From positions 62,001-126,000 of IMG/VR virus record IMGVR_UViG_3300046810_000101: DNA of 64,000 nt; one strand, given 5' to 3'. The first letter of the stretch is position 1; each line of letters opens with the position of its first letter. The translations under genes were made by a program, and so were the position numbers. Source of the DNA: a virus. Shown in pieces: positions 1-64,000 of the stretch. The notes under the pieces are model-generated. The model was given only the letters and a program-made list of their open reading frames with translations, was not told the DNA's origin and did no database searches.

Positions 1-608
1 TTAACGACATGGGACAGTATCTTTTTGTCAATACAGAATAACTTACTGTATTTGTGAATTTTCTGAGAAATCCCGCCGTAAACAATGGAATTGTTATTGG
101 CTAAGAATGGTGAAACAGCGTCTAACAGAACAACAAACTCAATCGGATACACTTTCTGTTGCAATTGAGTGAATACCCAAGGGGTTTGGCCTGTTAGCGA
201 ATCGGTGAACTTCATACCCTTATTATGCAACGAAAGTAGGTATGATCTAAACAGATTCACGAATTTATTTTCCGCGTTTTCCAGAAATCCCCGTGATTCT
301 AGGTATCTCTGTTCCGCGTCATCTGACAATATGTCACGAACCCACCCGGAATTGATGCAAACCCGAGCGAATAACAAGGACCAGTCTTCACGCGGGTATC
401 GTTTCGCGATTTTATCAAATGTGTATTTGTCTGGAAATGCATCCGGGGAGTGGGCAGCGTTGATTTTACGCTTCCACCGGTATTTCGAGGCATCGTATTT
501 TGCTTGGGTGATATGCGAGGAAACCGCGACATACAGTTTGTATGCCTCAAAACCGTTGCGATATCCAGTTGGAATCGAATCTGGATCTATTTGAATCAAA
601 CTGGACAT
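1..608 (-). CDS. 59: gp59-like helicase loader, 3' end cut by window edge
   Basis: 202 codons are readable without a stop. The start is the ATG at 606-608 (MSSLIQIDPD...), just downstream of the gp33-like gene. The N-terminal half (GFEAYKLYVAV, AKYDASKYRWKRKINAAH, DKIAKRYP, SGWVRDI) follows the T4 gp59 pattern (YKLYLMI, KYDVIKYNW, LSEKYK, WIGDI). T4 gp59 is 217 aa, so about 15 residues are missing. Known role of the family: it binds replication-fork DNA and gp32 and loads the gp41 helicase. Being next to gp33, DsbA and rnh, as in T4, supports the call. An ATG at 616-618 gives only 23 codons and was not used. Confidence 0.8.
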   Translation of the reverse strand, partial: MSSLIQIDPDSIPTGYRNGFEAYKLYVAVSSHITQAKYDASKYRWKRKINAAHSPDAFPDKYTFDKIAKRYPREDWSLLFARVCINSGWVRDILSDDAEQRYLESRGFLENAENKFVNLFRSYLLSLHNKGMKFTDSLTGQTPWVFTQLQQKVYPIEFVVLLDAVSPFLANNNSIVYGGISQKIHKYSKLFCIDKKILSHVV

Positions 609-617
609 ACAACACCA

Positions 618-848
618 TCAAATAAAGTCGGTTAGAGAGCTTGAGCCAGCCGAGCTGCTGCGAAGGGTATTTTCTCGAACAGCTTCAATTTCGATCTTTT
701 GTTTCAGAGATTCAGAAATGTATTTCGAGATTTTATCCTCGTCAATTTCCTGTTGGTCTGCGATATCCAGACACGCTTGGATATAGCTACATGCTGTATC
801 ACGGGCGTGGATTTCAACAGCGGTACTGAATTGAATGATTTTACTCAT
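618..848 (-). CDS. 33: gp33-like late-promoter transcription coactivator
   Basis: This 76-aa protein ends in SSSLTDFI, matching the hydrophobic/acidic tail (LDFLL) by which T4 gp33 docks on the gp45 sliding clamp. The stretch before it (KISKYISESLKQKIEIEAVRENTLR) resembles the gp33 helix FAKFIPSGIIEKIQSEAIDENLLR. It is shorter than T4 gp33 (112 aa), lacking N-terminal residues. It overlaps the DsbA-like gene by 8 nt and sits directly before 59, the T4 order. Known role: bridging host RNA polymerase and the clamp at TATAAATA promoters, one of which occurs at 6291. The similarity is weak but the synteny is strong. Confidence 0.72.
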   Translation of the reverse strand: MSKIIQFSTAVEIHARDTACSYIQACLDIADQQEIDEDKISKYISESLKQKIEIEAVRENTLRSSSAGSSSLTDFI

Positions 849-1152
849 TGGCGTCAGCTTCTGGATCGGCTTTTTTGCCTTCCGGGAATACCTTGTCGAA
901 CAATGCGTTCTGGTTTTCGCGCTTGGCGGTTACGGCTTCTTTGTCCTGACGATGGTAACGGTTTACCAGATCGTTGAAGTCAGATTTGCCGATTTTGAAT
1001 TCTTCTTTGACCATCGCACTGATACCGTTTCGAACATCTTTTTCGGCATCACTACGCATCAGGGATTTAGCCGCTTCTTTGGCAGCATCTTGAACTGCTT
1101 TGAGTTCGGTAGGGGACAGGTGGTCGTAATTACCAGTTTCAATAACGCTCAT
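841..1152 (-). CDS. dsbA: DsbA-like double-stranded DNA-binding protein
   Basis: This protein of 103 aa matches T4 DsbA (89 aa) in its central and C-terminal part: KEEFKIGKSDFNDLVNRYH...NALFDKVF against T4 KDELGVDGKMFNRLLALYH...ELYDTVF. It has an acidic, Ala-rich C-terminal extension. T4 DsbA is known to bind dsDNA near late promoters and modulate late transcription. In T4 it lies between rnh and 33. Here rIIA, rIIB and the di-iron gene separate it from rnh. Confidence 0.72.
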   Translation of the reverse strand: MSVIETGNYDHLSPTELKAVQDAAKEAAKSLMRSDAEKDVRNGISAMVKEEFKIGKSDFNDLVNRYHRQDKEAVTAKRENQNALFDKVFPEGKKADPEADANE

Positions 1153-1171
1153 TCTTTTCTCTCACAATTAA

Positions 1172-1205
1172 ACTTCAATGAAGTTGGGCTGTTACACCCA
1201 ACTCA
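1172..1205 (-). terminator. Hairpin between rIIB and dsbA
   Basis: The minus strand reads GTTGGG-TGTAACAG-CCCAAC, a 6-bp stem without a strong T-run. It could be a weak terminator or an mRNA processing or stability element separating rIIAB from the dsbA-33-59 transcript. Confidence 0.45.
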
Positions 1206-1215
1206 TTATTAATTC

Positions 1216-2082
1216 TTAGGCCATTACTTCCGCAATCATTTTCTTGACTGCTTCAATATTGACTGTTACGCCAGCTTCGATTTTGGCAATCTGTTCTTTC
1301 AGCGTTTCGGTTACCACAAACTCACCAACTACAGCGTATTCACATACACGGGCTTTGGCGTTGTTGTAGTCCAATGGGAACGCAACAACGTTCTTCGGGT
1401 TAACCTTGACCACAACAATTTTGTTCTTGTTGTTGCCAGACCCGTAACCACCGCCGTATTGAGGTAGGTAGTCTTTAGAACAGATATGCAGGCCATGCGA
1501 GCAAGTCTGTTTCGGGTTGTCGTTAACCTTGCTACGGTCCATCTTAACGACAGTACCGGGGCTGTTATCCATCTTGCCTGTATACAGGTCGAGGAAGTTA
1601 GGGCCAACGATCTTGTACGCTAGGAAATGGCCGTCTTCGGTCATAGCCAAGTTGTTCACGATCAAGAAGTCATAGAAATCTTTGATCGAACGTGGGTTCG
1701 GGTTATCCAACAGATTATCGAGGAACTTAACCAATACGCCAGCATCAGCACCGGTACGAATCAATTCCTTGATTTTCGCGGTCAGCTTGGTATCAATCGG
1801 GTTCTTATCGCCGTCTTCGGTAACATAGAACAAATCACCATCGGTGAAGCCCACTTTGCCATCACCAAAGCTGTTGATAGCTTGGATCAGATCGAATTTC
1901 ATCGAAACAAGTTCTTTGATTTTCTTTTTGTTGTCTTCTTTCAGTGCCTTTGCAAGTGTTTCAAAGGCTACTGGGTCTTCTGCGCGGAGGAAGGTGCCAG
2001 ACATTTTCTGGCCCTTCTCGGTATTCAACCAAACGTAAATCGTTTGTTCGTTGATAATAAACCGTAATTCTAGTTTCTTCAT
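1216..2082 (-). CDS. rIIB: rIIB-like membrane-associated protein
   Basis: 288 aa, close to the 312 aa of T4 rIIB. The C-terminal half carries the family pattern KDFYDFLIVNNLAMTEDG, FLAYKIV, CSHGLHICSKDYL and a final KVNPKNVVAFPLDYNNAKARVCEY block. In T4, rIIA and rIIB are peripheral membrane proteins needed for growth on lambda-lysogenic hosts (RexAB exclusion) and affecting lysis timing. The biochemical role is unknown. Its ATG overlaps the rIIA stop as TAATG, so translation is probably coupled. Confidence 0.88.
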   Translation of the reverse strand: MKKLELRFIINEQTIYVWLNTEKGQKMSGTFLRAEDPVAFETLAKALKEDNKKKIKELVSMKFDLIQAINSFGDGKVGFTDGDLFYVTEDGDKNPIDTKLTAKIKELIRTGADAGVLVKFLDNLLDNPNPRSIKDFYDFLIVNNLAMTEDGHFLAYKIVGPNFLDLYTGKMDNSPGTVVKMDRSKVNDNPKQTCSHGLHICSKDYLPQYGGGYGSGNNKNKIVVVKVNPKNVVAFPLDYNNAKARVCEYAVVGEFVVTETLKEQIAKIEAGVTVNIEAVKKMIAEVMA

Positions 2083-4223
2083 TACTTCTTCATCAGAATG
2101 CTTTTCAGCTTTTGTTCGTCTATAATACCACTGTTTACCATCGAACTAAACACAATCAAAGATTCTTTGAATTCCGTTTCAGGCCAATTGCTATAGTGGC
2201 GGTTAGCCAGTGTTTTCAACATACTCATGCCAAAAACTTCTGTTGCAAATTTCGAGACATAACCAAACGGGTTGGCAGCTTTCGAATCGCCATAGACAGT
2301 CTTGATGAACTGAATCGTCAGATAGTCATACGACGTGCCAAACTGAATACTACGGATTGCATCAAAATATTCTTTGAACAACGGGTTGACTTTAGGATCA
2401 TTCACCGCCGCATCATATTTAGCCTGATCCAGATTCAATGCTGTGCAGGCCCATTTGTGCTGGGATTCTACAAAGGATTGTTTCGACATCACGACCGCCA
2501 GCTTCGCCGGGATCAAATCTGCAATGTCTTCCCAGTCTTCCGGGATCTTGTCGTAGACCTTGTGAGTCGCAATGACAAGTGGTCGGCCTGTATCCTTGAT
2601 GATTCCATCAATAATGTCCCAAATCACTTGAGATACATCATCACCGGCCAAGATGCTGTTGCCGAACTGATAACGCTTAGCGCTGGTATCCCATTTGATG
2701 TAAAGGGTATCCGGGTTATCCTGTTCGATACCATTGGTGTTCGTGTGCTGGCCTACTGCAATGATCCCACGGGCTTTCTGGTACTTGTAGAAACCGGAAT
2801 AGCTGATCTTGGCACGGGCAGCGGCTACCAACGGGTCAGAAGGCCCACGGGTCATTACCGGCGATTCATCCACGATATCGGAAATGAACTTGTACGGCGT
2901 ACCATCAAGTTTGAACTTGGCGATCACATCATCAAACTGGTCCTGACCATCTGCACTATCCAACGCTTGCAGGAAAATGGTTTTGGTCATGTCTTCGCTT
3001 GTCCAGCGAATTTTCTTCTGGTACTTGCGTTTCACGTCGATCAGAACAAAATTGCCACCAGCCGCAGGACTGATCGCGATGTCATGAGCCTGACGATCTT
3101 TCAGACGCTCTTTGTACTTGGAATTGATTTCCTTACACTGCCATTCAGCAATGTTTTTGTCATCCATGAAACGGTAATGCAGGGTGGCATTAATCGACTT
3201 GCCTTGGTATTTCAGGGCGAACAGGTTTTTCGAGTCATGACGGCAGTTGTAGACAATTGCATCATATACATTCGCACATGCATCAACACCGGCTTGCAGC
3301 TCTACCGACATTTCCGAACGAATGTTCTTCACACCGTCGATTAGGTTGGCAATGGTGTCTTCGTCATACGACAGACCTTCACGACCAGCGTTTACATCCA
3401 ATCGACCAATGCCGAAATCGATCACAAAACCGCCAAGGCCAGCATCCATGTGTTTCTTCATGAAGCCGTCTGTTTCGAATTGGCTCAAATCCAGAGGATA
3501 TGCAACCGGACCCATCAGAGCGAAACACTGTTTCGAACCCTTGAGAACCTTGAAATTCGAACCTTCGTAGCCGTAAACCGGTTCATCCCACTCGAAGTTT
3601 TTGCCGGTCACACCAACCAATGGCTTGACAGGGAAGAACTTGTATGCTTGCAGGGCAGCGGTACGGAACAGATTGTAATCGTTGGCCTTGATCGGAACCT
3701 TGATGGTTACACCGTCAACGAATTCAACGCCATTTTCAGGATCGTTTTTGTTCGTTTCCAATAGGAACAGCTCAGGGGCACCGGACTTGTTTAGGAAACA
3801 TGTATAGGTGTTCTGTACGCCGTTCTGACGGGCATAGACTTCGAACGCATCGGTGTACGAGAACGGCGATTTCGAGCCAAGACCCATCGCACCAATGTAA
3901 TCGTTACTGGTGGTTTTGGTGGATTCGAAATAGGTCGTGAATATGTTCTTGACCTGATCGTCATCCAGACCGGTTCCGTAGTCTATGATTTCGAGCCACG
4001 GATGAAGGTCGGCTGGTAGTACCAGTTTGAACGGTACAGATTCCTTACCAGCGGCTTTATGAGAATCGAGTGCGTTACAGCCGATTTCACGTAGGATTGC
4101 CAGTGGCTTGTTCGAATATAGGTTAGAACTCAAGAGCTTGAACGCTTTTGCGTTAGCTTTGATGGTGAATGCGTGGCGGTCTTCGATGTTGCTGACAGCG
4201 TTGCTACCTTGGGTTACGATCAT
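2082..4223 (-). CDS. rIIA: rIIA-like GHKL ATPase
   Basis: 713 aa (T4 rIIA is 725). The N-terminus is a GHKL/HSP90-type ATPase fold. The N-box is AILREIGCNALDSH (about 43-56), followed by an ATP-lid region with IIDYGTGLDDDQV and IGAMGLGSKSPFSY, as in the rIIA family. It pairs with rIIB (TAATG overlap). A promoter of the TTTAGA-N17-TAGAAT class lies 34-62 nt upstream (4257-4285). Known role: protection against RexAB-type exclusion and rapid-lysis phenotypes, mechanism unresolved. The place between rnh and dsbA differs from T4, where rII adjoins the topoisomerase genes. Confidence 0.92.
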   Translation of the reverse strand: MIVTQGSNAVSNIEDRHAFTIKANAKAFKLLSSNLYSNKPLAILREIGCNALDSHKAAGKESVPFKLVLPADLHPWLEIIDYGTGLDDDQVKNIFTTYFESTKTTSNDYIGAMGLGSKSPFSYTDAFEVYARQNGVQNTYTCFLNKSGAPELFLLETNKNDPENGVEFVDGVTIKVPIKANDYNLFRTAALQAYKFFPVKPLVGVTGKNFEWDEPVYGYEGSNFKVLKGSKQCFALMGPVAYPLDLSQFETDGFMKKHMDAGLGGFVIDFGIGRLDVNAGREGLSYDEDTIANLIDGVKNIRSEMSVELQAGVDACANVYDAIVYNCRHDSKNLFALKYQGKSINATLHYRFMDDKNIAEWQCKEINSKYKERLKDRQAHDIAISPAAGGNFVLIDVKRKYQKKIRWTSEDMTKTIFLQALDSADGQDQFDDVIAKFKLDGTPYKFISDIVDESPVMTRGPSDPLVAAARAKISYSGFYKYQKARGIIAVGQHTNTNGIEQDNPDTLYIKWDTSAKRYQFGNSILAGDDVSQVIWDIIDGIIKDTGRPLVIATHKVYDKIPEDWEDIADLIPAKLAVVMSKQSFVESQHKWACTALNLDQAKYDAAVNDPKVNPLFKEYFDAIRSIQFGTSYDYLTIQFIKTVYGDSKAANPFGYVSKFATEVFGMSMLKTLANRHYSNWPETEFKESLIVFSSMVNSGIIDEQKLKSILMKK

Positions 4224-4256
4224 TAAATTAATTACTCACTATGTTTTGATATGCAA

Positions 4257-4285
4257 ATTCTATCACGATTCGGGTTTGATCTAAA
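4257..4285 (-). promoter_or_regulatory. Promoter of rIIA-rIIB, TTTAGA class
   Basis: -35 TTTAGA (4280-4285), 17-nt spacer, -10 TAGAAT (4257-4262), preceded by ATTCTG. The same layout occurs at 6214, 17214, 17857 and 57215. Confidence 0.65.
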
Positions 4286-4312
4286 CAGAATCAAACCCGA
4301 ATTCGAAAATTT

Positions 4313-4849
4313 TTAGGCCACTAGACCCAAGGCATTTTTGCCCGCGATGTGTTTGCTGTAGGTTGCTGCGATTGCTTCTGGCGTGGTCAACGTCTCTAGC
4401 GCCTTGGCGTGGAACAACTCGTCTTTGAGGATTTTGGTGAACACCGCTGCGATGTCCTCGAATCGTTCATCAGCCGCGAGCAGTTGGATACGATCCAAAC
4501 GCATGGTTTCCGCGTGATAACCGATTGCACACGCCAATTCGAACGTTTCCGGCAATTCTTCCATTGCAGCATCCCAGTAGCGTTCATCACGCTTGAGAAG
4601 TACATCGTCAATGCCGCGATTAAGAAGCAAACTCTTAACCCACATGGCATGGTTGCGTTCGTCGGCTGCGATCTTTTCCAGCAACAGCTTGTTCTTGCCT
4701 GTTACGTTGTAGATTTCTATCAGTTTCAGAACACGATCCACGGCAGTTGATTCGCCGTAGTATTGGCTCTTGAGCCATTTGATCATTTTTACAGGATCGC
4801 TAGAGACATCATCCCACCATTGTTCGGTGGTGCGTAGTTCTTGGGTCAT
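4313..4849 (-). CDS. Ferritin-like di-iron carboxylate protein
   Basis: 178 aa, predicted all helical. It shows the four-helix ferritin/rubrerythrin ligand pattern: Glu33 in helix 1, E64-x-x-H67 (ADERNH) in helix 2, Glu114 (YHAE) in helix 3, and E144-x-x-H147 (DELFH) in helix 4. Spacings of 31 and 30 residues between the paired Glu and ExxH fit the family. There is no signal peptide. Ferritin-like superfamily members bind a di-iron centre and act as iron stores, peroxide scavengers or hydroxylases. Which applies here cannot be told. It stands between rnh and rIIA with its own RBS (AAGGAA). No T4 counterpart is known to me. Confidence 0.62.
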   Translation of the reverse strand: MTQELRTTEQWWDDVSSDPVKMIKWLKSQYYGESTAVDRVLKLIEIYNVTGKNKLLLEKIAADERNHAMWVKSLLLNRGIDDVLLKRDERYWDAAMEELPETFELACAIGYHAETMRLDRIQLLAADERFEDIAAVFTKILKDELFHAKALETLTTPEAIAATYSKHIAGKNALGLVA

Positions 4850-4947
4850 ACAAATTCCTTAAATTTGATAATCATTCGATCTTTTACCACCAACCTTGCT
4901 GGGGTACTGGCATTTTTCATACAGACCAGCACCGTATACCAATTTCA

Positions 4948-5850
4948 TCAAACGAATTCGCCAATCCGACCAAGCATTTCCTTCAAACGATGTTTGATGA
5001 AATAATTGAAAATTCCAGCGCCATTTGGTCTTGGCTCGTTAAACGCGGCCATGATTTTGTCCTGAATCTCTTGAGGAATCATCCCCAGATCCAGCATTTT
5101 CTGGTTTTCGTAGAAGCGCTTGATCATGAATTCATCGCCCCATTGTTCAATAGGTTCATGCATCCATATATCCAATTCTTTTTGATAGATGGATTTCTGT
5201 CTTGTATCACGGAAATTCATCAAATGATCGGACACAGATTTGATGCTGGCAATGCAATCTTTAGGATCGCCTTTCAAGATTTTTTCCATCAAATGCAAAT
5301 GCGCAGAACCATGCTTCGGTTCAACCCATTTCTTCTGGATCGGTGACCATTGTTTCACGTTCTTGAATTTCGATAGCTGAGCCCAGTCACTATCAGACGA
5401 AACCAGAAGGATTCGATCATATTTGTGCCAAAGCTGGTGGGTCAGAACCCCGGCGATGTCATCCGCTTCGATACCCTGAATCTGAATCGTCCGGTAAGGA
5501 AATATCAAATGCAGTTCTTCGCGAACCTGATTCATCGCTTCAAAGATCACTTTCCAATCCCAACCGGAATTGTCCCGTTGGTCTTTTCGGTGCGCCTTGT
5601 AATATGATGCAAATTCTTTTCGCCAATACGGCCCACGGTCACACGCCAGAACGATATCCGGGTATATTGACTTATTGGTTAGAACGTTGAAACGAATCGA
5701 GTTCAAAGCAACGTGACGTATCAAATCAACTGATAGTTCTTCGGTTGGTCGGAATGTCGCGTTGATTGTACTGATTATGATTTGGGAGAAATCGACGATC
5801 ATCAAACCTGATTTTCGTTCTTCTTCACCCAGAAATTCCGCTAGACTCAC
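4948..5850 (-). CDS. rnh: RNase H / 5'-3' exonuclease, T4 Rnh-like
   Basis: 300 aa (T4 Rnh is 305). Acidic metal-binding residues typical of the FEN/T5-exonuclease family are visible: MIVDFSQ, ACDRG followed by WRKEFASYYKAHR, IEADDIAGVL, and SSDSDWAQL. The family removes RNA primers from Okazaki fragments. The start is GTG (5848-5850), overlapping the previous stop as GTGA, so it is coupled to the 109-aa gene upstream. Divergent tail-fibre genes beyond that gene match the T4 arrangement around rnh and 34. Confidence 0.92.
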   Translation of the reverse strand: MSLAEFLGEEERKSGLMIVDFSQIIISTINATFRPTEELSVDLIRHVALNSIRFNVLTNKSIYPDIVLACDRGPYWRKEFASYYKAHRKDQRDNSGWDWKVIFEAMNQVREELHLIFPYRTIQIQGIEADDIAGVLTHQLWHKYDRILLVSSDSDWAQLSKFKNVKQWSPIQKKWVEPKHGSAHLHLMEKILKGDPKDCIASIKSVSDHLMNFRDTRQKSIYQKELDIWMHEPIEQWGDEFMIKRFYENQKMLDLGMIPQEIQDKIMAAFNEPRPNGAGIFNYFIKHRLKEMLGRIGEFV

Positions 5851-6176
5851 GCTTTCTTTTTACCTTTTGTTGATGCTCGATGTTGGATCAAATTTTTCTG
5901 CATTTGAATCCAACCATAGACATACGCCGCAGAACAGCGAACCACGTTGCTACCACCGACTGAGATTTCGGCCATTCCACCTTCTATGAATTTGGTGGTG
6001 TCTGTGGCACTGATACGGGAAATCGGTCGAATGATCATTTGATCAGGCATCATTGGGTTGTTACCCATCCTGACAAAGACCCCTACACCCGTCTCCCAAC
6101 CCTGTGTGTAAAACACAGTGTCTTCTACAGGCCCGGTCGGCTTGGCATTGGCTTTCGTTTTCTTCAAATTCGCCAC
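5847..6176 (-). CDS. Hypothetical protein, first gene of rnh operon
   Basis: 109 aa with basic ends (KKTKANAK and KGKKKA). The Gly/Met-rich middle contains GVFVRMGNNPMMPDQMIIRPISR. Not recognised. It is coupled to rnh by a GTGA overlap, so it may be a replication accessory factor (inference). It is driven by the TTTAGA-class promoter at 6214-6242. Confidence 0.75.
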   Translation of the reverse strand: MANLKKTKANAKPTGPVEDTVFYTQGWETGVGVFVRMGNNPMMPDQMIIRPISRISATDTTKFIEGGMAEISVGGSNVVRCSAAYVYGWIQMQKNLIQHRASTKGKKKA

Positions 6177-6213
6177 CTACTAAATACTCGTTTGGGTTCG
6201 TTCATTTGGTGCC

Positions 6214-6242
6214 ACTTTACCACGGGATCGGTCGAACCTAAA
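6214..6242 (-). promoter_or_regulatory. Promoter of rnh operon, TTTAGA class
   Basis: -35 TTTAGG (6237-6242), 17-nt spacer, -10 TAAAGT (6214-6219), with ATTCTG immediately upstream. It is back-to-back with the late promoter at 6291. Confidence 0.6.
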
Positions 6243-6290
6243 CAGAATCCCAACAATTTTGTTTTGATTCGTTGCATCAAATTTTTCGCG

Positions 6291-6298
6291 TATAAATA
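6291..6298 (+). promoter_or_regulatory. T4-type late promoter of tail-fibre gene
   Basis: Perfect TATAAATA, 68 nt before the fibre ATG. In T4 this octamer is the whole late-promoter core, recognised by gp55 with gp33 and the clamp. A gp33-like gene is present at 618-848. Confidence 0.85.
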
Positions 6299-6365
6299 GA
6301 CATATCATAGCAGATTTACGTCTGCTTCTAAACACAAACCGGTCGATAGTGACACCGAGGTAATA

Positions 6366-9300
6366 ATGAGCGGACCACAAGCAAAACCATTCAAAGCCAG
6401 ATTGGGTATTGATGCAAACAATGAAAAAGTCATCAATGTCAAAGATCCATCAGACAATACAGACGCGATAAACGTACAGTATTTGGTTGCAAAAAACACT
6501 GTACCACAATTTGATGCAACAAGGGCGTACCCAACCGGGTTCATCGTTGAGCGTTCTGATCGTTTATACAAAGCTAAAGCGGCCATTTCAGTCGGGGCAT
6601 TTGATCTAAACGCATGGTCTGAAATTCATGCATTCAACCTATGGCAACGGATCGCGGGTGCTTATACAGCAGAACCCGGCGACTGCCTACTGTTGAACAC
6701 AGCATCCAGTTCTGTAACGATTACTCTACCAGTGGTCGTGGAAGAAGGTGATATGGTCTATATCATCGATGAAGGTACGGCATCAACCAATCCGATCATT
6801 TTGAGTGCTGGTACAAACACATTTAACAACAGCGGTGTGTCAACCTATTCAATCAATTCGTCTGATACAACTCAGGTTGTGTTCTTGGGTGGTACATGGC
6901 GTGTTATTCGTATTGCACGACCACAATACCAACTGATTAACTCAAATCAAACTGTTGCACCAAACACATTCAACTATGTTCAACTGGCAGCAACTCCGAT
7001 TACAGTTATCCTACCGATTAACCCGATTCAAGGTCAATGGGTGGTGGTTGCAGATGGTGTATCCAATGCATCGAATTATAACATTACTATCAACGGTAAC
7101 GGTAAGACGATCAGCGGTTCTGCATCGTATGTAATCAACCGCAGTGGTAGTATCGTTTCGATGTTATACGATCAACCGTCTGGTGAATGGAAAGCTGTTA
7201 GCGTAGCCAGTACCGGGCGTAGAATGGAAACCCTGACCCCGTTGGTCAACCAAAGTGTATTTGTTACATTGGATGGCACGGCCAAAACTTTGAACCTACC
7301 GGTTTCAACTTCGGTATCCGATGGTGATTGGGTTGAAGTAATTACTAAGTTCCAAGATACAGTAGCTACAGGATCGTTGGTAGTAACAGCATCTGGTGGT
7401 GGGTTCTTCCGTATGAATGGTGCGGCTCAAAACACCACAACATATAGAATCAAGCAACGTAGTAAAACATTGTTCCTATACAAAGGTGGTGAATGGTCGA
7501 TATTCACAACTAACGACACAACAGCGGTTCCTGCAATTTCTACCGGATCGATGATTTCAAATTCCTTTGTCACCCTTACAGGTGCATCAGGTCAAACCAT
7601 CCTGTTACCGCAAAATGATCAAGTGAGAATCGGTGACACCGTTACGGCTGTTATCAACTCGACATCGTTTTCTGTTAACGTTGGTCTGCAAAACACATCC
7701 ACCCAGATTCTGGATGGTGGGGTTGCTAACCTGACATATACCGCCGCTGATAACGGTCTGATGGTTACTTACATCTATCGTGGTTGGAATGGGTCCAAAT
7801 ATGTTTGGGAAAGTATCGTTCATGGTTCGCCATATCTGAAAAAGACTTCGAATCTATCTGATCTGCCGGACCCTAGTGTGGCACGTACCACGTTAAACGT
7901 TTACAGCAAATCAGAAGCTGATGCCAAGTTCCTAGGAGCATCTGGGTCAACCGCTGCTATGGCATTGGATACCGTTAAAGTTGGTGGTGTAATCGCCGCT
8001 CAAATGGCACAGAACACGGCAACCGCGTTGGTTGGTGACGACCCTAATACTACAGGGCTTAACTTGATTGTAACCAATCATATTAATACACCAAATGCCG
8101 GTGCAACATACTGGTATATTAACACCGTATGGACTGGATCGATTTCGAATACTTCGGCTCGATTCCAAATGGCGTATCAATACACTGGTAACCCAGCGAT
8201 TGAATTTAGACAGTATAACCCAGCCGGTGGCGGCACTTGGTCTGACTGGATTACAGTTTCGACTATTGTTGATGGGTCAACATATAACATCAATATCCTT
8301 GGGTTGGCATCAACCGCATCTAAACTTAACATCGCCCGTACCATTAACGGTGTAAATTTTGATGGTACTGCGAATATCACAGTAGCTGATGCAACCAAAC
8401 TGCCAACAACTGGTGGTCTAGTAACTGGCCCGATTTCCAGAGCTGGTACATCGGTTAAAGTGTATGATCAGGTTCTGTCTAAGTTTGTTGGTGGCGGTAG
8501 TGGTACAATCACCGGTACGTTGAAGGTTGTTTTACCGGTTGGTTATAATAGCACCATGATGAAAATGCATATTGGTATTTTCGATTCTGGAACTGATAAA
8601 TCCAATACTGAGTTGGTGGTGGGGGGTTATAATTACTCCGGTACACCGGCATGGACTAACGTATCTGCCAGTACAAACGGTGGGCCTACTTCTGCGATTG
8701 GTCAGACTGTCCGATTCGCATTTGATGGGGTCAACAACTGCATTCTGATCGGTACTACAACATCGGTTTGGGCATACCCATCTGTAACGGTTAAAGATGT
8801 CAATCTTAGTTTCACCGGGGCCAGCCTATCGGGTTGGGATACTGGTGCTTGGGATGCGGCTGTAATTACTAGCGAAACCGGTATTACAGTTACAGCGACC
8901 GCTGCAATTGATGTGAATATTGCGAAACTAGATAGATCGGTCAACCTGTTTTCCGGTGAAGTTCAATCTGGTGGGATCAATAGCTACCGCCAAGTTCAGG
9001 GTAACTATGGTACGTTCTGGCGTAACGATGGTGCTAACCTTTATCTGATGCAAACTGCGTCTGGTGATGCATACGGTACATACAACAGTTACCGTCCACT
9101 TATCATGACGTTGGCAACTGGTGCGATGCAATCTAGCTCCAACTGGACATTTAACGCTAACCTATCGGTATTGGGTGCATTAACCGCGTCTGGTACAGCG
9201 ACGTTCAGCGGGACTCATACCTTCGCAGGAACAACTACTCATAGTAACTGGTGGCGTTCTAGTGGGTCAACCGGATGGATGAGTCAAGATTTTGGTGGTG

Positions 9301-9761
9301 GTATTTTCATGCAGGATACAACTTGGGTTCGTGTATACGGATCTAAAGGGCTCTATGTATCGAACGATATCGCATCAACCGGTAACGTAATCGCGTATTA
9401 CTCCGATAAACGCCTGAAAGAGAACCTGAAACCAATTGCTAATGCATTGGATACTGTAAGGTCTTGGACTGGTTACACCTATAACGCTAACGCTTTGGGT
9501 GCCTCGTTCGGATATGATCCAGAGAAACAAGAAATTGGTCTGTTGGCTCAAGATGTTCAAGCAACTACCCCACAAGCGGTAGAACGCGCACCATTTGATA
9601 CATCTGATGTTAAAGGTGGATCGCTAACAGGTGAAAACTACTTGACCCTGAAATATGAGCGTCTAGTACCTGTATTGGTCGAAGCAATTAAAGAGCAGGA
9701 TAAGGAAATTCAAACTCTAAAACAACAAGTCGCGGCACTGATCGCAGCAATTAGCAAGTAA
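6366..9761 (+). CDS. Long tail fibre: gp34-like N-terminus, S74 chaperone C-terminus
   Basis: 1131 aa. Residues 10-150 follow the T4 gp34 baseplate-proximal head: GIDANNEKVINV, AINVQYL, NTVPQFDATRAY, then PVVVEEGDMVYIIDEG. The shaft is a long series of Thr/Ser/Asn/Gly-rich beta repeats (SITLP-like units and NGVNFDGTANI). The last 110 residues are a peptidase S74 intramolecular chaperone beginning YSDKRLKENLKP. There the Ser before DKR is the usual self-cleavage site, followed by IGLLAQDVQ and a final coiled coil (VEAIKEQDKEIQTLKQQ). T4 splits this fibre over genes 34-37. Here one polypeptide appears to span from baseplate to tip, expressed late from 6291. Confidence 0.88.
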   Translation: MSGPQAKPFKARLGIDANNEKVINVKDPSDNTDAINVQYLVAKNTVPQFDATRAYPTGFIVERSDRLYKAKAAISVGAFDLNAWSEIHAFNLWQRIAGAYTAEPGDCLLLNTASSSVTITLPVVVEEGDMVYIIDEGTASTNPIILSAGTNTFNNSGVSTYSINSSDTTQVVFLGGTWRVIRIARPQYQLINSNQTVAPNTFNYVQLAATPITVILPINPIQGQWVVVADGVSNASNYNITINGNGKTISGSASYVINRSGSIVSMLYDQPSGEWKAVSVASTGRRMETLTPLVNQSVFVTLDGTAKTLNLPVSTSVSDGDWVEVITKFQDTVATGSLVVTASGGGFFRMNGAAQNTTTYRIKQRSKTLFLYKGGEWSIFTTNDTTAVPAISTGSMISNSFVTLTGASGQTILLPQNDQVRIGDTVTAVINSTSFSVNVGLQNTSTQILDGGVANLTYTAADNGLMVTYIYRGWNGSKYVWESIVHGSPYLKKTSNLSDLPDPSVARTTLNVYSKSEADAKFLGASGSTAAMALDTVKVGGVIAAQMAQNTATALVGDDPNTTGLNLIVTNHINTPNAGATYWYINTVWTGSISNTSARFQMAYQYTGNPAIEFRQYNPAGGGTWSDWITVSTIVDGSTYNINILGLASTASKLNIARTINGVNFDGTANITVADATKLPTTGGLVTGPISRAGTSVKVYDQVLSKFVGGGSGTITGTLKVVLPVGYNSTMMKMHIGIFDSGTDKSNTELVVGGYNYSGTPAWTNVSASTNGGPTSAIGQTVRFAFDGVNNCILIGTTTSVWAYPSVTVKDVNLSFTGASLSGWDTGAWDAAVITSETGITVTATAAIDVNIAKLDRSVNLFSGEVQSGGINSYRQVQGNYGTFWRNDGANLYLMQTASGDAYGTYNSYRPLIMTLATGAMQSSSNWTFNANLSVLGALTASGTATFSGTHTFAGTTTHSNWWRSSGSTGWMSQDFGGGIFMQDTTWVRVYGSKGLYVSNDIASTGNVIAYYSDKRLKENLKPIANALDTVRSWTGYTYNANALGASFGYDPEKQEIGLLAQDVQATTPQAVERAPFDTSDVKGGSLTGENYLTLKYERLVPVLVEAIKEQDKEIQTLKQQVAALIAAISK

Positions 9762-9766
9762 TTTCA

Positions 9767-9790
9767 AGGGGCCAATTGGCCCCTTTTTTA
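9767..9790 (+). terminator. Rho-independent terminator after fibre gene
   Basis: AGGGGCCAATTGGCCCCT hairpin followed by T6, starting 6 nt after the fibre stop codon. Confidence 0.85.
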
Positions 9791-9793
9791 TTT

Positions 9794-9801
9794 GATAAAT
9801 A
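9794..9801 (+). promoter_or_regulatory. Probable late promoter of tip-protein operon
   Basis: GATAAATA, one mismatch from TATAAATA, just after the fibre terminator and 33 nt before the next ATG. A separate late start for the tip operon is inferred. Confidence 0.5.
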
Positions 9802-9833
9802 CTATATAATATTCACCTTATTGAGTAACAATC

Positions 9834-10694
9834 ATGACTACACCTGCTGGTCAAATTGCGATGTCTGATGTCAACGTCGAATTGGGCGCTGCATACAACC
9901 GTGCCAATACATCGTTAAACCTTAGTGCGGTTCGGACTCTGGCACAAGTATCGTCCGGTCAGATTTCGATGGCAAACCTCCGCAGCAAATCAAACACATT
10001 TACATTAACCATCAGTGGTGTGCAAAACGGTAACCTTCGTAATATCGCCAACTCCAATGGTTATTCTGGTCAACCTAAAGTTTATCTAATCTTGATTGGT
10101 AACTTTTATTCTTATAATGCTGGTATACCAGCATGTGTTGTTGGGTTCTGGCCGAATTACACACAACTTACAATCGAACTTCGCGGATCTATCCAAGCCT
10201 ATGGTGGTATTGGAGGTGCTGGAGGTTATCAGGGTTGGGGTTCGTCCGGCACTGCCGGTGGGTATGCACTTCAATTCACTAACAACATTGCCGGTGGGTC
10301 TATCACACTTTATATAAACGGTGGATGGGTTTATGGAGGCGGTGGAGGTGGAGGTGGCGGTGGGGGCGGTGTTGTCCAAACCGGTACATTTAATAACCCA
10401 TCATGTTCATGGAGCACTGGTGGATGGGGTGGTAACGGGATGGGATACGGTATATTTCAATCTGGTGGTGGGTCTGGAACTAACTCCGGTGGGGATGGTT
10501 ACGGCGGTACTGGTGGTTGGGGTGGTGGTTGGGGTGGTGCCGGTGCGGATGGTTCTGCCGGTGTGCAAGGCAGCCAATGTTCTGGTGCTTGGCCCGGTGG
10601 TACGGGCGGTTCCGCTGGATATGCATACCTTGGCTGGGGTAACGTAAATAGTTACATCGGTAACACCGGCAACTATTCTGGGTTGGTGGGTTGA
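9834..10694 (+). CDS. Glycine-rich gp38-like tail-fibre tip protein
   Basis: 286 aa. The N-terminal 60 residues (ISMSDVNVELG-type start, then ISMANLRSKS) resemble an attachment module common to phage tail and baseplate proteins. The middle is beta-rich. From residue 120 on it is extremely Gly-rich with aromatic interruptions (poly-Gly near 165-178; repeats such as GGTGGWGGGWGG). T2/S16-type gp38 adhesins stack glycine-rich strands into a polyglycine sandwich that binds outer-membrane receptors. The composition and the place after the long fibre fit that role, but the N-terminus differs from known gp38. Receptor unknown. Confidence 0.6.
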   Translation: MTTPAGQIAMSDVNVELGAAYNRANTSLNLSAVRTLAQVSSGQISMANLRSKSNTFTLTISGVQNGNLRNIANSNGYSGQPKVYLILIGNFYSYNAGIPACVVGFWPNYTQLTIELRGSIQAYGGIGGAGGYQGWGSSGTAGGYALQFTNNIAGGSITLYINGGWVYGGGGGGGGGGGGVVQTGTFNNPSCSWSTGGWGGNGMGYGIFQSGGGSGTNSGGDGYGGTGGWGGGWGGAGADGSAGVQGSQCSGAWPGGTGGSAGYAYLGWGNVNSYIGNTGNYSGLVG

Positions 10695-10726
10695 TACCAC
10701 CAACTATGAACAATGAGAGTATATAG

Positions 10727-11692
10727 ATGACATATAGATACCATAGCAGATGGCGTTACGGCGACCATTTCCGAATGGCGGTCACACAAGTTACCATGAA
10801 TGAATTTGCCATCCCAAGAGCTGGTAGGCTATATTCTGGTATTAGTACACCAATCGCACCGCCATCATCGATCAGTTTAAAACAATCATGTATCAACCGG
10901 GCAGTTGAAATTCTGGCAAAATATGATGAAATCTATATCATGTTTTCCGGTGGTATTGACTCGACCCTAATTGCGGTGTACCTATGCAGTTTGGCGCAAC
11001 CACACCACAAGATTACAATAAGCCAATCCACCCAAGTTGATGAAGCCTGCGACCCAAACGTGGTAGAATGGTTGAAACAGTATTCAGTGTTCGAAGATTT
11101 TTCGATTGATACAATGAAAGCCGTAACCGCTAGAGGTGGGATGGTTGTTACCGGTACACACGCGGATTCTATCTTAATTGGTAAACTTCTGGATGATATC
11201 GATGATCCAGCGATTTATACCGATATTTGGGATATGACCCCACACGATTTGATTGTCAAATTCACCGGGCAATCTGACCTATGGGTGGATGTTCAATTGA
11301 AGAAAATCAAACCACTAACCGATCTAATGCCGGTTGCAATGAATGCACCCAATTTAGCATGGTGGTTGGACTTTTCTTGCCTATGGGATATGGATGAAAT
11401 GAAATTCCCAATCAAATTGGGGTTGAATGCACCGGGCAATGGGTTTATATCATTCTTCAATACCCAAGAGTTTGAAGGTTGGGCGCAACAGGATGCTAGT
11501 CAAAAGGCTGGAATCGGAATCGACCTATATAAATATCAGTACAAAGAATTGATTATAGACATTATCAAGTTTGAACCGGTATGGCCGGGTAAAACTAAAT
11601 CTGCGTCTTTACAAGAATATTCCGCTGATACTAAGAACATTCTACAGAATATTCTGCTTGTTAATGAAAACTGGGAAACTGTTTGGAAATGA
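10727..11692 (+). CDS. PP-loop (N-type) ATP pyrophosphatase
   Basis: 321 aa. Residues 68-80 form YIMFSGGIDSTL, the SGGxDS pyrophosphate loop of asparagine synthetase, QueC and tRNA thiolation enzymes. These enzymes adenylate a carboxylate or carbonyl substrate. Downstream signatures (VVTGTHADS, WWLDFSCLWDMDEMKFP) do not point to one subfamily. No glutaminase domain and no obvious CxxC are seen. The RBS GAGAG lies 7 nt before ATG. It follows the tip protein in the late operon and overlaps the next gene by ATGA. A substrate on the virion, DNA or RNA is possible but unproven. Confidence 0.72.
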   Translation: MTYRYHSRWRYGDHFRMAVTQVTMNEFAIPRAGRLYSGISTPIAPPSSISLKQSCINRAVEILAKYDEIYIMFSGGIDSTLIAVYLCSLAQPHHKITISQSTQVDEACDPNVVEWLKQYSVFEDFSIDTMKAVTARGGMVVTGTHADSILIGKLLDDIDDPAIYTDIWDMTPHDLIVKFTGQSDLWVDVQLKKIKPLTDLMPVAMNAPNLAWWLDFSCLWDMDEMKFPIKLGLNAPGNGFISFFNTQEFEGWAQQDASQKAGIGIDLYKYQYKELIIDIIKFEPVWPGKTKSASLQEYSADTKNILQNILLVNENWETVWK

Positions 11693-11979
11693 ATACATTT
11701 AAAGTAACCAATGTTAATTTTGATTTGGGGACGGTATCCGTTGATATCAACGTAGACCCCCATGCGATTGATATTACCCTGATGGATGTAGAACCCTATA
11801 CCATCCAGCGTACATATTACATGGAGACAATTACACCGTCTGCTGCTGCTACAGCTTCGATGCTACAGATTTCAATTGGCACATTGGTAAAACGAGAGTT
11901 GGATAAATTGTATCCACCTCCTACCCCAAAACCAATGGCACTGAATGAGTTGGTCGGTGTTGTTTGCAATATTAATTGA
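11689..11979 (+). CDS. Small protein coupled to PP-loop ATPase
   Basis: 96 aa. ATG 11689 overlaps the PP-loop stop codon (ATGA). The N-terminus is beta-strand-like (FKVTNVNFDLGTVSVDINV), then come a helical middle and a Pro-rich stretch (LYPPPTPKP). Not recognised. Tight coupling suggests it works with the PP-loop enzyme (inference). A TTG six bases upstream is less likely as start. Confidence 0.75.
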   Translation: MNTFKVTNVNFDLGTVSVDINVDPHAIDITLMDVEPYTIQRTYYMETITPSAAATASMLQISIGTLVKRELDKLYPPPTPKPMALNELVGVVCNIN

Positions 11980-11982
11980 TAT

Positions 11983-12013
11983 AAAAAAAGGGAGCCATTG
12001 GCTCCCTTTTTTA
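11983..12013. terminator. Bidirectional terminator between convergent operons
   Basis: AAAAAAAGGGAGCC-ATT-GGCTCCCTTTTTT is symmetrical. It ends the plus-strand fibre operon and the minus-strand gene at 12014. Confidence 0.9.
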
Positions 12014-12736
12014 TTAGTCTTTTTTGAACAACGCTGATACATCAACAGTCGGACCTTTTGCCCGCTTCATTGCTTTAGTAACACCTTCCTCTGTATACGG
12101 TTGGTCAACCTTTCTAGCGTATTCTTCATCCGTGGTATTTTCTATCAAAATGCCAGTCTTCGCGACGTTACCATGCCCTTTGGTGCGTACCGCATCATAT
12201 GGTGCGTTCTCAAGCATTTCAGCCGCAATCTTAGTGTTCCGGTACTCTTGCTTCTCCAATCGCCCCAGATCGCCGTTGATGTCCCGTAGGATAGTCTTTG
12301 AGAATCCTTTGTGGGCTTTGATGTAATTTAGAATCAAATTGGTCAGGATTTCGTTACGGTTAAGCGGAGTGTCTTCTAGAATGTCTTGGAATTCGGCGTG
12401 TAGATCAACCGGGATGAAAACATGGATACCGATCTTATCGGATTTTGACGGGGCTTTCTGTTCGGCCATCTTGTTAATCGCATTGGTTAGTAATCGAGCG
12501 GAGGTTTTCCGGTCGGCAAAGGATCGAGCGTATTCATTGGTCAGGAACCGCAGCCGTTCGTTATCGGTCTGGAACTGGGCAATTGAATCAATTAACGCTT
12601 GAGTAATGTCAGGGGCTTTCTTCGCGATACCATCAAGGGCGATTTGGATTTCAGACCGTCTAACTCGCTTCTTGTTGGTTCCACCCTTCGGGCGTCCGGC
12701 TGATCGCTTGACTGGGATTTCTAGTTCTGTCTTCAT
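12014..12736 (-). CDS. Ribbon-helix-helix-like DNA-binding protein (putative)
   Basis: 240 aa. The N-terminus has an AT-hook-like AGRPKGGTNKKRVRR. Around residues 102-142 a strand (IHVFIPVDL) is followed by two helices (AEFQDILEDT and NRNEILTNLILNYIKAH), the ribbon-helix-helix layout. The C-terminus is charged. A transcriptional or genome-organising role is inferred. It is the last minus-strand gene before the convergent fibre operon. Confidence 0.55.
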   Translation of the reverse strand: MKTELEIPVKRSAGRPKGGTNKKRVRRSEIQIALDGIAKKAPDITQALIDSIAQFQTDNERLRFLTNEYARSFADRKTSARLLTNAINKMAEQKAPSKSDKIGIHVFIPVDLHAEFQDILEDTPLNRNEILTNLILNYIKAHKGFSKTILRDINGDLGRLEKQEYRNTKIAAEMLENAPYDAVRTKGHGNVAKTGILIENTTDEEYARKVDQPYTEEGVTKAMKRAKGPTVDVSALFKKD

Positions 12737-12741
12737 AATAG

Positions 12742-12767
12742 AAAAAGCCTCAATTAAGAGGCGTTTT
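12742..12767 (-). terminator. Terminator overlapping 3' end of 12754 gene
   Basis: GCCTCTTAATTGAGGC followed by TTTTTC on the minus strand. The stop codon lies in the hairpin. Confidence 0.7.
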
Positions 12768-13014
12768 TGATGTTCCGTTGTTGTCGTTTTAATCGCTTGG
12801 CTTCTGCCGCCGAAAGTTTGGCGTCATAGTCAACCGAAAGTAAATTCTTGGGCTTGTACTGGGGCTTCGCGTGGTTCATTGGCATGAAGGTTTGAGCCAA
12901 CATTGCAGCGATTTTTGCCATTGATGGAATCTTTCCACCACCGCCGACAATCACCGGATTCGGTTGAATTACTTCTGCATCAGCCAGCGTCAGTTTTGGA
13001 TCTTGATCTTGCAT
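12754..13014 (-). CDS. Hypothetical basic protein
   Basis: 86 aa. The start ATG at 13012-13014 is chosen because AGGTGA lies 5 nt upstream. A GTG nine bases earlier would overlap that site. The C-terminus is a basic helix (KLSAAEAKRLKRQQRNIK). Not recognised. Confidence 0.6.
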   Translation of the reverse strand: MQDQDPKLTLADAEVIQPNPVIVGGGGKIPSMAKIAAMLAQTFMPMNHAKPQYKPKNLLSVDYDAKLSAAEAKRLKRQQRNIKNAS

Positions 13015-13099
13015 ACATGTCACCTAGTACATTCCCGATAAGGAATGAGAAAATTGAGATATAGAAACCGTAAATCAGTGCGTGTTCGTATGTAATCAT
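12980..13099 (-). CDS. 39-aa single-pass membrane microprotein (putative)
   Basis: ATG 13097-13099 follows the stop of the 13102 gene within 3 nt. The ORF reads MITYEHALIYGFYISIFSFL..., one hydrophobic segment and a basic tail (YARSRSK). It overlaps the next gene by 35 nt in another frame. No strong RBS is seen; translational coupling is inferred. Confidence 0.42.
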   Translation of the reverse strand: MITYEHALIYGFYISIFSFLIGNVLGDMYARSRSKTDAG

Positions 13100-13101
13100 T
13101 A

Positions 13102-13320
13102 CTATTTAATCGGGTCAGCTTCCGATACGATGTGAAGAACCCGCATGTCACCGACAATACGGACATCATGGATTTTCAATGCTTTGGTAAGTCTATTCAA
13201 AGCTTCTTGTTTGGCGCTGGCATGGACGCTTTCTAACGTTGCTTCCATGCCCCATTGGCTCATTCCACAAACTTCCACCATAACTTGTACTCTGGTGGTA
13301 TTGGTCAGCTTAACACCCAT
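13102..13320 (-). CDS. Hypothetical protein
   Basis: 72 aa starting MGVKLTNTTR. ATG 13318-13320 overlaps the upstream stop by 11 nt. It has an alpha/beta look: VQVMVEVCG, a helix rich in Ala/Leu, then VRIVGDMRVLHIV. Longer versions run through the upstream gene and are not favoured. Confidence 0.6.
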   Translation of the reverse strand: MGVKLTNTTRVQVMVEVCGMSQWGMEATLESVHASAKQEALNRLTKALKIHDVRIVGDMRVLHIVSEADPIK

Positions 13321-13516
13321 ACAGTTCATCCAGTCGGTCGGCTTCCGCTCGAAGTTCTTTTGCGCGGTTGCTGTGAAAGGTGATTGCATTTGCAAACAAT
13401 ACATTGTCCATTGCATCAGCTTCTAACCCAGAACAATCATGGTCGTTAGCTACGGCCCGAAGTACATCGGGGTTATCAACCATCCGCTGTACTTCGCTTG
13501 GGGTGAATTCGATCAT
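13310..13516 (-). CDS. Hypothetical helical protein
   Basis: 68 aa, mostly helical and acidic (RAKELRAEADRLDELYGC). It overlaps its neighbours on both sides, so it belongs to the 14608-13102 operon. Not recognised. Confidence 0.6.
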   Translation of the reverse strand: MIEFTPSEVQRMVDNPDVLRAVANDHDCSGLEADAMDNVLFANAITFHSNRAKELRAEADRLDELYGC

Positions 13517-13731
13517 CAGCAGACCTGAATTTCAACGTGAAGGAAACCGATATATTGCTGATAACCGTTGTTATCGTTCCGCAGCTTGTGAGTAACCATA
13601 CTAACAATATACGGTGTTCCGTCCGGGTCTTCCAATACCTGATTGGCTATCGGGTGGGTACATGCGGCGTATTCAAACAATACATTACCGCGCATATTCA
13701 CCACTTTGATTTTATACATTCCGTGGGCCAT
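13516..13731 (-). CDS. Hypothetical beta-rich protein
   Basis: 71 aa from the ATG at 13729-13731 (TAATG overlap with the membrane-protein gene). Beta-rich: MYKIKVVNMRGNVLFEYAAC and YQQYIGFLHVEIQV. Function unknown. Confidence 0.65.
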   Translation of the reverse strand: MAHGMYKIKVVNMRGNVLFEYAACTHPIANQVLEDPDGTPYIVSMVTHKLRNDNNGYQQYIGFLHVEIQVC

Positions 13732-14192
13732 TAAACAGCTTCCGTTTCGCAAAGTGTATAAAACTTGCTGGTCAATACAACCGCTGCAATCGATAGCAGG
13801 GTCAACAGGACCGCAAACACCGGGAACCCACAAACAACCAGAGTCCACACAAACGCAACCATACCGATGATATGAGCCGATATATTCGTTCTGCTACCCA
13901 TCAGGGTTCGTTGCATCTTACGGATATCGGTCGGCATTTTTTCCATCAATTGCATTCCGTATGCCAGTACGCAAACTTCGCCAATCCGAATCAATACCAA
14001 CAGAACCAACATGGTATTGGCGAGGAACATTGCACTTGGGTAGAACACCGCCATGATCGGAAACAGCGCAAAAATCGCCAGCCCCAGACATACATTGGTC
14101 AATCGATCACCAAAGGACAACTGCACATAATCTTTGAGCTTTTCCAACAGTTTTGCACGGTGGATCTTGATATTTTTCTCTGTAAAAACCAT
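13731..14192 (-). CDS. Four-pass membrane protein
   Basis: 153 aa. A basic amphipathic N-terminus (KIHRAKLLEKLKDY) is followed by hydrophobic segments near residues 35-52, 54-73, 106-124 and 126-144. It lies in an operon with stop/start overlaps on both sides. No family recognised. Inner-membrane location inferred. Confidence 0.65.
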   Translation of the reverse strand: MVFTEKNIKIHRAKLLEKLKDYVQLSFGDRLTNVCLGLAIFALFPIMAVFYPSAMFLANTMLVLLVLIRIGEVCVLAYGMQLMEKMPTDIRKMQRTLMGSRTNISAHIIGMVAFVWTLVVCGFPVFAVLLTLLSIAAVVLTSKFYTLCETEAV

Positions 14193-14608
14193 TAACTGAA
14201 TTCCTTGATGAATTTGATTTGACCAACTTCCAACAACCGAACGATTCGTTTGATAACGTCACTTTCGGTATCGTAATAATTGCTGTTACCGGTATGTTTC
14301 ATGAACAACAGTTCGGATACATATTTGTCGATACCGAAAAATTCGCGAACCGCTGTCCAGTCTTGGAAGGTTTTGTAGTACATGGTGTTATCACGCATGG
14401 TCAAACCCTGTTCGATAAATCGAGGGTCCAATCCTGCATGACCACACGCACACGCTGAATAACCACAATCGGCATATTTGTCTTCAATGCCCCACCAACT
14501 GAGATTGAATTCTGGTGTGACTGAGATAGCTTCACGGTCAGGTGCCCACTGTTTGGTGATAACTTCGGTCAACATAGTTACCATCAATTCTAAACGTTTA
14601 CGATTCAC
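14192..14608 (-). CDS. Hypothetical protein with Cys cluster
   Basis: 138 aa, GTG start at 14606-14608 with AGGA 8 nt upstream. A Cys-rich segment (CGYSACACGH, about 48-57) could bind metal. The rest is alpha/beta with DWTAVREFFGID. Overlaps the membrane-protein gene by one base. Confidence 0.65.
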   Translation of the reverse strand: MNRKRLELMVTMLTEVITKQWAPDREAISVTPEFNLSWWGIEDKYADCGYSACACGHAGLDPRFIEQGLTMRDNTMYYKTFQDWTAVREFFGIDKYVSELLFMKHTGNSNYYDTESDVIKRIVRLLEVGQIKFIKEFS

Positions 14609-14663
14609 GATCTAATTCCTATTAATTGATCACTTCGGCCTGTTACCAGAGACTGTATGGGTC

Positions 14664-15713
14664 TTACCGCCGACTAGAAGAACGGCTAGGGCTTGCGGAG
14701 CGAGACGGGGTATACGACGACCGGCTAGGGCTCGCAGAAGGCTTGTAGCCGCTCGAAGAACCACCGGAGCTGTAACCACTCGAACTCGCCGGTTTCGCGG
14801 CCTGTGTAGTGTTAGCGGAGCTTCCCCAGTACGAATTAGTCTGAGCCGCTGGTTTCGGTTGTGCAGCCGGTTGCGCCTTCGGTTTTTCGTTCCAGTAGGA
14901 ATTAACCTGTGGGTTGGTCAAAGGTTTTGCCGCTACCTGTTTCGGTTGCTGGTATTGCGCAACTTGTCGGTTAGCAGGACTCGCCAATGTTTTGGGTTGA
15001 TTATATGCAGACGGTGCAACCACCCGAGGCTTGTAGCCGGTCTGAGCCTGATAGGCTTTCGCCGCAGGGCTTTCAGGGTTTTTGTATACCTGTTTCACGT
15101 TACGAACATTGGTCGTGTGATACTGATTCACGACGGTTGTACGTTCACGGCGATAATCGTTGTCATCGTTGTAGTAACGATTGCTATAACCCGGATGGGA
15201 ATCGCGATAGCGATCATAGCCACCATTGTTGTTCATAGCGTTCGCCAGCAACATACCGGCACCGGCACCAGCCACCAAAGGCCAAATGGTTTCAGAAACG
15301 CCGCTAGACGCCGCCTGAGCCGGTTGGTTGTTGATGATCACCGGTTGACCATTCGGACCCTGTTGATACTGGGGCTGTTGTGGTTGTACCGGTTGTGGTG
15401 GGTTGTCACGAACAACGTGAAGAACCCGATCACCCTTTTCATTGAACCCGTAATAGGCATCACGAACCAGTGGGTCACCCTTTTTCAGTTCGGTAATGAC
15501 ACCAGCCAACTCTTTGTCATCAGCCGCAGCCTGTTCAGCCGCCAGCTTTTCGGCCTCGGCTTCTTCCTGTTTGGCCTGTTCCTGATCAGCTTGCAGCTTC
15601 TGAAAGGCCGCTGCCTGAGCTTCCATTCGCAATTGTTCATCACTCTTACCACAACCGGTCAAGCTGGTGGCGAGGATTGATGTAATCATGAGTGCAATCA
15701 GTGTCTTTTTCAT
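14664..15713 (-). CDS. Large phage-encoded lipoprotein
   Basis: 349 aa. There is a signal peptide with lipobox LTGC (Cys21). A helical Gln/Glu/Ala-rich segment (residues 25-75) is probably coiled coil. A Gln/Pro-rich linker, a hydrophobic Gly/Ala patch (WPLVAGAGAGMLLANAM) and a low-complexity tail with repeated NSYW follow, ending in Ser/Arg repeats (SPSRSS). Lipid anchoring in the envelope is inferred from the lipobox. Superinfection exclusion, lysis control or envelope remodelling are all possible. Coupled to the 15710 gene (TGTGTACA region). Confidence 0.75.
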   Translation of the reverse strand: MKKTLIALMITSILATSLTGCGKSDEQLRMEAQAAAFQKLQADQEQAKQEEAEAEKLAAEQAAADDKELAGVITELKKGDPLVRDAYYGFNEKGDRVLHVVRDNPPQPVQPQQPQYQQGPNGQPVIINNQPAQAASSGVSETIWPLVAGAGAGMLLANAMNNNGGYDRYRDSHPGYSNRYYNDDNDYRRERTTVVNQYHTTNVRNVKQVYKNPESPAAKAYQAQTGYKPRVVAPSAYNQPKTLASPANRQVAQYQQPKQVAAKPLTNPQVNSYWNEKPKAQPAAQPKPAAQTNSYWGSSANTTQAAKPASSSGYSSGGSSSGYKPSASPSRSSYTPSRSASPSRSSSRR

Positions 15714-15967
15714 TGTGTGTACAATTCCCGTTTGTGTAGGTCGCGAAGGTCTTGGACGGCTAGTTTGTTGGCGGTCATCAACCCTTCACCTTGAGAACGA
15801 TAATGCGCCATTCTGTCACGAATGTAAAGCGTATTTTGTTCTTTTCTTGTAGCTTTCCATCGGTCGAAGGAAATACCGCTGACATCCTGCAATTCCTTGA
15901 TGTCGGCTTGCATCTTGGCAAGTGTTTCGGTCAGTTCCTTTACCTTATACATCAAATCGGTAATCAT
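15710..15967 (-). CDS. Hypothetical coiled-coil protein
   Basis: 85 aa with heptad-like VKELTETLAKMQADIKELQ near the N-terminus. ATGA overlap with the macro-domain gene. It may partner the lipoprotein or the macro-domain protein (inference). Confidence 0.65.
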   Translation of the reverse strand: MITDLMYKVKELTETLAKMQADIKELQDVSGISFDRWKATRKEQNTLYIRDRMAHYRSQGEGLMTANKLAVQDLRDLHKRELYTQ

Positions 15968-16440
15968 CGATATTCTACCAGAATTAATTCAGTCCCTTCC
16001 ATACCATCAAATTCATCTTTGATGATTTCACTGATCACATTCCAGCTACCACCACCCAAACCAGCCCCAATCAATGGGAAATACAGGCGTTTTGGTGGCT
16101 CAAGCATGACTTTGAAGCCTTCACGGATTTGACGGCAGCACTCGGCTACAGCGTCATACTTCACGTAACGTTTACCGTCTTTGCCATAGAAGTTCTGAGT
16201 TATAGCGTTGATTATGATCACGCCGGTTTTATCAAAATAGGGAATGATTTCCCCCAATACCAACCCACCATGTAGGTCGTATTTGTTTCGATAGACGGTA
16301 TAGGCACCCGGATAACGGGTCTTGACTTCTAGTGCGATACCAGATCCCATCACTCCAAGGTTGTTACAGCCATGCATCATGGCATCACCCGGTTTCATAA
16401 AATCAAATAGGTTGCCGAATACAGTACGATATTCCATCAT
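15964..16440 (-). CDS. Macro-domain ADP-ribose-binding protein
   Basis: 158 aa, a single macro domain. GNLFD near the N-terminus, HGCNNLGVMGSGIALEVK (ADP-ribose loop 1, residues 23-40) and FPLIGAGLGGGSWNVISEII (loop 2) are diagnostic. Family members bind ADP-ribose or hydrolyse its esters and protein adducts. A phage copy could reverse host toxin or defence ADP-ribosylation, or process ADP-ribose phosphates. Catalysis cannot be judged from motifs alone. Confidence 0.85.
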   Translation of the reverse strand: MMEYRTVFGNLFDFMKPGDAMMHGCNNLGVMGSGIALEVKTRYPGAYTVYRNKYDLHGGLVLGEIIPYFDKTGVIIINAITQNFYGKDGKRYVKYDAVAECCRQIREGFKVMLEPPKRLYFPLIGAGLGGGSWNVISEIIKDEFDGMEGTELILVEYR

Positions 16441-16451
16441 ATTACCTCAAA

Positions 16452-16475
16452 GAAAAGGAGGCTTGCGCCTCCTTT
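16452..16475 (-). terminator. Terminator after 16499 gene
   Basis: AAAGGAGGC-GCAA-GCCTCCTTTT on the minus strand, between the 16499 and macro-domain genes. Confidence 0.8.
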
Positions 16476-16498
16476 ATTGGATCAATTACGGGTTGGGA

Positions 16499-17176
16499 TT
16501 AGATAACAACCCAATGGCCGTTGGTTTTGGCATGACGCACGATCACGATTGCAGCGGTAGACTTGATGGTCCACTCACCGGAATTGAAGCTTGGAACCTT
16601 ACCTTTGATGGCTTCGGCAACCGCATTCGGCATCGAAACGCTTTCCGGGGAATTGGTATTCAGGTTCACCATGTTGACGATTTGGATCTTCGGCTTCTGG
16701 TCTTCGGTAACGATTGCCTTGATTCGATCAGCGGCTTCCTGAGACACATAACCGAGGGACACACCGGCCAGCGTAATCGAGGTAGAACCGTTGTAAACCG
16801 GTACAGTTTGTTGCAGGCCGGAAACCAGTTTGTTCGCTGGGGTAGCTACCTTGGCTTTCAGATCAGCGGTGATTTGCAGTTGTTCGATTTTGAATCCAGC
16901 TTCGGCGTAATCGGATGTGGTCAGACGTGCCTGAATGGTCAGACCGGCCTTAGCTGCAATAGCTACCAGAGTTTCGGCGGTTCGAACGTAGCGGGCACCA
17001 CGGACCTTGACAGACAGACTGCCTCGGCGTGAATCCATCTTAGTATTGATGGCTTCGAATTTGCCGGAATCTGTCAGCGCCTTGGCGAGCAGATGGCGGA
17101 TGGAAAGATCAACGACTGGGGTAGCGGTGGTTTGTGTTGCTTGGGCTTTCAAAGTTTTAATAGCGCTCAATTTCAT
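16499..17176 (-). CDS. Hypothetical abundant-type protein
   Basis: 225 aa from MKLSAIKTLKAQ (ATG 17174-17176, preceded by GTGAG). The longer ORF would run through the promoter. The sequence is Ala/Thr/Val/Lys-rich with several beta segments (SLSVKVRGARYV, TSITLAGVSLGYV). No domain recognised. Its own promoter at 17214 and terminator make it a single-gene unit. Confidence 0.7.
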   Translation of the reverse strand: MKLSAIKTLKAQATQTTATPVVDLSIRHLLAKALTDSGKFEAINTKMDSRRGSLSVKVRGARYVRTAETLVAIAAKAGLTIQARLTTSDYAEAGFKIEQLQITADLKAKVATPANKLVSGLQQTVPVYNGSTSITLAGVSLGYVSQEAADRIKAIVTEDQKPKIQIVNMVNLNTNSPESVSMPNAVAEAIKGKVPSFNSGEWTIKSTAAIVIVRHAKTNGHWVVI

Positions 17177-17213
17177 TCTCACGATGGTTGGTTTGTGTTG
17201 CTTCGATGTGCCT

Positions 17214-17242
17214 ATAATACATCTGTTTCGAGTCATTCTAAA
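17214..17242 (-). promoter_or_regulatory. Promoter of 16499 gene, TTTAGA class
   Basis: -35 TTTAGA (17237-17242), 17 nt, -10 TATTAT (17214-17219). Upstream ATTGTG replaces ATTCTG. Confidence 0.6.
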
Positions 17243-17256
17243 CACAATCACAAATT

Positions 17257-17850
17257 TTATTTTGAATCGAATCTGTGGTTGATCATAGCTTGGTAAACCC
17301 TTGGGTCTATCCGACCCTTCCAGATTTCAGCATGACGGGCTATGTCGGCTAGCTTTGCAACCTTATAGGCTTCGTGGGCAGCTTCTGGGGTATCAAAATA
17401 GCCTAGGGTCTTGGTCTTACCATCAATCCCTATCGCGGCCTTGTACTTGCCATACCGTGGATACGCACAAACCCCCGGTGGATATCCGCCTAGGTTCTTC
17501 TGTTTATAGGTAAACAACATATTCACGGTTGATGGGACGAAAACGCATGTATCAGGCCCATAGACCTTATTGCCGGTGACTAGAATGTCCTTATCCAATT
17601 GCCAATCCGAATGGTCGAACCCAATTTGAGTCTGGCACCATTCACCGAACCACTGGTAATTGATGAAATTCTGATGGATTGAACAGCCTTCGTAACTGGT
17701 GTTTCTGATTCGATGATGGCTATTTGGATCGCACCGCTGTAGCATGTGGTTCCACAACGCATATTCTCTGGTCATTCGACCGTCTATCGTGACCTTGTAG
17801 GTTCCTTTCTCATAGATACCTACGCCGCGTGTTAATTTTGTTTTATTCAT
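17257..17850 (-). CDS. HNH endonuclease with AP2 DNA-binding domain
   Basis: 197 aa. Residues 35-110 hold an HNH/His-Me-finger nuclease of the phage homing type: WNHMLQRC, SYEGCSIHQNF, then LDKDILVTGNKVYGPDTCVFVP. Residues 133-172 form an AP2-like domain (YGKYKAAIGIDGKTKTLGYFDTPEAAHEAY). Free-standing homing endonucleases of this layout are common in T4-type phages and spread by cutting cognate sites. It is isolated by its own promoter and lies beside the 830-bp gene-free segment. Confidence 0.85.
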   Translation of the reverse strand: MNKTKLTRGVGIYEKGTYKVTIDGRMTREYALWNHMLQRCDPNSHHRIRNTSYEGCSIHQNFINYQWFGEWCQTQIGFDHSDWQLDKDILVTGNKVYGPDTCVFVPSTVNMLFTYKQKNLGGYPPGVCAYPRYGKYKAAIGIDGKTKTLGYFDTPEAAHEAYKVAKLADIARHAEIWKGRIDPRVYQAMINHRFDSK

Positions 17851-17856
17851 CGTTCG

Positions 17857-17885
17857 ATCATATCATGACCGACTCAAAATATAAA
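17857..17885 (-). promoter_or_regulatory. Promoter of HNH/AP2 gene, TTTAGA class
   Basis: -35 TTTATA (17880-17885), 17 nt, -10 TATGAT (17857-17862), ATTCTG upstream. Confidence 0.6.
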
Positions 17886-17892
17886 CAGAATC

Positions 17893-17956
17893 GGTCGAAC
17901 TACTTTTGGTGAAGGGTCTTTTCGGTCAAAGGAGTTTCGGTCGAACTACTTTTGGT
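17893..17956. repeat. 18-bp direct repeat pair
   Basis: GGTCGAACTACTTTTGGT occurs at 17893-17910 and 17939-17956 with a 46-bp period. The related word TTCGGTCAAAGG lies between. Possible protein-binding sites. Confidence 0.6.
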
Positions 17957-18318
17957 CGAGTTTTTTGCCAATGTGTTTAGAAATCCGAAAAAGTGTGATA
18001 TTTTGAATACATATTCGCCAACCCGACAATATATACCAACCCAACCAAGCCTCTATCAAGCCCCTTCGGGTCTACAGTCTCGCCTACGGCTCGCCTGTAT
18101 ATCTAATCCTTCTATATAGTAGAAGAGAATCGGTCTAGAAATAGAAGCTTGCTTCTAGCCCCGCATGGGGCTTCTATAGAAATTTTCAGAACAGATTCCA
18201 AATTTGAGAAAATCCAGCCCAGAAAAACGTCCAAATGCGAAAAATTCGCAAAAAGTCGAAAAATCGAGAGGGCAGGGCGCCAAAATTTTGGCGATGTCAA
18301 ATCGCAGGCACCATGCCT

Positions 18319-18347
18319 AGTATAGCACGCCTCCGACCCCCTGTCAA
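18319..18347 (-). promoter_or_regulatory. Consensus sigma70-type promoter without downstream gene
   Basis: TTGACA (18342-18347), 17 nt, extended TGC-TATACT (18319-18324). It reads left into 430 bp with no ORF, through the palindrome at 18278. Confidence 0.75.
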
Positions 18348-18412
18348 CCCCATTTTCGAGATTTTTCGAAAAATTTTCGCGAAAAGTGGCACGGAAAATG
18401 CAAAGCAAATAC

Positions 18413-18500
18413 CATGCCAACTCAAATCGCAGGCACCTCCGGTGTTTTCCTCTGAGCCTCCCCAGTAACTATAGAATAGCACAGCCAGAACCGAAGTCAA
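18413..18500 (-). repeat. Dispersed promoter-bearing repeat, copy 1
   Basis: Promoter TTGACT-N16-TATTCT (18495-18500, 18473-18478). A 34-bp block at 18450-18483 is identical to 32421-32454. CATGCCAACTCAAATC at 18413-18428 recurs at 32384, and with one change near 18559. No gene is attached. Confidence 0.7.
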
Positions 18501-18557
18501 ACGATTTTGATGCAATTTCAAAATTATTTTCTGGCATGAATCCTGCAAAGCAAAAAC

Positions 18558-18645
18558 CGTGCCAACTCAAATCTCGGGTTCCCTCCCTGTTTATCTCCGA
18601 GTTCAAAACCCCGCTAACCTCATAATCAAAGTCTAGCCCCTTGTC
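18558..18645 (-). repeat. Dispersed repeat, copy 2, with hairpin
   Basis: GTGCCAACTCAAATCT (about 18559-18574), CTCCGAG and GGGGTTTT blocks resemble copy 1 and the copy at 24620. A CCCCTTG...CAAGGGG hairpin (18637-18662) also lies just after the kinase-fold gene and may terminate it. Confidence 0.55.
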
Positions 18646-18678
18646 GAATCAACGTCAAGGGGTTGGATCAAATAAAAT

Positions 18679-19335
18679 TCAGGCGGCTAGACCTAGACTT
18701 TGACGCAATTTGATGTTATAGGGCTCTATCGACTCGGCACTATAGGCAATCGGGTCATTGAGTACAAGACAATCCCCGCGTTTCATCAAATTGCTAAACC
18801 CGGCATTGTCGGAAAAGTCAATAGATAGCAGTTTGCACAACAGATTAGGGTTAGGGCCATAATCATGTTCGGGGTTGGCTACCTGTACAATCTGATATGC
18901 CAGATCGATAGCCCCGACCAAATCCGGGAACCTTTCGACATATGCCGCCAGCATATTGACAGTGGTTTGATTCAATGCATCAGCACCCATCAACCGGGCG
19001 TCGGTATCGTCCAGAGGGGTCAGGGGTTCTAATTCGATGCAATAGCGTTCATCATCGACAGCGATAGCCCCAACCCTAGGCAAGTGAGGGTTAGCCGAAT
19101 ATCCCCGGATACCATCAACCCAATGCACAAACCCATCACGCCCGCCGTTCGATCCTGAGTTGATCTTATAGACCGAATCGCCCACGGCCCATACGGTGGA
19201 ATACCAGCCAGCCCCTAGCAGGGTAGCCCCGGCCTTTTCCATACCATGCCAGAAAGCGGCCTTTAGGGCTTTGTAGTCGGTTAGGTTGCGGTCTTGATGA
19301 TAGCGAAACAGCTCTAGGATTGTGTTTTGATTCAT
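18679..19335 (-). CDS. Protein-kinase-fold protein, paralogue 1, possibly inactive
   Basis: 218 aa from ATG 19333-19335. Glycine-rich loop GAGWYSTV (41-48), Lys57 in VYKI, a shared NPHLPRV motif (82-88), and a C-terminal NLMKRGDCLVLNDPIA. The last segment places Asp194 where kinases have the DFG Asp. At the catalytic-loop position paralogues have D-x5-N; here it reads N177...N182, so the base Asp is lost. Two paralogues lie at 61676 and 62269. Promoter TTGACC-N16-TATAGT upstream. Kinase, choline/aminoglycoside-kinase-like or pseudokinase roles remain open. Confidence 0.6.
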   Translation of the reverse strand: MNQNTILELFRYHQDRNLTDYKALKAAFWHGMEKAGATLLGAGWYSTVWAVGDSVYKINSGSNGGRDGFVHWVDGIRGYSANPHLPRVGAIAVDDERYCIELEPLTPLDDTDARLMGADALNQTTVNMLAAYVERFPDLVGAIDLAYQIVQVANPEHDYGPNPNLLCKLLSIDFSDNAGFSNLMKRGDCLVLNDPIAYSAESIEPYNIKLRQSLGLAA

Positions 19336-19413
19336 GGTCACGGCCTAATTGAAACAGAATGGCGCGAACTATACACGAATCAGAACATAGGTCAAACACT
19401 TTTTTGAACCCAA

Positions 19414-19438
19414 TAAAAAGCCCCGGTTAAGGGGCTTT
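19414..19438 (-). terminator. Terminator after 19452 gene
   Basis: AAAGCCCC-TTAA-CCGGGGCTTTTTATT on the minus strand. The same sequence recurs at 19774 and 40397. Confidence 0.9.
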
Positions 19439-19451
19439 AAACAAATCCGGG

Positions 19452-19697
19452 TTATGATTCCAGTTCGGCTAACATATCATCGATATCATCAGCGGTCAGG
19501 GGCTTGGCTTTCGGGGCTTTGCCTACGGTGTACCCGGCGACTTTCAATTGATGGATAAATTGCTTTGCCTGTACAGTTGGAACTTTGCCAGTTCCATCGG
19601 TAACCGTCGCCAGTTCACGCCATGCGGTTTCAGCCGCTTTTGTGTTAGGTATGAATGCGGTAAACAACCCTTGATCGGTGTAAGAAAAATCTTTCAT
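19452..19697 (-). CDS. Hypothetical small protein
   Basis: 81 aa from MKDFSYTDQG. The longer frame runs through the promoter. Contains LKVAGYTVGKAPKAKPLTADDIDDMLAELES, an acidic C-terminal helix. Cassette promoter with -10 at 19730-19735. Not recognised. Confidence 0.7.
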   Translation of the reverse strand: MKDFSYTDQGLFTAFIPNTKAAETAWRELATVTDGTGKVPTVQAKQFIHQLKVAGYTVGKAPKAKPLTADDIDDMLAELES

Positions 19698-19773
19698 TTT
19701 GTAGCCCCTGTTTCGGTTGGTGTGATAGCAGTATAGCAAGGGTTTGCATTTGATGCAAACAATTCAATGCAAT

Positions 19774-19797
19774 AAAAAGCCCCGGTTAAGGGGCTTT
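19774..19797 (-). terminator. Terminator after 19816 gene
   Basis: Same GCCCCTTAACCGGGGC-T5 hairpin as at 19414. Confidence 0.9.
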
Positions 19798-19815
19798 GAG
19801 GGGTTGAACACTGGC

Positions 19816-20010
19816 CTATAGTGTTCGTTCGCATTCCTTTTGTGTCGGATAATGGTCACCGTCCCACTTGGTCGAGTGTGGTCCTACGGTGATACTGTTA
19901 CGTTTAGGCCGGTAGAAATAACCCTTATCGTCACGCATCAGCGCCCCGATAATTTTACCCTCAAGCAACACATGGCGCAGCATTTCCGGCTTCTTGGCTT
20001 TCGCTTTCAT
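19816..20010 (-). CDS. Hypothetical small basic protein
   Basis: 64 aa, basic at the N-terminus (MKAKAKKPEMLRHVLLEG). The rest is beta-like (GALMRDDKGYFYRPKRNSITVG). It follows the winged-helix gene by 9 nt and shares its promoter. Confidence 0.7.
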   Translation of the reverse strand: MKAKAKKPEMLRHVLLEGKIIGALMRDDKGYFYRPKRNSITVGPHSTKWDGDHYPTQKECERTL

Positions 20011-20019
20011 GTCAACCCC

Positions 20020-20610
20020 TTATGCCGCTTCTTTTGCAGCTTCGGCCAGTTTGTCGGCGTTGATGGTATAGAACACTTCCTTACGACCGGGACCGGATTT
20101 CAGCTTGTAACCGATACGGGTCAAAATGCCTTCTGATTCAGCCCAACGGATTGTGTTAGATACCGTTACCTTTTTGAGCTTAACCGTTTTGGCAGTAGCC
20201 TTTACAGTTACTTCAATTTCACCAGCCGCAGCCAGCTTGACAAATGCACCCACAACCCGGCGACGGACTTTAGCAGCTTCTGAGGAAATTGGACGGCCTA
20301 CGCCACGTTTTGCCGGTTGATTGGCGGTATTTGCACGGGTCATTGCATCATCAATCAACTTGTTGACCAGTTCCGGCGATTGCTTCGGCACTTCGACCAC
20401 CGGGGCTACAGGTGCGACGGTCACGGTTTCGACCTTTGCAGCCGCTGGCTTGCGGGTACGTTTGGCCGGGGCTGGCTTGGCTTCTGGGGTCTTGTTGACC
20501 ACCGGGGCTACAGCTTTCAGCTTGGGGCTGGCCTTTGCGGTTGCAGTCGGTTTTGCGGCCTTTGCTGGTTTGGCTTCGGCGGTCTTGGTAGTAGCGGCTG
20601 ATTTAGACAT
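20020..20610 (-). CDS. Histone H1-like tail plus winged-helix protein
   Basis: 196 aa. Residues 1-75 are a Lys/Ala/Pro-rich disordered tail (KPAKAAKPTATAKA, PAPAKRTRKPAAAK), as in bacterial H1-like proteins. Residues 105-190 form a helix-turn-helix/winged domain ending RIGYKLKSGPGRKEVFYTI. That ending matches RYGEKLPEGRGQRELIYKA of the 40441 gene. A DNA-binding role is inferred. A strong promoter TTTACA-N16-TATAAT lies just upstream. Confidence 0.65.
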   Translation of the reverse strand: MSKSAATTKTAEAKPAKAAKPTATAKASPKLKAVAPVVNKTPEAKPAPAKRTRKPAAAKVETVTVAPVAPVVEVPKQSPELVNKLIDDAMTRANTANQPAKRGVGRPISSEAAKVRRRVVGAFVKLAAAGEIEVTVKATAKTVKLKKVTVSNTIRWAESEGILTRIGYKLKSGPGRKEVFYTINADKLAEAAKEAA

Positions 20611-20691
20611 TTTTGAATTCCTTGAGTTAGTAAGTTGATTATATCAAACCCTGTAGGGTTGTAAAGTTCTTTTTGCATCAATTTCAGAATT

Positions 20692-21060
20692 TCAGGTTTG
20701 ACTAAACCAGCACCAAACCCACGACAAACCACAAACCAGCAACACAAACACCCCCAGACCTAACAACCTTTGACCGATTGCCACCGGGTCAGCTTCGACT
20801 GGTTCCGGGTCTGGTTCAATTTCGCCTATCGGCACCTTTTCAGGTGTGTCAAGGTTTTGATAGTTCCAACCTCTAGCCCGCTCGACTAACCGAAACTCTT
20901 TAAACCGCTTGACTGTCAAGGGTTGTTTAATTTCGACATACTCGACTAGGCTGATTTCTTTAGCGGCCCATCGTCGTTCTAGCTCCCTGTCAATAGCATC
21001 AATTTTTGCCAACCGTTTTTCGGCTGGGATCAATTCATGAATCAGGTTTCTGTTTCTCAT
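20692..21060 (-). CDS. C-tail-anchored membrane protein
   Basis: 122 aa. A charged helical N-terminal domain (AEKRLAKIDAIDRELERRW), an acidic Pro-rich linker (IEPDPEPVEADP) and a single C-terminal membrane span (about 100-118, LLGLGVFVLLVCGLSWVW). RBS AAGGAA, promoter TTGAAA-N16-TAGAAT. Not recognised. Confidence 0.7.
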   Translation of the reverse strand: MRNRNLIHELIPAEKRLAKIDAIDRELERRWAAKEISLVEYVEIKQPLTVKRFKEFRLVERARGWNYQNLDTPEKVPIGEIEPDPEPVEADPVAIGQRLLGLGVFVLLVCGLSWVWCWFSQT

Positions 21061-21135
21061 GTTCCTTACCTTTCATTCTATCAAACTCCCTGTAGATTTC
21101 AAGTTTAGATCAAAATATTTTTGAGGGTAGACCAG

Positions 21136-21260
21136 ACCAGACCAGACAACCCACAAATGGGGTATACAGCCCGAATATAATCAAAATACCATATGTTTTG
21201 ATGCAATGCAATAGCAAATCATGACAATATTTCATTTGCTTTAATCCTTATTTGATGCAT
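21136..21260. other. Short gene-free stretch with ACCAG tandem
   Basis: GACCAGACCAGACCAGAC is a short 5-bp tandem repeat. AT-rich sequence with TTTGATGCA words follows. No gene seen. Confidence 0.4.
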
Positions 21261-21272
21261 CAAATCCCGGAC

Positions 21273-21362
21273 AAAAAAAGCCCGCGAAGGTATGCGGACC
21301 TTCACGGGCTAGGGAGAACGGTTGTGGAGTGGACGCCACCAACCGAGCGCTTCCATACGCTT
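21273..21362 (-). ncRNA. Structured small RNA of about 90 nt
   Basis: A promoter TTGACA (21391-21396)-N16-TGC-TAGGGT (21369-21374), overlapping the stop codon of the 21393 gene, reads into about 90 nt with no ORF. The transcript would hold a stem CGGTTG-GTGG...CCA-CAACCG. It then ends in a very strong terminator, AGCCCGTGAAGGT...ACCTTCGCGGGCT followed by T7 (21274-21311). Family unknown; expression unproven. Confidence 0.6.
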
Positions 21363-21392
21363 AAATCAACCCTAGCACGCTCTAGCAGCCTG

Positions 21393-21665
21393 TCAAGGCT
21401 TGCCGTTTGCCCCTAGGCCGCTATTGCCCATGATCAGCTTGAGCGCGGTCCCTATATGTTCGTCATTCAGATAGGGATAAAGAACGTCACAAACAAACCG
21501 GTTTGACTTCTGGCCGTCGATTGTCGCGGCGTGCATTACGTCGAAGTTGAAACGCATATCAGACAACCCGGCGTTTTTGTAGTCTTGATATGCATTCGGG
21601 TTGACTCTGAGAACTTCCAAACATGCCGCTTTGAGTTTGGTAAAGTGTTCAAGTTTCATTTTCAT
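21393..21665 (-). CDS. Hypothetical small protein
   Basis: 90 aa, ATGA overlap with the 21662 gene. Mostly helical (LEHFTKLKAACLEVLRVNP). The C-terminus GNSGLGANGKP overlaps the -35 box of the RNA gene. Not recognised. Confidence 0.7.
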   Translation of the reverse strand: MKMKLEHFTKLKAACLEVLRVNPNAYQDYKNAGLSDMRFNFDVMHAATIDGQKSNRFVCDVLYPYLNDEHIGTALKLIMGNSGLGANGKP

Positions 21666-21919
21666 TTTTGCGAATCCTTCTTATCCAGAATCGCGACAAT
21701 TTTGTGATAGTAACCGTGTTCAACTTCGACAACCGAACCCACAACCGGGGAGACTTTCCCCCAGTGGAAATTAAGGTTTGGAACTGATTTTGCATTAGCC
21801 CCGACCGTCACAATAGTGAATTGATCAGTTGACAAATGACGCGGGCGAACAACCCGGTTCACAAAATCGGTGACTTGTGCATCGGTTACCATGTCAAGCT
21901 TTTTGAGTAGGTTTCGCAT
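21662..21919 (-). CDS. Hypothetical small protein
   Basis: 85 aa. The N-terminal half is helical, the C-terminal half SH3/beta-like (LNFHWGKVSPVVGSVVEVEHGYYHKIVAIL). A consensus promoter TTGACA-N16-TATAAT and RBS AAGGAGA suggest high early expression. Confidence 0.72.
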   Translation of the reverse strand: MRNLLKKLDMVTDAQVTDFVNRVVRPRHLSTDQFTIVTVGANAKSVPNLNFHWGKVSPVVGSVVEVEHGYYHKIVAILDKKDSQK

Positions 21920-21986
21920 TTTGAATCTCCTTTGTATATGGTTGATTATATAGGATCAAATTCTAGTGTCAAGGGTTTGATGCAAA

Positions 21987-22010
21987 TAAAACAGCCCCTT
22001 ACGGGGCTTT
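21987..22010 (-). terminator. Terminator overlapping end of 21999 gene
   Basis: AAAGCCCCGTAAGGGGCTGTTTTATT; the TAA stop forms the loop. Confidence 0.8.
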
Positions 22011-22820
22011 CTTGACCTTTGCCGGCTTGGCTGGCTTAGGTAGTTTCGGTTTGTTGATAATGGTTTGTTTCTGGCCGTTCCAGCCTTCCCGCTGCTCTTT
22101 CACGGTGCCGGTAATGGTAAAGGTTTGGCCGATTTCAATATCCTTGAACCCTTGCGCAACCGAGTAGAAAATAACCTCATTGCCTTCCGGGGTTTGTGCT
22201 GTATGCATCAGGGTAGGGTATTGGGATTGGGTCCAAAACACACGTTTTAGGGTCAGGGTCAATTCAATCGGTTGATCAACCGTGCCAACATAACCCGGCA
22301 GCTCTACGCCTGTTTCTTTAATGTAGTTTGCAGCGATTGCAACACATACCGCCATTTTGCCAGTGGCGTCGGTTTGTTGGGCAACCCAAAACAGATACCC
22401 CAGATCAGTCGCGGCCACTTCGGCAGCGGTCAAACCAGTGTGTTTGCCTAGGATGAAAACACCGGCTTGAATCTGTTCAACCTTTTCCGCTTCCCATGCC
22501 GCTACCCGTTCGGCGTAGGCACGTTCTGAGGCTTCACGTTTGGCAGTGGCTTCGGCATCACGTACCCGGCGAATTTCATTCAATTCAAAATCCGCGTTGC
22601 CTTTGAATGGCAGCCCCATCAGTGCCGACATTTCAACCGCTTTAGATTCGGCGGTATCCTTATCATTCGACAGGTTTTGAATGTAGTAGTCATTCATTTC
22701 TTTGAATGATTCAGCACCCCATTGCACAGTGTCAAGGCACATTACGCGCAAAGTGTACATAGCCACTTTGTCGCCGGTCGATATGAAAGTGTATTTTGCT
22801 TCGGAATTTGCGATTGCCAT
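21999..22820 (-). CDS. DUF3820-like plus OB-fold-like protein (putative)
   Basis: 273 aa. A helical, charged middle (90-118). Residues 121-147 read VFILGKHTGL...GYLFWVAQQ, resembling the FGK.kG...YL.W motif of DUF3820 and exonuclease accessory domains. The C-terminal 80 residues have an OB-fold pattern (IELTLTLKRVFW, GQTFTITGTVKEQREGWNGQKQT) and a Lys/Pro/Ala tail. A nucleic-acid-binding role is inferred. Promoter TTGACC-N16-TATACT. Confidence 0.5.
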   Translation of the reverse strand: MAIANSEAKYTFISTGDKVAMYTLRVMCLDTVQWGAESFKEMNDYYIQNLSNDKDTAESKAVEMSALMGLPFKGNADFELNEIRRVRDAEATAKREASERAYAERVAAWEAEKVEQIQAGVFILGKHTGLTAAEVAATDLGYLFWVAQQTDATGKMAVCVAIAANYIKETGVELPGYVGTVDQPIELTLTLKRVFWTQSQYPTLMHTAQTPEGNEVIFYSVAQGFKDIEIGQTFTITGTVKEQREGWNGQKQTIINKPKLPKPAKPAKVKKAP

Positions 22821-22929
22821 GTTCGTGACTCCCTTGGGTTAGGCGTGATTGCCTTTGCTTGTGGTCAGTATAATGGTTTTTGATGCATGGTCAAGCAATT
22901 TGATGCAATTATTTTAAAATAAATGAAAA

Positions 22930-22952
22930 AGCCCCTAGTCGGGGGCTTCTTC
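22930..22952 (-). terminator. Terminator after 22935 microprotein
   Basis: GCCCCCGACTAGGGGC followed by T5; it overlaps the TAG stop. Confidence 0.75.
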
Positions 22953-23081
22953 GGTCAACAGTTGGTCTAATTGTTCCTCTAGATCACCCTCTAGCGGGTC
23001 TTGACGGCATTCGGAATGATACCCTAACCGTTTAGATTCATCCGACCACAAAACGCCGTCACAGTCGCTACAGCGCTTCAC
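22935..23081 (-). CDS. 48-aa zinc-finger microprotein
   Basis: GTG start (23079-23081) overlaps the stop of the 23078 gene as GTGA. It contains C4-x2-C7 (CSDC) and H22-x2-C25 (HSEC), a likely single zinc site, and an acidic C-terminus (EGDLEEQLDQLLTEE). Too short for ordinary ORF cut-offs. Confidence 0.6.
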   Translation of the reverse strand: MKRCSDCDGVLWSDESKRLGYHSECRQDPLEGDLEEQLDQLLTEEAPD

Positions 23082-23395
23082 TGGATACCGCCATAGCGCC
23101 AGCTTTCAACCTTCTTGGCGTCCAACAGGTCGGCAACCGTTCCCCGTGGTTTGTTTTTGGCTGGGGCTTTCCAACCCGCCGATTTCCACAAGTTGCCTTG
23201 TTGATCCATGAACCCCCAGCAATAACAGCGGTCGCTTACGGTGCCGTCCTGATTCACGTCCGTGCTAACAAGGCGTGTCCAGACCTTGCCCGGTTCGGCA
23301 GATAGCAGCTTTTGACCATGCGGGCCACCGTTCGCGTTCAGGGTTTTGGTTGCGAAGTCCAGACCTTCGGCTAGTTGCTTGATCAATTCCGACAT
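23078..23395 (-). CDS. Hypothetical protein
   Basis: 105 aa. A helical N-terminus (SELIKQLAEGLDFATK) then beta segments with CYCWGFMDQQGNLWKSAGW. Cassette promoter with -10 at 23428. Not recognised. Confidence 0.7.
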   Translation of the reverse strand: MSELIKQLAEGLDFATKTLNANGGPHGQKLLSAEPGKVWTRLVSTDVNQDGTVSDRCYCWGFMDQQGNLWKSAGWKAPAKNKPRGTVADLLDAKKVESWRYGGIQ

Positions 23396-23457
23396 TTTGT
23401 AACCCTCAATTCGTTTGGTGTATGGTCAGTATACCGGGTATTTGATGCAATGCAAGC

Positions 23458-23781
23458 CTATCGGCTAACTTTATCTGGATTATTTTTAATCCATTCTTGC
23501 AACCGGGCTTGCCCTTGTTCCGCCGATTCTTTGATCAGTTCAGCCGGTTTATGTGGGAACCAATAAGCATCAGTATCAATATGAATAAAATTGCCGTATT
23601 TCATCAGGTTATGATCAGTTGTATCAAACCCGATAATTTCATGACCGGGGAATGGGATTCCATAGTCATTGATGAATGTTACGATGTCACCGACCTTTAG
23701 GTCACAGCCAGCCGGGGCGGTTTGTTCCAGCTTTGCCGCGTAGTCTATGGTATTGCCAAAGGTGTAAATTGCGTTTTTCAT
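23458..23781 (-). CDS. Hypothetical protein
   Basis: 107 aa from MKNAIYTFGN, after the leader GGGGCTACAAA. The centre is SH3/beta-like (CDLKVGDIVTFINDYGIPFPGHEIIGFD). Not recognised; cassette gene. Confidence 0.7.
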   Translation of the reverse strand: MKNAIYTFGNTIDYAAKLEQTAPAGCDLKVGDIVTFINDYGIPFPGHEIIGFDTTDHNLMKYGNFIHIDTDAYWFPHKPAELIKESAEQGQARLQEWIKNNPDKVSR

Positions 23782-23858
23782 TTTGTAGCCCCTGATTTGG
23801 TTGGTGTCCGGGTAGTATAGCAGGGGTTGTATTTGATGCAACCCCTTTATATCAAATT

Positions 23859-24221
23859 TTACATATCTTTTTTGCGCTTGACATCTTGGGTGTAATAGGT
23901 GATTCCCAATGCTTCCCGGACTTGCCAACCGGCGATAGCGTAACCATCAGGGGCATTCAAATAACCGTTTGCAATCAACCATTCGCCAGCGGTGACCAAA
24001 TAATGATCATCAAAACCGCTGTGCATTTCAGTTTTACCGAGTTCTTTCCAAGTATCCCCAACCCGGACGGAAATATACGCGACATGGTAGGTCGTGCCGC
24101 TATACCAGCGAACCCCCTTAATCGATATTTCATCAAATTCCGCAGACTTTTCAGTCAGGGAGACGGTGACCATAGACATTACGCCATTAATGCCACGGTG
24201 ACGGTATTCGATAGATTTCAT
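23859..24221 (-). CDS. Hypothetical protein
   Basis: 120 aa from MKSIEYRHRG. Beta-rich first half (VSLTEKSAEFDEISIKGVRWY), then VRVGDTWKELGKTEMH. Cassette promoter with -10 at 24256. Not recognised. Confidence 0.7.
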   Translation of the reverse strand: MKSIEYRHRGINGVMSMVTVSLTEKSAEFDEISIKGVRWYSGTTYHVAYISVRVGDTWKELGKTEMHSGFDDHYLVTAGEWLIANGYLNAPDGYAIAGWQVREALGITYYTQDVKRKKDM

Positions 24222-24300
24222 TTTTGAAACTCCTAAATTCGTTTGGTGTCCGGGTAGTATACAGGGGGTTGAATCAAATGCAACCCCCCTTTGCATCAAA

Positions 24301-24513
24301 TTAAAACAAAACTTTCAGGATTTCGTCAGGGGTAAACCCGGCAATCAACCGACGATAACTATCATCAGTCAACCCCATATCATGGAAGCGGGCATTTGAT
24401 ATGCCGGTTACTTTCAAAACCTTAGCTTTGAAGTCGTCGGCTATTACAGCGCCCGGTGTACCTTGAGCCAGTTCTAAGCAACATTCAATCTTGGCGTGCA
24501 TTCTGTCATTCAT
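24301..24513 (-). CDS. Hypothetical small protein
   Basis: 70 aa, helical. The segment ISNARFHDMGLTDDSYRRLIAGFTPDEI may be helix-turn-helix-like. Cassette gene, -10 at 24548. Confidence 0.65.
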   Translation of the reverse strand: MNDRMHAKIECCLELAQGTPGAVIADDFKAKVLKVTGISNARFHDMGLTDDSYRRLIAGFTPDEILKVLF

Positions 24514-24599
24514 GAATCAAACCCCTGTTTTCGTTTGGTGTAGGGTCAGTATAGCGGGTTGTGTATTTGATGCAAGCAATTTGATGCAATTATTTCAAA

Positions 24600-24695
24600 T
24601 TTTTTTGGAATTTTTATTACAGGCTCCCCCGGTGTTTGTCTCCGAGTCAAAAACCCCGCCTAGAACCAATCATAGTCTAGGCCGGGTTGTGTGTC
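24600..24695 (-). repeat. Dispersed promoter-bearing repeat, copy 3
   Basis: TTGACA-N17-TATGAT on the minus strand. The -10 sits in the loop of a GCCTAGA...TCTAGGC hairpin followed by GGGGTTTTT, so it can also terminate the 24698 gene. CTCGGAGACAAACACCGG then matches the copies near 18440-18600 and 32410. Confidence 0.6.
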
Positions 24696-24697
24696 AA

Positions 24698-24913
24698 TTA
24701 GTTTTGTTGTTTAATTGTTAGAGTGTCACCGTTCAACATTGCCACCACAAAAACCGATCCTAACCGTTTGATGATATAACGGCGGTGACAACCTTTCTCG
24801 CTTTCCCAATCCTTCAATTCCAGAACGTCGCCATATCGGCACAATTCTTTCTTGACAGTTTCCAGATGGTTGTTATTCAGTGCTTCTATGATTTGAGCTA
24901 ATTTCATGACCAT
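24698..24913 (-). CDS. Hypothetical small protein
   Basis: 71 aa. Helical N-terminus (MKLAQIIEALNNNHLETVKKELCRYG) then a beta hairpin (SVFVVAMLNGDTLTI). ATG codons exist at residues 1 and 3. Cassette gene. Confidence 0.68.
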   Translation of the reverse strand: MVMKLAQIIEALNNNHLETVKKELCRYGDVLELKDWESEKGCHRRYIIKRLGSVFVVAMLNGDTLTIKQQN

Positions 24914-24989
24914 TTTTCGATTCCCTTTGTTGGTTGGCTTTCCAAAAGTATAGCAGGGGTTGCATCAAATACAACCCCTATTTTGATTT

Positions 24990-25214
24990 TTAATAACCCC
25001 AGCTTTCGCGGGCGTACCGGTCAAGGTCGCCTAGCAGTTCTTCCTTACTTTTGTACTGGGGGCCAACCACACGCGGTACGCCTTGGGAGTTCAACACGCT
25101 TTCATGCAAGTCAACCACACGCCACAATGCATGGCCTTGATGCCAGTAGCCCAAACCAGCAAACCGGGTTTTTATAATCTTGAAAGTGCCACCTACATGC
25201 GTTGATGTGACCAT
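24990..25214 (-). CDS. Hypothetical small protein
   Basis: 74 aa. Basic beta-like N-terminus (TFKIIKTRFAGLGYWHQGHALWRVVDL) and a helical C-terminus ending ARESWGY. Cassette gene, -10 TAGAAT at 25250. Confidence 0.68.
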   Translation of the reverse strand: MVTSTHVGGTFKIIKTRFAGLGYWHQGHALWRVVDLHESVLNSQGVPRVVGPQYKSKEELLGDLDRYARESWGY

Positions 25215-25296
25215 GATTTGATTCCTTGTTTCGGTTGGTGTGTGGGGTTATTCTATCAAAACCCCCGGCGAATGCAAGGGGTTTGATGCAATTATT

Positions 25297-25509
25297 TTAA
25301 ACGCTTATCCGCAAATTCAAATGCCGACCATTCAGGGACTCTAAAACTGATTCAATCAATTGCAATTCAGCCGCCCATATTGTCGCCTGTCTTACTACTT
25401 GCGGGTTTTCATCCCGGCTTTCGTGACACACTTTTATTGCAGCTTCCCGGCTGGCCTTTGCATTTTCCAGTAGTTCGGCGGTTTGCTTTGCATTCGCGAG
25501 CTTGACCAT
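25297..25509 (-). CDS. Hypothetical helical protein
   Basis: 70 aa, almost entirely helical (MVKLANAKQTAELLENAKAS). Cassette gene with TAGAAT -10 at 25542. Confidence 0.68.
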   Translation of the reverse strand: MVKLANAKQTAELLENAKASREAAIKVCHESRDENPQVVRQATIWAAELQLIESVLESLNGRHLNLRISV

Positions 25510-25585
25510 TTTGAATCTCCTGTTTCGGTTGGTGTATGATCATTCTAGCAAGGGTTTACATCAAATGCAAACCCTTTTGCATCAA

Positions 25586-25918
25586 TTATTTTCGGATTCC
25601 GATTGTCTTGGCGACAATCCCCATAAATTCCTCATAGTCGGCCTTCGCATCTTGATCACACGCCAGCCAATCGCCAAAATTTGGGTATGGGCTTAGATAA
25701 ATTTCATCACAATCCCCCGGACGGGTTGCACACTTCGGAATCAATTCCAATGCGTAGCTGGCGGTTCCGTACACGGTTTTCAGTTCAAATGCAAACCGAC
25801 GATAACCGAAAGTTATGATTTGATCCAAACCATACATATTAAATTTCGATTTGAATTTCTTGCCGCCATTCTTGACAAAGGCCGAGACGTATGCTTTTGC
25901 CATTGGGTGCTGATTCAT
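25586..25918 (-). CDS. Hypothetical protein
   Basis: 110 aa from MNQHPMAKAY. The longer frame is only promoter sequence. An alpha/beta pattern with GYRRFAFELKTVYGTASYALEL. Cassette gene. Not recognised. Confidence 0.7.
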   Translation of the reverse strand: MNQHPMAKAYVSAFVKNGGKKFKSKFNMYGLDQIITFGYRRFAFELKTVYGTASYALELIPKCATRPGDCDEIYLSPYPNFGDWLACDQDAKADYEEFMGIVAKTIGIRK

Positions 25919-26004
25919 GTTAGAGCCTCTTTCCGGTTGGTGTAGGGTCATTATGACAGGTATTTGATGCAATGCAAGCATTTGATGCAATTATTTTCAG
26001 ATAA

Positions 26005-26027
26005 CAAAAAGCCCCTTCCGGGGCTTC
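26005..26027 (-). terminator. Terminator after 26030 gene
   Basis: AGCCCCGGAAGGGGCTTTTTGTT on the minus strand. Confidence 0.85.
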
Positions 26028-26029
26028 TG

Positions 26030-26236
26030 TTAGTTGATACCATGCAACTCCCGCCAAATATCGCTTAGATACCGTTCAACGTCGGTTATTGCGATATAGC
26101 CTTGCAGTTCACTAGGCCCGGTGAATTTGGGGCTAGCCAAGTGTGCGCGAAACGCTTGCAAACTATCATCAGCCAAGTTAATGCGGCTGGTCAATTCGTC
26201 TAGTTCGGCCTGTAGTTTGGCGGTTGGGGTTGGCAT
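26030..26236 (-). CDS. Hypothetical coiled-coil protein
   Basis: 68 aa from MPTPTAKLQAELDELTSRIN, helical with heptads; second helix YIAITDVERYLSDIWRELHG. Cassette gene, -10 at 26270. Confidence 0.68.
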   Translation of the reverse strand: MPTPTAKLQAELDELTSRINLADDSLQAFRAHLASPKFTGPSELQGYIAITDVERYLSDIWRELHGIN

Positions 26237-26311
26237 GTCCTTAGTTCCTTGTTTTTGGTTGGTATGGTCAGTATACCGACTGTACAAGCCACGTCAAGCA
26301 ATTGCATCAAA

Positions 26312-26557
26312 TTATTTTTCGATAGGCTCATAAACAAACAAGGTGCGCCCGTGGCTGTTGCGGAATTCAGAACCCGGCTTGACATCAAACCAAAAATCAT
26401 TGGCCCAAACTTGCAAAACGCCGCCGTGCCGCCGCCCGAGGTACATCACACCACCATGAACACGCACGTCAAAATAACGCCCATCAATATAAATGCCGTT
26501 CCCCTCATTCAAATGTTCCCGGATTTTCTTACTAGCTTGCATCGGTGTTAGTTGCAT
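26312..26557 (-). CDS. Hypothetical protein
   Basis: 81 aa. Starts MQLTPMQASKKIREHL, then a beta-rich segment with DVRVHGGVMYLGRRHGG. Cassette promoter -10 CATACT at 26587. Confidence 0.68.
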   Translation of the reverse strand: MQLTPMQASKKIREHLNEGNGIYIDGRYFDVRVHGGVMYLGRRHGGVLQVWANDFWFDVKPGSEFRNSHGRTLFVYEPIEK

Positions 26558-26624
26558 GGTGTTGCCTCCTTTGCTTGTCTGGGGTCAGTATGATGCAACC
26601 TAGAAGCCACGTCAAGCAATTGCA

Positions 26625-26783
26625 TCAAATATATTTCACCCATTTCAGCCACGTCATAAACCGACCGGGGGAACCACTAAACCGGAATGTCACCCTGTAC
26701 AGGGAACGCCGTCCTAGTCGGTCTGTATGCTCGCCTAGCCGAAATTGCATCATAGGCTTGTCAACATCAGGGAACCGGTTCAC
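26625..26783 (-). CDS. 52-aa basic microprotein
   Basis: GTG start (26781-26783) overlaps the stop of the 26780 gene (GTGA), with GGTGG 4 nt upstream. Strongly basic and aromatic (LGRRSLYRVTFRFSG, TWLKWVKYI). It ends at the cassette motif TTTGATGCAA. Function unknown. Confidence 0.5.
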   Translation of the reverse strand: MNRFPDVDKPMMQFRLGEHTDRLGRRSLYRVTFRFSGSPGRFMTWLKWVKYI

Positions 26784-26998
26784 GCCGCCACCGCCCCGGA
26801 CACAAGGCGCTTTAGTCGGGCTTTGCAGTTAGTCCAGCTTCGATAATCGGACGGTGTGGAACTGGTAAAAATCGGACTGTTACCCGGCAACATAAACTTT
26901 AGGTGTTTGTTCTTGGTTAGTTCCACACTATATCCGATCCCTTCGGCAAACTTGACTAGTTCGCGCATATCCGAATTTTTAATAAATTGCTTGCACAT
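26780..26998 (-). CDS. Hypothetical basic small protein
   Basis: 72 aa from MCKQFIKNSD. The sequence MRELVKFAEGIGYSVELTKNKHLKFMLPG resembles HicA-like folds (helix, then strand with KH...). It lacks clear catalytic evidence. It follows the GNAT-like gene by 2 nt. Confidence 0.6.
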   Translation of the reverse strand: MCKQFIKNSDMRELVKFAEGIGYSVELTKNKHLKFMLPGNSPIFTSSTPSDYRSWTNCKARLKRLVSGAVAA

Positions 26999-27000
26999 AG

Positions 27001-27348
27001 TTAAACCCCTTTGATTTCGTGAACTAATTCTAGAACTTGCGAACAATTCGCTAATTCATCACCTAACCGGATACTACCATAATCTTTAGATGCAACATAC
27101 CACAACTTACGGAACAATCCAGAGTTCGCATAGTCCGGGTGTGTATAGGCCGATACAATACGGCCTAGCTTGCTACTCTGAGCTTGTATCAGGATCACCG
27201 CGACGTTTCGCCCGTGAACCTGATAAACGTATCGACTAGAGCCGTTAAACGTCTTAAACAGCATTACAGACGTTCCAGCGATATAGCCCGTTTCCTTATC
27301 GGTAATGGTCGGACACTTACCGCACGGCTCTAATAGATCCTTTTCCAT
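27001..27348 (-). CDS. Small GNAT-like protein (tentative)
   Basis: 115 aa. Strands NVAVILIQAQ and RIVSAYTHPDYANSGLFRKLWYVASK resemble the V-x-P-x-Y-x-x-x-G-x-x-x-x-L acetyl-CoA region of GNAT proteins. It is shorter than usual (about 150 aa). It shares the 27800 promoter. Activity uncertain. Confidence 0.45.
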   Translation of the reverse strand: MEKDLLEPCGKCPTITDKETGYIAGTSVMLFKTFNGSSRYVYQVHGRNVAVILIQAQSSKLGRIVSAYTHPDYANSGLFRKLWYVASKDYGSIRLGDELANCSQVLELVHEIKGV

Positions 27349-27359
27349 AACTCCCCCGA

Positions 27360-27800
27360 TTAAATCGCCTTGATGATATCCGCGTTCTTTTCAAACCAGA
27401 CCGCCAACTTTTGCAGGGCTTCGGCTGGGGTCTTGCCTTTGATCTTGCGGAACTTCAAACCGGCTTCCCGCAACTGCCAAGAGCCAATGCCTTGTTGGAT
27501 TTCAAACGTTTTTGCAACCGTTCCCGAACTGTTGCCGTTAAGTTGTAACAGGAACCGCATATAACCGCTAGCATTCATCAGGATTTTAGACGCGCAATCG
27601 TCACGGCTGGCGACGTTGGCGAATTCAATTTCTACATTGTCACCCAACAACTTGCGGGGATACGCACGGGCAATAAAGAACGGGAACACTTGTTCCATTT
27701 TGTTGTTAAAGGCTTGGATACCTTCGGCGGCATTGGCTACAGCTTCGGCTATCAATTCGGCTTGGGATTTGATAACTGTTACAAAATTTTGTTCGGTCAT
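27360..27800 (-). CDS. Hypothetical protein
   Basis: 146 aa from MTEQNFVTVI. Helical N-terminus (AELIAEAVANAAEGIQAF), beta middle, and a C-terminal helix (TPAEALQKLAVWFEKNADI). First gene of the 27.8-26.6 kb operon; -10 TAAACT at 27835. Confidence 0.7.
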   Translation of the reverse strand: MTEQNFVTVIKSQAELIAEAVANAAEGIQAFNNKMEQVFPFFIARAYPRKLLGDNVEIEFANVASRDDCASKILMNASGYMRFLLQLNGNSSGTVAKTFEIQQGIGSWQLREAGLKFRKIKGKTPAEALQKLAVWFEKNADIIKAI

Positions 27801-27888
27801 GATTTTGTTTCCTGTTGTTGGTTTCGATATGGTCAGTTTACAGGGTTTTGAATCAAGGTCAAGCATTTGATGCAAATATTTTTAGAAA

Positions 27889-27914
27889 TAAAAAGCCCCT
27901 AGAATCAGGGGCTT
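27889..27914 (-). terminator. Terminator after 27919 gene
   Basis: AAGCCCCTGATTCTAGGGGCTTTTTATT, identical to that at 38141. Confidence 0.88.
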
Positions 27915-27918
27915 AGGA

Positions 27919-28128
27919 TCATTCGACTAATTCTAAGTCGTCTTGATTCCAATACTTGCAGCCGTGCAAATCTTGATCTAACCAACATTCGCCGTCGTCA
28001 CCGTAACAGGCCCGAATCTGCGCCGTGTGGTTGTCTTCCCGACCTTCTGGGCATACATGATTTAAATGGGCATGTGAACCCGGTTTCAGTCGCACTGTAT
28101 CGCCTTTCTTTAGGATTCGGTCTGCCAT
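27919..28128 (-). CDS. Hypothetical SH3/KOW-like small protein
   Basis: 69 aa. LKKGDTVRLKPGSHAHLNHVC opens like a KOW/SH3 barrel and ends KYWNQDDLELVE. Coupled to 28139. Confidence 0.6.
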   Translation of the reverse strand: MADRILKKGDTVRLKPGSHAHLNHVCPEGREDNHTAQIRACYGDDGECWLDQDLHGCKYWNQDDLELVE

Positions 28129-28138
28129 GATTAACCCC

Positions 28139-28342
28139 TTATGCCCGTGCGTATACGTTGCCGGACGTGCGAACCGATCCGCCGCGTTCGATATGAGCCG
28201 CTGTAAATGGTGCCGACAACCCGAAAGAGTGCTGAGCTACAGGCACGCCCGGATTTTCTGGGCTATCCACTTGAAAGAAGGCACCGGACAGGCTACCGCG
28301 TACCACGTTAACTATCACGCCGTTGATTTTGATCTTTTGCAT
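28139..28342 (-). CDS. Hypothetical small protein
   Basis: 67 aa, beta-rich (MQKIKINGVIVNVVRGSLSG). Promoter -10 TATACT at 28373. Not recognised. Confidence 0.66.
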   Translation of the reverse strand: MQKIKINGVIVNVVRGSLSGAFFQVDSPENPGVPVAQHSFGLSAPFTAAHIERGGSVRTSGNVYARA

Positions 28343-28414
28343 TTTGTAGCCCCTTGCTTAGTTGGTATGGTCAGTATAGCAGGGGTTGCATCAAATACAA
28401 CCCCTTTGCATCAA

Positions 28415-28663
28415 TTATTTTGCCCGGCTTGCATCTTTCATGATAACGCGACCGCTTGGGGTTGTCGCAATCACCACGTTAGCCAGCTTTTCAGGGTTGC
28501 TCGACAGGTGCTGTTTAAGGCCCGGTTGGGTCTTGCCTTCGATCACGTCACCGGCTGGGGTTTGAATGATGAAACTATAAACCGAATTCCCGTTACCAGT
28601 GGCGTGCGAGAATTCAAATTTCTTGACTTCTACTAGGTCGAAGGTTTGGCGAGTGGTTTGCAT
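28415..28663 (-). CDS. Hypothetical small protein
   Basis: 82 aa with a beta-rich first half (SVYSFIIQTPAGDVIEGKT) and SNPEKLANVVIATTPSGRVI. Cassette gene, -10 at 28697. Confidence 0.68.
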   Translation of the reverse strand: MQTTRQTFDLVEVKKFEFSHATGNGNSVYSFIIQTPAGDVIEGKTQPGLKQHLSSNPEKLANVVIATTPSGRVIMKDASRAK

Positions 28664-28727
28664 GTTCGTATTCCCTGTTTCGGTTGGTGTGAAAGAAGTA
28701 TAACAGCTATTTGATGCAATGCAAACT

Positions 28728-29072
28728 TTATTTTGAATACACGTAACCAGTCCAATCCTCGACTAATTTTAAATCCTTGCCTTCTAAATCCGTTGGATAG
28801 AACCAGTATCCCCGGTTATATTCCAGCTCGACAATACGACCGGACGGCAGTTGTATACGGGTCCGGGTGTTTAGATATGGTTCACCCTCGACAAAATCCG
28901 TTTTAGTTTCCGTTTCAGGTCGGCAGCGAGCCGCGCCCATTTCTTCGGCCACAAATACCGCTTTAGCTTCACACATTGATTTAGTCAAATGCATGGCTTC
29001 GATAGTTTCGACGGTATCCATTGGGCTTGTAGCCCCGGCAACCAAAACTAAACCCATCAATGTATACAACAT
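28728..29072 (-). CDS. Exported hypothetical protein
   Basis: 114 aa with a signal-peptide-like start (MLYTLMGLVLVAGATSP). The mature part has two Cys (MCEAK and AARCRPE) and a beta-rich tail. Periplasmic location inferred. Confidence 0.66.
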   Translation of the reverse strand: MLYTLMGLVLVAGATSPMDTVETIEAMHLTKSMCEAKAVFVAEEMGAARCRPETETKTDFVEGEPYLNTRTRIQLPSGRIVELEYNRGYWFYPTDLEGKDLKLVEDWTGYVYSK

Positions 29073-29073
29073 A

Positions 29074-29283
29074 TCAAGCCCCTTCTGTTATTGGTTTGTC
29101 CAGAATATCGACAGCGGTACAAACTGCCATATAGTCGTGTTCGCCTTTGCCGACGTTGAAAGTATTCCCGACATAATAGGCTAGGATTTCAGAATCGGTT
29201 ATTTTCCCGTTCATGCTACCACCTTCGGACCATACCGCCCCGTCTTCGCCTTTCCAGTGTGTTCTAAACGATCTTAAAGCCAT
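29074..29283 (-). CDS. Hypothetical small protein
   Basis: 69 aa from MALRSFRTHWKGEDG. The longer frame is promoter sequence. It shares a transcript with 28728. Not recognised. Confidence 0.66.
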   Translation of the reverse strand: MALRSFRTHWKGEDGAVWSEGGSMNGKITDSEILAYYVGNTFNVGKGEHDYMAVCTAVDILDKPITEGA

Positions 29284-29351
29284 GATTGAATCCCCTTGAA
29301 TATGGTTCATTCTAGCAAGGGGCTGCATTTGATGCAACCCCTATTTTTGAA

Positions 29352-29645
29352 TCAGTCCAGATAAATTTTGGTAGCGATTACGCCAGCTTCCCGCAACTTG
29401 TCGTGACCTTTGACAGTGATATACGCGAAGTGTAACAGCGATTCGCCGGGGATACTGGTACGCGAGTCGGCCCGGTTCCGTATTTCTTCGGATTCCAGTT
29501 TGATGCGCAGAGACTTGCACAGGGCTTTAACCGTGGCGTCATTCGAATTGTCCCAAACAAGGGAAAACTTTTTGTAGCAGAATTCGGAATAAATCAGTTT
29601 GTCAACCGGTTGTGCTTCGCCCATTTCAGGATAATAACCGCTCAT
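29352..29645 (-). CDS. Hypothetical protein
   Basis: 97 aa from MSGYYPEMGEAQ. Contains KALCKSLRIKLESEEIRNRADSR and a beta C-terminus. Cassette gene, TAGAAT -10 at 29686. Confidence 0.68.
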   Translation of the reverse strand: MSGYYPEMGEAQPVDKLIYSEFCYKKFSLVWDNSNDATVKALCKSLRIKLESEEIRNRADSRTSIPGESLLHFAYITVKGHDKLREAGVIATKIYLD

Positions 29646-29739
29646 TTTGTAGCCCCTTCTGGTTTGTTTTGCTTCGATATGGGTTATTCTAGCAGCTATT
29701 TGATGCAATGCAAGCATTTGATGCAATTATTTTCAGACA

Positions 29740-29769
29740 ACAAAAAGCCCCGGTTTATCTGGGGCTTTT
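29740..29769 (-). terminator. Terminator after 29783 gene
   Basis: AAGCCCCAGATAAACCGGGGCTTTTTG on the minus strand. Confidence 0.88.
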
Positions 29770-29782
29770 CAATGGTTCGCGA

Positions 29783-30055
29783 TTAGATCAGGTCGGCCAG
29801 CTTGTAACCCATTGCAGCCTCGACCATAGGCGTGATGGTCCGGGACGATTCACCGTAAACAATCACGCCACCTTTCGGCATCCATGTCAATTGGTCAGGC
29901 TTGAAAACATCAATTCGCATGATGTTATTCTTTTTCGAGTTCGCGACATACGCCCGACCATGCCCGTCTTTTTCTGCTTTTTCTTGGGCTTCGATCAACC
30001 CGGCCAGAATACGATCTTGCATTACCGGGTGTTTTAGGCTGGTTTGGGTCAACAT
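29783..30055 (-). CDS. Hypothetical protein
   Basis: 90 aa. Helical first half (MQDRILAGLIEAQEKAEKDG), then RIDVFKPDQLTWMPKGGVIVYG. -10 CATAAT at 30088. Confidence 0.68.
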   Translation of the reverse strand: MLTQTSLKHPVMQDRILAGLIEAQEKAEKDGHGRAYVANSKKNNIMRIDVFKPDQLTWMPKGGVIVYGESSRTITPMVEAAMGYKLADLI

Positions 30056-30127
30056 GATGATAATTCCGTTTCGGTTGGTATGAGTGGATTATGTTCTGAA
30101 ATAATCCACTAGTCAAGGGGTTTTAAA

Positions 30128-30325
30128 TCAAATTTGATTCAGTGTATCCGCTAGAGCTTCGGCGGCAGCCTTGCTTAGTCCGGCCTGTATACATTCGTCA
30201 GACTCGCTCATAACCATCCAGCGGCCCGACAACGGGTTAAACTCGGCCCGGTATACTACAAACTGGCCTATAACGGCGTGTAGGGGCTTAGGCGAGCTTG
30301 TAGGGGTAGACATAACCGGCAACAT
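30128..30325 (-). CDS. Hypothetical small protein
   Basis: 65 aa. The ATG at 30323-30325 has GGAG 8 nt upstream. A beta segment (GQFVVYRAEFNPLSGRWMVMS) then an Ala-rich helix. Promoter TTGACA-N16-TAGTCT (-10 at 30357). Confidence 0.65.
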   Translation of the reverse strand: MLPVMSTPTSSPKPLHAVIGQFVVYRAEFNPLSGRWMVMSESDECIQAGLSKAAAEALADTLNQI

Positions 30326-30396
30326 AGGAAAATCTCCGAAAAGTTAAAAGCAAGTCAGACTAACAGGGGTTAACCGGATGTCAACCCCTCATTTGA

Positions 30397-30672
30397 TCAA
30401 ATCTTGATCGTTTCCCATGCTTTGCCGAAGTTCCATAGGGTTTTAGGGTAGTCGCGGTTGCGCTCAAAGGCGATAAGGCTAACCATGCCGTTTGCCTCGA
30501 CAATGACAAACGCAACACTTTGAACCAAAATATTTGATTCCAACAACCGGCGAGCCGAACCGCGAGCGTCAAACATGGTAACCACAAGTTCCCGGCTTTC
30601 GATCTTGACCAGTGTATCTAGGTCAAACAATGCGCGGAGTGGGTTGGTTTTAGCTGGGAGACGAAAGGACAT
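30397..30672 (-). CDS. Hypothetical protein
   Basis: 91 aa. Contains LVTMFDARGSARRLLESNILVQ and VIVEANGMVSLIAFERN, an alpha/beta pattern. Cassette gene, -10 at 30706. Confidence 0.68.
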   Translation of the reverse strand: MSFRLPAKTNPLRALFDLDTLVKIESRELVVTMFDARGSARRLLESNILVQSVAFVIVEANGMVSLIAFERNRDYPKTLWNFGKAWETIKI

Positions 30673-30748
30673 TTTGATAACTCCGGTTCGGGTTGGTGTA
30701 TGGCTATTCTAGCAAGGGGTTACAATTGATGCAACCCCTATTTCGATT

Positions 30749-31195
30749 TTATTTCAAACCGTTAAACAGTGTTTGCAGGTTTGGTAAATTCAATTCAGAA
30801 AACAGCCAGTCGTTAGCCTGATGGATAAAATCCCCCTCATAACCCGAGCCGATAAAATCCATGCCAACCAAACCCCAGAGGGATTCGATATTGATCCATT
30901 CCTCGGTTGGAATCGGGCGAACCTGCATCACCGCCCCATAAACCCCTTGAGAGTTCACACGGGCGCGAAACGCTCTCTTTTGGCGTGCCAGTGTGGTTAC
31001 TTCGATATCCGGGTTAGCTTCCGGGTTGTAGCAGTCCCCGCAAAGATCCTCAAAACTATAATTATCGTCTTCGACCAAAACGATTCGGAACAACCCGAGC
31101 ATAAACGCCGAAGTCACACGGGTTACGTCGGTATTCTTACCCACTGTTTTCAAAACTTCTTTCGTTATGTTCTTGCCGTTGTCTGCATAGTTCAT
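30749..31195 (-). CDS. Hypothetical protein
   Basis: 148 aa. CGDC (about 53-56) may bind metal. An acidic C-terminal domain follows (EEWINIESLWGLVGMDFIGS). Cassette promoter -10 at 31228. Not recognised. Confidence 0.7.
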   Translation of the reverse strand: MNYADNGKNITKEVLKTVGKNTDVTRVTSAFMLGLFRIVLVEDDNYSFEDLCGDCYNPEANPDIEVTTLARQKRAFRARVNSQGVYGAVMQVRPIPTEEWINIESLWGLVGMDFIGSGYEGDFIHQANDWLFSELNLPNLQTLFNGLK

Positions 31196-31273
31196 GATGT
31201 TGCCCCTGTTTTGGTTGGTGTATGGTCAGTATAAAGGGTTTGCATCAATTGTCAAACCCTTTTGCATCAAATT

Positions 31274-31579
31274 TTACAAATGAGTATCCAGACCAGTGAC
31301 GCGGGTAAATTCGCTTTGCAGCATGTCGCAATAGATACCCTCGACTTTGCAAACCATTTTCAGGTTAACGCCGCGAGTGTAATAGAATTCGATGTCATAC
31401 AAATCCGCTGGGGTCAAGATGATTTTAACCAAATTGATTTTATCTTTTGCGAAATTAGAAGGCATTTTGAACTGTAGGAAGTTTTCACCACCAACAAATT
31501 GCTTGACACCACACATTACAGCGAACTTGTGGCCGCCGAGTTGTTGGCGGATGGTTTCGGCTATGATCAATTTGGACAT
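31274..31579 (-). CDS. Hypothetical protein
   Basis: 101 aa, alpha/beta, with CGVKQFVGGENFLQFKMPSNF and a Cys-containing C-terminus. Cassette gene, -10 at 31613. Confidence 0.68.
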   Translation of the reverse strand: MSKLIIAETIRQQLGGHKFAVMCGVKQFVGGENFLQFKMPSNFAKDKINLVKIILTPADLYDIEFYYTRGVNLKMVCKVEGIYCDMLQSEFTRVTGLDTHL

Positions 31580-31654
31580 TTTCGTATTCCCTGTTTTGGT
31601 TGGTGTGTGGTTAGTATAGCAGGGGTTGCATCAAATACAACCCCCTATTTGATT

Positions 31655-31858
31655 TTATTTGTGGTTCAAACGATCCAGATAGCCAGACGCATAGTAATAC
31701 GCGCCCATATTGCAAGGCTTGAACCCAACCGGGTTTTCCAAATTGAATTTTTCGATACACGCGGCCAACCCCATGCCCGCGATATCAGCAGCGGCAGATT
31801 CCCAACCTTTCATGTAGTCCGGTTGATGTTCGGTATGGGTTACAGTGCGAGGGGCCAT
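31655..31858 (-). CDS. Hypothetical small protein
   Basis: 67 aa, Ala/Tyr-rich helix (DYMKGWESAAADIAGMGLAA), then CNMGAYYYASGYLDRLN. Cassette gene, -10 at 31891. Confidence 0.68.
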   Translation of the reverse strand: MAPRTVTHTEHQPDYMKGWESAAADIAGMGLAACIEKFNLENPVGFKPCNMGAYYYASGYLDRLNHK

Positions 31859-31937
31859 TTTTGAAACTCCGGTTTGGTTGGTGTATGATCAGTATAGCAG
31901 GGGTTGCATCAAATACAACCCCTTTCTATCAAATTAT

Positions 31938-32261
31938 TTAAAAATTGTAGTCGTAGAATTTGCGCGGGGCTTCGGCTAATACATGCTTGCCGTAGGCACT
32001 GTGAAAGTAACCATCTTTACGCAACCGGCAACGAATAACCGGGGCGGATTCATCACTGGCATAAATCCATTTTTGGGTTTGTTGGTTTGTACAATGACCA
32101 GCAAAGCCACCGGGGATAATGTTCGGCTTCCAGCTTGGATCTAGGGTTGCCGTCATAGAGCGGACTTCGATAGTCTTTTCGCTTATGACCTTGACAATTT
32201 CGAATGGTTGGATATCGCTGTAACCGTGCATGTTCGCGAATTTCATTTCTGTCATGTCCAT
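31938..32261 (-). CDS. Hypothetical protein
   Basis: 107 aa, beta-rich (IQPFEIVKVISEKTIEVRSM). Contains WKPNIIPGGFAGHCTNQQTQKW, a motif I have seen in uncharacterised phage proteins. -10 TAGACT at 32298. Confidence 0.7.
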   Translation of the reverse strand: MDMTEMKFANMHGYSDIQPFEIVKVISEKTIEVRSMTATLDPSWKPNIIPGGFAGHCTNQQTQKWIYASDESAPVIRCRLRKDGYFHSAYGKHVLAEAPRKFYDYNF

Positions 32262-32383
32262 TTTATTTCTCCGGGGTTGTTTTGTTTCGATATGGTTAGT
32301 CTACGCCTAATTTGATGCAATGCAAGCATTTGATGCAAATATTTTAAAATAATTTTTGGCACATCAATTGCATAGACAAGAAT

Positions 32384-32454
32384 CATGCCAACTCAAATCT
32401 CGCCCACCCTCCCTGTTTACCTCTGAGCCTCCCCAGTAACTATAGAATAGCACA
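32384..32454 (-). repeat. Dispersed promoter-bearing repeat, copy 4
   Basis: The 34-bp block at 32421-32454 is identical to 18450-18483. CATGCCAACTCAAATCT lies at 32384-32400. Promoter TTGTAT-N16-TATTCT on the minus strand. No gene follows before the cassette of the 32261 gene. Confidence 0.72.
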
Positions 32455-32480
32455 CTCAAAACAGAATACAACCCCGGAAC

Positions 32481-32508
32481 AAAAATAAACCCGACTTTCG
32501 CCGGGTCT
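32481..32508 (-). terminator. Terminator after 32523 gene
   Basis: ACCCGGCGAAAGTCGGGTTTATTTTT on the minus strand. Confidence 0.82.
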
Positions 32509-32522
32509 ATTGGTTTGATGCA

Positions 32523-32729
32523 TTACGCCGGTTTTTTGATGTCGTGGCCCCAGTCGTCAACCGTATTAGGCCCATCGTATACAGCCGCGTATAAGGTCGT
32601 AACCGCACTAACCCGGATACCAACCCCACAACACAACGCAACGCCTACCAGTGGCTTGCGGCCCGCTTGCACGTTGTATTCCACCGGGCTGTTTAACTTC
32701 AATTCTTGCTTACAGTGTGGGCATTCCAT
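32523..32729 (-). CDS. Zinc-ribbon-like small protein
   Basis: 68 aa from MECPHCKQEL (ATG 32727-32729). CPHC near the N-terminus and a CC pair at about 33-34 could bind zinc. Same operon as 32736 and 33069. Confidence 0.65.
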   Translation of the reverse strand: MECPHCKQELKLNSPVEYNVQAGRKPLVGVALCCGVGIRVSAVTTLYAAVYDGPNTVDDWGHDIKKPA

Positions 32730-32735
32730 CAAATA

Positions 32736-33065
32736 CTACTCCGGGTTTTTGAAAACGTCCGGGTCTTCCCGTTCCATTTCTTCAAGGGTTTGAATCCGGG
32801 GAACCTTGATCCCGTTGGCGACAATATAAACTTTCAGGGTCAGTTCATAGTCGTTATTGCGCAGGCTATTCAAATAAGCCTTTACAGAGTCGGACAACAC
32901 GCCTTCGCCTTTCTCAATGAATTCATCCAGCTTTATCGCTGCATCTGTCATGGTCGGGCCTGTATAGATTTGGAAGCTTGCAACGTGCTGCATATCACCT
33001 TTAAGGTTTGGATAGAAAACATCTATACAGGTTTTGTAGTAGCCGGGGGTTGATGTCATTGGCAT
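32736..33065 (-). CDS. Hypothetical protein
   Basis: 109 aa, alpha/beta (CIDVFYPNLKGDMQHVASFQ), with an acidic C-terminus (TLEEMEREDPDVFKNPE). Not recognised. Confidence 0.7.
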   Translation of the reverse strand: MPMTSTPGYYKTCIDVFYPNLKGDMQHVASFQIYTGPTMTDAAIKLDEFIEKGEGVLSDSVKAYLNSLRNNDYELTLKVYIVANGIKVPRIQTLEEMEREDPDVFKNPE

Positions 33066-33068
33066 GGT

Positions 33069-33239
33069 TTATGCTCCAGTATATGGGGTCAGGTCGCGTT
33101 CATGAAAAGAGCCAGCATCACCGCCGATAGTACCGAACCGGCAGCTATACCAGCCATTGGCACGAACTTCGGTGATAGTCAACCAAAAAGGACCATCAGC
33201 CATAACTTTGTCTTTAATCGAGAATTTGTTATCTAGCAT
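33069..33239 (-). CDS. 56-aa hypothetical protein
   Basis: ATG 33237-33239 follows a full cassette promoter (-10 at 33268). Beta-rich: VMADGPFWLTITEVRANGWYS, ending SFHERDLTPYTGA. First gene of a three-gene transcript. Below 60 codons. Confidence 0.68.
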   Translation of the reverse strand: MLDNKFSIKDKVMADGPFWLTITEVRANGWYSCRFGTIGGDAGSFHERDLTPYTGA

Positions 33240-33312
33240 GATGGCGGTTCCTTGTTGGTGTATGGTCAGTATAGCAGGGGTTGCATCAAATACAACCCCT
33301 TTGCATCAATTT

Positions 33313-33555
33313 TTACAGGTATTCGGCCATATAGGCAGACAGTTCAACCAATACAGGCGTTTTATCGGGGCTATTGAACTGGATAAAATCGTTTGCGCAA
33401 AACACATAGACACTATGGTAAGTGTCGGTTTCGCGGGTCTTCCAGATATCTAAACGGATTTCCCGGCCTTGAGGCGTGACCATTTCAGCCTCAAAAATTT
33501 TATCCGCAAGCCCGGTACTGATTTGTTTCAGGGGTTTAACATCACCGATAGCCAT
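33313..33555 (-). CDS. Hypothetical protein
   Basis: 80 aa, beta-rich (KIFEAEMVTPQGREIRLDIW), then DTYHSVYVFCANDFIQF. -10 CATAAT at 33589. Confidence 0.68.
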   Translation of the reverse strand: MAIGDVKPLKQISTGLADKIFEAEMVTPQGREIRLDIWKTRETDTYHSVYVFCANDFIQFNSPDKTPVLVELSAYMAEYL

Positions 33556-33640
33556 TGCGCAAATCCTTGTATTGGTTGGTGTATTAGGATTATGGCATCA
33601 ACGGCAATAGCTGTCAAGCTATTTGATGCAATTATTTCAA

Positions 33641-33844
33641 TTAAATTTCATGTTCGAATTTGTGCCCGACATTTTCCCAATAGGTCGCGGTGACCTCATA
33701 ACCATCCTTCGCCGGGAAACGCTCTCTAAGGACATTTAACAGCATGATTGCGCTGGTTTCGGTAACCGCCGACCTTTCAGCCGTGGCGAATAGGTGACGG
33801 CCTTTATAACTTACGTTGATTTCGTAATGCGATTGATTAGCCAT
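33641..33844 (-). CDS. Hypothetical small protein
   Basis: 67 aa: HYEINVSYKGRHLFATAERS, then a helix and a strand. Coupled to 33846. Confidence 0.68.
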   Translation of the reverse strand: MANQSHYEINVSYKGRHLFATAERSAVTETSAIMLLNVLRERFPAKDGYEVTATYWENVGHKFEHEI

Positions 33845-33845
33845 G

Positions 33846-34130
33846 TCAAGCCCCTTTCATCCAGTTATTCAGTGTACGAATAGAATCACCACGCGGGCGA
33901 CTCTGATAGGCAAACGAGTATTCTAACCAGTCCCACGCCTTACCAGCACGAACCATGCCCATTAGGCGTTCCAGCTTACCGATACGACGATAAACCTTTG
34001 CAGTGACCAACCGGGGGCTTTCCCACTGATAACCATCCTCAGAACCCACACGCACGAACCCATGCTTTTCTAGCAGTGTGTCGCGTTCGGCTTCAAGGGC
34101 TTTGTAGTATGCGGTTCGAATGGTTGCCAT
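33846..34130 (-). CDS. Hypothetical protein
   Basis: 94 aa from MATIRTAYYK. Helical with a Trp-rich centre (GKAWDWLEYSFAYQ). Promoter -10 at 34163. Confidence 0.68.
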   Translation of the reverse strand: MATIRTAYYKALEAERDTLLEKHGFVRVGSEDGYQWESPRLVTAKVYRRIGKLERLMGMVRAGKAWDWLEYSFAYQSRPRGDSIRTLNNWMKGA

Positions 34131-34191
34131 GATCAAATCCCTGTTTCGGTTGGTATGGGGTTAGTATAACCCCATTTGATGCAATTGCAAA

Positions 34192-34440
34192 TTAATTTTT
34201 AGGGATTTTGTCACCCGGCAAATACTGGCGAACAATCCCGTCATTGCACAACCGTACAAGGTTGCCCAGTTCGTCGCGGTATTGAGCTAAGCACGAATCG
34301 CCACGGATTTGACGGACTTTGTTAGTCATGATCCGTTGATCATTGCGCGGCAGTTTGGCATAGATTTCAGTTGCATTTTTGTCGGCTATTGCTTGATCGA
34401 CAAACTGAGTTAGCAACAGTTGTTTTTTGAATTCGTGCAT
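34192..34440 (-). CDS. Hypothetical protein
   Basis: 82 aa, helical and basic first half, C-terminal LGNLVRLCNDGIVRQYLPGD. Cassette gene, -10 at 34473. Confidence 0.68.
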   Translation of the reverse strand: MHEFKKQLLLTQFVDQAIADKNATEIYAKLPRNDQRIMTNKVRQIRGDSCLAQYRDELGNLVRLCNDGIVRQYLPGDKIPKN

Positions 34441-34515
34441 TTCAAAACCCTCTTTTCGTTTGGTGTGATAGAAGTATAATAGGGGATTGCATCAAATGCA
34501 ACCCCCTATTTGATT

Positions 34516-34839
34516 TTATTTTGGGTCTTCGACTGGTTTATGTTTACCAGTAGTCGAAAGAATCCGCACGTTTTCAACTTCGGATATCGGTACAGTTTCA
34601 CCCTTGCGGATTTCGTTCACGCCGTCCTCTTTCGTGATTTTGTTCGGCATGTATTCACTAATGGTATAGTGCGCAGCCTTCGGCAGTTCCACACGACACA
34701 CGACAGTCATAACCCCATCAGGTTTGTGGCGATTCAAAGTGCTAACCCCTATATAACGGGCAGCCTCCTTTATGGCGCCTTCACGGGTGTCAGCAACACC
34801 CCAGCCGTAGGCGGTTGATGCATAATAGTGGTGATTCAT
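34516..34839 (-). CDS. Hypothetical protein
   Basis: 107 aa from MNHHYYASTAYGWG. Contains TREGAIKEAARYIG and a beta segment (DGVMTVVCRVELP). Shares the 35257 promoter. Not recognised. Confidence 0.7.
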   Translation of the reverse strand: MNHHYYASTAYGWGVADTREGAIKEAARYIGVSTLNRHKPDGVMTVVCRVELPKAAHYTISEYMPNKITKEDGVNEIRKGETVPISEVENVRILSTTGKHKPVEDPK

Positions 34840-34841
34840 TT

Positions 34842-35222
34842 TCAAACCCCTTTGATTTTCTGGATTGCACCATTGGAAAAGTAAACCACAATATTAGATA
34901 ACAGTTCCCCGATATCATCCTTTGTATTTGGTTCACGCACATAAAAATCAATGATAGCCCGCCCATCGTCTGAGAGTTCCACGCCTTGGGTGAATTGTGA
35001 CCAGTCAACAGGCGACCACAAATCAGTATCAGACCAATTATCGCCAGTTAGATCAGTTACACGGGCGATATTGATATGGGTGTCTTTATCGCGATTGGTC
35101 AGGCTTACACGCTCGCCAACTTCGATTGTTACACGCTTGCGACCAACTTCCTTGCGAGCCGCTTCACGTATTTGAAAGCATTCTTTAGTGCTAGGCTTCC
35201 AAACGTTATTGATGATCGACAT
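34842..35222 (-). CDS. Hypothetical protein
   Basis: 126 aa. REAARKEVGRKRVTIEVGERVSLTN suggests a helix followed by an SH3-like strand. Acidic C-terminal half. First gene after the -10 at 35257. Confidence 0.7.
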   Translation of the reverse strand: MSIINNVWKPSTKECFQIREAARKEVGRKRVTIEVGERVSLTNRDKDTHINIARVTDLTGDNWSDTDLWSPVDWSQFTQGVELSDDGRAIIDFYVREPNTKDDIGELLSNIVVYFSNGAIQKIKGV

Positions 35223-35296
35223 TTCAAAAATTCCCTGTTTCGGTTGGTGTATGATCAGTATAATAGGGATTGCATCAAATGCAACCCCTATTTGAT

Positions 35297-35515
35297 TTAA
35301 ATCTGGTGTGGTGTAAACGTCATACCTTTAGCCGGACCATCAACCCCCATGCAAACAGATTGGGCCTTGATTGCAGCAGCTTGGGCCTGTTCGAAGGTAT
35401 CAAACTGCATAGCCAGCTTGATAGAACCCATGCAAGCGGTCCCCCACGTATCGCACCACTCATGCAAATAATCAGAACCGGATATCCCATAGGTACGCTT
35501 TACTACATAAGCCAT
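35297..35515 (-). CDS. Hypothetical small protein
   Basis: 72 aa from MAYVVKRTYGISG. Contains WCDTWGTACMGSIKLAMQFDTFEQAQ. Cassette gene, -10 at 35547. Confidence 0.68.
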   Translation of the reverse strand: MAYVVKRTYGISGSDYLHEWCDTWGTACMGSIKLAMQFDTFEQAQAAAIKAQSVCMGVDGPAKGMTFTPHQI

Positions 35516-35590
35516 GATCAAACCCCTTTTCGTTTGGTGTGATAGCAGTATAGCAAGGGGTTGTATTTGATGCAACCCCCTTTGATGCAA

Positions 35591-35800
35591 TTATTTTTCC
35601 CAATCATGCAAAGTTGTGGTGATTTCCTCAAACCCATTACCTGCATCATCAAACCAGCACCGCACAACCGCACGACGCCCAGCTATGACCGTTTCGATTT
35701 TCGGGTCTTCAACCAAACCGGAAACATCACCCAACACTTCAACCGATACGCGATTGGTCCAATTGGTGATTTTTACAAACTTCACGATTTGGTTTGACAT
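35591..35800 (-). CDS. Hypothetical small protein
   Basis: 69 aa, beta-rich (VKFVKITNWTNRVSVEVLGDV). Cassette gene, -10 TAGAAT at 35833. Confidence 0.68.
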   Translation of the reverse strand: MSNQIVKFVKITNWTNRVSVEVLGDVSGLVEDPKIETVIAGRRAVVRCWFDDAGNGFEEITTTLHDWEK

Positions 35801-35875
35801 TTTGTAGTCCCTGTTTCGGTTGGTGTAAGATCATTCTATAGGGGTTTGCATCAAATTGCAAACCCCTATTTGATT

Positions 35876-36325
35876 TTATTTGTGGTTCTTTTTGGCTTCG
35901 GTCAGGTCAGCAATCAATTTGTTTTGTTGGTTGACTTCCCATTCAATTTGGTCTACCACATAAACCGCTTGACCTTTTTCGTTTGCACCGTTTTGAACTT
36001 GACGGGCCTTCGCTTGTGCTATCCGCAAATCATTGTAACGGGTTGCGTTTTGGACAGTAGCCCAGCCAGCGGTGTCGCCTTCAAACTTGACACATACACG
36101 CAATTTGCCAGTGATAACCATGTAACCGGTTGGGTTAGTTGCTTTGAAAGCTTCCAGCCGTGCTATGTAGCCTTGCGATTCGGTAATCATGCCGTTAATC
36201 ATGTCAATCATTGGGTTTACCTTCTGGTTTAGGTGTTTCAGGCACAGGGCGAACGTGGCTGCATAGTTGTCACCCGGTTGAATGATTTCTTTAGTCAACT
36301 TGTGGGCTTGGGCAAATGCGTTCAT
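35876..36325 (-). CDS. Hypothetical coiled-coil-ended protein
   Basis: 149 aa. Helical N-terminal half, then beta segment GYMVITGKLRVCVKFEGDTAGW and a C-terminal coiled coil (VNQQNKLIADLTEAKKNHK). Cassette gene, -10 at 36359. Confidence 0.7.
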   Translation of the reverse strand: MNAFAQAHKLTKEIIQPGDNYAATFALCLKHLNQKVNPMIDMINGMITESQGYIARLEAFKATNPTGYMVITGKLRVCVKFEGDTAGWATVQNATRYNDLRIAQAKARQVQNGANEKGQAVYVVDQIEWEVNQQNKLIADLTEAKKNHK

Positions 36326-36500
36326 GTTCGTATTCCCTGTTTCGGTTGGTGTAAGGTCAGTATACGCCTAATTTGATGCAATGCAACCCATTTGATGCAA
36401 TTATTTTAAAATAGTTGTGGGAAATATTCGTGCCAATACCTTTTTGGGGTCGTCAATCCATTTTCTCATATTTTTCTAGGGGATGTCAATACCAACAGAC

Positions 36501-36527
36501 AAAATAAAACCCGGACAATGCCGGGTC
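36501..36527 (-). terminator. Terminator after 36537 gene
   Basis: ACCCGGCATTGTCCGGGTTTTATTTT on the minus strand. The rest of 36370-36500 holds TTTGATGCAA words and no gene. Confidence 0.85.
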
Positions 36528-36536
36528 AAGGTGTTG

Positions 36537-36788
36537 TTACATCACTCGGTTTATCGGATCAATACTAAACAATACTTGCTCATGTAGTGCGGTTTGACAG
36601 TCTTGCAGAGTCTTGAATCGATGTTCAAAGATGGTAACGCCGAGTTTATCCTTGACTGAATAACCGTTATCATGTGCATCGATAACAAAGGTCAGGCAAT
36701 GCGTCCCCAACATATCAAAGTTAATAACAACGTCGGCATGGTAACGCCCGACATATAAGCCACGTAACAAGATCCTATCAATACGCAC
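36537..36788 (-). CDS. Hypothetical protein
   Basis: 83 aa, beta-rich (IDRILLRGLYVGRYHADVVI), then a helix (LQDCQTALHEQVLFS). Third gene of the 37231-promoter transcript. Confidence 0.68.
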   Translation of the reverse strand: MRIDRILLRGLYVGRYHADVVINFDMLGTHCLTFVIDAHDNGYSVKDKLGVTIFEHRFKTLQDCQTALHEQVLFSIDPINRVM

Positions 36789-36796
36789 AAAACCCC

Positions 36797-37003
36797 CTAG
36801 AACGCTGTCAGGCGAACGAAAGAACCACCCTTTACCAGATCATGTACCAGTTCAGCGCCTTGCACAGCCAGTTCATAGGAACCGTCAATTTGCAGCCAGT
36901 GAGTTGAACCCTCATGATAGCTATCGGTAATCACCCCGATAGTTTCCATGTCTTGGTTGGTTCTGGCTTCTTCGCCCATCAACGCCTTGTGATTATATGT
37001 CAT
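36797..37003 (-). CDS. Hypothetical small protein
   Basis: 68 aa from MTYNHKALMG. GGAGG lies 7 nt upstream, which decides the start. Contains HWLQIDGSYELAVQGAELVHDL. Confidence 0.7.
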   Translation of the reverse strand: MTYNHKALMGEEARTNQDMETIGVITDSYHEGSTHWLQIDGSYELAVQGAELVHDLVKGGSFVRLTAF

Positions 37004-37005
37004 GT

Positions 37006-37203
37006 TCAAACCTCCTTTACAACAAACGCATCAAAGGGATAATCATGCGAAACGTTACCGGTCTTGGTTTCGATAGTCAAGGTGATCCACCCGTCGTGAT
37101 CCTCGAAACAACGGCTTACTAGTTTGCCCATGACCAGTTCGCCACTAACTACCATAGCGATGATGTTACCAATTTTTGCATCAACCGCGTTTATCAATTG
37201 CAT
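37006..37203 (-). CDS. Hypothetical SH3-like small protein
   Basis: 65 aa: AVDAKIGNIIAMVVSGELVMG then DGWITLTIETKTG; a beta-barrel pattern. First gene after -10 at 37231. Confidence 0.68.
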   Translation of the reverse strand: MQLINAVDAKIGNIIAMVVSGELVMGKLVSRCFEDHDGWITLTIETKTGNVSHDYPFDAFVVKEV

Positions 37204-37272
37204 GTTTGTCGCTCCCTTGTTGGTGATTAGATTCTAGCAAGGGGCTGCAATTGATGCAACCCCTATTTGATG

Positions 37273-37443
37273 TTATTCGATAGACCAACCGGCAATATCA
37301 GACATCAACCATTTAGCATCAGACCGGCCAGACTTGCGGTTAATGATGTTGATGGATTCGCCGTTGAATTCCACCCGGTACAGAATCAACGAATAAGAAT
37401 TTGTCCCGGCATCCTCAAACAGCAAACGAAAGAGTATAGGCAT
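37273..37443 (-). CDS. 56-aa hypothetical protein
   Basis: ATG 37441-37443, right after the 37446 stop. MPILFRLLFEDAGTNSYSLI, then NIINRKSGRSDAKWLMSD. Below 60 codons. Confidence 0.65.
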   Translation of the reverse strand: MPILFRLLFEDAGTNSYSLILYRVEFNGESINIINRKSGRSDAKWLMSDIAGWSIE

Positions 37444-37445
37444 GA

Positions 37446-37664
37446 TTATTCCCCCAAAAACTTTGCATAGGCAGCTTCACGTTTAGCGGTGCATATGTCT
37501 TTTGAATCGGTCAATTGGACTTTTTCAGCACAGCCAGCCGAATAGCCAGCCTGAAACGTTTTATAGCCATTCGGTTGGGTTGTTGCATTGAATGGGTTTT
37601 CTTTATAGTAACCCAGCGAGCCGGCCCGATAAGCGTATTCAAAGATTTCTTTTTGACTGGCCAT
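37446..37664 (-). CDS. Hypothetical small protein
   Basis: 72 aa, Tyr/Ala-rich (FEYAYRAGSLGYYKENPF; FQAGYSAGCAEKV). Cassette gene, -10 at 37697. Confidence 0.68.
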   Translation of the reverse strand: MASQKEIFEYAYRAGSLGYYKENPFNATTQPNGYKTFQAGYSAGCAEKVQLTDSKDICTAKREAAYAKFLGE

Positions 37665-37741
37665 TTCGATATTCCCTGTTTCGGTTGGTGTGATAGCAGT
37701 ATAAAAGGGATTGCATCAAATTACAACCCCTTTCTATCAAA

Positions 37742-38053
37742 TTATTTTCCGGCTTTAGTCATCATGACCAGTTCGTTATGGTTACGGCAGATCATGGCCG
37801 CGTTAGGGATTTGATTCATCCAGTCCTCAAACCCATGCTTGACAAACCGAGATTTCATCACATCCAGAACCGCGAATTTCATTTCTTCAACGGTTGGGGA
37901 TTCTTCCAGCACAGCCCGACGATAATCATCGGCAGTTGCATAACCGTTGGTTACAAAGTAACGCATACGATCATTAGCCGACGCCTTCTTACCTTCAAAC
38001 CATGCCGCTTTGACTTGGGTTTGTATGTTCGCTGGGAGGCTGGAAAGTTTCAT
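37742..38053 (-). CDS. Hypothetical helical protein
   Basis: 103 aa, helical (QTQVKAAWFEGKKASANDRM; TVEEMKFAVLDVMKSRF). Cassette gene, -10 at 38086. Confidence 0.7.
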   Translation of the reverse strand: MKLSSLPANIQTQVKAAWFEGKKASANDRMRYFVTNGYATADDYRRAVLEESPTVEEMKFAVLDVMKSRFVKHGFEDWMNQIPNAAMICRNHNELVMMTKAGK

Positions 38054-38140
38054 GTCATTAACCCTGTTTCGGTTGGTGTATGGTCAGTATAGCCCCTGTA
38101 CATTCAGAGTCAAGCAATTTGATGCAATTATTTTAAGAAA

Positions 38141-38168
38141 AGAAAAAGCCCCTAGAATCAGGGGCTTA
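38141..38168 (-). terminator. Terminator after 38171 gene
   Basis: AAGCCCCTGATTCTAGGGGCTTTTTC, identical stem to that at 27889. Confidence 0.88.
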
Positions 38169-38170
38169 TT

Positions 38171-38554
38171 TTAGAATTCTTCTTTTCGTTCCATATCCCG
38201 GAAATATCCTTGACTGTCAAGGGTTTGATATGCATTAGAGCCGTATCTAGGATCAGTTTCAATCCAGTGCATAGGGTCAAGCTTACCGCCTGCATTCACG
38301 AATAACCGGATTCTTTCGGCCAATGCTTCGGCCTTGTTAGATGATTCTTCGCGAAGGTCTTCAAAAAACACCATGCCGTCGCAGTCCTCACCGCCTTCTA
38401 TACGCTTAGCAGCATCAAAGCGGGCAGTATGTATCCACCGTTGGCCGTTAGGGGCTTCGGCTTCAATGTAATAGCGTTCGGCTATGAATGCTTCGCCGTC
38501 CTCAGTTAAACCGTAGTTAAACAGATCAGATGCAACCCCGATTTCTAAAGCCAT
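38171..38554 (-). CDS. Hypothetical protein
   Basis: 127 aa from MALEIGVASD (GGGG upstream). Beta-rich with FIAERYYIEAEAPNGQRWIH and an acidic patch GGEDCDGMVFFEDLRE. Cassette gene, -10 TAGAAT at 38585. Confidence 0.7.
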   Translation of the reverse strand: MALEIGVASDLFNYGLTEDGEAFIAERYYIEAEAPNGQRWIHTARFDAAKRIEGGEDCDGMVFFEDLREESSNKAEALAERIRLFVNAGGKLDPMHWIETDPRYGSNAYQTLDSQGYFRDMERKEEF

Positions 38555-38631
38555 GATCAAAACCCCTTTGTTTGGTGTATGGTTATTCTAACAGACCACA
38601 TCCAACCGTCAAGGGTTTGATGCAATTATTT

Positions 38632-38808
38632 TCAAATTAGCCGATAGATTGCAACACCTACCGGAATGCAATAGAAAGGACACGCCAGAACAAACCAACC
38701 CCAGCGAGTTCTAGACGGTATAGGAGGCGTGATATTACGGCACCAGCCTATCACCAGCAAAACCAATCCAATGGCAGCCATCGACGCCATAGAGCTGTTA
38801 AAATTCAT
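38632..38808 (-). CDS. 58-aa membrane protein
   Basis: ATG 38806-38808. Two hydrophobic segments (AAIGLVLLVIGW and WFVLACPFYCIPVGVAI) separated by a basic/Pro loop. Last of a run of tiny membrane proteins (38632-39651). Confidence 0.6.
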   Translation of the reverse strand: MNFNSSMASMAAIGLVLLVIGWCRNITPPIPSRTRWGWFVLACPFYCIPVGVAIYRLI

Positions 38809-38838
38809 ATGTTAATAAACCCTCAGAATCGCCCAAAT

Positions 38839-39021
38839 TCAGCCAGAATAATACCCTTTATAAACCTCAGTCCCGGCCACGGTTAAGACAATTAGAATAG
38901 AAACAATAATAGACAACCGGAATTGCCCCCGAGCTTGTGTATCTGTACTAGAACGAAAACCCCAGTAACTAAAACAACCAATAACCAAATTCATCAATCC
39001 AAAACCAATCATAGAATTCAT
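38839..39021 (-). CDS. 60-aa two-pass membrane protein
   Basis: Hydrophobic MIGFGLMNLVIGCFSYWGF and LSIIVSILIVLTVAGTEV, with a polar loop between. ATGA overlap with the 39018 gene. Confidence 0.65.
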   Translation of the reverse strand: MNSMIGFGLMNLVIGCFSYWGFRSSTDTQARGQFRLSIIVSILIVLTVAGTEVYKGYYSG

Positions 39022-39203
39022 TGATTCGCCCCAGATCGTTTAAACCATGCACAATATACAACATAAGCACAGGAAACAATAGCAATCAACAAACCAGAAT
39101 CAAAAGCAATAACCTGCCAAAAGGAATGTCTAGGCATATGGTTAATCGCATAGACAATAACCATATTAGAAACAATACAAACGATAAACGCAATATAGAA
39201 CAT
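39018..39203 (-). CDS. 61-aa two-pass membrane protein
   Basis: Segments FYIAFIVCIVSNMVIVYAI and SGLLIAIVSCAYVVYCAWF. Coupled to its neighbours. Confidence 0.65.
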   Translation of the reverse strand: MFYIAFIVCIVSNMVIVYAINHMPRHSFWQVIAFDSGLLIAIVSCAYVVYCAWFKRSGANQ

Positions 39204-39463
39204 TATTGACCACGCATCCCAATATCATGGGGAATAAAAGAATCACCGATAACCCGGCATTCATATAGGTGAACCAATCCACCATTAGGCAGCTTGTAAT
39301 AGTTCATATTGTGTCGGGTACAGTCAAACTCCTTATTGATGTTAGCCAATAAGAAAGCCTTGTTATCAGCAGTATAATGCCCATAACCAAACAAACCACA
39401 GGAACGCCATAGAGCTTTACCGTGTAGCTTGATACGGGTTAATTTTTTAGGTGATAGATCCAT
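39203..39463 (-). CDS. Hypothetical protein
   Basis: 86 aa from MDLSPKKLTRIKL. Contains CGLFGYGHYTADNKAFLLANINKEF and GGLVHLYECRVIGDSFIPH. The only soluble protein among small membrane proteins. Confidence 0.68.
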   Translation of the reverse strand: MDLSPKKLTRIKLHGKALWRSCGLFGYGHYTADNKAFLLANINKEFDCTRHNMNYYKLPNGGLVHLYECRVIGDSFIPHDIGMRGQ

Positions 39464-39465
39464 GA

Positions 39466-39651
39466 TCAACCCCAGATAATCATTAGAGAGTCATACACAA
39501 CATATACGTTTAGGCATACGGATACATTCAAACCAATGAGTGAACCACGCCAGACAATCAAATTAGGTTTGTCTTGAGCTACCCACAAACCAATCCCGGA
39601 TAGAATGATAATGACCAATGCTGCAATGACCAGATAGAACGCCAAATCCAT
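39466..39651 (-). CDS. 61-aa two-pass membrane protein
   Basis: Segments AFYLVIAALVIIILSGIGLWV and LIGLNVSVCLNVYVVYDSL. First gene of the operon; promoter TTGTAT-N16-TAATCT with -10 at 39685. Confidence 0.65.
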   Translation of the reverse strand: MDLAFYLVIAALVIIILSGIGLWVAQDKPNLIVWRGSLIGLNVSVCLNVYVVYDSLMIIWG

Positions 39652-39664
39652 GATGAATCCCCTA

Positions 39665-40099
39665 TCAGTGAGTTACTAGACAATAGATTAGCACATTAGA
39701 AACAGAATACAAGGGTTATTTGCATCTAAATCAACCCATATATTGGGATTGATCAAAATATAATCTATATCGATTTGGAAGGTATTTTATAGGAGGAATA
39801 TCAGGGGAATAGATATAGGATAGGGAATCCACGCGGGGCTTATAGAATAAGGCTTATGGTTGAATGAATCGATGGGGAATAGGTTAGGAATTGATGGTGT
39901 ATCGATTTCAATACAGTGGAATGAAAACGTTACAGTAATTTTAGGGGTTTGTTCATGCTTCCTAGTGAGTGTGTTATATTTTGATGCATTTATTTTTGCA
40001 TCAAATCCTGCAATAGCATCAAATTGCAGCAGATTTCACCACAAGTCCCTAGCATGATTCGAAATAATTCACTAGTATTCCATCAAATTGCAGCAGATT
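39665..40099. other. Gene-free stretch with repeats
   Basis: Only the 39685 promoter is recognisable. The rest is AT/G-rich on the plus strand (TTAGGAATTGATGG, also near 41780). CATCAAATTGCAGCAGATTTCACC occurs at 40017-40040 and again at 40081-40104, into the end of the next gene. No gene seen. Confidence 0.55.
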
Positions 40100-40330
40100 T
40101 CACCGATACACGGTTTTGGTCTGATTCCCCGGCAGCATCAGCCACACAATAAACGATACAACAGACAGAACCATCATACCGATATAGACCATTCCCCCGT
40201 GGTGGATAATTTGATCCATTTGAACTAGGCGTAAATGCGGTGGGGTTCTATCCCATGCTGCGAATATACCTAAGAACGCCATAGGCATACTACTAACTAC
40301 CAGAAAGATTGCGATATAAAAGAGTTTCAT
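40100..40330 (-). CDS. Two-pass membrane protein
   Basis: 76 aa, segments FYIAIFLVVSSMPMAFLGIF and VYIGMMVLSVVSFIVWLML. Promoter TTGACA-N16-TATCAT, -10 at 40363. Confidence 0.65.
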   Translation of the reverse strand: MKLFYIAIFLVVSSMPMAFLGIFAAWDRTPPHLRLVQMDQIIHHGGMVYIGMMVLSVVSFIVWLMLPGNQTKTVYR

Positions 40331-40396
40331 AAGTCACCGTTTGGGTTAGGAGGTTTGATTAGATGATAGACTACCAAAACAGAATGTCAAGTAAAA

Positions 40397-40421
40397 CAAA
40401 AAGCCCCGGTTAAGGGGCTTT
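40397..40421 (-). terminator. Terminator after 40441 gene
   Basis: AAAGCCCCTTAACCGGGGCTTTTTG, same stem as 19414. Confidence 0.9.
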
Positions 40422-40440
40422 GACTACCTATCAGGATCTA

Positions 40441-40938
40441 TTAGACTGGTGTACTCGGTACGGTTCCTGCTTTATAAATCAGTTCCCGCTGGCCGCGACC
40501 TTCTGGGAGTTTTTCACCGTATCGGGTCACAATGCCTTGAGCTTCCAGATAGTTGACAGCGTTCCGGGTTTGGATTCTATCAGCTTTCATTGCTTCGGTC
40601 ACTTCGGCAATGGTGAAATAAGTAATTTCTTTCGTTTGCAACGCTTCAATGATAGCGTTACGGATTTCGAGTTGTTCGGCGCTTGGGTTACGACCTGCCG
40701 AGCCTTTAGAGTCATTGGCCGGGTCACCAGCTCCATTCGGTTGGGTTGCAGCCTTGGAAGCCCTTCCAGAAGCTTTAGGAGGCTTCGAGCCTTGAGCCCC
40801 GCCGATACTCGCCAAAGCTTCTTTGGCTTTGATCAGTGCCGATTCAGCGGAGTCTACCGCCATGTTTGCGAGTTCCAGAACGTTAACCACGTTAGCGGCT
40901 TGGGTATTCTGGGTTGCTGCTTTAGATACTTGGCGCAT
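40441..40938 (-). CDS. Winged-helix DNA-binding protein, paralogue of 20020 gene
   Basis: 165 aa. Helical N-terminus, a Lys/Ala/Gly/Pro linker (SKPPKASGRASKAATQ). The C-terminal winged helix (IRNAIIEALQTKEITYFTIAEV...ARTR-type recognition region) ends RYGEKLPEGRGQRELIYKA. The end matches the 20020 protein. DNA binding inferred. Confidence 0.65.
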   Translation of the reverse strand: MRQVSKAATQNTQAANVVNVLELANMAVDSAESALIKAKEALASIGGAQGSKPPKASGRASKAATQPNGAGDPANDSKGSAGRNPSAEQLEIRNAIIEALQTKEITYFTIAEVTEAMKADRIQTRNAVNYLEAQGIVTRYGEKLPEGRGQRELIYKAGTVPSTPV

Positions 40939-40984
40939 TTTTGAAACTCCTAAACAATCAAATTGGGTTGGTCGGTTGATAATG

Positions 40985-41141
40985 CGAACCTAGGCAATTG
41001 ATGATTAGTGCGTGAATCTTGTTACAAGTTCCTTTAAATCTGTATTCCCTTTCGGTGATGTCATTATGGTCATGGGGTTCTATGGTGTCAAGCCCCAGAA
41101 CAAAATATTTTTGATTCAATTCCTAGGATTGGATCACATAC
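40985..41141 (-). promoter_or_regulatory. Promoter and long leader of 40441 gene
   Basis: TTGACA-N17-CATAAT (-10 at 41063-41068), then a cassette-like leader and an RBS (AAAGGAAC) followed at once by TTG TAA. This may be a decayed gene start about 90 nt before the true ATG. Confidence 0.5.
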
Positions 41142-41170
41142 GAAAAAGCCCCGGTTTCCCGAGGCTTTTC
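41142..41170 (-). terminator. Terminator after 41186 gene
   Basis: AAGCCTCGGGAAACCGGGGCTTTTTC on the minus strand. Confidence 0.85.
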
Positions 41171-41185
41171 AATGCTTTACAGTTT

Positions 41186-41563
41186 TTACTTTTCGAACGT
41201 GGTGATATGTACAACCCGATCAAAGCTAAAACCGTCTTCCCTTGCTTTCTTGATTGCAGCCACTTCGGCTACCGCATCCGTTAACGCTTGAACCTCATAC
41301 GTTACTTCTACCGGTTCGCCCCACTTTCTATGCTGTATTTCCCTGCATTCTATCGTAATGCGTTTATAGACCTTTGTAGGTCGTTCTAGCCTTGGTGCTG
41401 GAAGCTTCGCCACCAACGGACCTTTATGTTTCCCTAGCTTCTTATCCCGCTTAGCTCGTTTGGCTTGTCGCTTAGCTTCTTCGGCTTCAAGCTTTTGTTG
41501 GTGTGCGTATGCTTCCAAATTAGCCCACGCTTTTATTTCGGCTTCCAGATCCTTATAACTCAT
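41186..41563 (-). CDS. Hypothetical highly basic coiled-coil protein
   Basis: 125 aa. A helical Lys/Arg/Ala-rich segment (EEAKRQAKRAKRDKKLGKH) precedes a beta-like domain (YKRITIECREIQHRKWG). Nucleic-acid binding plausible. Promoter TTGACT-N16-TAGAAT (-10 at 41599). Confidence 0.68.
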   Translation of the reverse strand: MSYKDLEAEIKAWANLEAYAHQQKLEAEEAKRQAKRAKRDKKLGKHKGPLVAKLPAPRLERPTKVYKRITIECREIQHRKWGEPVEVTYEVQALTDAVAEVAAIKKAREDGFSFDRVVHITTFEK

Positions 41564-41619
41564 TGCTAACCCCTATATGGTTTGGTTGGTGTATGCCCAT
41601 TCTATACCATAGAGCATAC

Positions 41620-42127
41620 AAGTCAAGCATATGATGCAATTAATTTGTACTGATTCAATCAAACCATAACACTACTAGGATAGGAACAGAATCAATATGA
41701 TGCATTGGGTAGGGTTTGATGCAATCGGCCCGTGTGCGTGACTACAGGGGCTTACGTGGTGTATTGGATATGATGCAAAGGATTAGGAATTGATGCAATG
41801 CGATGGGGACTATTGTGTACCGGATGAATGGTAATAGAATCGACTAGTGTATTAGGAATTGATATGGTAGACTAGTGATGGTGGGAGGACTATTGTGTTT
41901 CGATAGGGGGTGCTAGTGTGGGAGGGGTGCCAGGGGTGCCGGGGAGGGGTGAAAATTAAGGTTCCATACCTATGGATTCCTTGGCAGTTTAGTGGATGTG
42001 AGTAAGTTATTAGACACCCTCCCCGATTCCAAAAAATTTCCATATGTACAGAAATCGACAAAAAGTTTCCTAGATGTCGATTCCAAAAAAATTTTCCACC
42101 AAAAAATTCGGCTTCAAAACTTTTTCC
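41620..42127. other. Gene-free segment, G/T-rich on plus strand
   Basis: No credible gene. Words recur: GGACTATTGTGT (about 41807, 41889), TTAGGAATTGAT (about 41779, 41852), and GATTCCAAAAAAATTT-like (42023, 42079). G-rich runs (GTGGGAGGGGTGCCAGGGGTGCCGGGGAGGGG split by short gaps, about 41916-41949) lie on one strand. Candidate origin or G-quadruplex region. Confidence 0.5.
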
Positions 42128-42346
42128 CTATACTTTCTCAGGGGCCAGCAAGCATTCCGGGGTATCATACTTTTCAGCAATCTCCCGAATGGTTTCGATG
42201 TATTCATCCGATGGCAGATGCTGGTAGTAAGCAAGCAATCTCGTTATATGCTCCCGGAACCTTTCATCCCCTCGCTTGAGGAAATACATCATATCCATGA
42301 TCGCATATTCCCGCATGGAGCTTTCCGGGGATTCTTGGAGCTTCAT
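42128..42346 (-). CDS. Hypothetical helical protein
   Basis: 72 aa from MKLQESPESS (ATGA overlap with the Lar-like gene). Helical, acidic: MREYAIMDMMYFLKRGDERF and YIETIREIAEKYDTP. Last gene of the 50.3-42.1 kb operon. Confidence 0.7.
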   Translation of the reverse strand: MKLQESPESSMREYAIMDMMYFLKRGDERFREHITRLLAYYQHLPSDEYIETIREIAEKYDTPECLLAPEKV

Positions 42347-42570
42347 GATTTTCTTGCTCCGACATCCCATCCGATGATAGCTCTTTCGAACCCCGGCTGG
42401 GCATCTTGGTAGTTCATTGAAAACTTTGGACCCCTCGCCCCGCAGTCATGGCATTCTACCCAACATTTACCCCAATGATGATTAGGGGAGGTTTTACCTT
42501 GACAGAATGGGCATACCGATAATACTGGGTACTTGGCTTCGATTGCATCTAAAGCACTGCCTATGCACAT
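42343..42570 (-). CDS. Lar-family restriction-alleviation-like protein
   Basis: 75 aa. C20-PF-C23 and C40-HD-C43-GARGP followed by AIIGWD match the Lar family pattern (CPFCGG...C..CGA.GP...A...WN). Known members alleviate type I restriction, and homologues are common in phages and prophages. Anti-restriction here is inferred from family membership. Confidence 0.72.
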   Translation of the reverse strand: MCIGSALDAIEAKYPVLSVCPFCQGKTSPNHHWGKCWVECHDCGARGPKFSMNYQDAQPGFERAIIGWDVGARKS

Positions 42571-42740
42571 TCTTCTATTACCTCGAATGCATCAAATAGA
42601 AACCATGTATCATATCCAGCTACCGTAATTCTTGGTGGTAGCCTTGGATCGACATTGGTAATCACATAAACCCCACCTACCACTAATTCACCCACACAGG
42701 GATGAATCCGCCGAACTTCTTTACCGATCAATTCTTTCAT
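42561..42740 (-). CDS. Hypothetical small SH3-like protein
   Basis: 59 aa from MKELIGKEVRRIHP (TGATG overlap). VGELVVGGVYVITNV looks like a beta barrel. Not recognised. Confidence 0.65.
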   Translation of the reverse strand: MKELIGKEVRRIHPCVGELVVGGVYVITNVDPRLPPRITVAGYDTWFLFDAFEVIEECA

Positions 42741-42928
42741 CACATACCCCTATAGGAACATTTGAAGGTATGGGAATAATTCAGGGTGTCAACCCCACAT
42801 TCCGAACACCGATATTGTTCAATCAATTTCTTATTGAACGCTATGGTCCTTGCTCTGGCCTTGGCTAACCTTTCTTCCGGGGTGCCCATCCTTGCAAGGA
42901 TCTTATCAAACAAATCATCGGTGGTCAT
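42740..42928 (-). CDS. Zinc-finger small protein
   Basis: 62 aa. Helical N-terminus and a C-terminal zinc site: CSEC (41-44) plus HTFKC. Overlaps both neighbours. Confidence 0.68.
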   Translation of the reverse strand: MTTDDLFDKILARMGTPEERLAKARARTIAFNKKLIEQYRCSECGVDTLNYSHTFKCSYRGM

Positions 42929-43104
42929 TTGATCAATTTCCCTTCACTATCCAGATATTGCGATCCGGTGATGGTCTTGGTCCGACCACATTTGATGCAT
43001 TGGATATCTTGGTAACCCCACAGAGGAATTCCAAAAATACCGCTATACCAAAAACTGATTGACTTATATCGATGGTCGCACATAAACCGGGAGAAGAATT
43101 TCAT
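42925..43104 (-). CDS. 59-aa zinc-ribbon microprotein
   Basis: ATG 43102-43104 (ATGA overlaps on both sides). MCDHRYK near the N-terminus and CIKCGRTK (37-44) give a likely CH-CC zinc site. Small C-D-H...CxxC proteins of this type are frequent in phages. Below 60 codons. Confidence 0.68.
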   Translation of the reverse strand: MKFFSRFMCDHRYKSISFWYSGIFGIPLWGYQDIQCIKCGRTKTITGSQYLDSEGKLIK

Positions 43105-43304
43105 TCAAGCACCTTCTTGATTCGATTCAGCTTTCTATTGGCTTCTTTCAATTGATCACGCTGAATATCACGGATACGATGATTTTCGTATATCAGCCCA
43201 ATCATAGACAACATGATGTCAGGATCAATTTCCAGCATTTGCCCTGCTTCCTTCGCTTTCAATGCACGGGCTTGCATGAATCCGTAATCAATCAACAGAT
43301 TCAT
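43101..43304 (-). CDS. Hypothetical helical protein
   Basis: 67 aa, helical with a C-terminal coiled coil (IRDIQRDQLKEANRKLNRI). Overlaps both neighbours. Confidence 0.68.
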   Translation of the reverse strand: MNLLIDYGFMQARALKAKEAGQMLEIDPDIMLSMIGLIYENHRIRDIQRDQLKEANRKLNRIKKVLE

Positions 43305-43504
43305 CCAATCACCGCATCAGGGTCTTCCAGCTTATGGATGTTATCGAGGAATTCGACTGGCCTATCACTTACATACCATTCATGTCGATTCATGTTAAAG
43401 AATTCCAATACATTCCAAGCCAGACGATAGAACATTTCATCATGGAATGCATTTGGATAGACACAATGTGTAGCACCCTTGGGATACTTTCTGATTTTGG
43501 TCAT
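43301..43504 (-). CDS. Hypothetical small protein
   Basis: 67 aa: KYPKGATHCVYPNAFHDEMFYRLAW-like start, then EWYVSDRPVEFLDN. Overlaps both neighbours. Confidence 0.66.
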   Translation of the reverse strand: MTKIRKYPKGATHCVYPNAFHDEMFYRLAWNVLEFFNMNRHEWYVSDRPVEFLDNIHKLEDPDAVIG

Positions 43505-43995
43505 TGGGGATTTTCCAGTTCGACAATCCGGTATTTCAAATCAAGGATAGTTTGCTCATGTTTGTGAGCCAAACTACGCCATTGGGATTTGATCATATTG
43601 GCATCATTCAACTTTGTTTCAAGTTCCTTGATGTGTTGTTCCTTCAAATTCCGATGATACCGTGCAAGGTTCTTCTGTTCAATTTCAGCATCCCGATCAG
43701 TGGTCATAGCGTCAAGCAGGAAATTCAGGTTGAACAATTCCTTTCTGTGCTGTTCGCTTTTGGCATTGATGGTATTGCACAGCTCTTGCGGAATCACCGC
43801 TGGCCTGACATCATTCAGGTATTTGCTCAATTCATCCCGAAGGGTTTTCAGGGATTCATAATCTGTGATAATGGTTCGACCATGATCCGGGACTTTGCAG
43901 AACAGAGCGTGTTTGAAACTCCCTATCGGGGCTATCGAAATTCTACCATCAAATTGATTGTAGACATCTTTGATTTGTACTTTCATTCCGAACAT
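43501..43995 (-). CDS. Coiled-coil protein, paralogue of 46200 gene
   Basis: 164 aa (or 161 from a second ATG). A beta-like N-terminal domain, then a long coiled coil. AMTTDRDAEIEQKNLARYHR matches TMTADRDAEKSMKATARIQR of the 46200 protein. Function unknown. Confidence 0.68.
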   Translation of the reverse strand: MFGMKVQIKDVYNQFDGRISIAPIGSFKHALFCKVPDHGRTIITDYESLKTLRDELSKYLNDVRPAVIPQELCNTINAKSEQHRKELFNLNFLLDAMTTDRDAEIEQKNLARYHRNLKEQHIKELETKLNDANMIKSQWRSLAHKHEQTILDLKYRIVELENPQ

Positions 43996-44213
43996 GTCCT
44001 GACTGTAGAATCTGGATTGAATGCTGGGGCCATTGCAATACTACGATCATAGAAGGTCACGTAATACACAACACCTTTCTTACAGGTTTCCCCTGCAACA
44101 TCCACTCGATACTGACCTATATCAGAGAACCGGGCGGCTATTTGTTTTTCAGATGCTTGTTCACATCCACTGAGCAACATTGCCGCTGCCATAACCAAAA
44201 TGAAATATTTCAT
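43983..44213 (-). CDS. Small lipoprotein
   Basis: 76 aa from MKYFILVMAAAMLLSGCEQ: signal peptide with lipobox LSGC (Cys17). The mature part has two further Cys (ETCKKG and RTCSE). Envelope anchoring inferred. Confidence 0.72.
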   Translation of the reverse strand: MKYFILVMAAAMLLSGCEQASEKQIAARFSDIGQYRVDVAGETCKKGVVYYVTFYDRSIAMAPAFNPDSTVRTCSE

Positions 44214-44389
44214 CACATCGCCTTTATATGATCTTGAATCAATCGCTTGACAAATTTTGAACTGGCCGTATCAATCAAATCAAGGTGTGGAATATAACCT
44301 TCGAATTCTTCTTTGGTAGTCCCGTCCGCAACCATGTCTTGGAACATGGCCCGCAGGTCTGCCATATGCTGAATGATTTCTTGATTCAT
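44213..44389 (-). CDS. 58-aa hypothetical helical protein
   Basis: Start ATG 44387-44389 (TAATG overlap with the CYTH stop). Helical, acidic (HMADLRAMFQDMVADG; TTKEEFEGYI). Confidence 0.65.
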   Translation of the reverse strand: MNQEIIQHMADLRAMFQDMVADGTTKEEFEGYIPHLDLIDTASSKFVKRLIQDHIKAM

Positions 44390-44871
44390 TATTTGATCCA
44401 ATTCTTATACGGATTATCTGATAGGTTTGAATTGTAGTATTTCGGATCACCTGTAACTTCTTTGGTAACCCATGCCGGGATTATGATCGATTCTGTTTCG
44501 GAAGTCAACTCGACTTCTGCTACGATCAGTCCGGTGTTGTCACCGTGGAAAATATCAATTTCCCAGATTTTGTCATTGAGGTTTACGACATACCTTGACT
44601 TGTCGATGATTCCGGTGCATAGCAACATCAACTGCTTGGCTTCTTCGACATCAATTTCCTTTTCCCATTCAAACCGGGATAGGCCGTCATCCGTCGATTT
44701 ACCCTTTACAGTAATGAATCCACGATAGCTACCCAATCGGATTCGAACAGTTCGATTGGGATCTTGGCTCAAATAACCTTGGGTAATCCTGATTAGTGTC
44801 AATTGGCTGGGATTAACTTGCTTACCCAGCATCGTGCTATCAACCAAAAACTTACGTTCGATTTCTATCAT
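44389..44871 (-). CDS. CYTH-domain phosphohydrolase
   Basis: 160 aa from MIEIERKFLV, which carries the ExExK signature (E3, E5, K7). Also GYLSQDPNRTVRIR, FITVKGKS, SRFEWEKEID, DKSRYVV, WEIDIFHGDNTGLIVAEVEL and GDPKYYN, the full set of charged strands lining the tunnel. Family members are inorganic or thiamine triphosphatases and class IV adenylate cyclases. This architecture is closest to the bacterial triphosphatase group. Its phage substrate is unknown. Confidence 0.85.
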   Translation of the reverse strand: MIEIERKFLVDSTMLGKQVNPSQLTLIRITQGYLSQDPNRTVRIRLGSYRGFITVKGKSTDDGLSRFEWEKEIDVEEAKQLMLLCTGIIDKSRYVVNLNDKIWEIDIFHGDNTGLIVAEVELTSETESIIIPAWVTKEVTGDPKYYNSNLSDNPYKNWIK

Positions 44872-45215
44872 TGCTCTGCGAACCATTCTGTAATGGATTT
44901 CCAGTATCGATCAGACGCTACAAGGAATTCAGCCCACAACAGGATATTATGCTGGTGGGTATCCTCAGTCCATTCACCGCCATTGTATGTATCGCCATAT
45001 AGGTCGTACAACAATTCTTGATCAATGCACTTATTACCGGCTTGAATCAAATCGATCAATTCATTGGATCTTTCGGTAAACCCTTTACCCAGCAACCAAA
45101 ATGCCCACGACACGTCCTTAACCTTATCGTGCATGTAATAGTCGGTAAAGCTTTCCCCGGCATTCATTTCCCATTCACGGATTTTAACCGCTAGGACTTC
45201 CGCTGATCTTTCCAT
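44868..45215 (-). CDS. Hypothetical protein
   Basis: 115 aa from MERSAEVLAV (TAATG overlap). Helical, acidic and Trp-rich (DVSWAFWLLGKGF; LLWAEFLVASDRYWKSI). Precedes CYTH with an ATGA overlap. Confidence 0.68.
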   Translation of the reverse strand: MERSAEVLAVKIREWEMNAGESFTDYYMHDKVKDVSWAFWLLGKGFTERSNELIDLIQAGNKCIDQELLYDLYGDTYNGGEWTEDTHQHNILLWAEFLVASDRYWKSITEWFAEQ

Positions 45216-45463
45216 TAACCTTTCGCCTTCATTAACAATTCCATCAATTCGAATGCTTCTGTGATTTGCTTGTGGTATTGAGCTTCTGGATCGATCTTTG
45301 TACACCACCCACGATCACAGGATTTGATTACCGGCTTTGACCCCGGCTTTACATCAATTCGCTGGTATTCGATGGTTCGACCGGCCTTGAGAACCTTCCA
45401 ATAGCCTTTGTGGTAGCCGAGAACAATATCCCCGACTTCAATACCATGACCTCTTACTTCCAT
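45215..45463 (-). CDS. Hypothetical SH3-like protein
   Basis: 82 aa: GHGIEVGDIVLGYHKGYWKVLK opens a small beta barrel. A CDRGWC motif may bind metal. Not recognised. Confidence 0.66.
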   Translation of the reverse strand: MEVRGHGIEVGDIVLGYHKGYWKVLKAGRTIEYQRIDVKPGSKPVIKSCDRGWCTKIDPEAQYHKQITEAFELMELLMKAKG

Positions 45464-45624
45464 GCTTTCACCTTGATTACATCAAAGATATAGACCGGCC
45501 AGAGCAAGGCTAATCCCAGATAGAAGAATTTGTTGTAATGGTCATGCAGAATCAGGAACGCGGCAGACAATACCCACCCAATTCCATAAATGACTGCGAT
45601 GATAATCAATATGATCCAAATCAT
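45454..45624 (-). CDS. 56-aa membrane protein
   Basis: From MIWIILIIIAVIYGIGWVLS (ATGA overlap): two hydrophobic segments, basic end. Inner-membrane location inferred. Confidence 0.66.
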   Translation of the reverse strand: MIWIILIIIAVIYGIGWVLSAAFLILHDHYNKFFYLGLALLWPVYIFDVIKVKAWK

Positions 45625-45815
45625 TTGGACACCTTCGGCTGTGGGATAAAACCACCCAAACAATTCAGCGGGTCATATCCGGGTTTGGTAGAAGCATTGA
45701 TAATACACTTCGGGAATTTGAGAAAATCCTCGATGTCTTTGGTTGGGTCCGACAATTGGGTAACCAATTCTTGGTATTGCTTCAATTGCTCAGGGGTCAT
45801 ATTGGCGTGGCTCAT
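45621..45815 (-). CDS. Hypothetical small protein
   Basis: 64 aa from MSHANMTPEQLKQYQEL. Helical N-terminus, Pro/Gly-rich end (CLGGFIPQPK). Overlaps both neighbours. Confidence 0.66.
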   Translation of the reverse strand: MSHANMTPEQLKQYQELVTQLSDPTKDIEDFLKFPKCIINASTKPGYDPLNCLGGFIPQPKVSK

Positions 45816-45994
45816 TTTTCGGTACAACTTGTCATGACCGAAACAGACATTTCAGTCCAATTAGCGGCTCTGGTGAAATCCTTGTGTAATTGCGTTTCCG
45901 CAGATGTACAGGCTTCGTGGCCGTTGTACTCATGGGATTGCAGAACCATGCCTTTCGGGTCTGTCAACAGAACCCACAAAATAAATATTTTCAT
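45812..45994 (-). CDS. Small exported-type protein
   Basis: 60 aa. Hydrophobic start MKIFILWVLLTDPKG, two Cys (EACTS and TSCTE). Related in layout to 51423. Export uncertain. Confidence 0.62.
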   Translation of the reverse strand: MKIFILWVLLTDPKGMVLQSHEYNGHEACTSAETQLHKDFTRAANWTEMSVSVMTSCTEK

Positions 45995-46203
45995 TCAATT
46001 TCCTTTGGTACAGGTTTGGGTAACGCCGCGTAAACCCTTTGGGCGAATTCAAGTGGTAGGTGTGGGATTGCTTCTTTTAGGAGAACACACAACTCCCCAG
46101 CGGCCAAGGCTACTTTGAATAGTTCCTTGACATCGACATATTGACCTTGAGTATCAGGGTACAATCCACCAACACCGTCACGAACTTCTCTATACCGAAT
46201 CAT
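45991..46203 (-). CDS. Hypothetical helical protein
   Basis: 70 aa: DVKELFKVALAAGELCVLLKEAIPHLP, helical. Not recognised. Confidence 0.66.
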   Translation of the reverse strand: MIRYREVRDGVGGLYPDTQGQYVDVKELFKVALAAGELCVLLKEAIPHLPLEFAQRVYAALPKPVPKEIE

Positions 46204-46649
46204 GGATTATGCCCTAATAATGTGTAGGCATGATTGAGTCGTTCTTTCAGGCCAATGATTCGTTGGGATTGTTCATCCCGTTGTATCCGAGCGGTAGCCT
46301 TCATCGACTTTTCAGCGTCACGATCAGCGGTCATGGTTTCGAGTTGCAATTTCAACTTCTCGATTTCAGTCGCGTAGTAATGTTCGTTCTTGGCAAGGTC
46401 TTCATTCGCAACCCCGGACGCCATATTGTATTCATGGAGTTGGGTCCGCATGTCGGCGGTGTCCTTGATATGTTCCAAAGTCATCAACCGACGAGCTTCG
46501 GAAACCTGAGCTTCGACAAACACGTCAACCGCATCGGCCTTGACCCATTTACCTTCCGGGGTTTCCTTAATTGATAGAACCCCGACATAGCTTGGCTCGC
46601 CCCAACTGGTGGTGTAATCCGCGTAAGCCGAAATATCGTATTTGATCAT
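46200..46649 (-). CDS. Coiled-coil protein, paralogue of 43501 gene
   Basis: 149 aa. A beta N-terminal domain (YDISAYADYTTSWG; VGVLSIKETPEGKW) and a C-terminal coiled coil with TMTADRDAEKSMKATARIQR, the motif shared with 43501. Confidence 0.68.
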   Translation of the reverse strand: MIKYDISAYADYTTSWGEPSYVGVLSIKETPEGKWVKADAVDVFVEAQVSEARRLMTLEHIKDTADMRTQLHEYNMASGVANEDLAKNEHYYATEIEKLKLQLETMTADRDAEKSMKATARIQRDEQSQRIIGLKERLNHAYTLLGHNP

Positions 46650-46948
46650 TACATCAATTCCATCAAATAGTCTTCGGTAAGATCGCAGAACCCTCTAGGC
46701 CAAGCATTCAATCTTGCCCCGGAATCTGGATACATCATTTTATCTTGAAACTTGAACCCTACGTCGGTGGCTTGTACCACACCACGTTTGATCAAAACCC
46801 GGAATGCGTCAAAGATCATCGTTTGGGAGAACTTGACTTCGTGGATAGCATTCGAGTCGTTGGCCCGTTCTACAAAGCTTTGGGCGGTTTCCATTGCCTT
46901 GACATCAGGAACACAAATCCCATCTGGGTGATATTCTAAAATAATCAT
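46649..46948 (-). CDS. Hypothetical protein
   Basis: 99 aa. FSQTMIFDAFRVLIKRGVVQATDVGFKFQDK looks like a small helix-turn-helix/winged segment. Not recognised. Confidence 0.66.
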   Translation of the reverse strand: MIILEYHPDGICVPDVKAMETAQSFVERANDSNAIHEVKFSQTMIFDAFRVLIKRGVVQATDVGFKFQDKMMYPDSGARLNAWPRGFCDLTEDYLMELM

Positions 46949-47082
46949 TTCTTCAATCTCTTTTTACCCATGCGGGTTTTACACTCTGGGCATTTTGATC
47001 CAATAGCGACTATAGCTTTGTCGCAGGAACAATACCCTTTACCCAATTTGGGGGATTTGGCTTGGATTCGATTTCTGCCCAT
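46945..47082 (-). CDS. 45-aa zinc-ribbon microprotein
   Basis: ATG 47080-47082 overlaps the 47082 stop (TGATG), and its TGA overlaps the next ATG. C18-S-C20 and C31-PE-C34 form a zinc ribbon between basic ends (GRNRIQAKSPKLGKG; RMGKKRLKK). Confidence 0.66.
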   Translation of the reverse strand: MGRNRIQAKSPKLGKGYCSCDKAIVAIGSKCPECKTRMGKKRLKK

Positions 47083-47282
47083 CACCACCCGCCGCAGATG
47101 TTGATACCCATGACTTCGGGCTTACCATCTAGTCGATCAATGATTTGAAGTGTTTCCGACAATCTGGAATAACACACATCAATCCCTTCACCATTTAGCT
47201 TGATGCTGAAATGGCCGTACTGGTTTTGATATACATCATATCCCTTGTACCAAATAACCACAGGGGAAATTGCAATGATCAT
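47082..47282 (-). CDS. Hypothetical small protein
   Basis: 66 aa, beta-rich (MIIAISPVVIWYKGYDVYQN). Overlaps both neighbours. Confidence 0.66.
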   Translation of the reverse strand: MIIAISPVVIWYKGYDVYQNQYGHFSIKLNGEGIDVCYSRLSETLQIIDRLDGKPEVMGINICGGW

Positions 47283-47764
47283 TTACCCACCATTACATCA
47301 ATGTCCTTGACAACTGCATCAATTTCCGCGAACCACATGTCAGTCGTTGGGTGGGATTTCGAATTGCGGATGTCTTGGATCAACTCACGGAACCGGGTGA
47401 TTTGCTGATCCCGACGATTCAATTCCTTGTACAAGGCTCTATCAGTGCGATCCCCGTACTTCGAGAACCGCATTAACCAGTGAGCTTGCTCGTTCTGGAT
47501 CTTACACAGAGCAAAGTGATAGTTAATGCTTCGGCGTTTTTCATCCGGGTACAGGCTGTGCATTCGTTCTTGATCTAGTTTGAGCTTCCGAATTTCTTCT
47601 TGGGCGTCAAGTAATAGCTGTTCATCGATCAAATTAACGATCTTGGTATTTTGGTCTTTACCGAACAGACGTTCAATAACATCACGATCATCAATACCAC
47701 ACAAATGCAACTTGTTGGTTTCGATATTCAATAAGGCCCAACCTACTACATTAGTCGTGGTCAC
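47279..47764 (-). CDS. Hypothetical coiled-coil protein
   Basis: 161 aa, GTG start (47762-47764). A short beta N-terminus then coiled coil (LDAQEEIRKLKLDQERM; LNRRDQQITRFRELIQDI). Resembles 43501 and 46200 in architecture. Confidence 0.68.
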   Translation of the reverse strand: MTTTNVVGWALLNIETNKLHLCGIDDRDVIERLFGKDQNTKIVNLIDEQLLLDAQEEIRKLKLDQERMHSLYPDEKRRSINYHFALCKIQNEQAHWLMRFSKYGDRTDRALYKELNRRDQQITRFRELIQDIRNSKSHPTTDMWFAEIDAVVKDIDVMVGK

Positions 47765-47834
47765 TATCCCAGTCCTCTTGATTACGACGACGCTCTGCCA
47801 ATTCCTCGGCGTCTTGCCATTCTTGTTCGGTCAA
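47751..47834 (-). CDS. 27-aa acidic microprotein (tentative)
   Basis: TTG start (47832-47834) with AGGAG 6 nt upstream, overlapping the stop of the 47831 gene. Very acidic (DWDSDHD end). It overlaps the next gene by 14 nt. Confidence 0.35.
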   Translation of the reverse strand: MTEQEWQDAEELAERRRNQEDWDSDHD

Positions 47835-47944
47835 TCCAAACTCCTTGTGGGTGAACCACATTTAGGGCAGGTATAGTTTGGCCCCATGAATCGATAGTGT
47901 GCCCACCAGCCACACGCGGTACTAACGCAAGCTACATAACCCAT
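47831..47944 (-). CDS. 37-aa zinc-finger microprotein
   Basis: ATG 47942-47944 (TAATG overlap). Cys6, Cys11 and CPKCG (28-32) suggest a zinc ribbon. Below 60 codons. Confidence 0.58.
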   Translation of the reverse strand: MGYVACVSTACGWWAHYRFMGPNYTCPKCGSPTRSLD

Positions 47945-48231
47945 TAGCTAATCTCAATTGGTCTAGTGTATTGGCCCCAATCATCGGATTCTGTAAGCAG
48001 AACCGAATCAATGACCTTGTAAGGTTCCCCTCGTTCTTTCAGGAATTGAATCCCGCCGATACAGGGTTTCGAGTTGTCTTTGTGACATGCCCACGTTTTA
48101 CCATGATGCACCCGCATGGTGCGGATGTCCCAAGGCTCTGGAAGGCAGCCGTAGTTTTGAACCTGTTCACTTGCCTCTGTCCATGCGAACGGGCAAGTTG
48201 CGTCCGGGTCATCGTGATCGCAAACGCTCAT
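47944..48231 (-). CDS. Conserved phage-type Cys/His-rich protein
   Basis: 95 aa. CDHDD...[21 protein letters not shown], then [23 protein letters not shown]: a Cys/His arrangement I recognise from uncharacterised phage proteins. Metal binding likely, function unknown. Confidence 0.7.
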
Positions 48232-48389
48232 TTGATGTTTCTCAGTCTAAGCGGATCAACAACCGACCAATAAGCCCGATAGGCTCGAACGTACTCCACG
48301 TAGAAGTCGTCAACTTGATCGGACCCTGTATTGTCCTGATAGTCCAATTGAGCGACAACCAGTTTCATTCGAAGGTCTTCGGTATCCAT
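48228..48389 (-). CDS. 53-aa hypothetical protein
   Basis: ATG 48387-48389 (TAATG with 48389 gene). [20 protein letters not shown] then an aromatic helix ([16 protein letters not shown]). Below 60 codons. Confidence 0.66.
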
Positions 48390-48649
48390 TAACAATGAAT
48401 CTCGATTTTAGTAGCCACTGGGTTACCGTTAACGATTTCCATGATATGGGATAACCGACCGATAGCATTGGAAACCATTGAACATTCTTCACGCCACTTT
48501 GTACCATCCCATTGAACTGGAATAGACCAGATGGTTGCGTACTGTCCGGGGAACTTCTTATAAACCATACGGTTTCTAGTTCCACTGGCGGATACGGCTC
48601 TCAGAACCGTACCAATCGGAATATCATCAATATGTAAATGAAGTGTCAT
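48389..48649 (-). CDS. Hypothetical beta-rich protein
   Basis: 86 aa, beta-rich (LHIDDIPIGTVLRAVSASG; WSIPVQWDGTKW). TAATG overlap with its upstream neighbour. Confidence 0.68.
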   Translation of the reverse strand: MTLHLHIDDIPIGTVLRAVSASGTRNRMVYKKFPGQYATIWSIPVQWDGTKWREECSMVSNAIGRLSHIMEIVNGNPVATKIEIHC

Positions 48650-49221
48650 TAGCCCACCAACAGGTCTGGACCGTCGATATGTTCAATCCACAGACGTTCC
48701 AGCTTCTGGTAATCCGCGATACCCAGATAGATTTCCGGCTCGTTGACCAAAAGCATCAATTCCTCAAGGAAATTCAGATTGTGCTTTTTGGTGACTACGG
48801 CCTGATACGGCAGCAGGCGGTAGTCGCTCCACTTCTCAAGGTGCGATGGAGTCAGGTTTTCCAGAACATCCCAGTCGAGGTTCGTCCAGAATTCGTAATT
48901 GAAGTCTTCAACAGAACGGCTCAGCTCGTAGACGTTGATTGAAGTCCGATCACCAACCTTGATGAACCCGAACCATGTGATAGGTTCATACTTGACATTG
49001 CGTACCCGAGCGACGGAATAGTCCCGCCATGCTTTACCAGAATCTCGGTACGCATCCAGCTCAAGGATCTTGACCCCACGATTTACATCAAACTCGGCTT
49101 GGGCGACGATATCCTGTTCGGCCAATTCCGCATTCAGTTTCTGGAGGTACATCAACAAGGCACTGACCTTGCCGTTCAAGTCGGAACCGCTGATTTTCAC
49201 ATAACCGTCAATATTTTTCAT
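48649..49221 (-). CDS. Hypothetical protein
   Basis: 190 aa. Helical N-terminus (GKVSALLMYLQKLNAELAEQ), beta middle (VRNVKYEPITWFGFIKVG), helical C-terminus. Not recognised. Largest protein of this operon. Confidence 0.7.
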   Translation of the reverse strand: MKNIDGYVKISGSDLNGKVSALLMYLQKLNAELAEQDIVAQAEFDVNRGVKILELDAYRDSGKAWRDYSVARVRNVKYEPITWFGFIKVGDRTSINVYELSRSVEDFNYEFWTNLDWDVLENLTPSHLEKWSDYRLLPYQAVVTKKHNLNFLEELMLLVNEPEIYLGIADYQKLERLWIEHIDGPDLLVG

Positions 49222-49655
49222 ACTTCAACCTTATCAATTCGAATTTTGTACCCAATATCCGGGGTATCAAGTTCCCAGAAATTACGACGGGTTTCTGGGA
49301 TGTTCATGCTACGTGCAAAACTATGGGCGGCTAGTGAAACTTCATCCCATTCCATAGACGGAAAATCAATTTCCCCTACGCACACGCCATTGAAATACTG
49401 GGTGAACACTAATTGAAACAATGGGTCTGGGGTTACTTGTTCCAGATATTGTTTCTCAACCCGGCATTCCGCATATGATTTCCCAAAGTCTTCTGGGGTG
49501 AACCAATACGACACAATCGTATTGTCTTTGTACTTCCAGTATGCGCGATCCGCGTATACCACATCACCCTTCTTGGCGAAGAAATAATCTTGGATGTACA
49601 CCAATTTGATCATTTCCCGCTGGGCGACCGGTTCGAAGTCGCAATCACACGTCAT
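49218..49655 (-). CDS. Hypothetical protein
   Basis: 145 aa. CDCDFEP at the N-terminus, then KGDVVYADRAYWKYKDNTIV, and a helix EWDEVSLAAHSFARSM. Not recognised. Confidence 0.7.
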   Translation of the reverse strand: MTCDCDFEPVAQREMIKLVYIQDYFFAKKGDVVYADRAYWKYKDNTIVSYWFTPEDFGKSYAECRVEKQYLEQVTPDPLFQLVFTQYFNGVCVGEIDFPSMEWDEVSLAAHSFARSMNIPETRRNFWELDTPDIGYKIRIDKVEV

Positions 49656-49872
49656 CGGATTTCAACCATTCGAAGAATCGTTCGAACAATTTGGCTTCGA
49701 GCATACCAGCAAAACCGTAGCACACCGTAGCAAACATCAAAACGAATGATGTCATAGCCCCGACGAACCCCAGACCGAAGCTATCAATTTGTGGGAAGTA
49801 AAACATCCCAACCCAGCTCAAGACGAATAACAACCCAACGCCGATCCATTTATGTTTCGATTTCAATTTCAC
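49645..49872 (-). CDS. Two-pass membrane protein
   Basis: 75 aa: WIGVGLLFVLSWVGMFYF and GFVGAMTSFVLMFATVCYGF, basic N-terminus. Overlaps both neighbours. Confidence 0.68.
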   Translation of the reverse strand: MKLKSKHKWIGVGLLFVLSWVGMFYFPQIDSFGLGFVGAMTSFVLMFATVCYGFAGMLEAKLFERFFEWLKSDDV

Positions 49873-50261
49873 AGTTCAATATCCGGTGTTTGTGGTAGAT
49901 AGGCCCAACGTGGGTAACAGACCTTGTACATATTCCAGTGAGTCAGGGAAATGATATCCCAACGCTTCTTGTCAACCACCCAGACAATGATGTTACCCCA
50001 AGCATCACATAGCTCAAATTCGGGTTGGTATTCACCGTCAGATGGATAGGTCGCTTGAAGCTTCGCAGCACGGTTCTTATCCATGCTCATTTTCTTCAAT
50101 TTCAAGGTTCGGATTCGGTCGATGATCTTTTCGAATTCCATCGCCTTATCCTTCAACGCTTCCTGTTCCGGGGTTTCCGGTTGGTCGCAATCTGGGCAGT
50201 CGTCCAGACGATAAAGTGGGCGTTGACACCCGATACAAGGATGCATTTGATTTGCTGCCAT
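49869..50261 (-). CDS. Zinc-ribbon protein, operon head
   Basis: 130 aa from MAANQMHPCIGCQRPL, with AGGAGG ideally placed before ATG. C9-IG-C12 and C21-PD-C24 form a zinc ribbon. A helical segment and a beta domain (FELCDAWGNIIVWVVDKKRW) follow. First gene after the 50287 promoter, so it heads an 8-kb run of about 30 overlapping genes. Confidence 0.72.
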   Translation of the reverse strand: MAANQMHPCIGCQRPLYRLDDCPDCDQPETPEQEALKDKAMEFEKIIDRIRTLKLKKMSMDKNRAAKLQATYPSDGEYQPEFELCDAWGNIIVWVVDKKRWDIISLTHWNMYKVCYPRWAYLPQTPDIEL

Positions 50262-50286
50262 GTTGATTCCTCCTTTCGATTTGAGA

Positions 50287-50314
50287 ATTCTACCACGATT
50301 CAATTCTATGTCAA
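50287..50314 (-). promoter_or_regulatory. Promoter of the 50.3-42.1 kb operon
   Basis: TTGACA (50309-50314), 16 nt, TAGAAT (50287-50292). No other promoter of this quality is seen until 42.1 kb. Confidence 0.7.
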
Positions 50315-50324
50315 ACACTTTTGA

Positions 50325-50355
50325 AATAAAAAAGCCCCGGAAATCCGAGGCTTTT
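50325..50355 (-). terminator. Terminator between operons
   Basis: AAGCCTCGGATTTCCGGGGCTTTTTTATT after the 50364 gene. Confidence 0.88.
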
Positions 50356-50363
50356 GTATCAAA

Positions 50364-50600
50364 TTACTCTGGCACTTCCATCCCTAACAGATTGGTCAGT
50401 GCAGATTGAATAGCTTCCGCAAACTCAAAGTCATCCTGATTCAGAGGTTCAACGCCGACGTTGAAAATGCGATCATCTTGGTTCATCAACAGGGTCGCTT
50501 CGACGCTGAATTGCTGAACAGCTTGGTCTACAGTATCAGCGTCAATCACCGAAGTGATTAAATCATATTCTGATGTTACGACCGATACACCAACGATCAC
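50364..50600 (-). CDS. Hypothetical acidic protein
   Basis: 78 aa, acidic (DADTVDQAVQQFSVEATLL; LNQDDFEFAEAIQSALTNLL). Weakly similar in layout to 50597 (both contain NQxD and end in a helix), so perhaps a tandem duplication. Confidence 0.68.
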   Translation of the reverse strand: MIVGVSVVTSEYDLITSVIDADTVDQAVQQFSVEATLLMNQDDRIFNVGVEPLNQDDFEFAEAIQSALTNLLGMEVPE

Positions 50601-50884
50601 ACCACGGCCTTATCGGCGGTTTTGGTAACTGGGGTTGGGTCAAGCTTGAGGTGCTTGTAGATCCAATCACGCACTTCATAAGCAAACCCTTGGTCTTCCT
50701 GATTCACTGCGGTAACCATCGCGTTTGAAAACATTTCCTCCGGCGCACTTAACCCCGAAATACGGTTAAGTTCAAATCCGGCGATATGTTCGGCAATGTG
50801 TTCATCTGCCAAATCGTCGGGGGTCAGTTTATGGATGGTTTGCATCAATTGTTTGTCGGTTGCGATTGCGATTGCAATAATCAT
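50597..50884 (-). CDS. Hypothetical acidic protein
   Basis: 95 aa: MIIAIAIATDKQLMQTIHKL, VNQEDQGFAYEVRDWIYKHL. ATGA overlap with 50881. Layout like 50364. Confidence 0.68.
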   Translation of the reverse strand: MIIAIAIATDKQLMQTIHKLTPDDLADEHIAEHIAGFELNRISGLSAPEEMFSNAMVTAVNQEDQGFAYEVRDWIYKHLKLDPTPVTKTADKAVV

Positions 50885-51423
50885 TCTTTATTCTCAGTTG
50901 GTGTGGTATCGCATTTAGGATACCCGCATTGAAGGTTGTGGAAAGGACATCCACCTTTTTGTTTCTTGTGTGGGCATAGACCCCATACAGGATCGGCGGC
51001 TGGTTCCGGGTATTTGGGTAAAATGTTCCAAGGAGAATCCCAACGGCTGGCGGTTGCGCGCCCACGGTCATGATCCCTGTTGTAACGCCATCCACCATCA
51101 GAGAACCGGGCGGTTTCATAGCCTCTGGTGTCACTGAGCTGGATGCATTCGACTTCTGTACCGCGAAGGGTTTTGAACTTATCCCCGATCTTGAACGGAA
51201 TCGATCCACTCATACCTTTGGAGAAATTCGTAACCCCGGCCATTTCCAGAATACCGGTGCATTGAAACATTTCATCAATTGATTCTTTGACTGGTTTGGT
51301 ATCCAGCAGTTCAATTGGCACGTAGCCTTCGCCTTTACACACCGCACAATCAATCGATTTGTTCAAATCATATTCAAATTGACGGTGACCGTTGCAGGCG
51401 TGGCATTTGTACAGAGTAGTCAT
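50881..51423 (-). CDS. DnaJ-like zinc-finger protein
   Basis: 180 aa. The N-terminus carries CHACNGHRQF (7-16) and CAVCKGEGYV (26-35), the CxxCxGxG pattern of DnaJ-type zinc fingers. The middle is beta-rich (SIPFKIGDKFKTLRGTEVEC). A Cys/His-rich tail (CPHKKQKGGCPFHNLQCGYPKC) may bind a second metal. Function unknown. Confidence 0.7.
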   Translation of the reverse strand: MTTLYKCHACNGHRQFEYDLNKSIDCAVCKGEGYVPIELLDTKPVKESIDEMFQCTGILEMAGVTNFSKGMSGSIPFKIGDKFKTLRGTEVECIQLSDTRGYETARFSDGGWRYNRDHDRGRATASRWDSPWNILPKYPEPAADPVWGLCPHKKQKGGCPFHNLQCGYPKCDTTPTENKE

Positions 51424-51683
51424 CAGTAGAATGCTCGACTATCGGATGGGGATTGGGCACATTCCAATTTGAATTTATCAAATTGCCCCCAACCCGGACT
51501 TTCAGCCTGCCAGACGTAATCATTCTGGATGGTCAACCATTCGCGTGGGAACTGAGTCTGTGCGACAACTGCGCGTGCGTCTTTGCATTCTTGCATCGAA
51601 TCGAACGCGGTGACATCGAGACTATGGGTCTGGGAATTGCCAACACCGTGCCAGACGGCCACCAACAACAGGAATTTAAGCAT
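51423..51683 (-). CDS. Small exported protein
   Basis: 86 aa from MLKFLLLVAVWHGVGNS, a signal peptide. The mature part is FDSMQECKDARAVVAQTQFP with Cys pairs. Periplasmic location inferred. Confidence 0.68.
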   Translation of the reverse strand: MLKFLLLVAVWHGVGNSQTHSLDVTAFDSMQECKDARAVVAQTQFPREWLTIQNDYVWQAESPGWGQFDKFKLECAQSPSDSRAFY

Positions 51684-51861
51684 CACGTCTCACTTCAAAT
51701 GTTTGGACAATATTCAGGTCTTGGAGCTTCGCATCACGCCAGTGCAAAGCGGTTTCTGAATCCATACCGTTGCACGTAGCATATTCTTCCGAATATTCGA
51801 CTTGAAGAACCAGCTTACCGAAAAAGGTACTGCGATAGCGGTATTTTCCGGTAAGTGTCAT
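51676..51861 (-). CDS. Hypothetical small protein
   Basis: 61 aa: beta hairpin (YRYRSTFFGKLVLQVEY), then a helix. Overlaps both neighbours. Confidence 0.66.
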   Translation of the reverse strand: MTLTGKYRYRSTFFGKLVLQVEYSEEYATCNGMDSETALHWRDAKLQDLNIVQTFEVRRDA

Positions 51862-52067
51862 TACGCCAACTCGACCGTCGATGTAAGCTGTGTGATCGAA
51901 GCTGCGCCGATACCTTCAACTGCGACAGTTAGCTTTACAGCCTTGACGGTATACACCGCACCATCAATCTCAAATGGGGTTTTGAGTGTTGGTGTGAAAG
52001 TTTCGTGGTGAATCCACAGAACCTTATCTTGATGTTTAAAAACTGTACTCATTCTATTATTACTCAA
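51861..52067 (-). CDS. Hypothetical beta-rich protein
   Basis: 68 aa: FKHQDKVLWIHHETFTPTLK and VYTVKAVKLTVAVEGIG. Overlaps both neighbours. Confidence 0.66.
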   Translation of the reverse strand: MSNNRMSTVFKHQDKVLWIHHETFTPTLKTPFEIDGAVYTVKAVKLTVAVEGIGAASITQLTSTVELA

Positions 52068-52464
52068 ATTTCAGGGTTGGACAAAACTTTTCTTTCTTGG
52101 CTTTGATGTAAGCCATGACAATGTTCGGTTCTTTCAGTACAGGGGAATACGGATTGCATTCCCGGTATTTCTTCAGCAGGTAACGACCACCGAGGATCAC
52201 ACCAGCTAAGGTATAGATTGCCCAGATAATCACACCCACGGCCAATTGGTTTGCACTGATCGCGATGATACCCATCAGTGCCAACAGTACGTGCAATGGA
52301 GCCCAGCCGAAAAGAATAGCCACACCCACCGCAACAAAGCAGAGTAATAGGCTGATCACGATATAGGTCAAAAGCTGCCGAACGTATGGGCACAGACTAT
52401 CGCTTGGTGATACGTCGAACCAACTGATCAGTTTGTAATGCCACGATGTTTTCTTGATAATCAT
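52060..52464 (-). CDS. Multi-pass membrane protein
   Basis: 134 aa from MIIKKTSWHYKL. The longer frame runs through the promoter and the 52509 gene. Three hydrophobic segments (about 29-50, 54-72, 76-95), cytoplasmic Lys-rich C-terminus. Promoter TTGCAT-N17-TAGAAT (-10 at 52506). Confidence 0.68.
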   Translation of the reverse strand: MIIKKTSWHYKLISWFDVSPSDSLCPYVRQLLTYIVISLLLCFVAVGVAILFGWAPLHVLLALMGIIAISANQLAVGVIIWAIYTLAGVILGGRYLLKKYRECNPYSPVLKEPNIVMAYIKAKKEKFCPTLKFE

Positions 52465-52508
52465 TCTTGAATCTCTTGGGTTGGGTTGAGTTTGGTATGG
52501 GATTGATT

Positions 52509-52736
52509 CTACACACCATTCTGTTTCGATGCAAGCACTTCGGCAATTTTGTTTCGAACATCTTCTTCGGTAAACAACCGAACAGCATCCTTCGGCCCGG
52601 TACTCCAATGCGAAGCATAGGAATAGAAGAATTCGGAACCTTGCAGTTCTACCGGAACCGGGGATTCCCATCGCCACCCGGCGACCTTCATGCCCATCAC
52701 GGTTTCACCCACAAGGGTACGAACGATATCCGTCAC
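52509..52736 (-). CDS. Hypothetical small protein
   Basis: 75 aa: helical ends around KVAGWRWESPVPVELQG. Its 3' end overlaps the promoter of the 52060 gene. ATGA overlap upstream. Confidence 0.7.
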   Translation of the reverse strand: MTDIVRTLVGETVMGMKVAGWRWESPVPVELQGSEFFYSYASHWSTGPKDAVRLFTEEDVRNKIAEVLASKQNGV

Positions 52737-52954
52737 TTGACCAGCCTTTCAGCGATTTCGAAATACGTCGATTCAACCGTACCGAACAGTTGACGGCTGG
52801 ACAGCTTGATTACACCCATGCCGCCAATGCGAATGGTCAGGTCGAAGCCGTCTTTATAGACCGCAGAGACTTCATTCAGGTCAATCATCGCCGCTGGCCC
52901 GATTTCCATCATATTCTGAGGACGCTCGACCAAATTTCTAAGCCACGTTTTCAT
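52733..52954 (-). CDS. Hypothetical small protein
   Basis: 73 aa: MIDLNEVSAVYKDGFDLTIRIG and a C-terminal helix. Overlaps both neighbours. Confidence 0.68.
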   Translation of the reverse strand: MKTWLRNLVERPQNMMEIGPAAMIDLNEVSAVYKDGFDLTIRIGGMGVIKLSSRQLFGTVESTYFEIAERLVK

Positions 52955-53238
52955 TTACCACCATCCGCAAGAAAATGATCAATTACAAAGTCATCACCAA
53001 GGGCGAGTTTGAAATGTTCAAGGGTATGATCATCCGAACCCAAACTCCAAACTTCATTGCCCCGGTCGTAATCTGGGTGTTTCAGGGCCAGTATCGTGTT
53101 CGCTGTGAACATAACACGTTCCGGGGTAACCTTACCTTCCATGCAACTGAATACCCGATCTACGATTTCGGCCCCACATAGACACACGGTTTTGCTGGTG
53201 AAGTCGATATAGACACCGGGTTGATATGTATCAGTCAT
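52951..53238 (-). CDS. Hypothetical protein
   Basis: 95 aa from MTDTYQPGVYID. Beta N-terminus with CLCG, helical C-terminus (HTLEHFKLALGDDF). A GTG 12 bases upstream is an alternative start. Confidence 0.66.
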   Translation of the reverse strand: MTDTYQPGVYIDFTSKTVCLCGAEIVDRVFSCMEGKVTPERVMFTANTILALKHPDYDRGNEVWSLGSDDHTLEHFKLALGDDFVIDHFLADGGK

Positions 53239-53422
53239 TCTGATTCTCACAAAGCTGGATATAGTGTTCCGTCAGGTCACCAAGGAATTGAAGCAATTGC
53301 GGGCCTGACAGTTCACCCGCGTCTTGTCTGATGATCCCAGCCTTTGTCACAGCGTCTTTGATTGAATCTGCAAAGATATCCCGCTGTTGTTCTGGGGTTG
53401 GGTCAAGATTAGTCGTATACAT
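53231..53422 (-). CDS. Hypothetical small helical protein
   Basis: 63 aa, helical (PEQQRDIFADSIKDAVTKAG). Overlaps both neighbours. Confidence 0.66.
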   Translation of the reverse strand: MYTTNLDPTPEQQRDIFADSIKDAVTKAGIIRQDAGELSGPQLLQFLGDLTEHYIQLCENQND

Positions 53423-53687
53423 GCCGTTCCCATGAGTGCATTACATCACCGCGTCTATTTGATGATTCGAGGTGGAAACTAAAAGTGTCATCACCGATTT
53501 CGAATTCACCATGATATTCACCACCCGGAGTTCCCGGCCCGTAGGAGGAACTTCCGGTGATTCGAACACCATCCACTTTGCCGTCATTCCACATCGCATC
53601 GCCTATTCGTTCGAAAATGTCAATGCCACCATCGAACGAATGTTCTTCAACGAATTCTTGGAATTCCCAGCAATCGTCACTCGCCAT
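53409..53687 (-). CDS. Hypothetical acidic protein
   Basis: 92 aa from MASDDCWEFQEFVEEH (TAATG overlap). Acidic, with GSSSYGPGTPGGEYHGEFEI and FSFHLESSNRRG. Not recognised. Confidence 0.68.
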   Translation of the reverse strand: MASDDCWEFQEFVEEHSFDGGIDIFERIGDAMWNDGKVDGVRITGSSSYGPGTPGGEYHGEFEIGDDTFSFHLESSNRRGDVMHSWERHVYD

Positions 53688-54124
53688 TAATAACCGTAGT
53701 CCGACCACATCGATTCCCGGCGAAAATTCAGCCGAGTCGCGTTTTGACGTTCTTCGTGGGTCAGGCAACCGGAATTCATCCGATCTGCATAACGCTGGGC
53801 TTGGTTTCGGGTCTTGAAAACCCGATGGAAATTGTAATGCTGTTTCCCAACCGCAACACCAGAATCCCGACACGAATGTTTATTGTGATACAGCGTAGGG
53901 TTACCCGTAGCCCAATGATTACGCCACTCGGTAGTTTTGTACCAAAGCGCATCGGCAAGAATTGTTCGCATAATACCTTCGCCGCTAAGCGGTTTCAGGT
54001 AAGCCCGCGACTGAATGGTGTATTGCTCTACCCGAGCATTACCACCTTTCGATTCGAGCGGAAACGCCATGACGTAATACAGGGTCTTGCCTTGACGGAA
54101 ATCTTTGACTTTTACGTTTTTCAT
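53687..54124 (-). CDS. Hypothetical basic protein
   Basis: 145 aa from MKNVKVKDFRQG. Strongly basic, His/Arg-rich (FHRVFKTRNQAQRYADRM; HEERQNATRLNFRRES). Nucleic-acid binding plausible. Confidence 0.68.
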   Translation of the reverse strand: MKNVKVKDFRQGKTLYYVMAFPLESKGGNARVEQYTIQSRAYLKPLSGEGIMRTILADALWYKTTEWRNHWATGNPTLYHNKHSCRDSGVAVGKQHYNFHRVFKTRNQAQRYADRMNSGCLTHEERQNATRLNFRRESMWSDYGY

Positions 54125-54312
54125 GAAATCGCTACCGTAATATTGATCATGGTGTACAGCTTCCAACTACCAGCAGCACCGAGAATCATCATGATCACCC
54201 CGACGATCCCCAATTCCTTCTGGAACTGGCTGGCGATGAATGTCATGAGGAACCCGCAGAACAGAAGCCAGATGACAACCGCCCACATAATGATGTAACC
54301 AAGAGCCCACAT
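54121..54312 (-). CDS. 63-aa two-pass membrane protein
   Basis: Segments GYIIMWAVVIWLLFCGFLMTF and LGIVGVIMMILGAAGSWKLY. ATGA overlap with the 53687 gene. Confidence 0.66.
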   Translation of the reverse strand: MWALGYIIMWAVVIWLLFCGFLMTFIASQFQKELGIVGVIMMILGAAGSWKLYTMINITVAIS

Positions 54313-54653
54313 TATTGTGCAGCCTCATGAATTTGATGCTGGATTTGATGCAACCAGTCAGTCATACCACCGAAGGTCTGGATTTCATCGCAGGTATCGC
54401 CATCACCGAGAATATCGATGAACTGATCAGCCAAGTCTGGCGAAACATCCTCAATTTCATCGCGGAGTGCAAGTGAAAGCCAAAATGGGCCGAATACGGT
54501 CTGGTCTGGAAACTGGGCGTTATAACCCGGCGTGAATTCACCCACCGCACATGCATTCCAACCATTGGTATGATCGATTTTACGAACCGGATCTTGTTCG
54601 GAACAGAATTTGACAAACGCATCGAGCTTCGGGGTTACAGAGAGGGACATCAT
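54312..54653 (-). CDS. Hypothetical acidic protein
   Basis: 113 aa, acidic, helical C-terminus (MTDWLHQIQHQIHEAAQ). First gene after promoter TTGCAC-N16-TATTCT (-10 at 54681); RBS AAGGA. Confidence 0.7.
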   Translation of the reverse strand: MMSLSVTPKLDAFVKFCSEQDPVRKIDHTNGWNACAVGEFTPGYNAQFPDQTVFGPFWLSLALRDEIEDVSPDLADQFIDILGDGDTCDEIQTFGGMTDWLHQIQHQIHEAAQ

Positions 54654-54713
54654 TCATTCCTTGCTGTTTTGATTTCGAGTAGAATACCAGATTCTGTTCC
54701 GGGTGCAAGCATT

Positions 54714-55244
54714 TTATTTCGAATATTTTCTCTGCCACTTGGCGAGTTTCTTTTTCATGATCGGATAAATCACATCCGGGTCAAGTTCACCAAGCTCTGT
54801 GTGGATCATGTCGTAGCCGCAAAGGATCAAATCAATAGCTTCACCTACGATACCATCGACTCCAGCAGGGCCGGGTTTGGTTCCGTGGGCGATTCGAACC
54901 TCTACGGAAAGCTCTCCCAGTTCTTCGAGGGCGCTAGCCAGAACATCTTTCTGGTGTTCTCTTGTGTTTCCGACGATTCGGGCGACTTTCTGGATTTCAA
55001 CAAGCGGATCGAAAGCTTTGATTTCTTCGACGTAGGCATCATGTCGTTTGGTCGCGCATTCAAAACAATAAGCAGCTCGCTTATCGACGCCATTCCAACA
55101 GTCTTTGCAGCCGGTGCAGCGAAACATATATTCACCGGGGGCAAATCCAAATCGAAGAAGGTGTTCCCACTCGGCACGACTGGTGAATGTTTGGACTTCA
55201 CGAATGACTAACCCTGTATTGGTTGTTACTGTAGTTTGTGACAT
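54714..55244 (-). CDS. MazG-like protein with N-terminal zinc finger
   Basis: 176 aa. Residues 43-63 form a zinc site (CTGCKDC...CFEC). Residues 98-176 follow the all-alpha NTP pyrophosphohydrolase (MazG/dUTPase-2) layout: E107 E108 and E111 (LEELGELSVEV), then E135 and D138 (GEAIDLI). MazG-type enzymes hydrolyse NTPs or dNTPs to monophosphates, and phage versions are often linked to nucleotide pools or ppGpp. The zinc-finger fusion is unusual. Confidence 0.72.
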   Translation of the reverse strand: MSQTTVTTNTGLVIREVQTFTSRAEWEHLLRFGFAPGEYMFRCTGCKDCWNGVDKRAAYCFECATKRHDAYVEEIKAFDPLVEIQKVARIVGNTREHQKDVLASALEELGELSVEVRIAHGTKPGPAGVDGIVGEAIDLILCGYDMIHTELGELDPDVIYPIMKKKLAKWQRKYSK

Positions 55245-55453
55245 TCCATCAATCTCATTTTGTTGTGGAAATCGGCTTTCTCACGTAGATAAACCTGATG
55301 TGTTCCGACATCCCGGTACATCACCACTTCGATGTGTTTCAGGATACCAGCACATTTGATGGTATCGTGTTCCGTGGCATCCAACACCAGTTCATACACA
55401 CCACCCTTGTTCTTGCCATTTCCGATGTATTCGTATCGTGGCATCTTAGACAT
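55226..55453 (-). CDS. Hypothetical small protein
   Basis: 75 aa from MSKMPRYEYIGNG (overlaps the 55446 stop by 8 nt). Beta-rich with GGVYELVLDATEHDTIKCAG. SH3-like fold possible. Confidence 0.68.
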   Translation of the reverse strand: MSKMPRYEYIGNGKNKGGVYELVLDATEHDTIKCAGILKHIEVVMYRDVGTHQVYLREKADFHNKMRLMECHKLQ

Positions 55454-55937
55454 GGGCATCATCCGGTTCCAGCAACATGAAAACTTTCGTGCCAGATTTC
55501 GTAAACGTGAAGTTAAATTCATAGAAACCATCCGGCGACATCAGAATCTGGCTTTTACCAACACGCTTGAAGAAATCATTTGCATGATCGCCTTTCAATG
55601 TGTATCGCATACCCGCACGGGATTTGAAATAGAGCTGAATGCTACTGGTGCCGTTGTGAATTGCATCAAACTCGAATTCACCACGCATAACCGGAATATG
55701 ATCCAATTGTTCGTAGTCTTCGAGGGTTTTATCGGTTTTACGCCAATAATGCCCGAAATTGTACACAGGGGCGGGCAGACCATTGGCGATTGCATCATAA
55801 GTAGCTATCAGCTTCTCTTTGATGTCTGTGTGGTCGTGTTGATACAGGGTGTCGTCGTCAGTCAGAATATCCCCTGTGCTTTTCTGACGAATCAGGCGCC
55901 ATGCCTTACTGGGAGTTTTTTGGCGAATAGTTCTCAT
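55446..55937 (-). CDS. Hypothetical protein
   Basis: 163 aa. Basic N-terminus, then beta-rich with IQLYFKSRAGMRYTLKGDHA and FNFTFTKSGTKVFML. Coupled to the oxygenase gene. Confidence 0.7.
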   Translation of the reverse strand: MRTIRQKTPSKAWRLIRQKSTGDILTDDDTLYQHDHTDIKEKLIATYDAIANGLPAPVYNFGHYWRKTDKTLEDYEQLDHIPVMRGEFEFDAIHNGTSSIQLYFKSRAGMRYTLKGDHANDFFKRVGKSQILMSPDGFYEFNFTFTKSGTKVFMLLEPDDAHV

Positions 55938-56275
55938 GCTTTCTCTTTCAATACAAAACCAAATGATAAAACGTAACGGGTGCCTTTAATGATAGGCGTT
56001 ACGCTGTGTCGATGAATATCGGGACGGAACAGACAGAAAATTCTGTTCTTGATGATTGAACCGGTGGTTTGGAATTCCCCACCAATCTCGGCTGGTTTGA
56101 CAAAGATGTTCAATCGGAAATGGCGAAGACCGGTTTCAACCGGATCGACGTGCCATTTAATGCAACTACCTTGACGGAATCGCAGAAGCCAGACATCGAA
56201 TTTCTTACCTTGCAAAAGCCGGAGTGTGTCGTACCCACTGTTTTGTCGCCCGTTCTGCCACTTTAGCCAAGCCAT
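55934..56275 (-). CDS. 2-oxoglutarate/Fe(II)-dependent oxygenase-like protein
   Basis: 113 aa, compact double-stranded beta-helix. WHVDP gives H42 and D44. HRHSVTPIIKGTRYVLSFGF gives H90 and, ten residues later, R100, the HxD...H...R set for Fe(II) and 2-oxoglutarate. It is shorter than most members (about 180 aa), so it is a minimal core. Members hydroxylate proteins, nucleic acids or small molecules. Substrate unknown. Confidence 0.72.
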   Translation of the reverse strand: MAWLKWQNGRQNSGYDTLRLLQGKKFDVWLLRFRQGSCIKWHVDPVETGLRHFRLNIFVKPAEIGGEFQTTGSIIKNRIFCLFRPDIHRHSVTPIIKGTRYVLSFGFVLKEKA

Positions 56276-56405
56276 TTCGAATCATCCCCATATTGATGCA
56301 ATAGGTGCAAAGATCCAGATCGGCAACATAAACACCAGTATGAATGGTTCTGTTACACCGATCACAAACCGTTGCCCATTGAGTGTTGCCGATCTGGATT
56401 TTCAT
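56205..56405 (-). CDS. Zinc-finger small protein
   Basis: 66 aa. CDRC (14-17) and CTYC (33-36) form a zinc ribbon; basic C-terminus. Overlaps the oxygenase gene by 71 nt, so either start could be later. Confidence 0.66.
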   Translation of the reverse strand: MKIQIGNTQWATVCDRCNRTIHTGVYVADLDLCTYCINMGMIRNGLAKVAERATKQWVRHTPAFAR

Positions 56406-56797
56406 TAGCCGTGGACGCCCATCATGTGGACGTGGAACATTTCAGGGCTGATGTTATCATCACCGGACTCGATCCAAACACGATACGAAAACCCATTGAT
56501 TTCGTCATCGTGATAGAGCTGCCAATCCGTGCAGAGTTGTTCCATTTTCTCGGTGATATCGAATCCGAGCGAATCCGACATTGCCCGTACAACTTGGCTG
56601 GTATCGGCACACAGAGACTCCAGTGATTCCGAATAAACTTCATCGACAATCAGGCAACCGACCGCACACATCAAGCCATTGTCGCCCCGATAGGCACAGC
56701 TTGGGGTTTGCGAACCGCCATAGGCGGTTTTCGACTGCTTACGCTGTTTGGTTAGGTGGTCCCGGATCTTTTCCGAGATTAGAATCAAATTCGACAT
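56405..56797 (-). CDS. Conserved phage hypothetical protein
   Basis: 130 aa. CAYRGDNGLMCAVGCLIVDE (34-53) is a signature I recognise from uncharacterised proteins of many tailed phages. Near the end, WQLYHDDEINGF. Function unknown. Confidence 0.72.
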   Translation of the reverse strand: MSNLILISEKIRDHLTKQRKQSKTAYGGSQTPSCAYRGDNGLMCAVGCLIVDEVYSESLESLCADTSQVVRAMSDSLGFDITEKMEQLCTDWQLYHDDEINGFSYRVWIESGDDNISPEMFHVHMMGVHG

Positions 56798-56817
56798 GCT
56801 TTAAATCTCACAACGCC

Positions 56818-56932
56818 TAAGAGGCTCTGTAAGCCTCTGTAAGCCATTTAATCAAATTCCCAATACCATCGCATAGGGAATGGTTTAAAAACGTCTGTAA
56901 CCGCGACACAGCTCGTTGCTGGCGCTATTGCA
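56818..56932 (-). other. Short gene-free stretch with hairpin
   Basis: GAGGCTTACAGAGCCTC hairpin (56821-56838) and a GGGAAT...ATTCCC inverted repeat near 56855-56882. No gene or tRNA could be folded. Confidence 0.45.
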
Positions 56933-57142
56933 TCAAACCTTCGGCGGTGTTTTAGTGTTTCTAGTCTTGAGCCACCCGAGGGTACTCGCGACCATGCAGC
57001 CCAAAAACAGAAAGAAGCATGACGTACCGATCAAAAAATTGTTCTCAACCGGAACCCAGCCGATTATGTACAGGCTGAATGCTATCCCCATCATTGATAG
57101 CGTCATATTGATGTAATGCAAACTCTTTAGATATGTACCCAT
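56933..57142 (-). CDS. Two-pass membrane protein
   Basis: 69 aa: MTLSMMGIAFSLYIIGWV and FLIGTSCFFLFLGCMVAST, basic C-terminus. RBS GGAAGAAG. TTTAGA-class promoter at 57215. Confidence 0.68.
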   Translation of the reverse strand: MGTYLKSLHYINMTLSMMGIAFSLYIIGWVPVENNFLIGTSCFFLFLGCMVASTLGWLKTRNTKTPPKV

Positions 57143-57214
57143 GCTTCTTCCACCATTAATTTGATATTATTCGATATTATTCCTTACCCAACCGCTTGTC
57201 GGGTTGTTACGCCA

Positions 57215-57243
57215 ATGATACACCTGATTTGGTTGAATCTAAA
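57215..57243 (-). promoter_or_regulatory. Promoter of 56933 gene, TTTAGA class
   Basis: -35 TTTAGA (57238-57243), 17 nt, -10 TATCAT (57215-57220), ATTCTG upstream. The leader of about 70 nt is unusually long. Confidence 0.6.
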
Positions 57244-57256
57244 CAGAATTCGAAAT

Positions 57257-57961
57257 TTAATTTTGAATATTGTGGGTATACAACACAAAATTGATAGGTT
57301 CGGGATGCTTCATCACCATACCCGCCGTAACGGCTCGGATATTGTTGAAAGCCTCTTTCGCCGGTCGCTGTGTAATCCCAAGCATTTCCAAAACATAACC
57401 ACGGGTGTTCATGTCATTCCACGGCTTTTGATCGGGCCAGACCTTACCCAATAGTTTATGTTCACCTTCGTAATGGAAACGATCATTGGATTCTGCGATA
57501 ATACCTAACCGCCGATCTAGTTTGACAACACCACGGATCAATTGTTCCTTCTGGCGTTTCTGTTCCTTATAACCATTGTCGCCGGGTTTGAACCCACGGT
57601 CATCGAACGCACCACGATTGTAATACTTTCGAATCCATTCTGGTGAAATTGCAGAGACGAATTCAAACTCACTCTTGCGGCGCAGAAAATGTTCGTGGGT
57701 AATCGGGGAATCCCCAACACTCCAAGCCTTTTCCGCTGTCAACTGGCGAGTTGTCCGGTACACAAACACCGGGTCACTCGGAAGCATCATGATCGCTGAC
57801 ATACAATGCCCAGCAGTCGGAGCCACACAAATACGCTTAACACGCGGTTCGTCCTCACCAGCCGAATACGGCAAGCGTGGGGACAATTCCATCGTATTAC
57901 CCATAAAGTCTTGGGTGACAAAATACCAGTAGCGCTTAGTCTTTTGAATTCGTTTGCTCAT
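57257..57961 (-). CDS. Hypothetical protein
   Basis: 234 aa. Contains RYWYFVTQDFMGNTMELSPRL, CVAPTAGHCMSAIMML and KPGDNGYKEQKRQKEQLIRG. Resembles no family known to me. One-base overlap with 57961 start region, same operon. Confidence 0.72.
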   Translation of the reverse strand: MSKRIQKTKRYWYFVTQDFMGNTMELSPRLPYSAGEDEPRVKRICVAPTAGHCMSAIMMLPSDPVFVYRTTRQLTAEKAWSVGDSPITHEHFLRRKSEFEFVSAISPEWIRKYYNRGAFDDRGFKPGDNGYKEQKRQKEQLIRGVVKLDRRLGIIAESNDRFHYEGEHKLLGKVWPDQKPWNDMNTRGYVLEMLGITQRPAKEAFNNIRAVTAGMVMKHPEPINFVLYTHNIQN

Positions 57962-58611
57962 TAGATTTTACCAGTTGCGCGCAACTCGCTCAGGTTGAAC
58001 TGCGGAAATGATGTAATGAATTGATCAATTGGCATTGGGTTATTGATCAGGTTTTCCATACCATGCGATTTGACGGTGGACAGGGAATCACCCTTGCCGC
58101 AATACCAGCTATAACTAGTTTCAAACCCATCGACATAGGACCGGTTATAAGAACCCGGCAAATACCCTTTGGCGATCTTTTTCAGGTAATAAGCCTTCTC
58201 ACCATCAAAATAATTACGGTCTTTCAACCACTCGGAACGTGATTCCCCGAACATGTCTTGGGAATTGCCATTCAGTTTCATAACAACACCGGACCAAACA
58301 TTGGTGTTACGGTCTTGTACAATCGCGATCAGGTAACGCCAAGTAACTTTCGGCTTTTCAATCGGCTTGTTCGGGTCGAGTTTGTCTTTATACTTCGCCC
58401 GTTCCGAATCCATCCAACCGGTTTTACCCGAAACGTGGAATTGTTCCGTAGAAACCATCAACTGTGCGGGACCATACAGACCACAACTGGTTCGAACCAT
58501 CGTCGGGGTATACCCAGTCACGACGCCCTTACTGAAACTGCGATTGTTCACTGCTACGACGAAATCACCGATCTTGATAGGTACTTCCAAAAAATCCTTG
58601 TATTCCATCAT
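57961..58611 (-). CDS. Hypothetical protein
   Basis: 216 aa. The first 60 residues look like an SH3/Tudor barrel (VPIKIGDFVVAVNNRSFSKG; YTPTMVRTSCG). The rest is alpha/beta. ATGA overlap with 58608. Confidence 0.7.
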   Translation of the reverse strand: MMEYKDFLEVPIKIGDFVVAVNNRSFSKGVVTGYTPTMVRTSCGLYGPAQLMVSTEQFHVSGKTGWMDSERAKYKDKLDPNKPIEKPKVTWRYLIAIVQDRNTNVWSGVVMKLNGNSQDMFGESRSEWLKDRNYFDGEKAYYLKKIAKGYLPGSYNRSYVDGFETSYSWYCGKGDSLSTVKSHGMENLINNPMPIDQFITSFPQFNLSELRATGKI

Positions 58612-58805
58612 TTACGCATATCCGCCAATTTCTCAAAGTGCTTTACCGCAAGTTCTTTTGTTTTGAGTGGGTTCTTCGCCCCGAAGAAACATGGGTCTTT
58701 CAATTCTGATTTGATCTGGGAGTCTTTCCAACTCGCCAGCAGCTTGCGACCGTGTGGGGTGGCTGCCAGAGCCAAACGAACATTCTTAACCAAAATATCA
58801 AACAT
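58608..58805 (-). CDS. Hypothetical basic helical protein
   Basis: 65 aa, basic, helical (LAATPHGRKLLASWKDSQIK). Not recognised. Confidence 0.66.
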   Translation of the reverse strand: MFDILVKNVRLALAATPHGRKLLASWKDSQIKSELKDPCFFGAKNPLKTKELAVKHFEKLADMRK

Positions 58806-58810
58806 GCTTC

Positions 58811-59011
58811 TTACTCTCCCATACGATCAGTAATACGTTCGGACCAATCGATAGTGCGTTCAACAATGCCCGCGATATCGTGAAAATAGGACTCTACGTC
58901 GGATAACATCAAATCTTCTACAGCCTGCCCGGTGCGAACGGAAAAGTCTTCCATTACAGCACGGGTTGGATCGGATTCAATCTTTGTATCAAATTCTGTG
59001 AAAAGGATCAT
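58811..59011 (-). CDS. Hypothetical acidic helical protein
   Basis: 66 aa, acidic (MEDFSVRTGQAVEDLMLSDV). ATGA overlap with 59008. Confidence 0.66.
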   Translation of the reverse strand: MILFTEFDTKIESDPTRAVMEDFSVRTGQAVEDLMLSDVESYFHDIAGIVERTIDWSERITDRMGE

Positions 59012-59346
59012 TTATACTTCCCGGCCATATGACCTTTGCTGGTCGCGTGCCACCCGTCACAGTTTTTGCAGTGATAGACATTGGTTGCTGCGTGTTTGCC
59101 TTTTGATTTGACCATACCCACAGATGTAACAAGTCTTGCATCAGCTTCGGAGGCGTAACGTTTCTTGAAGCAGATGAATTGATTCGAACCGAGATTCCAA
59201 CCCACAATCCGACCATCAAACAGAACTTCGGACACATTGAACCGTTCGTACAGGGATTTAACTTTCTGACGGCGAAGGTTTGGGTCACGATATTCGCGAT
59301 AGGTAGCAACGGCGAGGTCGCGACTGAATTGGGTGGTTGAGTACAT
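59008..59346 (-). CDS. Zinc-finger protein
   Basis: 112 aa. Basic helical N-terminus (YREYRDPNLRRQKVKSLYERF), beta middle, and a C-terminal zinc site YHCKNCDGWHATSKGH (about 92-107; C, C, H, H). RBS TAGGAG; promoter TTGAAA-N16-TATGAT (-10 at 59397). Confidence 0.7.
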   Translation of the reverse strand: MYSTTQFSRDLAVATYREYRDPNLRRQKVKSLYERFNVSEVLFDGRIVGWNLGSNQFICFKKRYASEADARLVTSVGMVKSKGKHAATNVYHCKNCDGWHATSKGHMAGKYK

Positions 59347-59470
59347 AATTTGCTCCTAATTCTGTTTCGATGATGGCGTATCTGCCTTGTGTGGTTATCA
59401 TACCGTGTTTTCATTCAGTTTCAAACACTTTCGGGACAAATATTTCTGTTTCAATTCAATCAGTAGGCAA

Positions 59471-59495
59471 CAAAAAGCCCGGACGAACCGGGCTA
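59471..59495 (-). terminator. Terminator after HAD gene
   Basis: AGCCCGGTTCGTCCGGGCTTTTTG on the minus strand. Confidence 0.88.
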
Positions 59496-59501
59496 TTGAA
59501 A

Positions 59502-60032
59502 TTACTTGCCGTAGCTGACAAACATCGGGTCAATTTCTCTCCGATGCTTCTTCATACCACTTTGCCACCACGGATCTGTGAAACCATACCGTTTCCGGTA
59601 GTGCTGCACACCAAGCAGGGTGTATTGCCAATCAGCCGGGTCAAACCCAGCTTTGTCATCAACGATAATTGATGTATAAAACTTTGCATCAAAGTATCCA
59701 GTCTTGGTGTTAGCCTCAAGAGGATTGGTATTGACAGCCAGAACCTTGATACCCGCATCTGCGAAGAATTTAACCACTGCCGGAATTTCTTCCGGTTGTA
59801 GCGAACTCCAGAGGATGAAATAGGTTTCATCAAAATCTGAGAGCTGTTTCAAGATACCCGGAATGTCCGGGTGAATCCATTCGTAGGTGTTTTGCTGGTA
59901 GTTACCATGCAGCACCGTACCATGCAGGTCTAACGACCAGTAGATACGCTGCCATCCACGTTCTTGGGATACCCGATACGCACGATCAATTGCTTTGAGA
60001 AGTGACAAATTCTTTAATCTTCGCGGAGCCAA
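59502..60032 (-). CDS. HAD-like phosphatase with altered motif I
   Basis: 176 aa (TTG start at 60030-60032 or 60006-60008; no ATG). SLDLHGTVL (33-41) is HAD motif I with the second Asp replaced by His37. Ser76 in LWSSLQ is motif II. D125 and D126 in IIVDDKAG are motif IV. The pattern resembles polynucleotide-kinase-type or NIF-type phosphatases but the altered general acid makes activity uncertain. It overlaps the thioredoxin-like gene by 47 nt at the longer start. Confidence 0.6.
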   Translation of the reverse strand: MAPRRLKNLSLLKAIDRAYRVSQERGWQRIYWSLDLHGTVLHGNYQQNTYEWIHPDIPGILKQLSDFDETYFILWSSLQPEEIPAVVKFFADAGIKVLAVNTNPLEANTKTGYFDAKFYTSIIVDDKAGFDPADWQYTLLGVQHYRKRYGFTDPWWQSGMKKHRREIDPMFVSYGK

Positions 60033-60210
60033 TCACACGATCACCAGCTTCTGTAATCATGGTTGGGAGTGAACGGATTGTGTTTGCCTGAGCTACGTCC
60101 GGGAACTGATCGATATCGATGTATTCGTAGGCTACGCCCTGTGCATCCAGAAACTGTTTGGCGGTTTTGCAGTTACCGCACCATTCAGCGCCAAAAATCT
60201 TATGTGTCAT
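59986..60210 (-). CDS. Glutaredoxin/thioredoxin-like protein
   Basis: 74 aa, the size of NrdH/NrdC redoxins. WCGNC (10-14) is the active site; SLPTM carries the cis-Pro. T4 NrdC reduces phage ribonucleotide reductase; a similar electron-donor role is likely. Ends in the HAD gene region. Confidence 0.82.
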   Translation of the reverse strand: MTHKIFGAEWCGNCKTAKQFLDAQGVAYEYIDIDQFPDVAQANTIRSLPTMITEAGDRVIGSAKIKEFVTSQSN

Positions 60211-60388
60211 TACTGTTTTCTAAACCTGTGTTGATTCGATGTAATGCGCAGTCCAGCAAGTCGATGTGGTCTTGATCGACTGGTTTACCCAATTCCATCA
60301 ATTCACGTAGAGCTTCAAGGGCTCTGGTCGCTTGTTCGATTTGCATTACATTCGAGATTGATATTTCGATTATTTGTGGATCACTCAT
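60200..60388 (-). CDS. Hypothetical small helical protein
   Basis: 62 aa from MSDPQIIEISIS (ATGA overlap). Helical (MQIEQATRALEALRELMELG). Not recognised. Confidence 0.66.
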   Translation of the reverse strand: MSDPQIIEISISNVMQIEQATRALEALRELMELGKPVDQDHIDLLDCALHRINTGLENSNDT

Positions 60389-60663
60389 TTGTACCGCCCT
60401 TCCGGTAGAAGCTCTTTCGGATACCAAAGGGCCATACGTGGTATTTTGATGGTTTGCTTCAATCGGGCCGGGGTATAAGACCGGATTACGTCACGCTGAA
60501 AAATATCTTCATAGATTGGGGTGTGTTCGTGGACGGCTACATAGCCTTCTTTCGGATAACCTTCAACAAGGTACAAACGCCCTTCGTTGTGTTGATCCAT
60601 TCGAATGAACCATTCACCCGGAACCACATCCCTACCATATCTGTCAACAAGCATTACCGACAT
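60385..60663 (-). CDS. Hypothetical protein
   Basis: 92 aa from MSVMLVDRYG. Beta-rich (GEWFIRMDQHNEGRLYLVEG). A promoter TTGTAA-N16-TATTAT lies just upstream, so longer starts are unlikely; MLVD nine bases later is possible. Confidence 0.66.
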   Translation of the reverse strand: MSVMLVDRYGRDVVPGEWFIRMDQHNEGRLYLVEGYPKEGYVAVHEHTPIYEDIFQRDVIRSYTPARLKQTIKIPRMALWYPKELLPEGRYK

Positions 60664-60716
60664 CCATTCTGTTTTGGTACGACCATAATACCATACCAAA
60701 ACAGAATTACAAACAG

Positions 60717-61031
60717 TTAGTGGAAATATATGCTCATATTAGGATGGGTTTCATCCACGAACTGAATGTAGCCGGGTGGGAGGATTACACCACGGGATGG
60801 CGTTTGGATACAGGACTTGCGTTCACCAACCACATAATACGGGCCAATGAATGCATAAGGCGGCTGTGAATCGCGCAATCGACCTAATTTGTGGGTACTG
60901 ATATTTCCCTTCTTTTCATCGATCTTTCGAACCACATGAATTTGGGTGACCGCCGACCGACCACTGAGGGATGAATAAACAACGATGTCACCAACTTTAT
61001 ACGGTTGGTCGATTTTATCAATTATAGGCAT
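60717..61031 (-). CDS. Hypothetical protein, paralogue of 61018 gene
   Basis: 104 aa from MPIIDKIDQPYKVGD. A KVGDIVVYSSLSG opening and SRGVILPPGYI near the end align with VGHFIAYATSSGG and ASAVVLPDGYF of its upstream neighbour. Tandem duplication inferred. Confidence 0.68.
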   Translation of the reverse strand: MPIIDKIDQPYKVGDIVVYSSLSGRSAVTQIHVVRKIDEKKGNISTHKLGRLRDSQPPYAFIGPYYVVGERKSCIQTPSRGVILPPGYIQFVDETHPNMSIYFH

Positions 61032-61290
61032 AAAGTTCTTCGCGGGTGTTGAAGTAGCCATCAGGTAGGACAACAGCGGATGCTGGGAATTTGAGGCAAA
61101 CTGTCTTGTCACCCCCACGGTAGAATGGTTCGCCTATCTCTTTCTGATAATATTCAATCGCAGAAATGGTATCGCTATTTCGATTAAGCTTGGCAACCTT
61201 GTAAACACCCATACCACCAGACGATGTGGCATACGCGATGAAATGACCGACCATAATTTCACGGTCGGCGTAATCTAGAATTGGTTCCAT
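61018..61290 (-). CDS. Hypothetical protein, paralogue of 60717 gene
   Basis: 90 aa from MEPILDYADREIMVG. Small beta-barrel-like protein; see 60717. Overlaps it by 14 nt. Confidence 0.68.
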   Translation of the reverse strand: MEPILDYADREIMVGHFIAYATSSGGMGVYKVAKLNRNSDTISAIEYYQKEIGEPFYRGGDKTVCLKFPASAVVLPDGYFNTREELYAYN

Positions 61291-61304
61291 CAAATTATTC
61301 CGAG

Positions 61305-61335
61305 CAATAAAAAAGGCGGCTAACGCCGCCCTTTT
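61305..61335 (-). terminator. Terminator after small lipoprotein gene
   Basis: AAGGGCGGCGTTAGCCGCCTTTTTTATT on the minus strand. Confidence 0.9.
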
Positions 61336-61347
61336 AGGGGGTTGTGA

Positions 61348-61659
61348 TTATTCTTGGGTTTGTGCGACCGGTGCCGGTGTCTGGATCACAGTCGGTGACG
61401 TGCTGATTTCGACCATTCGATCACATGCCAACGACCGGGCGACTTCTTCACAGTCGTATCGGTTTTGTTTGGTCTTCGGACCATTCAGATAGCATTGGTT
61501 GAACTGTTGGATCACCAATTGCTTCTGAATCAGGGATGAACAGTTATAGAACACCCGTGTAGAGTCTGTGCGATTTTCACTGTGATTGACTTCTTCTTTC
61601 GAAGCACAACCACCCAGAGTGACAAGGGCCAGAGCCAGTACAATCAATTTACCTTTCAT
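61348..61659 (-). CDS. Small lipoprotein
   Basis: 103 aa from MKGKLIVLAL; AGGAA 7 nt upstream decides this start. Lipobox LGGC (Cys17). The mature part has four Cys (YNCSS, QCYL, DCEEV, LACDR) and a Thr/Pro/Gln tail. Envelope location inferred. Confidence 0.75.
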   Translation of the reverse strand: MKGKLIVLALALVTLGGCASKEEVNHSENRTDSTRVFYNCSSLIQKQLVIQQFNQCYLNGPKTKQNRYDCEEVARSLACDRMVEISTSPTVIQTPAPVAQTQE

Positions 61660-61675
61660 GCGGAATTTCCTTTTG

Positions 61676-62287
61676 TTATCCAATCGGATCAGTGAGAACT
61701 AGTTGACCGGTGGGGCGAATCATCCAGTTTGACCCGTGACAATCCACTTTCGCATCCGGTAACCCAGCCATCCAAATCACGATATCTGCTAGGTTGTTTG
61801 TATTGTAGTTACGGTTCCCGCGCATGTCAAACTGATTCCGCAAAAAATCTGCAATTTTCTTTCGTTTACCATTCAGGGTTTTAAACTGATTGATAAACCA
61901 TTGATTTCTACAGAGTTTTACGACATTCGACATTCCGACACTATGAACGATTTCGCTTTCATAGAGCCGTTCCATACAGGCTATTGCTCGACCATCATCC
62001 ACAAACATATTATAAATTTTTGGCATCAATGGATTTGAGTCCATATGCCGGGTGACATGCTCTGCGTACTGAATCCAAGGGTCAGACCCTTTCCACGACA
62101 GTTTGAACACCCGCTCAGAATCGATTTGCCCAATCACCGACGAGTAAAACCCGGTTCCGTGATATTTCCATCCAACCGGCATCAAGCGTTGAAGCTCTAG
62201 GGTTTCGTGGAAGACGCGGGGAGCGTGTTGCATTGCTCCCTGCAAATCACCAGCAATCAGACAATCAATTAGTTTTGCGACATCCAT
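61676..62287 (-). CDS. Protein-kinase-fold protein, paralogue 2
   Basis: 203 aa. Glycine-rich loop GTGFYSSV (44-51), Lys62 in VFKL, motif SNPLMPKI (84-91). The catalytic loop D182-C-H-G-S-N187 has kinase-like D-x4-N spacing, and D200 in LVLTDP is at the DFG position. All core residues are present, so it may be active. It overlaps paralogue 3 by 19 nt. Substrate (protein or small molecule) unknown. Confidence 0.68.
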   Translation of the reverse strand: MDVAKLIDCLIAGDLQGAMQHAPRVFHETLELQRLMPVGWKYHGTGFYSSVIGQIDSERVFKLSWKGSDPWIQYAEHVTRHMDSNPLMPKIYNMFVDDGRAIACMERLYESEIVHSVGMSNVVKLCRNQWFINQFKTLNGKRKKIADFLRNQFDMRGNRNYNTNNLADIVIWMAGLPDAKVDCHGSNWMIRPTGQLVLTDPIG

Positions 62288-63102
62288 GAAAACTTAGTGC
62301 CTTGCTCCAGTTGCGTGTAGCCATTCAAAATGTCACAGATTGGGTCAGTCAGGACCGGGAAGCCATCGCGATGCATGACGTTGCTTGAGCTGATATCGTC
62401 ACAGCCACGTACAGAATTTCGGTGGTCTTCGTAAACCCTAGCAGCAACAATTGCATCAATCGGACTGTGCTTAATGAACTGCCCGAACGTAAATTCGGCA
62501 TTTTCCATGTAGCGGTCCACGTCGAAGTCTTCGAAAAAGGATTCGTCGGCCAGATCACCGAGCGAACCATCCTCAAAGGACAGGCCGACGCCAAGATGCA
62601 GATGCTCTACCACAGCGATGTACAGATGTCCACGTTGTTCAATCGATTTGATGTTAGGGATATACGGGTTCCCTTGGTGCTGCGTGCAAGTCTTCATCCA
62701 ACCAAACCCACCATCTACAGGCGAATAAAAGTTGTCCCGGCAGTTGACTTTCAACACCCACTCAGGGCCGAGGCTAAACACCTCTGCGAAAGATCCATTG
62801 CCGATGAAAATAAAGCACTTAGCAAGCACTTCGGAGATAAATTCGAGGTCATACCCACTATCAGGTACGCCATCTACCGGAGTAAACTCACTGCCGAGTT
62901 TATCCTTGGTCGCATACTTGCCGAAGATTTGAATCAAATTCTTCGGCAAGTTACGGATATCATCTTGTACGGCCTTGACATCAGCAACTGCTTGATGTAC
63001 TAGATCGTCGTAGGACGGACCAATTTTAACTACACCACCTGCAAAGGAAATGCAAAAACTATCTGCACACCCCATATCTGCAACCGCTGCAACTGCGCCC
63101 AT
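62269..63102 (-). CDS. Protein-kinase-fold protein, paralogue 3
   Basis: 277 aa with an 80-residue N-terminal extension. Glycine-rich loop GNGSFAEV (101-108), Lys118 in VLKV, motif GNPYIPNI (144-151). D236...N241 (DISSSN) then D253 in VLTDP. Same order and spacing as the 61676 and 18679 proteins, so a phage-specific family is inferred. Active-site residues look intact. Confidence 0.68.
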   Translation of the reverse strand: MGAVAAVADMGCADSFCISFAGGVVKIGPSYDDLVHQAVADVKAVQDDIRNLPKNLIQIFGKYATKDKLGSEFTPVDGVPDSGYDLEFISEVLAKCFIFIGNGSFAEVFSLGPEWVLKVNCRDNFYSPVDGGFGWMKTCTQHQGNPYIPNIKSIEQRGHLYIAVVEHLHLGVGLSFEDGSLGDLADESFFEDFDVDRYMENAEFTFGQFIKHSPIDAIVAARVYEDHRNSVRGCDDISSSNVMHRDGFPVLTDPICDILNGYTQLEQGTKFSWMSQN

Positions 63103-63129
63103 TCCGTTTTAGCCCCAATGCCCTAGGTT

Positions 63130-63330
63130 TTATGTTGGTTGTTTTTTGTGCAGCTTGTAATCTGCTGGGCAGTGTTTGTTCCAGATCGAAGCGTCCAGAT
63201 CCAAAATTCCCTGTTGACGACAAAGTGTCTCGAACGATGTTCTCCCCGCGTGGTACACCTTGCTGTCATCGCTATATTGATAGAACCAATCGTGCTTTGC
63301 AAGCAGTTTTTCGTAATCAGACAGTAACAT
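63130..63330 (-). CDS. Hypothetical small protein
   Basis: 66 aa: DYEKLLAKHDWFYQYSDDSKVYHAG then ASIWNKHCPADYKL. Overlaps the HD hydrolase gene by 14 nt; may be its partner. Confidence 0.68.
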   Translation of the reverse strand: MLLSDYEKLLAKHDWFYQYSDDSKVYHAGRTSFETLCRQQGILDLDASIWNKHCPADYKLHKKQPT

Positions 63331-63799
63331 TCAGGGTAAATTCCGCTTTTTCAAGTTCGAGCCAAGCTTTGTGGTAGGTCTGGACGCGGGCGATGTCGCT
63401 AGGACGCACGCCCTTGAGCCGGGTGATGCACGAATTGTGCTGTAGGTCACCTTTTTTGATCCGAATAATATCTACCCGACCTGCGGTAATCAGTCGCTGA
63501 ATGAAATCCTCATAGGGTTCATCCTTACGACGGGTCAACAGATCCAGACCAGATTCGAATTCTTCCAGAACGTCATATGCTCTGGCTTGGACCAACAAAT
63601 GTTGAACCATTTCTGGGTGGTCTTCCTTGACATCATGACAAACCGCCAGTGCAAGGCTTACCGGGTTGGTAACGCCAAGTTTCCGTGCATTTTCCATGAC
63701 GGTAATACAGTGCAAAATGTATGCCTTACCGCCCTTGTCTACATCAAATTGATGTGCCATCGCAGCTACTGCAAAAACACCACCCAGAAGAGTTCCCAT
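63317..63799 (-). CDS. HD-domain (p)ppGpp hydrolase-like protein (MESH1/SpoT type)
   Basis: 160 aa, the size of small alarmone hydrolases. Metal-binding set: H30 (YILH), H55-D56 in CHDVKED (SpoT-type HDVVED), D118 and N122 in KKGDLQHN (SpoT-type KLADRLHN). The N-terminus FAVAAMAHQFDVDKGGKAYIL matches the usual AAxxAHxGQ...G.PYI. Known members remove the 3'-pyrophosphate of ppGpp. A phage copy would damp the stringent response or detoxify related alarmones (inference). TAATG overlap with the next gene upstream. Confidence 0.8.
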   Translation of the reverse strand: MGTLLGGVFAVAAMAHQFDVDKGGKAYILHCITVMENARKLGVTNPVSLALAVCHDVKEDHPEMVQHLLVQARAYDVLEEFESGLDLLTRRKDEPYEDFIQRLITAGRVDIIRIKKGDLQHNSCITRLKGVRPSDIARVQTYHKAWLELEKAEFTLNVTV

Positions 63800-64000
63800 T
63801 ACTTGACTTCCTGTGCCTTGGATACGTTAGGGAACCAGCTAAAGAACTGGACGCGCACGCCATTGGTCTTGAATGTGTACTTGGTGTCTTTCTTGATTTC
63901 ACCGTACATGTCAGCGGAATTGAATTTCCAATTCAGCCACGAATCACGGTTTTCCAGAACACCTTTGTCGGTATAGATCAGGTACTTGCAATTACCCTGA
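63799..64000 (-). CDS. Hypothetical protein, 5' end cut by window edge
   Basis: 66 codons readable. YLIYTDKGVLENRDSWLNWKFNS...YTFKTNGVRVQFFSWFPNV resembles a family of small phage and bacterial proteins that often carry an N-terminal membrane anchor (not visible here). TAATG overlap with the HD hydrolase gene. Confidence 0.6.
   Translation of the reverse strand, partial: QGNCKYLIYTDKGVLENRDSWLNWKFNSADMYGEIKKDTKYTFKTNGVRVQFFSWFPNVSKAQEVK

What the first reader, a model, noticed from the sequence alone, without database searches (positions are those of the whole stretch)
19698..41604. Over 30 near-identical stem-loop/promoter/leader cassettes shuffle small early genes
Seen: nearly every small gene from 19.4 to 41.6 kb is preceded by the same block (hairpin with TTTGATGCAA words, TTGCAT/TTGTAT-N16-17-TATACT promoter, leader GACCATACACCAACCGAAACAGG). 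Each is followed by TAAAATAATTGCATCAAA at the stop. Known: T4-type phages carry promoter early stem-loop (PeSL) cassettes thought to drive modular gene exchange. Inference: this phage has an expanded version in which homologous blocks let single genes be gained, lost or swapped while staying under early control.
Basis: partly seen in the sequence, partly recalled or inferred. Interest (0 to 1): 0.8.

Follow-up and report, generated by a model that had tools for sequence, protein, structure and literature searches.

The report
Swappable promoter–hairpin cassettes in T4-like phage
A 22-kb stretch of a Pseudomonas-type, T4-like phage carries 37 copies of a compact promoter-plus-hairpin block, mostly one per small gene or short gene pair; in related phages the borders of exchanged genes fall inside these blocks, so they act as the joints at which single genes were swapped, a divergent form of the known T4 'PeSL' cassettes.

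Summary
The repeat is real. 37 blocks, all on the minus strand, lie between 41,626 and 19,758; none on the plus strand, and only six weak hits elsewhere in the 168-kb genome. They are variable rather than near-identical. Each has a σ70-type promoter, a leader (consensus ACACCAACCGAAACAGG) and an ATG about 32 nt past the -10. In about half, a hairpin sits inside the promoter: its 5' arm contains the -35 and its 3' arm ends at the -10. The rest lack it, and these more often have an ordinary terminator upstream. The same architecture occurs in three more IMG/VR phages and in Pseudomonas phages Milchi and Astolliot. Homology ends cluster in blocks, some blocks are chimeras of two blocks in a relative, and a few genes have moved singly. 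This supports the PeSL-like reading. However, gene turnover is no higher than in the neighbouring block-free small-gene region, so blocks mark the joints but are not shown to raise the exchange rate. New point: the repeated word (TTGATGCAA) sits at two preferred promoter positions and is replaced wholesale (GGTTTGATA/TTGATACAA) in the more distant relative G003, as an operator tracking a regulator would be. No expression data exist.

The parts
41568..41650 (-). block, no promoter hairpin (-35 at 41626)
41033..41115 (-). weak block with canonical upstream terminator (-35 at 41091)
38554..38636 (-). block (-35 at 38612)
38055..38137 (-). block, no promoter hairpin, canonical terminator upstream (-35 at 38113); upstream half matches one G001 block exactly
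37668..37750 (-). hairpin block (-35 at 37726)
37201..37283 (-). hairpin block (-35 at 37259)
36328..36410 (-). direct-repeat block (-35 at 36386)
35803..35885 (-). hairpin block (-35 at 35861)
35517..35599 (-). hairpin block (-35 at 35575)
35226..35308 (-). hairpin block (-35 at 35284)
34443..34525 (-). hairpin block (-35 at 34501)
34132..34214 (-). block without promoter hairpin (-35 at 34190)
33559..33641 (-). block; inverted repeat includes the word (-35 at 33617)
33237..33319 (-). hairpin block (-35 at 33295)
32267..32349 (-). direct-repeat block (-35 at 32325)
31860..31942 (-). hairpin block (-35 at 31918)
31582..31664 (-). hairpin block (-35 at 31640)
31197..31279 (-). hairpin block, chimeric relative to two G001 blocks (-35 at 31255)
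30676..30758 (-). hairpin block (-35 at 30734)
30058..30140 (-). weak block without hairpin (-35 at 30116)
29655..29737 (-). direct-repeat block, terminator upstream (-35 at 29713)
29279..29361 (-). hairpin block (-35 at 29337)
28666..28748 (-). block without hairpin (-35 at 28724)
28342..28424 (-). hairpin block (-35 at 28400)
27804..27886 (-). block without hairpin, terminator upstream (-35 at 27862)
26557..26639 (-). block, long inverted repeat with the word (-35 at 26615)
26239..26321 (-). block without hairpin (-35 at 26297)
25919..26001 (-). direct-repeat block, terminator upstream (-35 at 25977)
25512..25594 (-). hairpin block (-35 at 25570)
25219..25301 (-). inverted-repeat block, arms flank the -35 (-35 at 25277)
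24916..24998 (-). hairpin block (-35 at 24974)
24517..24599 (-). direct-repeat block (-35 at 24575)
24225..24307 (-). hairpin block (-35 at 24283)
23783..23865 (-). hairpin block (-35 at 23841)
23397..23479 (-). block without hairpin (-35 at 23455)
22836..22918 (-). block, terminator upstream; clearest chimera: 5' part matches G001 block 20891, leader matches G001 block 21246 exactly (-35 at 22894)
19700..19782 (-). block with canonical terminator and promoter stem (-35 at 19758)
19452..41563 (-). array of about 58 small genes (median 82 aa), mostly without known function, served by the blocks
20020..20610 (-). DNA-binding candidate: GRP (AT-hook-like) motif plus C-terminal winged helix; homologues in all relatives examined; possible regulator of the words (inference)
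40441..40938 (-). paralogue of the 20020-20610 protein at the other border of the array, C-terminal winged-helix fold predicted

Best explanation
The blocks are PeSL-type composite regulatory cassettes (early promoter plus stem-loop), in a compact, divergent form. Each block closes the transcription unit of the gene before it and opens the next one: the stop codon sits in or near the A/T-rich -50/-38 segment, then come the -35, the spacer, the -10, a shared 5' leader with RBS, and the ATG. In about half of the blocks the stem-loop is built into the promoter (5' arm = GGGG plus the -35, 3' arm = spacer up to the -10), so it is present only in read-through RNA from upstream. Many of the others have a conventional terminator just upstream instead. 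Because all blocks share sequence, homologous recombination between non-orthologous blocks can add, delete or replace exactly one ORF and give it a working promoter and leader. Shown: anatomy, conservation in six phages, hairpin, junctions in blocks, chimeric blocks, single-gene moves. Inferred: early transcription from the -10s, 3'-end formation at the hairpin, and the recombination mechanism itself.
For: 37 blocks against 0 on the other strand and none in shuffles. Same architecture in G001, G002, G003, Milchi and Astolliot. Hairpin in the -35/-10 segment: 95 of 156 blocks z<-2, sense strand more stable than antisense in 113 against 42 (p=9e-11); G-U exceeds A-C in stems outside the -35, 31 against 8 (p=3e-4). 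Promoter hairpin and canonical upstream terminator nearly exclude each other (3/96 against 22/60, p=3.8e-8). Homology ends are enriched in blocks. At single-gene indels, W 22894 and W 31255 resemble the first G001 block in their 5' part and the second in their leader, with the leader of 22894 identical to the second. Gene W_13 (37690..37444, leader to stop, 85% DNA identity) sits between other neighbours in G003. RB49 PeSL-region promoters have leaders like ACACCCATCGAAACGAAACA and hairpins in the spacer (5/29) or over the -10 (10/29). AsiA homologue present.
Against: Small-gene turnover is equal in the adjacent block-free region. W and G001 are fully collinear, so rearrangement is rare at that distance. 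Group statistics for the two halves of the block are weak (leader p=0.04, other parts n.s.). The promoter hairpin is not followed by a U-run, so its terminator role is unproven. Part of the G-U bias could come from the constrained -35 arm. No transcript data.
Confidence: 0.72

Rival explanations
1. Operator regulon: the repeated word is the binding site of a trans-acting, probably phage-encoded regulator (candidate: the winged-helix paralogues at 20020-20610 and 40441-40938). The blocks are alike because they are co-regulated promoters, and the exchange of genes at them is a by-product.
For: 33 of 36 own blocks carry at least one word, centred near -44 and/or -24 to -32, in both orientations. 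The word changes wholesale in G003 (TTTGATG 12, TTTGATA 55, against 60 and 14 in the window) while the leader consensus stays. Winged-helix proteins with GRP motif occur in all relatives examined; recognition-helix sequence KKxTVSNTIRWAE in the three phages with TTGATGCAA, MHVSNAMRWAE in G003 and Milchi; fold matches to MarR/ArsR/ROK-type repressors.
Against: No binding evidence. G003 is also more distant overall (61% median aa identity), so helix and word may simply follow phylogeny. Word switching could also come from homogenisation by recombination. Global TM-scores of the fold matches are low because the N-terminal half is disordered.
Confidence: 0.3
2. Concerted evolution only: the words and leaders are kept alike by gene conversion among blocks and need no bound factor; different lineages drift to different words.
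For: Blocks recombine; lineage-specific words.
Against: The word switched in blocks of different layout that share little beyond it, whereas the leader consensus did not switch; preferred positions of the word in the promoter.
Confidence: 0.25
3. Ordinary repeated early promoters of a T4-like phage; similarity is functional convergence and recombination at them is not special.
For: Small-gene turnover is the same without blocks; T4-like phages have many early promoters (PMC1524935).
Against: Hairpin and leader conservation go beyond promoter needs; homology ends enriched in blocks; chimeric blocks.
Confidence: 0.2

Closest known systems
PeSL cassettes (promoter-early stem-loops) of RB49/phi1, PST/T4 and nt-1/KVP40 (Arbiol et al. 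2010, GBE 2:140; Comeau et al. 2014, GBE 6:1611; neither paper was available, content recalled and cited through PMC4503421)
   Same: Composite of sigma70-like early promoter and stem-loop, repeated before small non-essential genes; gene indels bordered by the cassette; RB49 leader ACACCCATCGAAACGAAACA resembles ACACCAACCGAAACAGG; some RB49 stem-loops also lie inside the promoter
   Different: Here 37 copies are packed into one 22-kb stretch; the stem usually embraces the -35 and spacer with no U-run; a lineage-specific word recurs at two preferred positions
T4-type early promoters with UP-like A-rich segment (PMC1524935)
   Same: sigma70-type early promoters before novel ORFs, A-rich upstream segment
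   Different: No repeated word or spacer hairpin described in the passages read
Repeated 'phage-specific promoter' motif of Pseudomonas phage pf16 (PMC5587285)
   Same: T4-like Pseudomonas phage with a repeated motif annotated upstream of many genes
   Different: No block of this architecture found in the two stretches of pf16 examined
Stoperators and repressor operators of mycobacteriophage L5 type (from memory)
   Same: Many dispersed copies of a short word in intergenic regions, which could serve one regulator
   Different: No repressor shown; here the words overlap early promoters of a T4-like phage

Membership tests
PeSL cassettes of T4-like phages | strong sigma70-like early promoter before small ORFs | tested here: met
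   TTGNAT/TTGACN-N16/17-TATACT type, 27-46 nt before the ATG; activity not measured
PeSL cassettes of T4-like phages | stem-loop attached to the promoter | tested here: met
   95/156 blocks z<-2 in six phages; many others have a canonical terminator upstream
PeSL cassettes of T4-like phages | stem-loop is an effective transcription terminator | tested here: inconclusive
   No U-run after the promoter hairpin, yet mutual exclusion with canonical terminators; termination itself cannot be tested here
PeSL cassettes of T4-like phages | located in hyperplastic regions rich in small non-essential genes | tested here: met
   Confined to 19.7-41.6 kb, median gene 82 aa, variable content; essentiality not testable
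PeSL cassettes of T4-like phages | gene indels and replacements between relatives have their borders at the cassettes | tested here: met
   Enrichment of homology ends and chimeric blocks; turnover not higher than in the block-free region
PeSL cassettes of T4-like phages | recombination between cassettes gives small circular DNAs | not testable with these tools
   Needs phage DNA or particles
T4-like phage (carrier) | T4-type genes rIIA, rIIB, long tail fibre, AsiA | tested here: met
   PHROG matches, AsiA PF09010 over cut-off
Operator regulon (stoperator-like) | a DNA-binding protein recognises the word | not testable with these tools
   Winged-helix candidate only

The most novel reading that the evidence does not exclude
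The 37 promoters form one regulon whose operator word is read by a phage-encoded winged-helix protein. Protein and word changed together in another lineage (G003), so the word works as a lineage 'password': an exchanged gene that brings only its leader and ORF takes on the recipient's promoter half and is thereby placed under the recipient's control.
Probability: 0.2. Interest if true: 0.8.

Novelty: new variant of a known kind. Interest (0 to 1): 0.52.

Why it matters
How phages trade single small genes (many presumed host-takeover or anti-defence functions) while keeping them expressed is an open question. Here three fairly close genomes and three more distant ones show the joints directly, with chimeric blocks at single-gene indels, a hairpin folded into the promoter, and a word that differs wholesale between lineages. 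It extends the PeSL idea from enterobacterial and Vibrio T4-like phages to a Pseudomonas-type lineage and suggests a testable regulator/operator pair. It also provides a control that tempers the claim: nearby small genes without such blocks turn over just as much.

Tried and rejected
Intrinsic terminator on the sense strand at the promoter hairpin: rejected as canonical, no U-run. Words as genome-wide repeats: rejected, those outside the array are mostly in coding frames. Free shuffling of gene order among close relatives: rejected, tau 1.00. Blocks raise gene turnover: not supported. G003 as a very close sister with switched words: rejected as first framed; its 90-95% identical genes are islands in a 61% background. 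Further IMG/VR contigs with the leader or hairpin word: chance hits or the same lineage. pf16 motif as the same leader: not confirmed. MotA search: no hit in the own genome, but the control rang nowhere, so it says nothing. Key PeSL papers not held in the library. DNA similarity in the phage collection: only short patches in Milchi, Astolliot and vB_PpS_SYP.
Full report
WHAT IS THERE. The window is positions 62,001-126,000 of a 167,826-base IMG/VR virus record. It carries rIIA, rIIB and long-tail-fibre genes, and the genome has an AsiA homologue, so it is T4-like; the nearest isolates are Pseudomonas phages Milchi and Astolliot. A weight matrix made from the first blocks finds 37-38 blocks on the minus strand and none on the plus strand; shuffled sequence reaches a score of 7 while blocks reach 57 (rebuilt matrix). 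A scan of the genome gives 37 hits in the array and 6 weak ones elsewhere. The word TTTGATGCAA occurs 49 times in the window against 0.4 expected; the copies outside the array are mostly inside coding sequence.

ANATOMY. Read 5' to 3' on the minus strand, a block has an A/T-rich segment that often contains the upstream stop codon, a -35 (TTGCAT, TTGTAT or TTGACN), a spacer of 16-17, a -10 (TATACT or TAGAAT), a leader with consensus ACACCAACCGAAACAGG, and an ATG 27-46 nt behind the -10. In hairpin blocks the stem is, for example, AGGGGTTGYAT / ATGCAACCCCT: the 5' arm contains the -35 and the 3' arm fills the spacer. In the other blocks the word is repeated directly (AATTGCATCAAATGCTTGCATTGCATCAAAT) or not paired. 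Over six phages 95 of 156 blocks fold with z below -2, and the sense strand is more stable than the antisense strand in 113 cases against 42. Outside the -35 hexamer G-U exceeds A-C in stems, 31 to 8. This favours selection on RNA read through from upstream over a plain DNA palindrome, although the constrained -35 arm may add to the bias. G003 also has stems with the arms reversed (CCCC 5', GGGG 3'), so pairing and not one sequence is kept.

TERMINATION. The promoter hairpin is not followed by a U-run. Canonical terminators stand before 22 of 60 blocks without a promoter hairpin but before only 3 of 96 with one (p=3.8e-8). The hairpin therefore seems to take the place of the terminator, perhaps by forming or protecting the 3' end or with polymerase bound at the promoter as a roadblock; this is inference. 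Lack of room behind the upstream stop codon could also contribute to the exclusion.

RELATIVES. The same blocks occur in IMG/VR records G001 (3300047444_000299) and G002 (3300005534_000011), and in Milchi and Astolliot, and with another word in G003 (3300042013_000056). Own genome and G001 share 41 genes of the region in identical order (tau 1.00), G002 27 of 28, while against Milchi and Astolliot the order is largely lost (tau about 0.3). Between W and G001, 21 of 36 intervals between shared genes differ in content (4 with extra genes in W, 7 with extra genes in G001, 10 replacements).

JUNCTIONS. Ends of homologous DNA segments fall in blocks more often than circular shifts predict: W-G003 16/36 against 5.0 (p=0.002), W-G001 19/42 against 5.8 (p=0.0015), W-G002 p=0.03; three other pairs trend the same way. 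At single-gene indels, block W 22894 has the upstream part of G001 block 20891 and the exact leader of G001 block 21246, and W 31255 has the promoter half of G001 11743 and a leader closer to that of G001 11967; a gene lies between the two blocks in G001 each time. Pooled statistics on block halves are weaker (leader p=0.04, others not significant). Single genes moved: W_13 (37690..37444, 85% DNA identity from leader to stop) lies in G003 between orthologues of W_20 and W_21; 23 of 27 W-G003 pairs remain collinear.

CONTROL. Small genes in the block-free 42-64 kb stretch are lost or gained as often (28/48 shared with G001) as in the array (29/55; p=0.69). The blocks are where the joints lie; that they raise the rate is not shown.

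THE WORD. In the window the word sits at two preferred places, centred near -44 and near -24 to -32, in both orientations, and 33 of 36 blocks have at least one. In G003 it is replaced wholesale (TTTGATG 60 to 12; TTTGATA 14 to 55; GGTTTGATA 3 to 38) while the leader consensus stays. G003 is at 61% median protein identity, against 85% for G001, so this is not a recent switch. Two paralogous proteins near the borders of the array (20020-20610 and 40441-40938) have a GRP or related GR motif and a predicted winged helix, with fold matches of the first to MarR/ArsR/ROK-type regulators. Their recognition helices differ between phages with different words. This makes them candidates, nothing more.

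KNOWN KIND. RB49, where PeSLs were described, was examined directly: its promoters carry the leader ACACCCATCGAAACGAAACA and hairpins over the -10 (10 of 29) or in the spacer (5 of 29), or a terminator just upstream. The window's blocks are therefore best called a dense, divergent form of PeSL. The two PeSL papers could not be read; their claims are taken from memory and from PMC4503421.

Noticed in passing
window 60712, 41.7 kb, 40.4 kb, 39712, 32471 (minus strand); also in G003: A second promoter-like family with the word ATTCTGTTT (or AAACAGAAT) between -35 and -10, with partners in G003; possibly another temporal class.
   Followed up: partly
window 21999-23395 against G003: Two adjacent genes are 90-95% identical in protein to G003 although the genome median is 61%: likely recent exchange between the lineages.
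   Followed up: partly
window 20020-20610 and 40441-40938: Paralogous winged-helix proteins near both borders of the block array; homologues in all relatives examined.
   Followed up: yes
G000:138777-138971 (outside the window): AsiA homologue (PF09010, E=8.5e-10); the MotA search gave no hit but its control was also silent.
   Followed up: partly
window 38632-39651: Run of short, hydrophobic, probably membrane-spanning proteins of about 60 aa, some unique to this phage.
   Followed up: no
window 41091, 38113, 29713, 27862, 25977, 22894, 19758 (upstream of these blocks): Recurrent near-identical canonical terminators of the form AAGCCCC..GGGGCTTTTT before blocks without a strong promoter hairpin; AAGCCCCT occurs 13 times in the array.
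   Followed up: partly
OM982621 (Astolliot) record: Taxonomy line of the record says Otagovirus although the genome is 173.6 kb and T4-like; probably mislabelled.
   Followed up: no
window 42-64 kb: Block-free array of small minus-strand genes with gene turnover as high as in the block array.
   Followed up: yes
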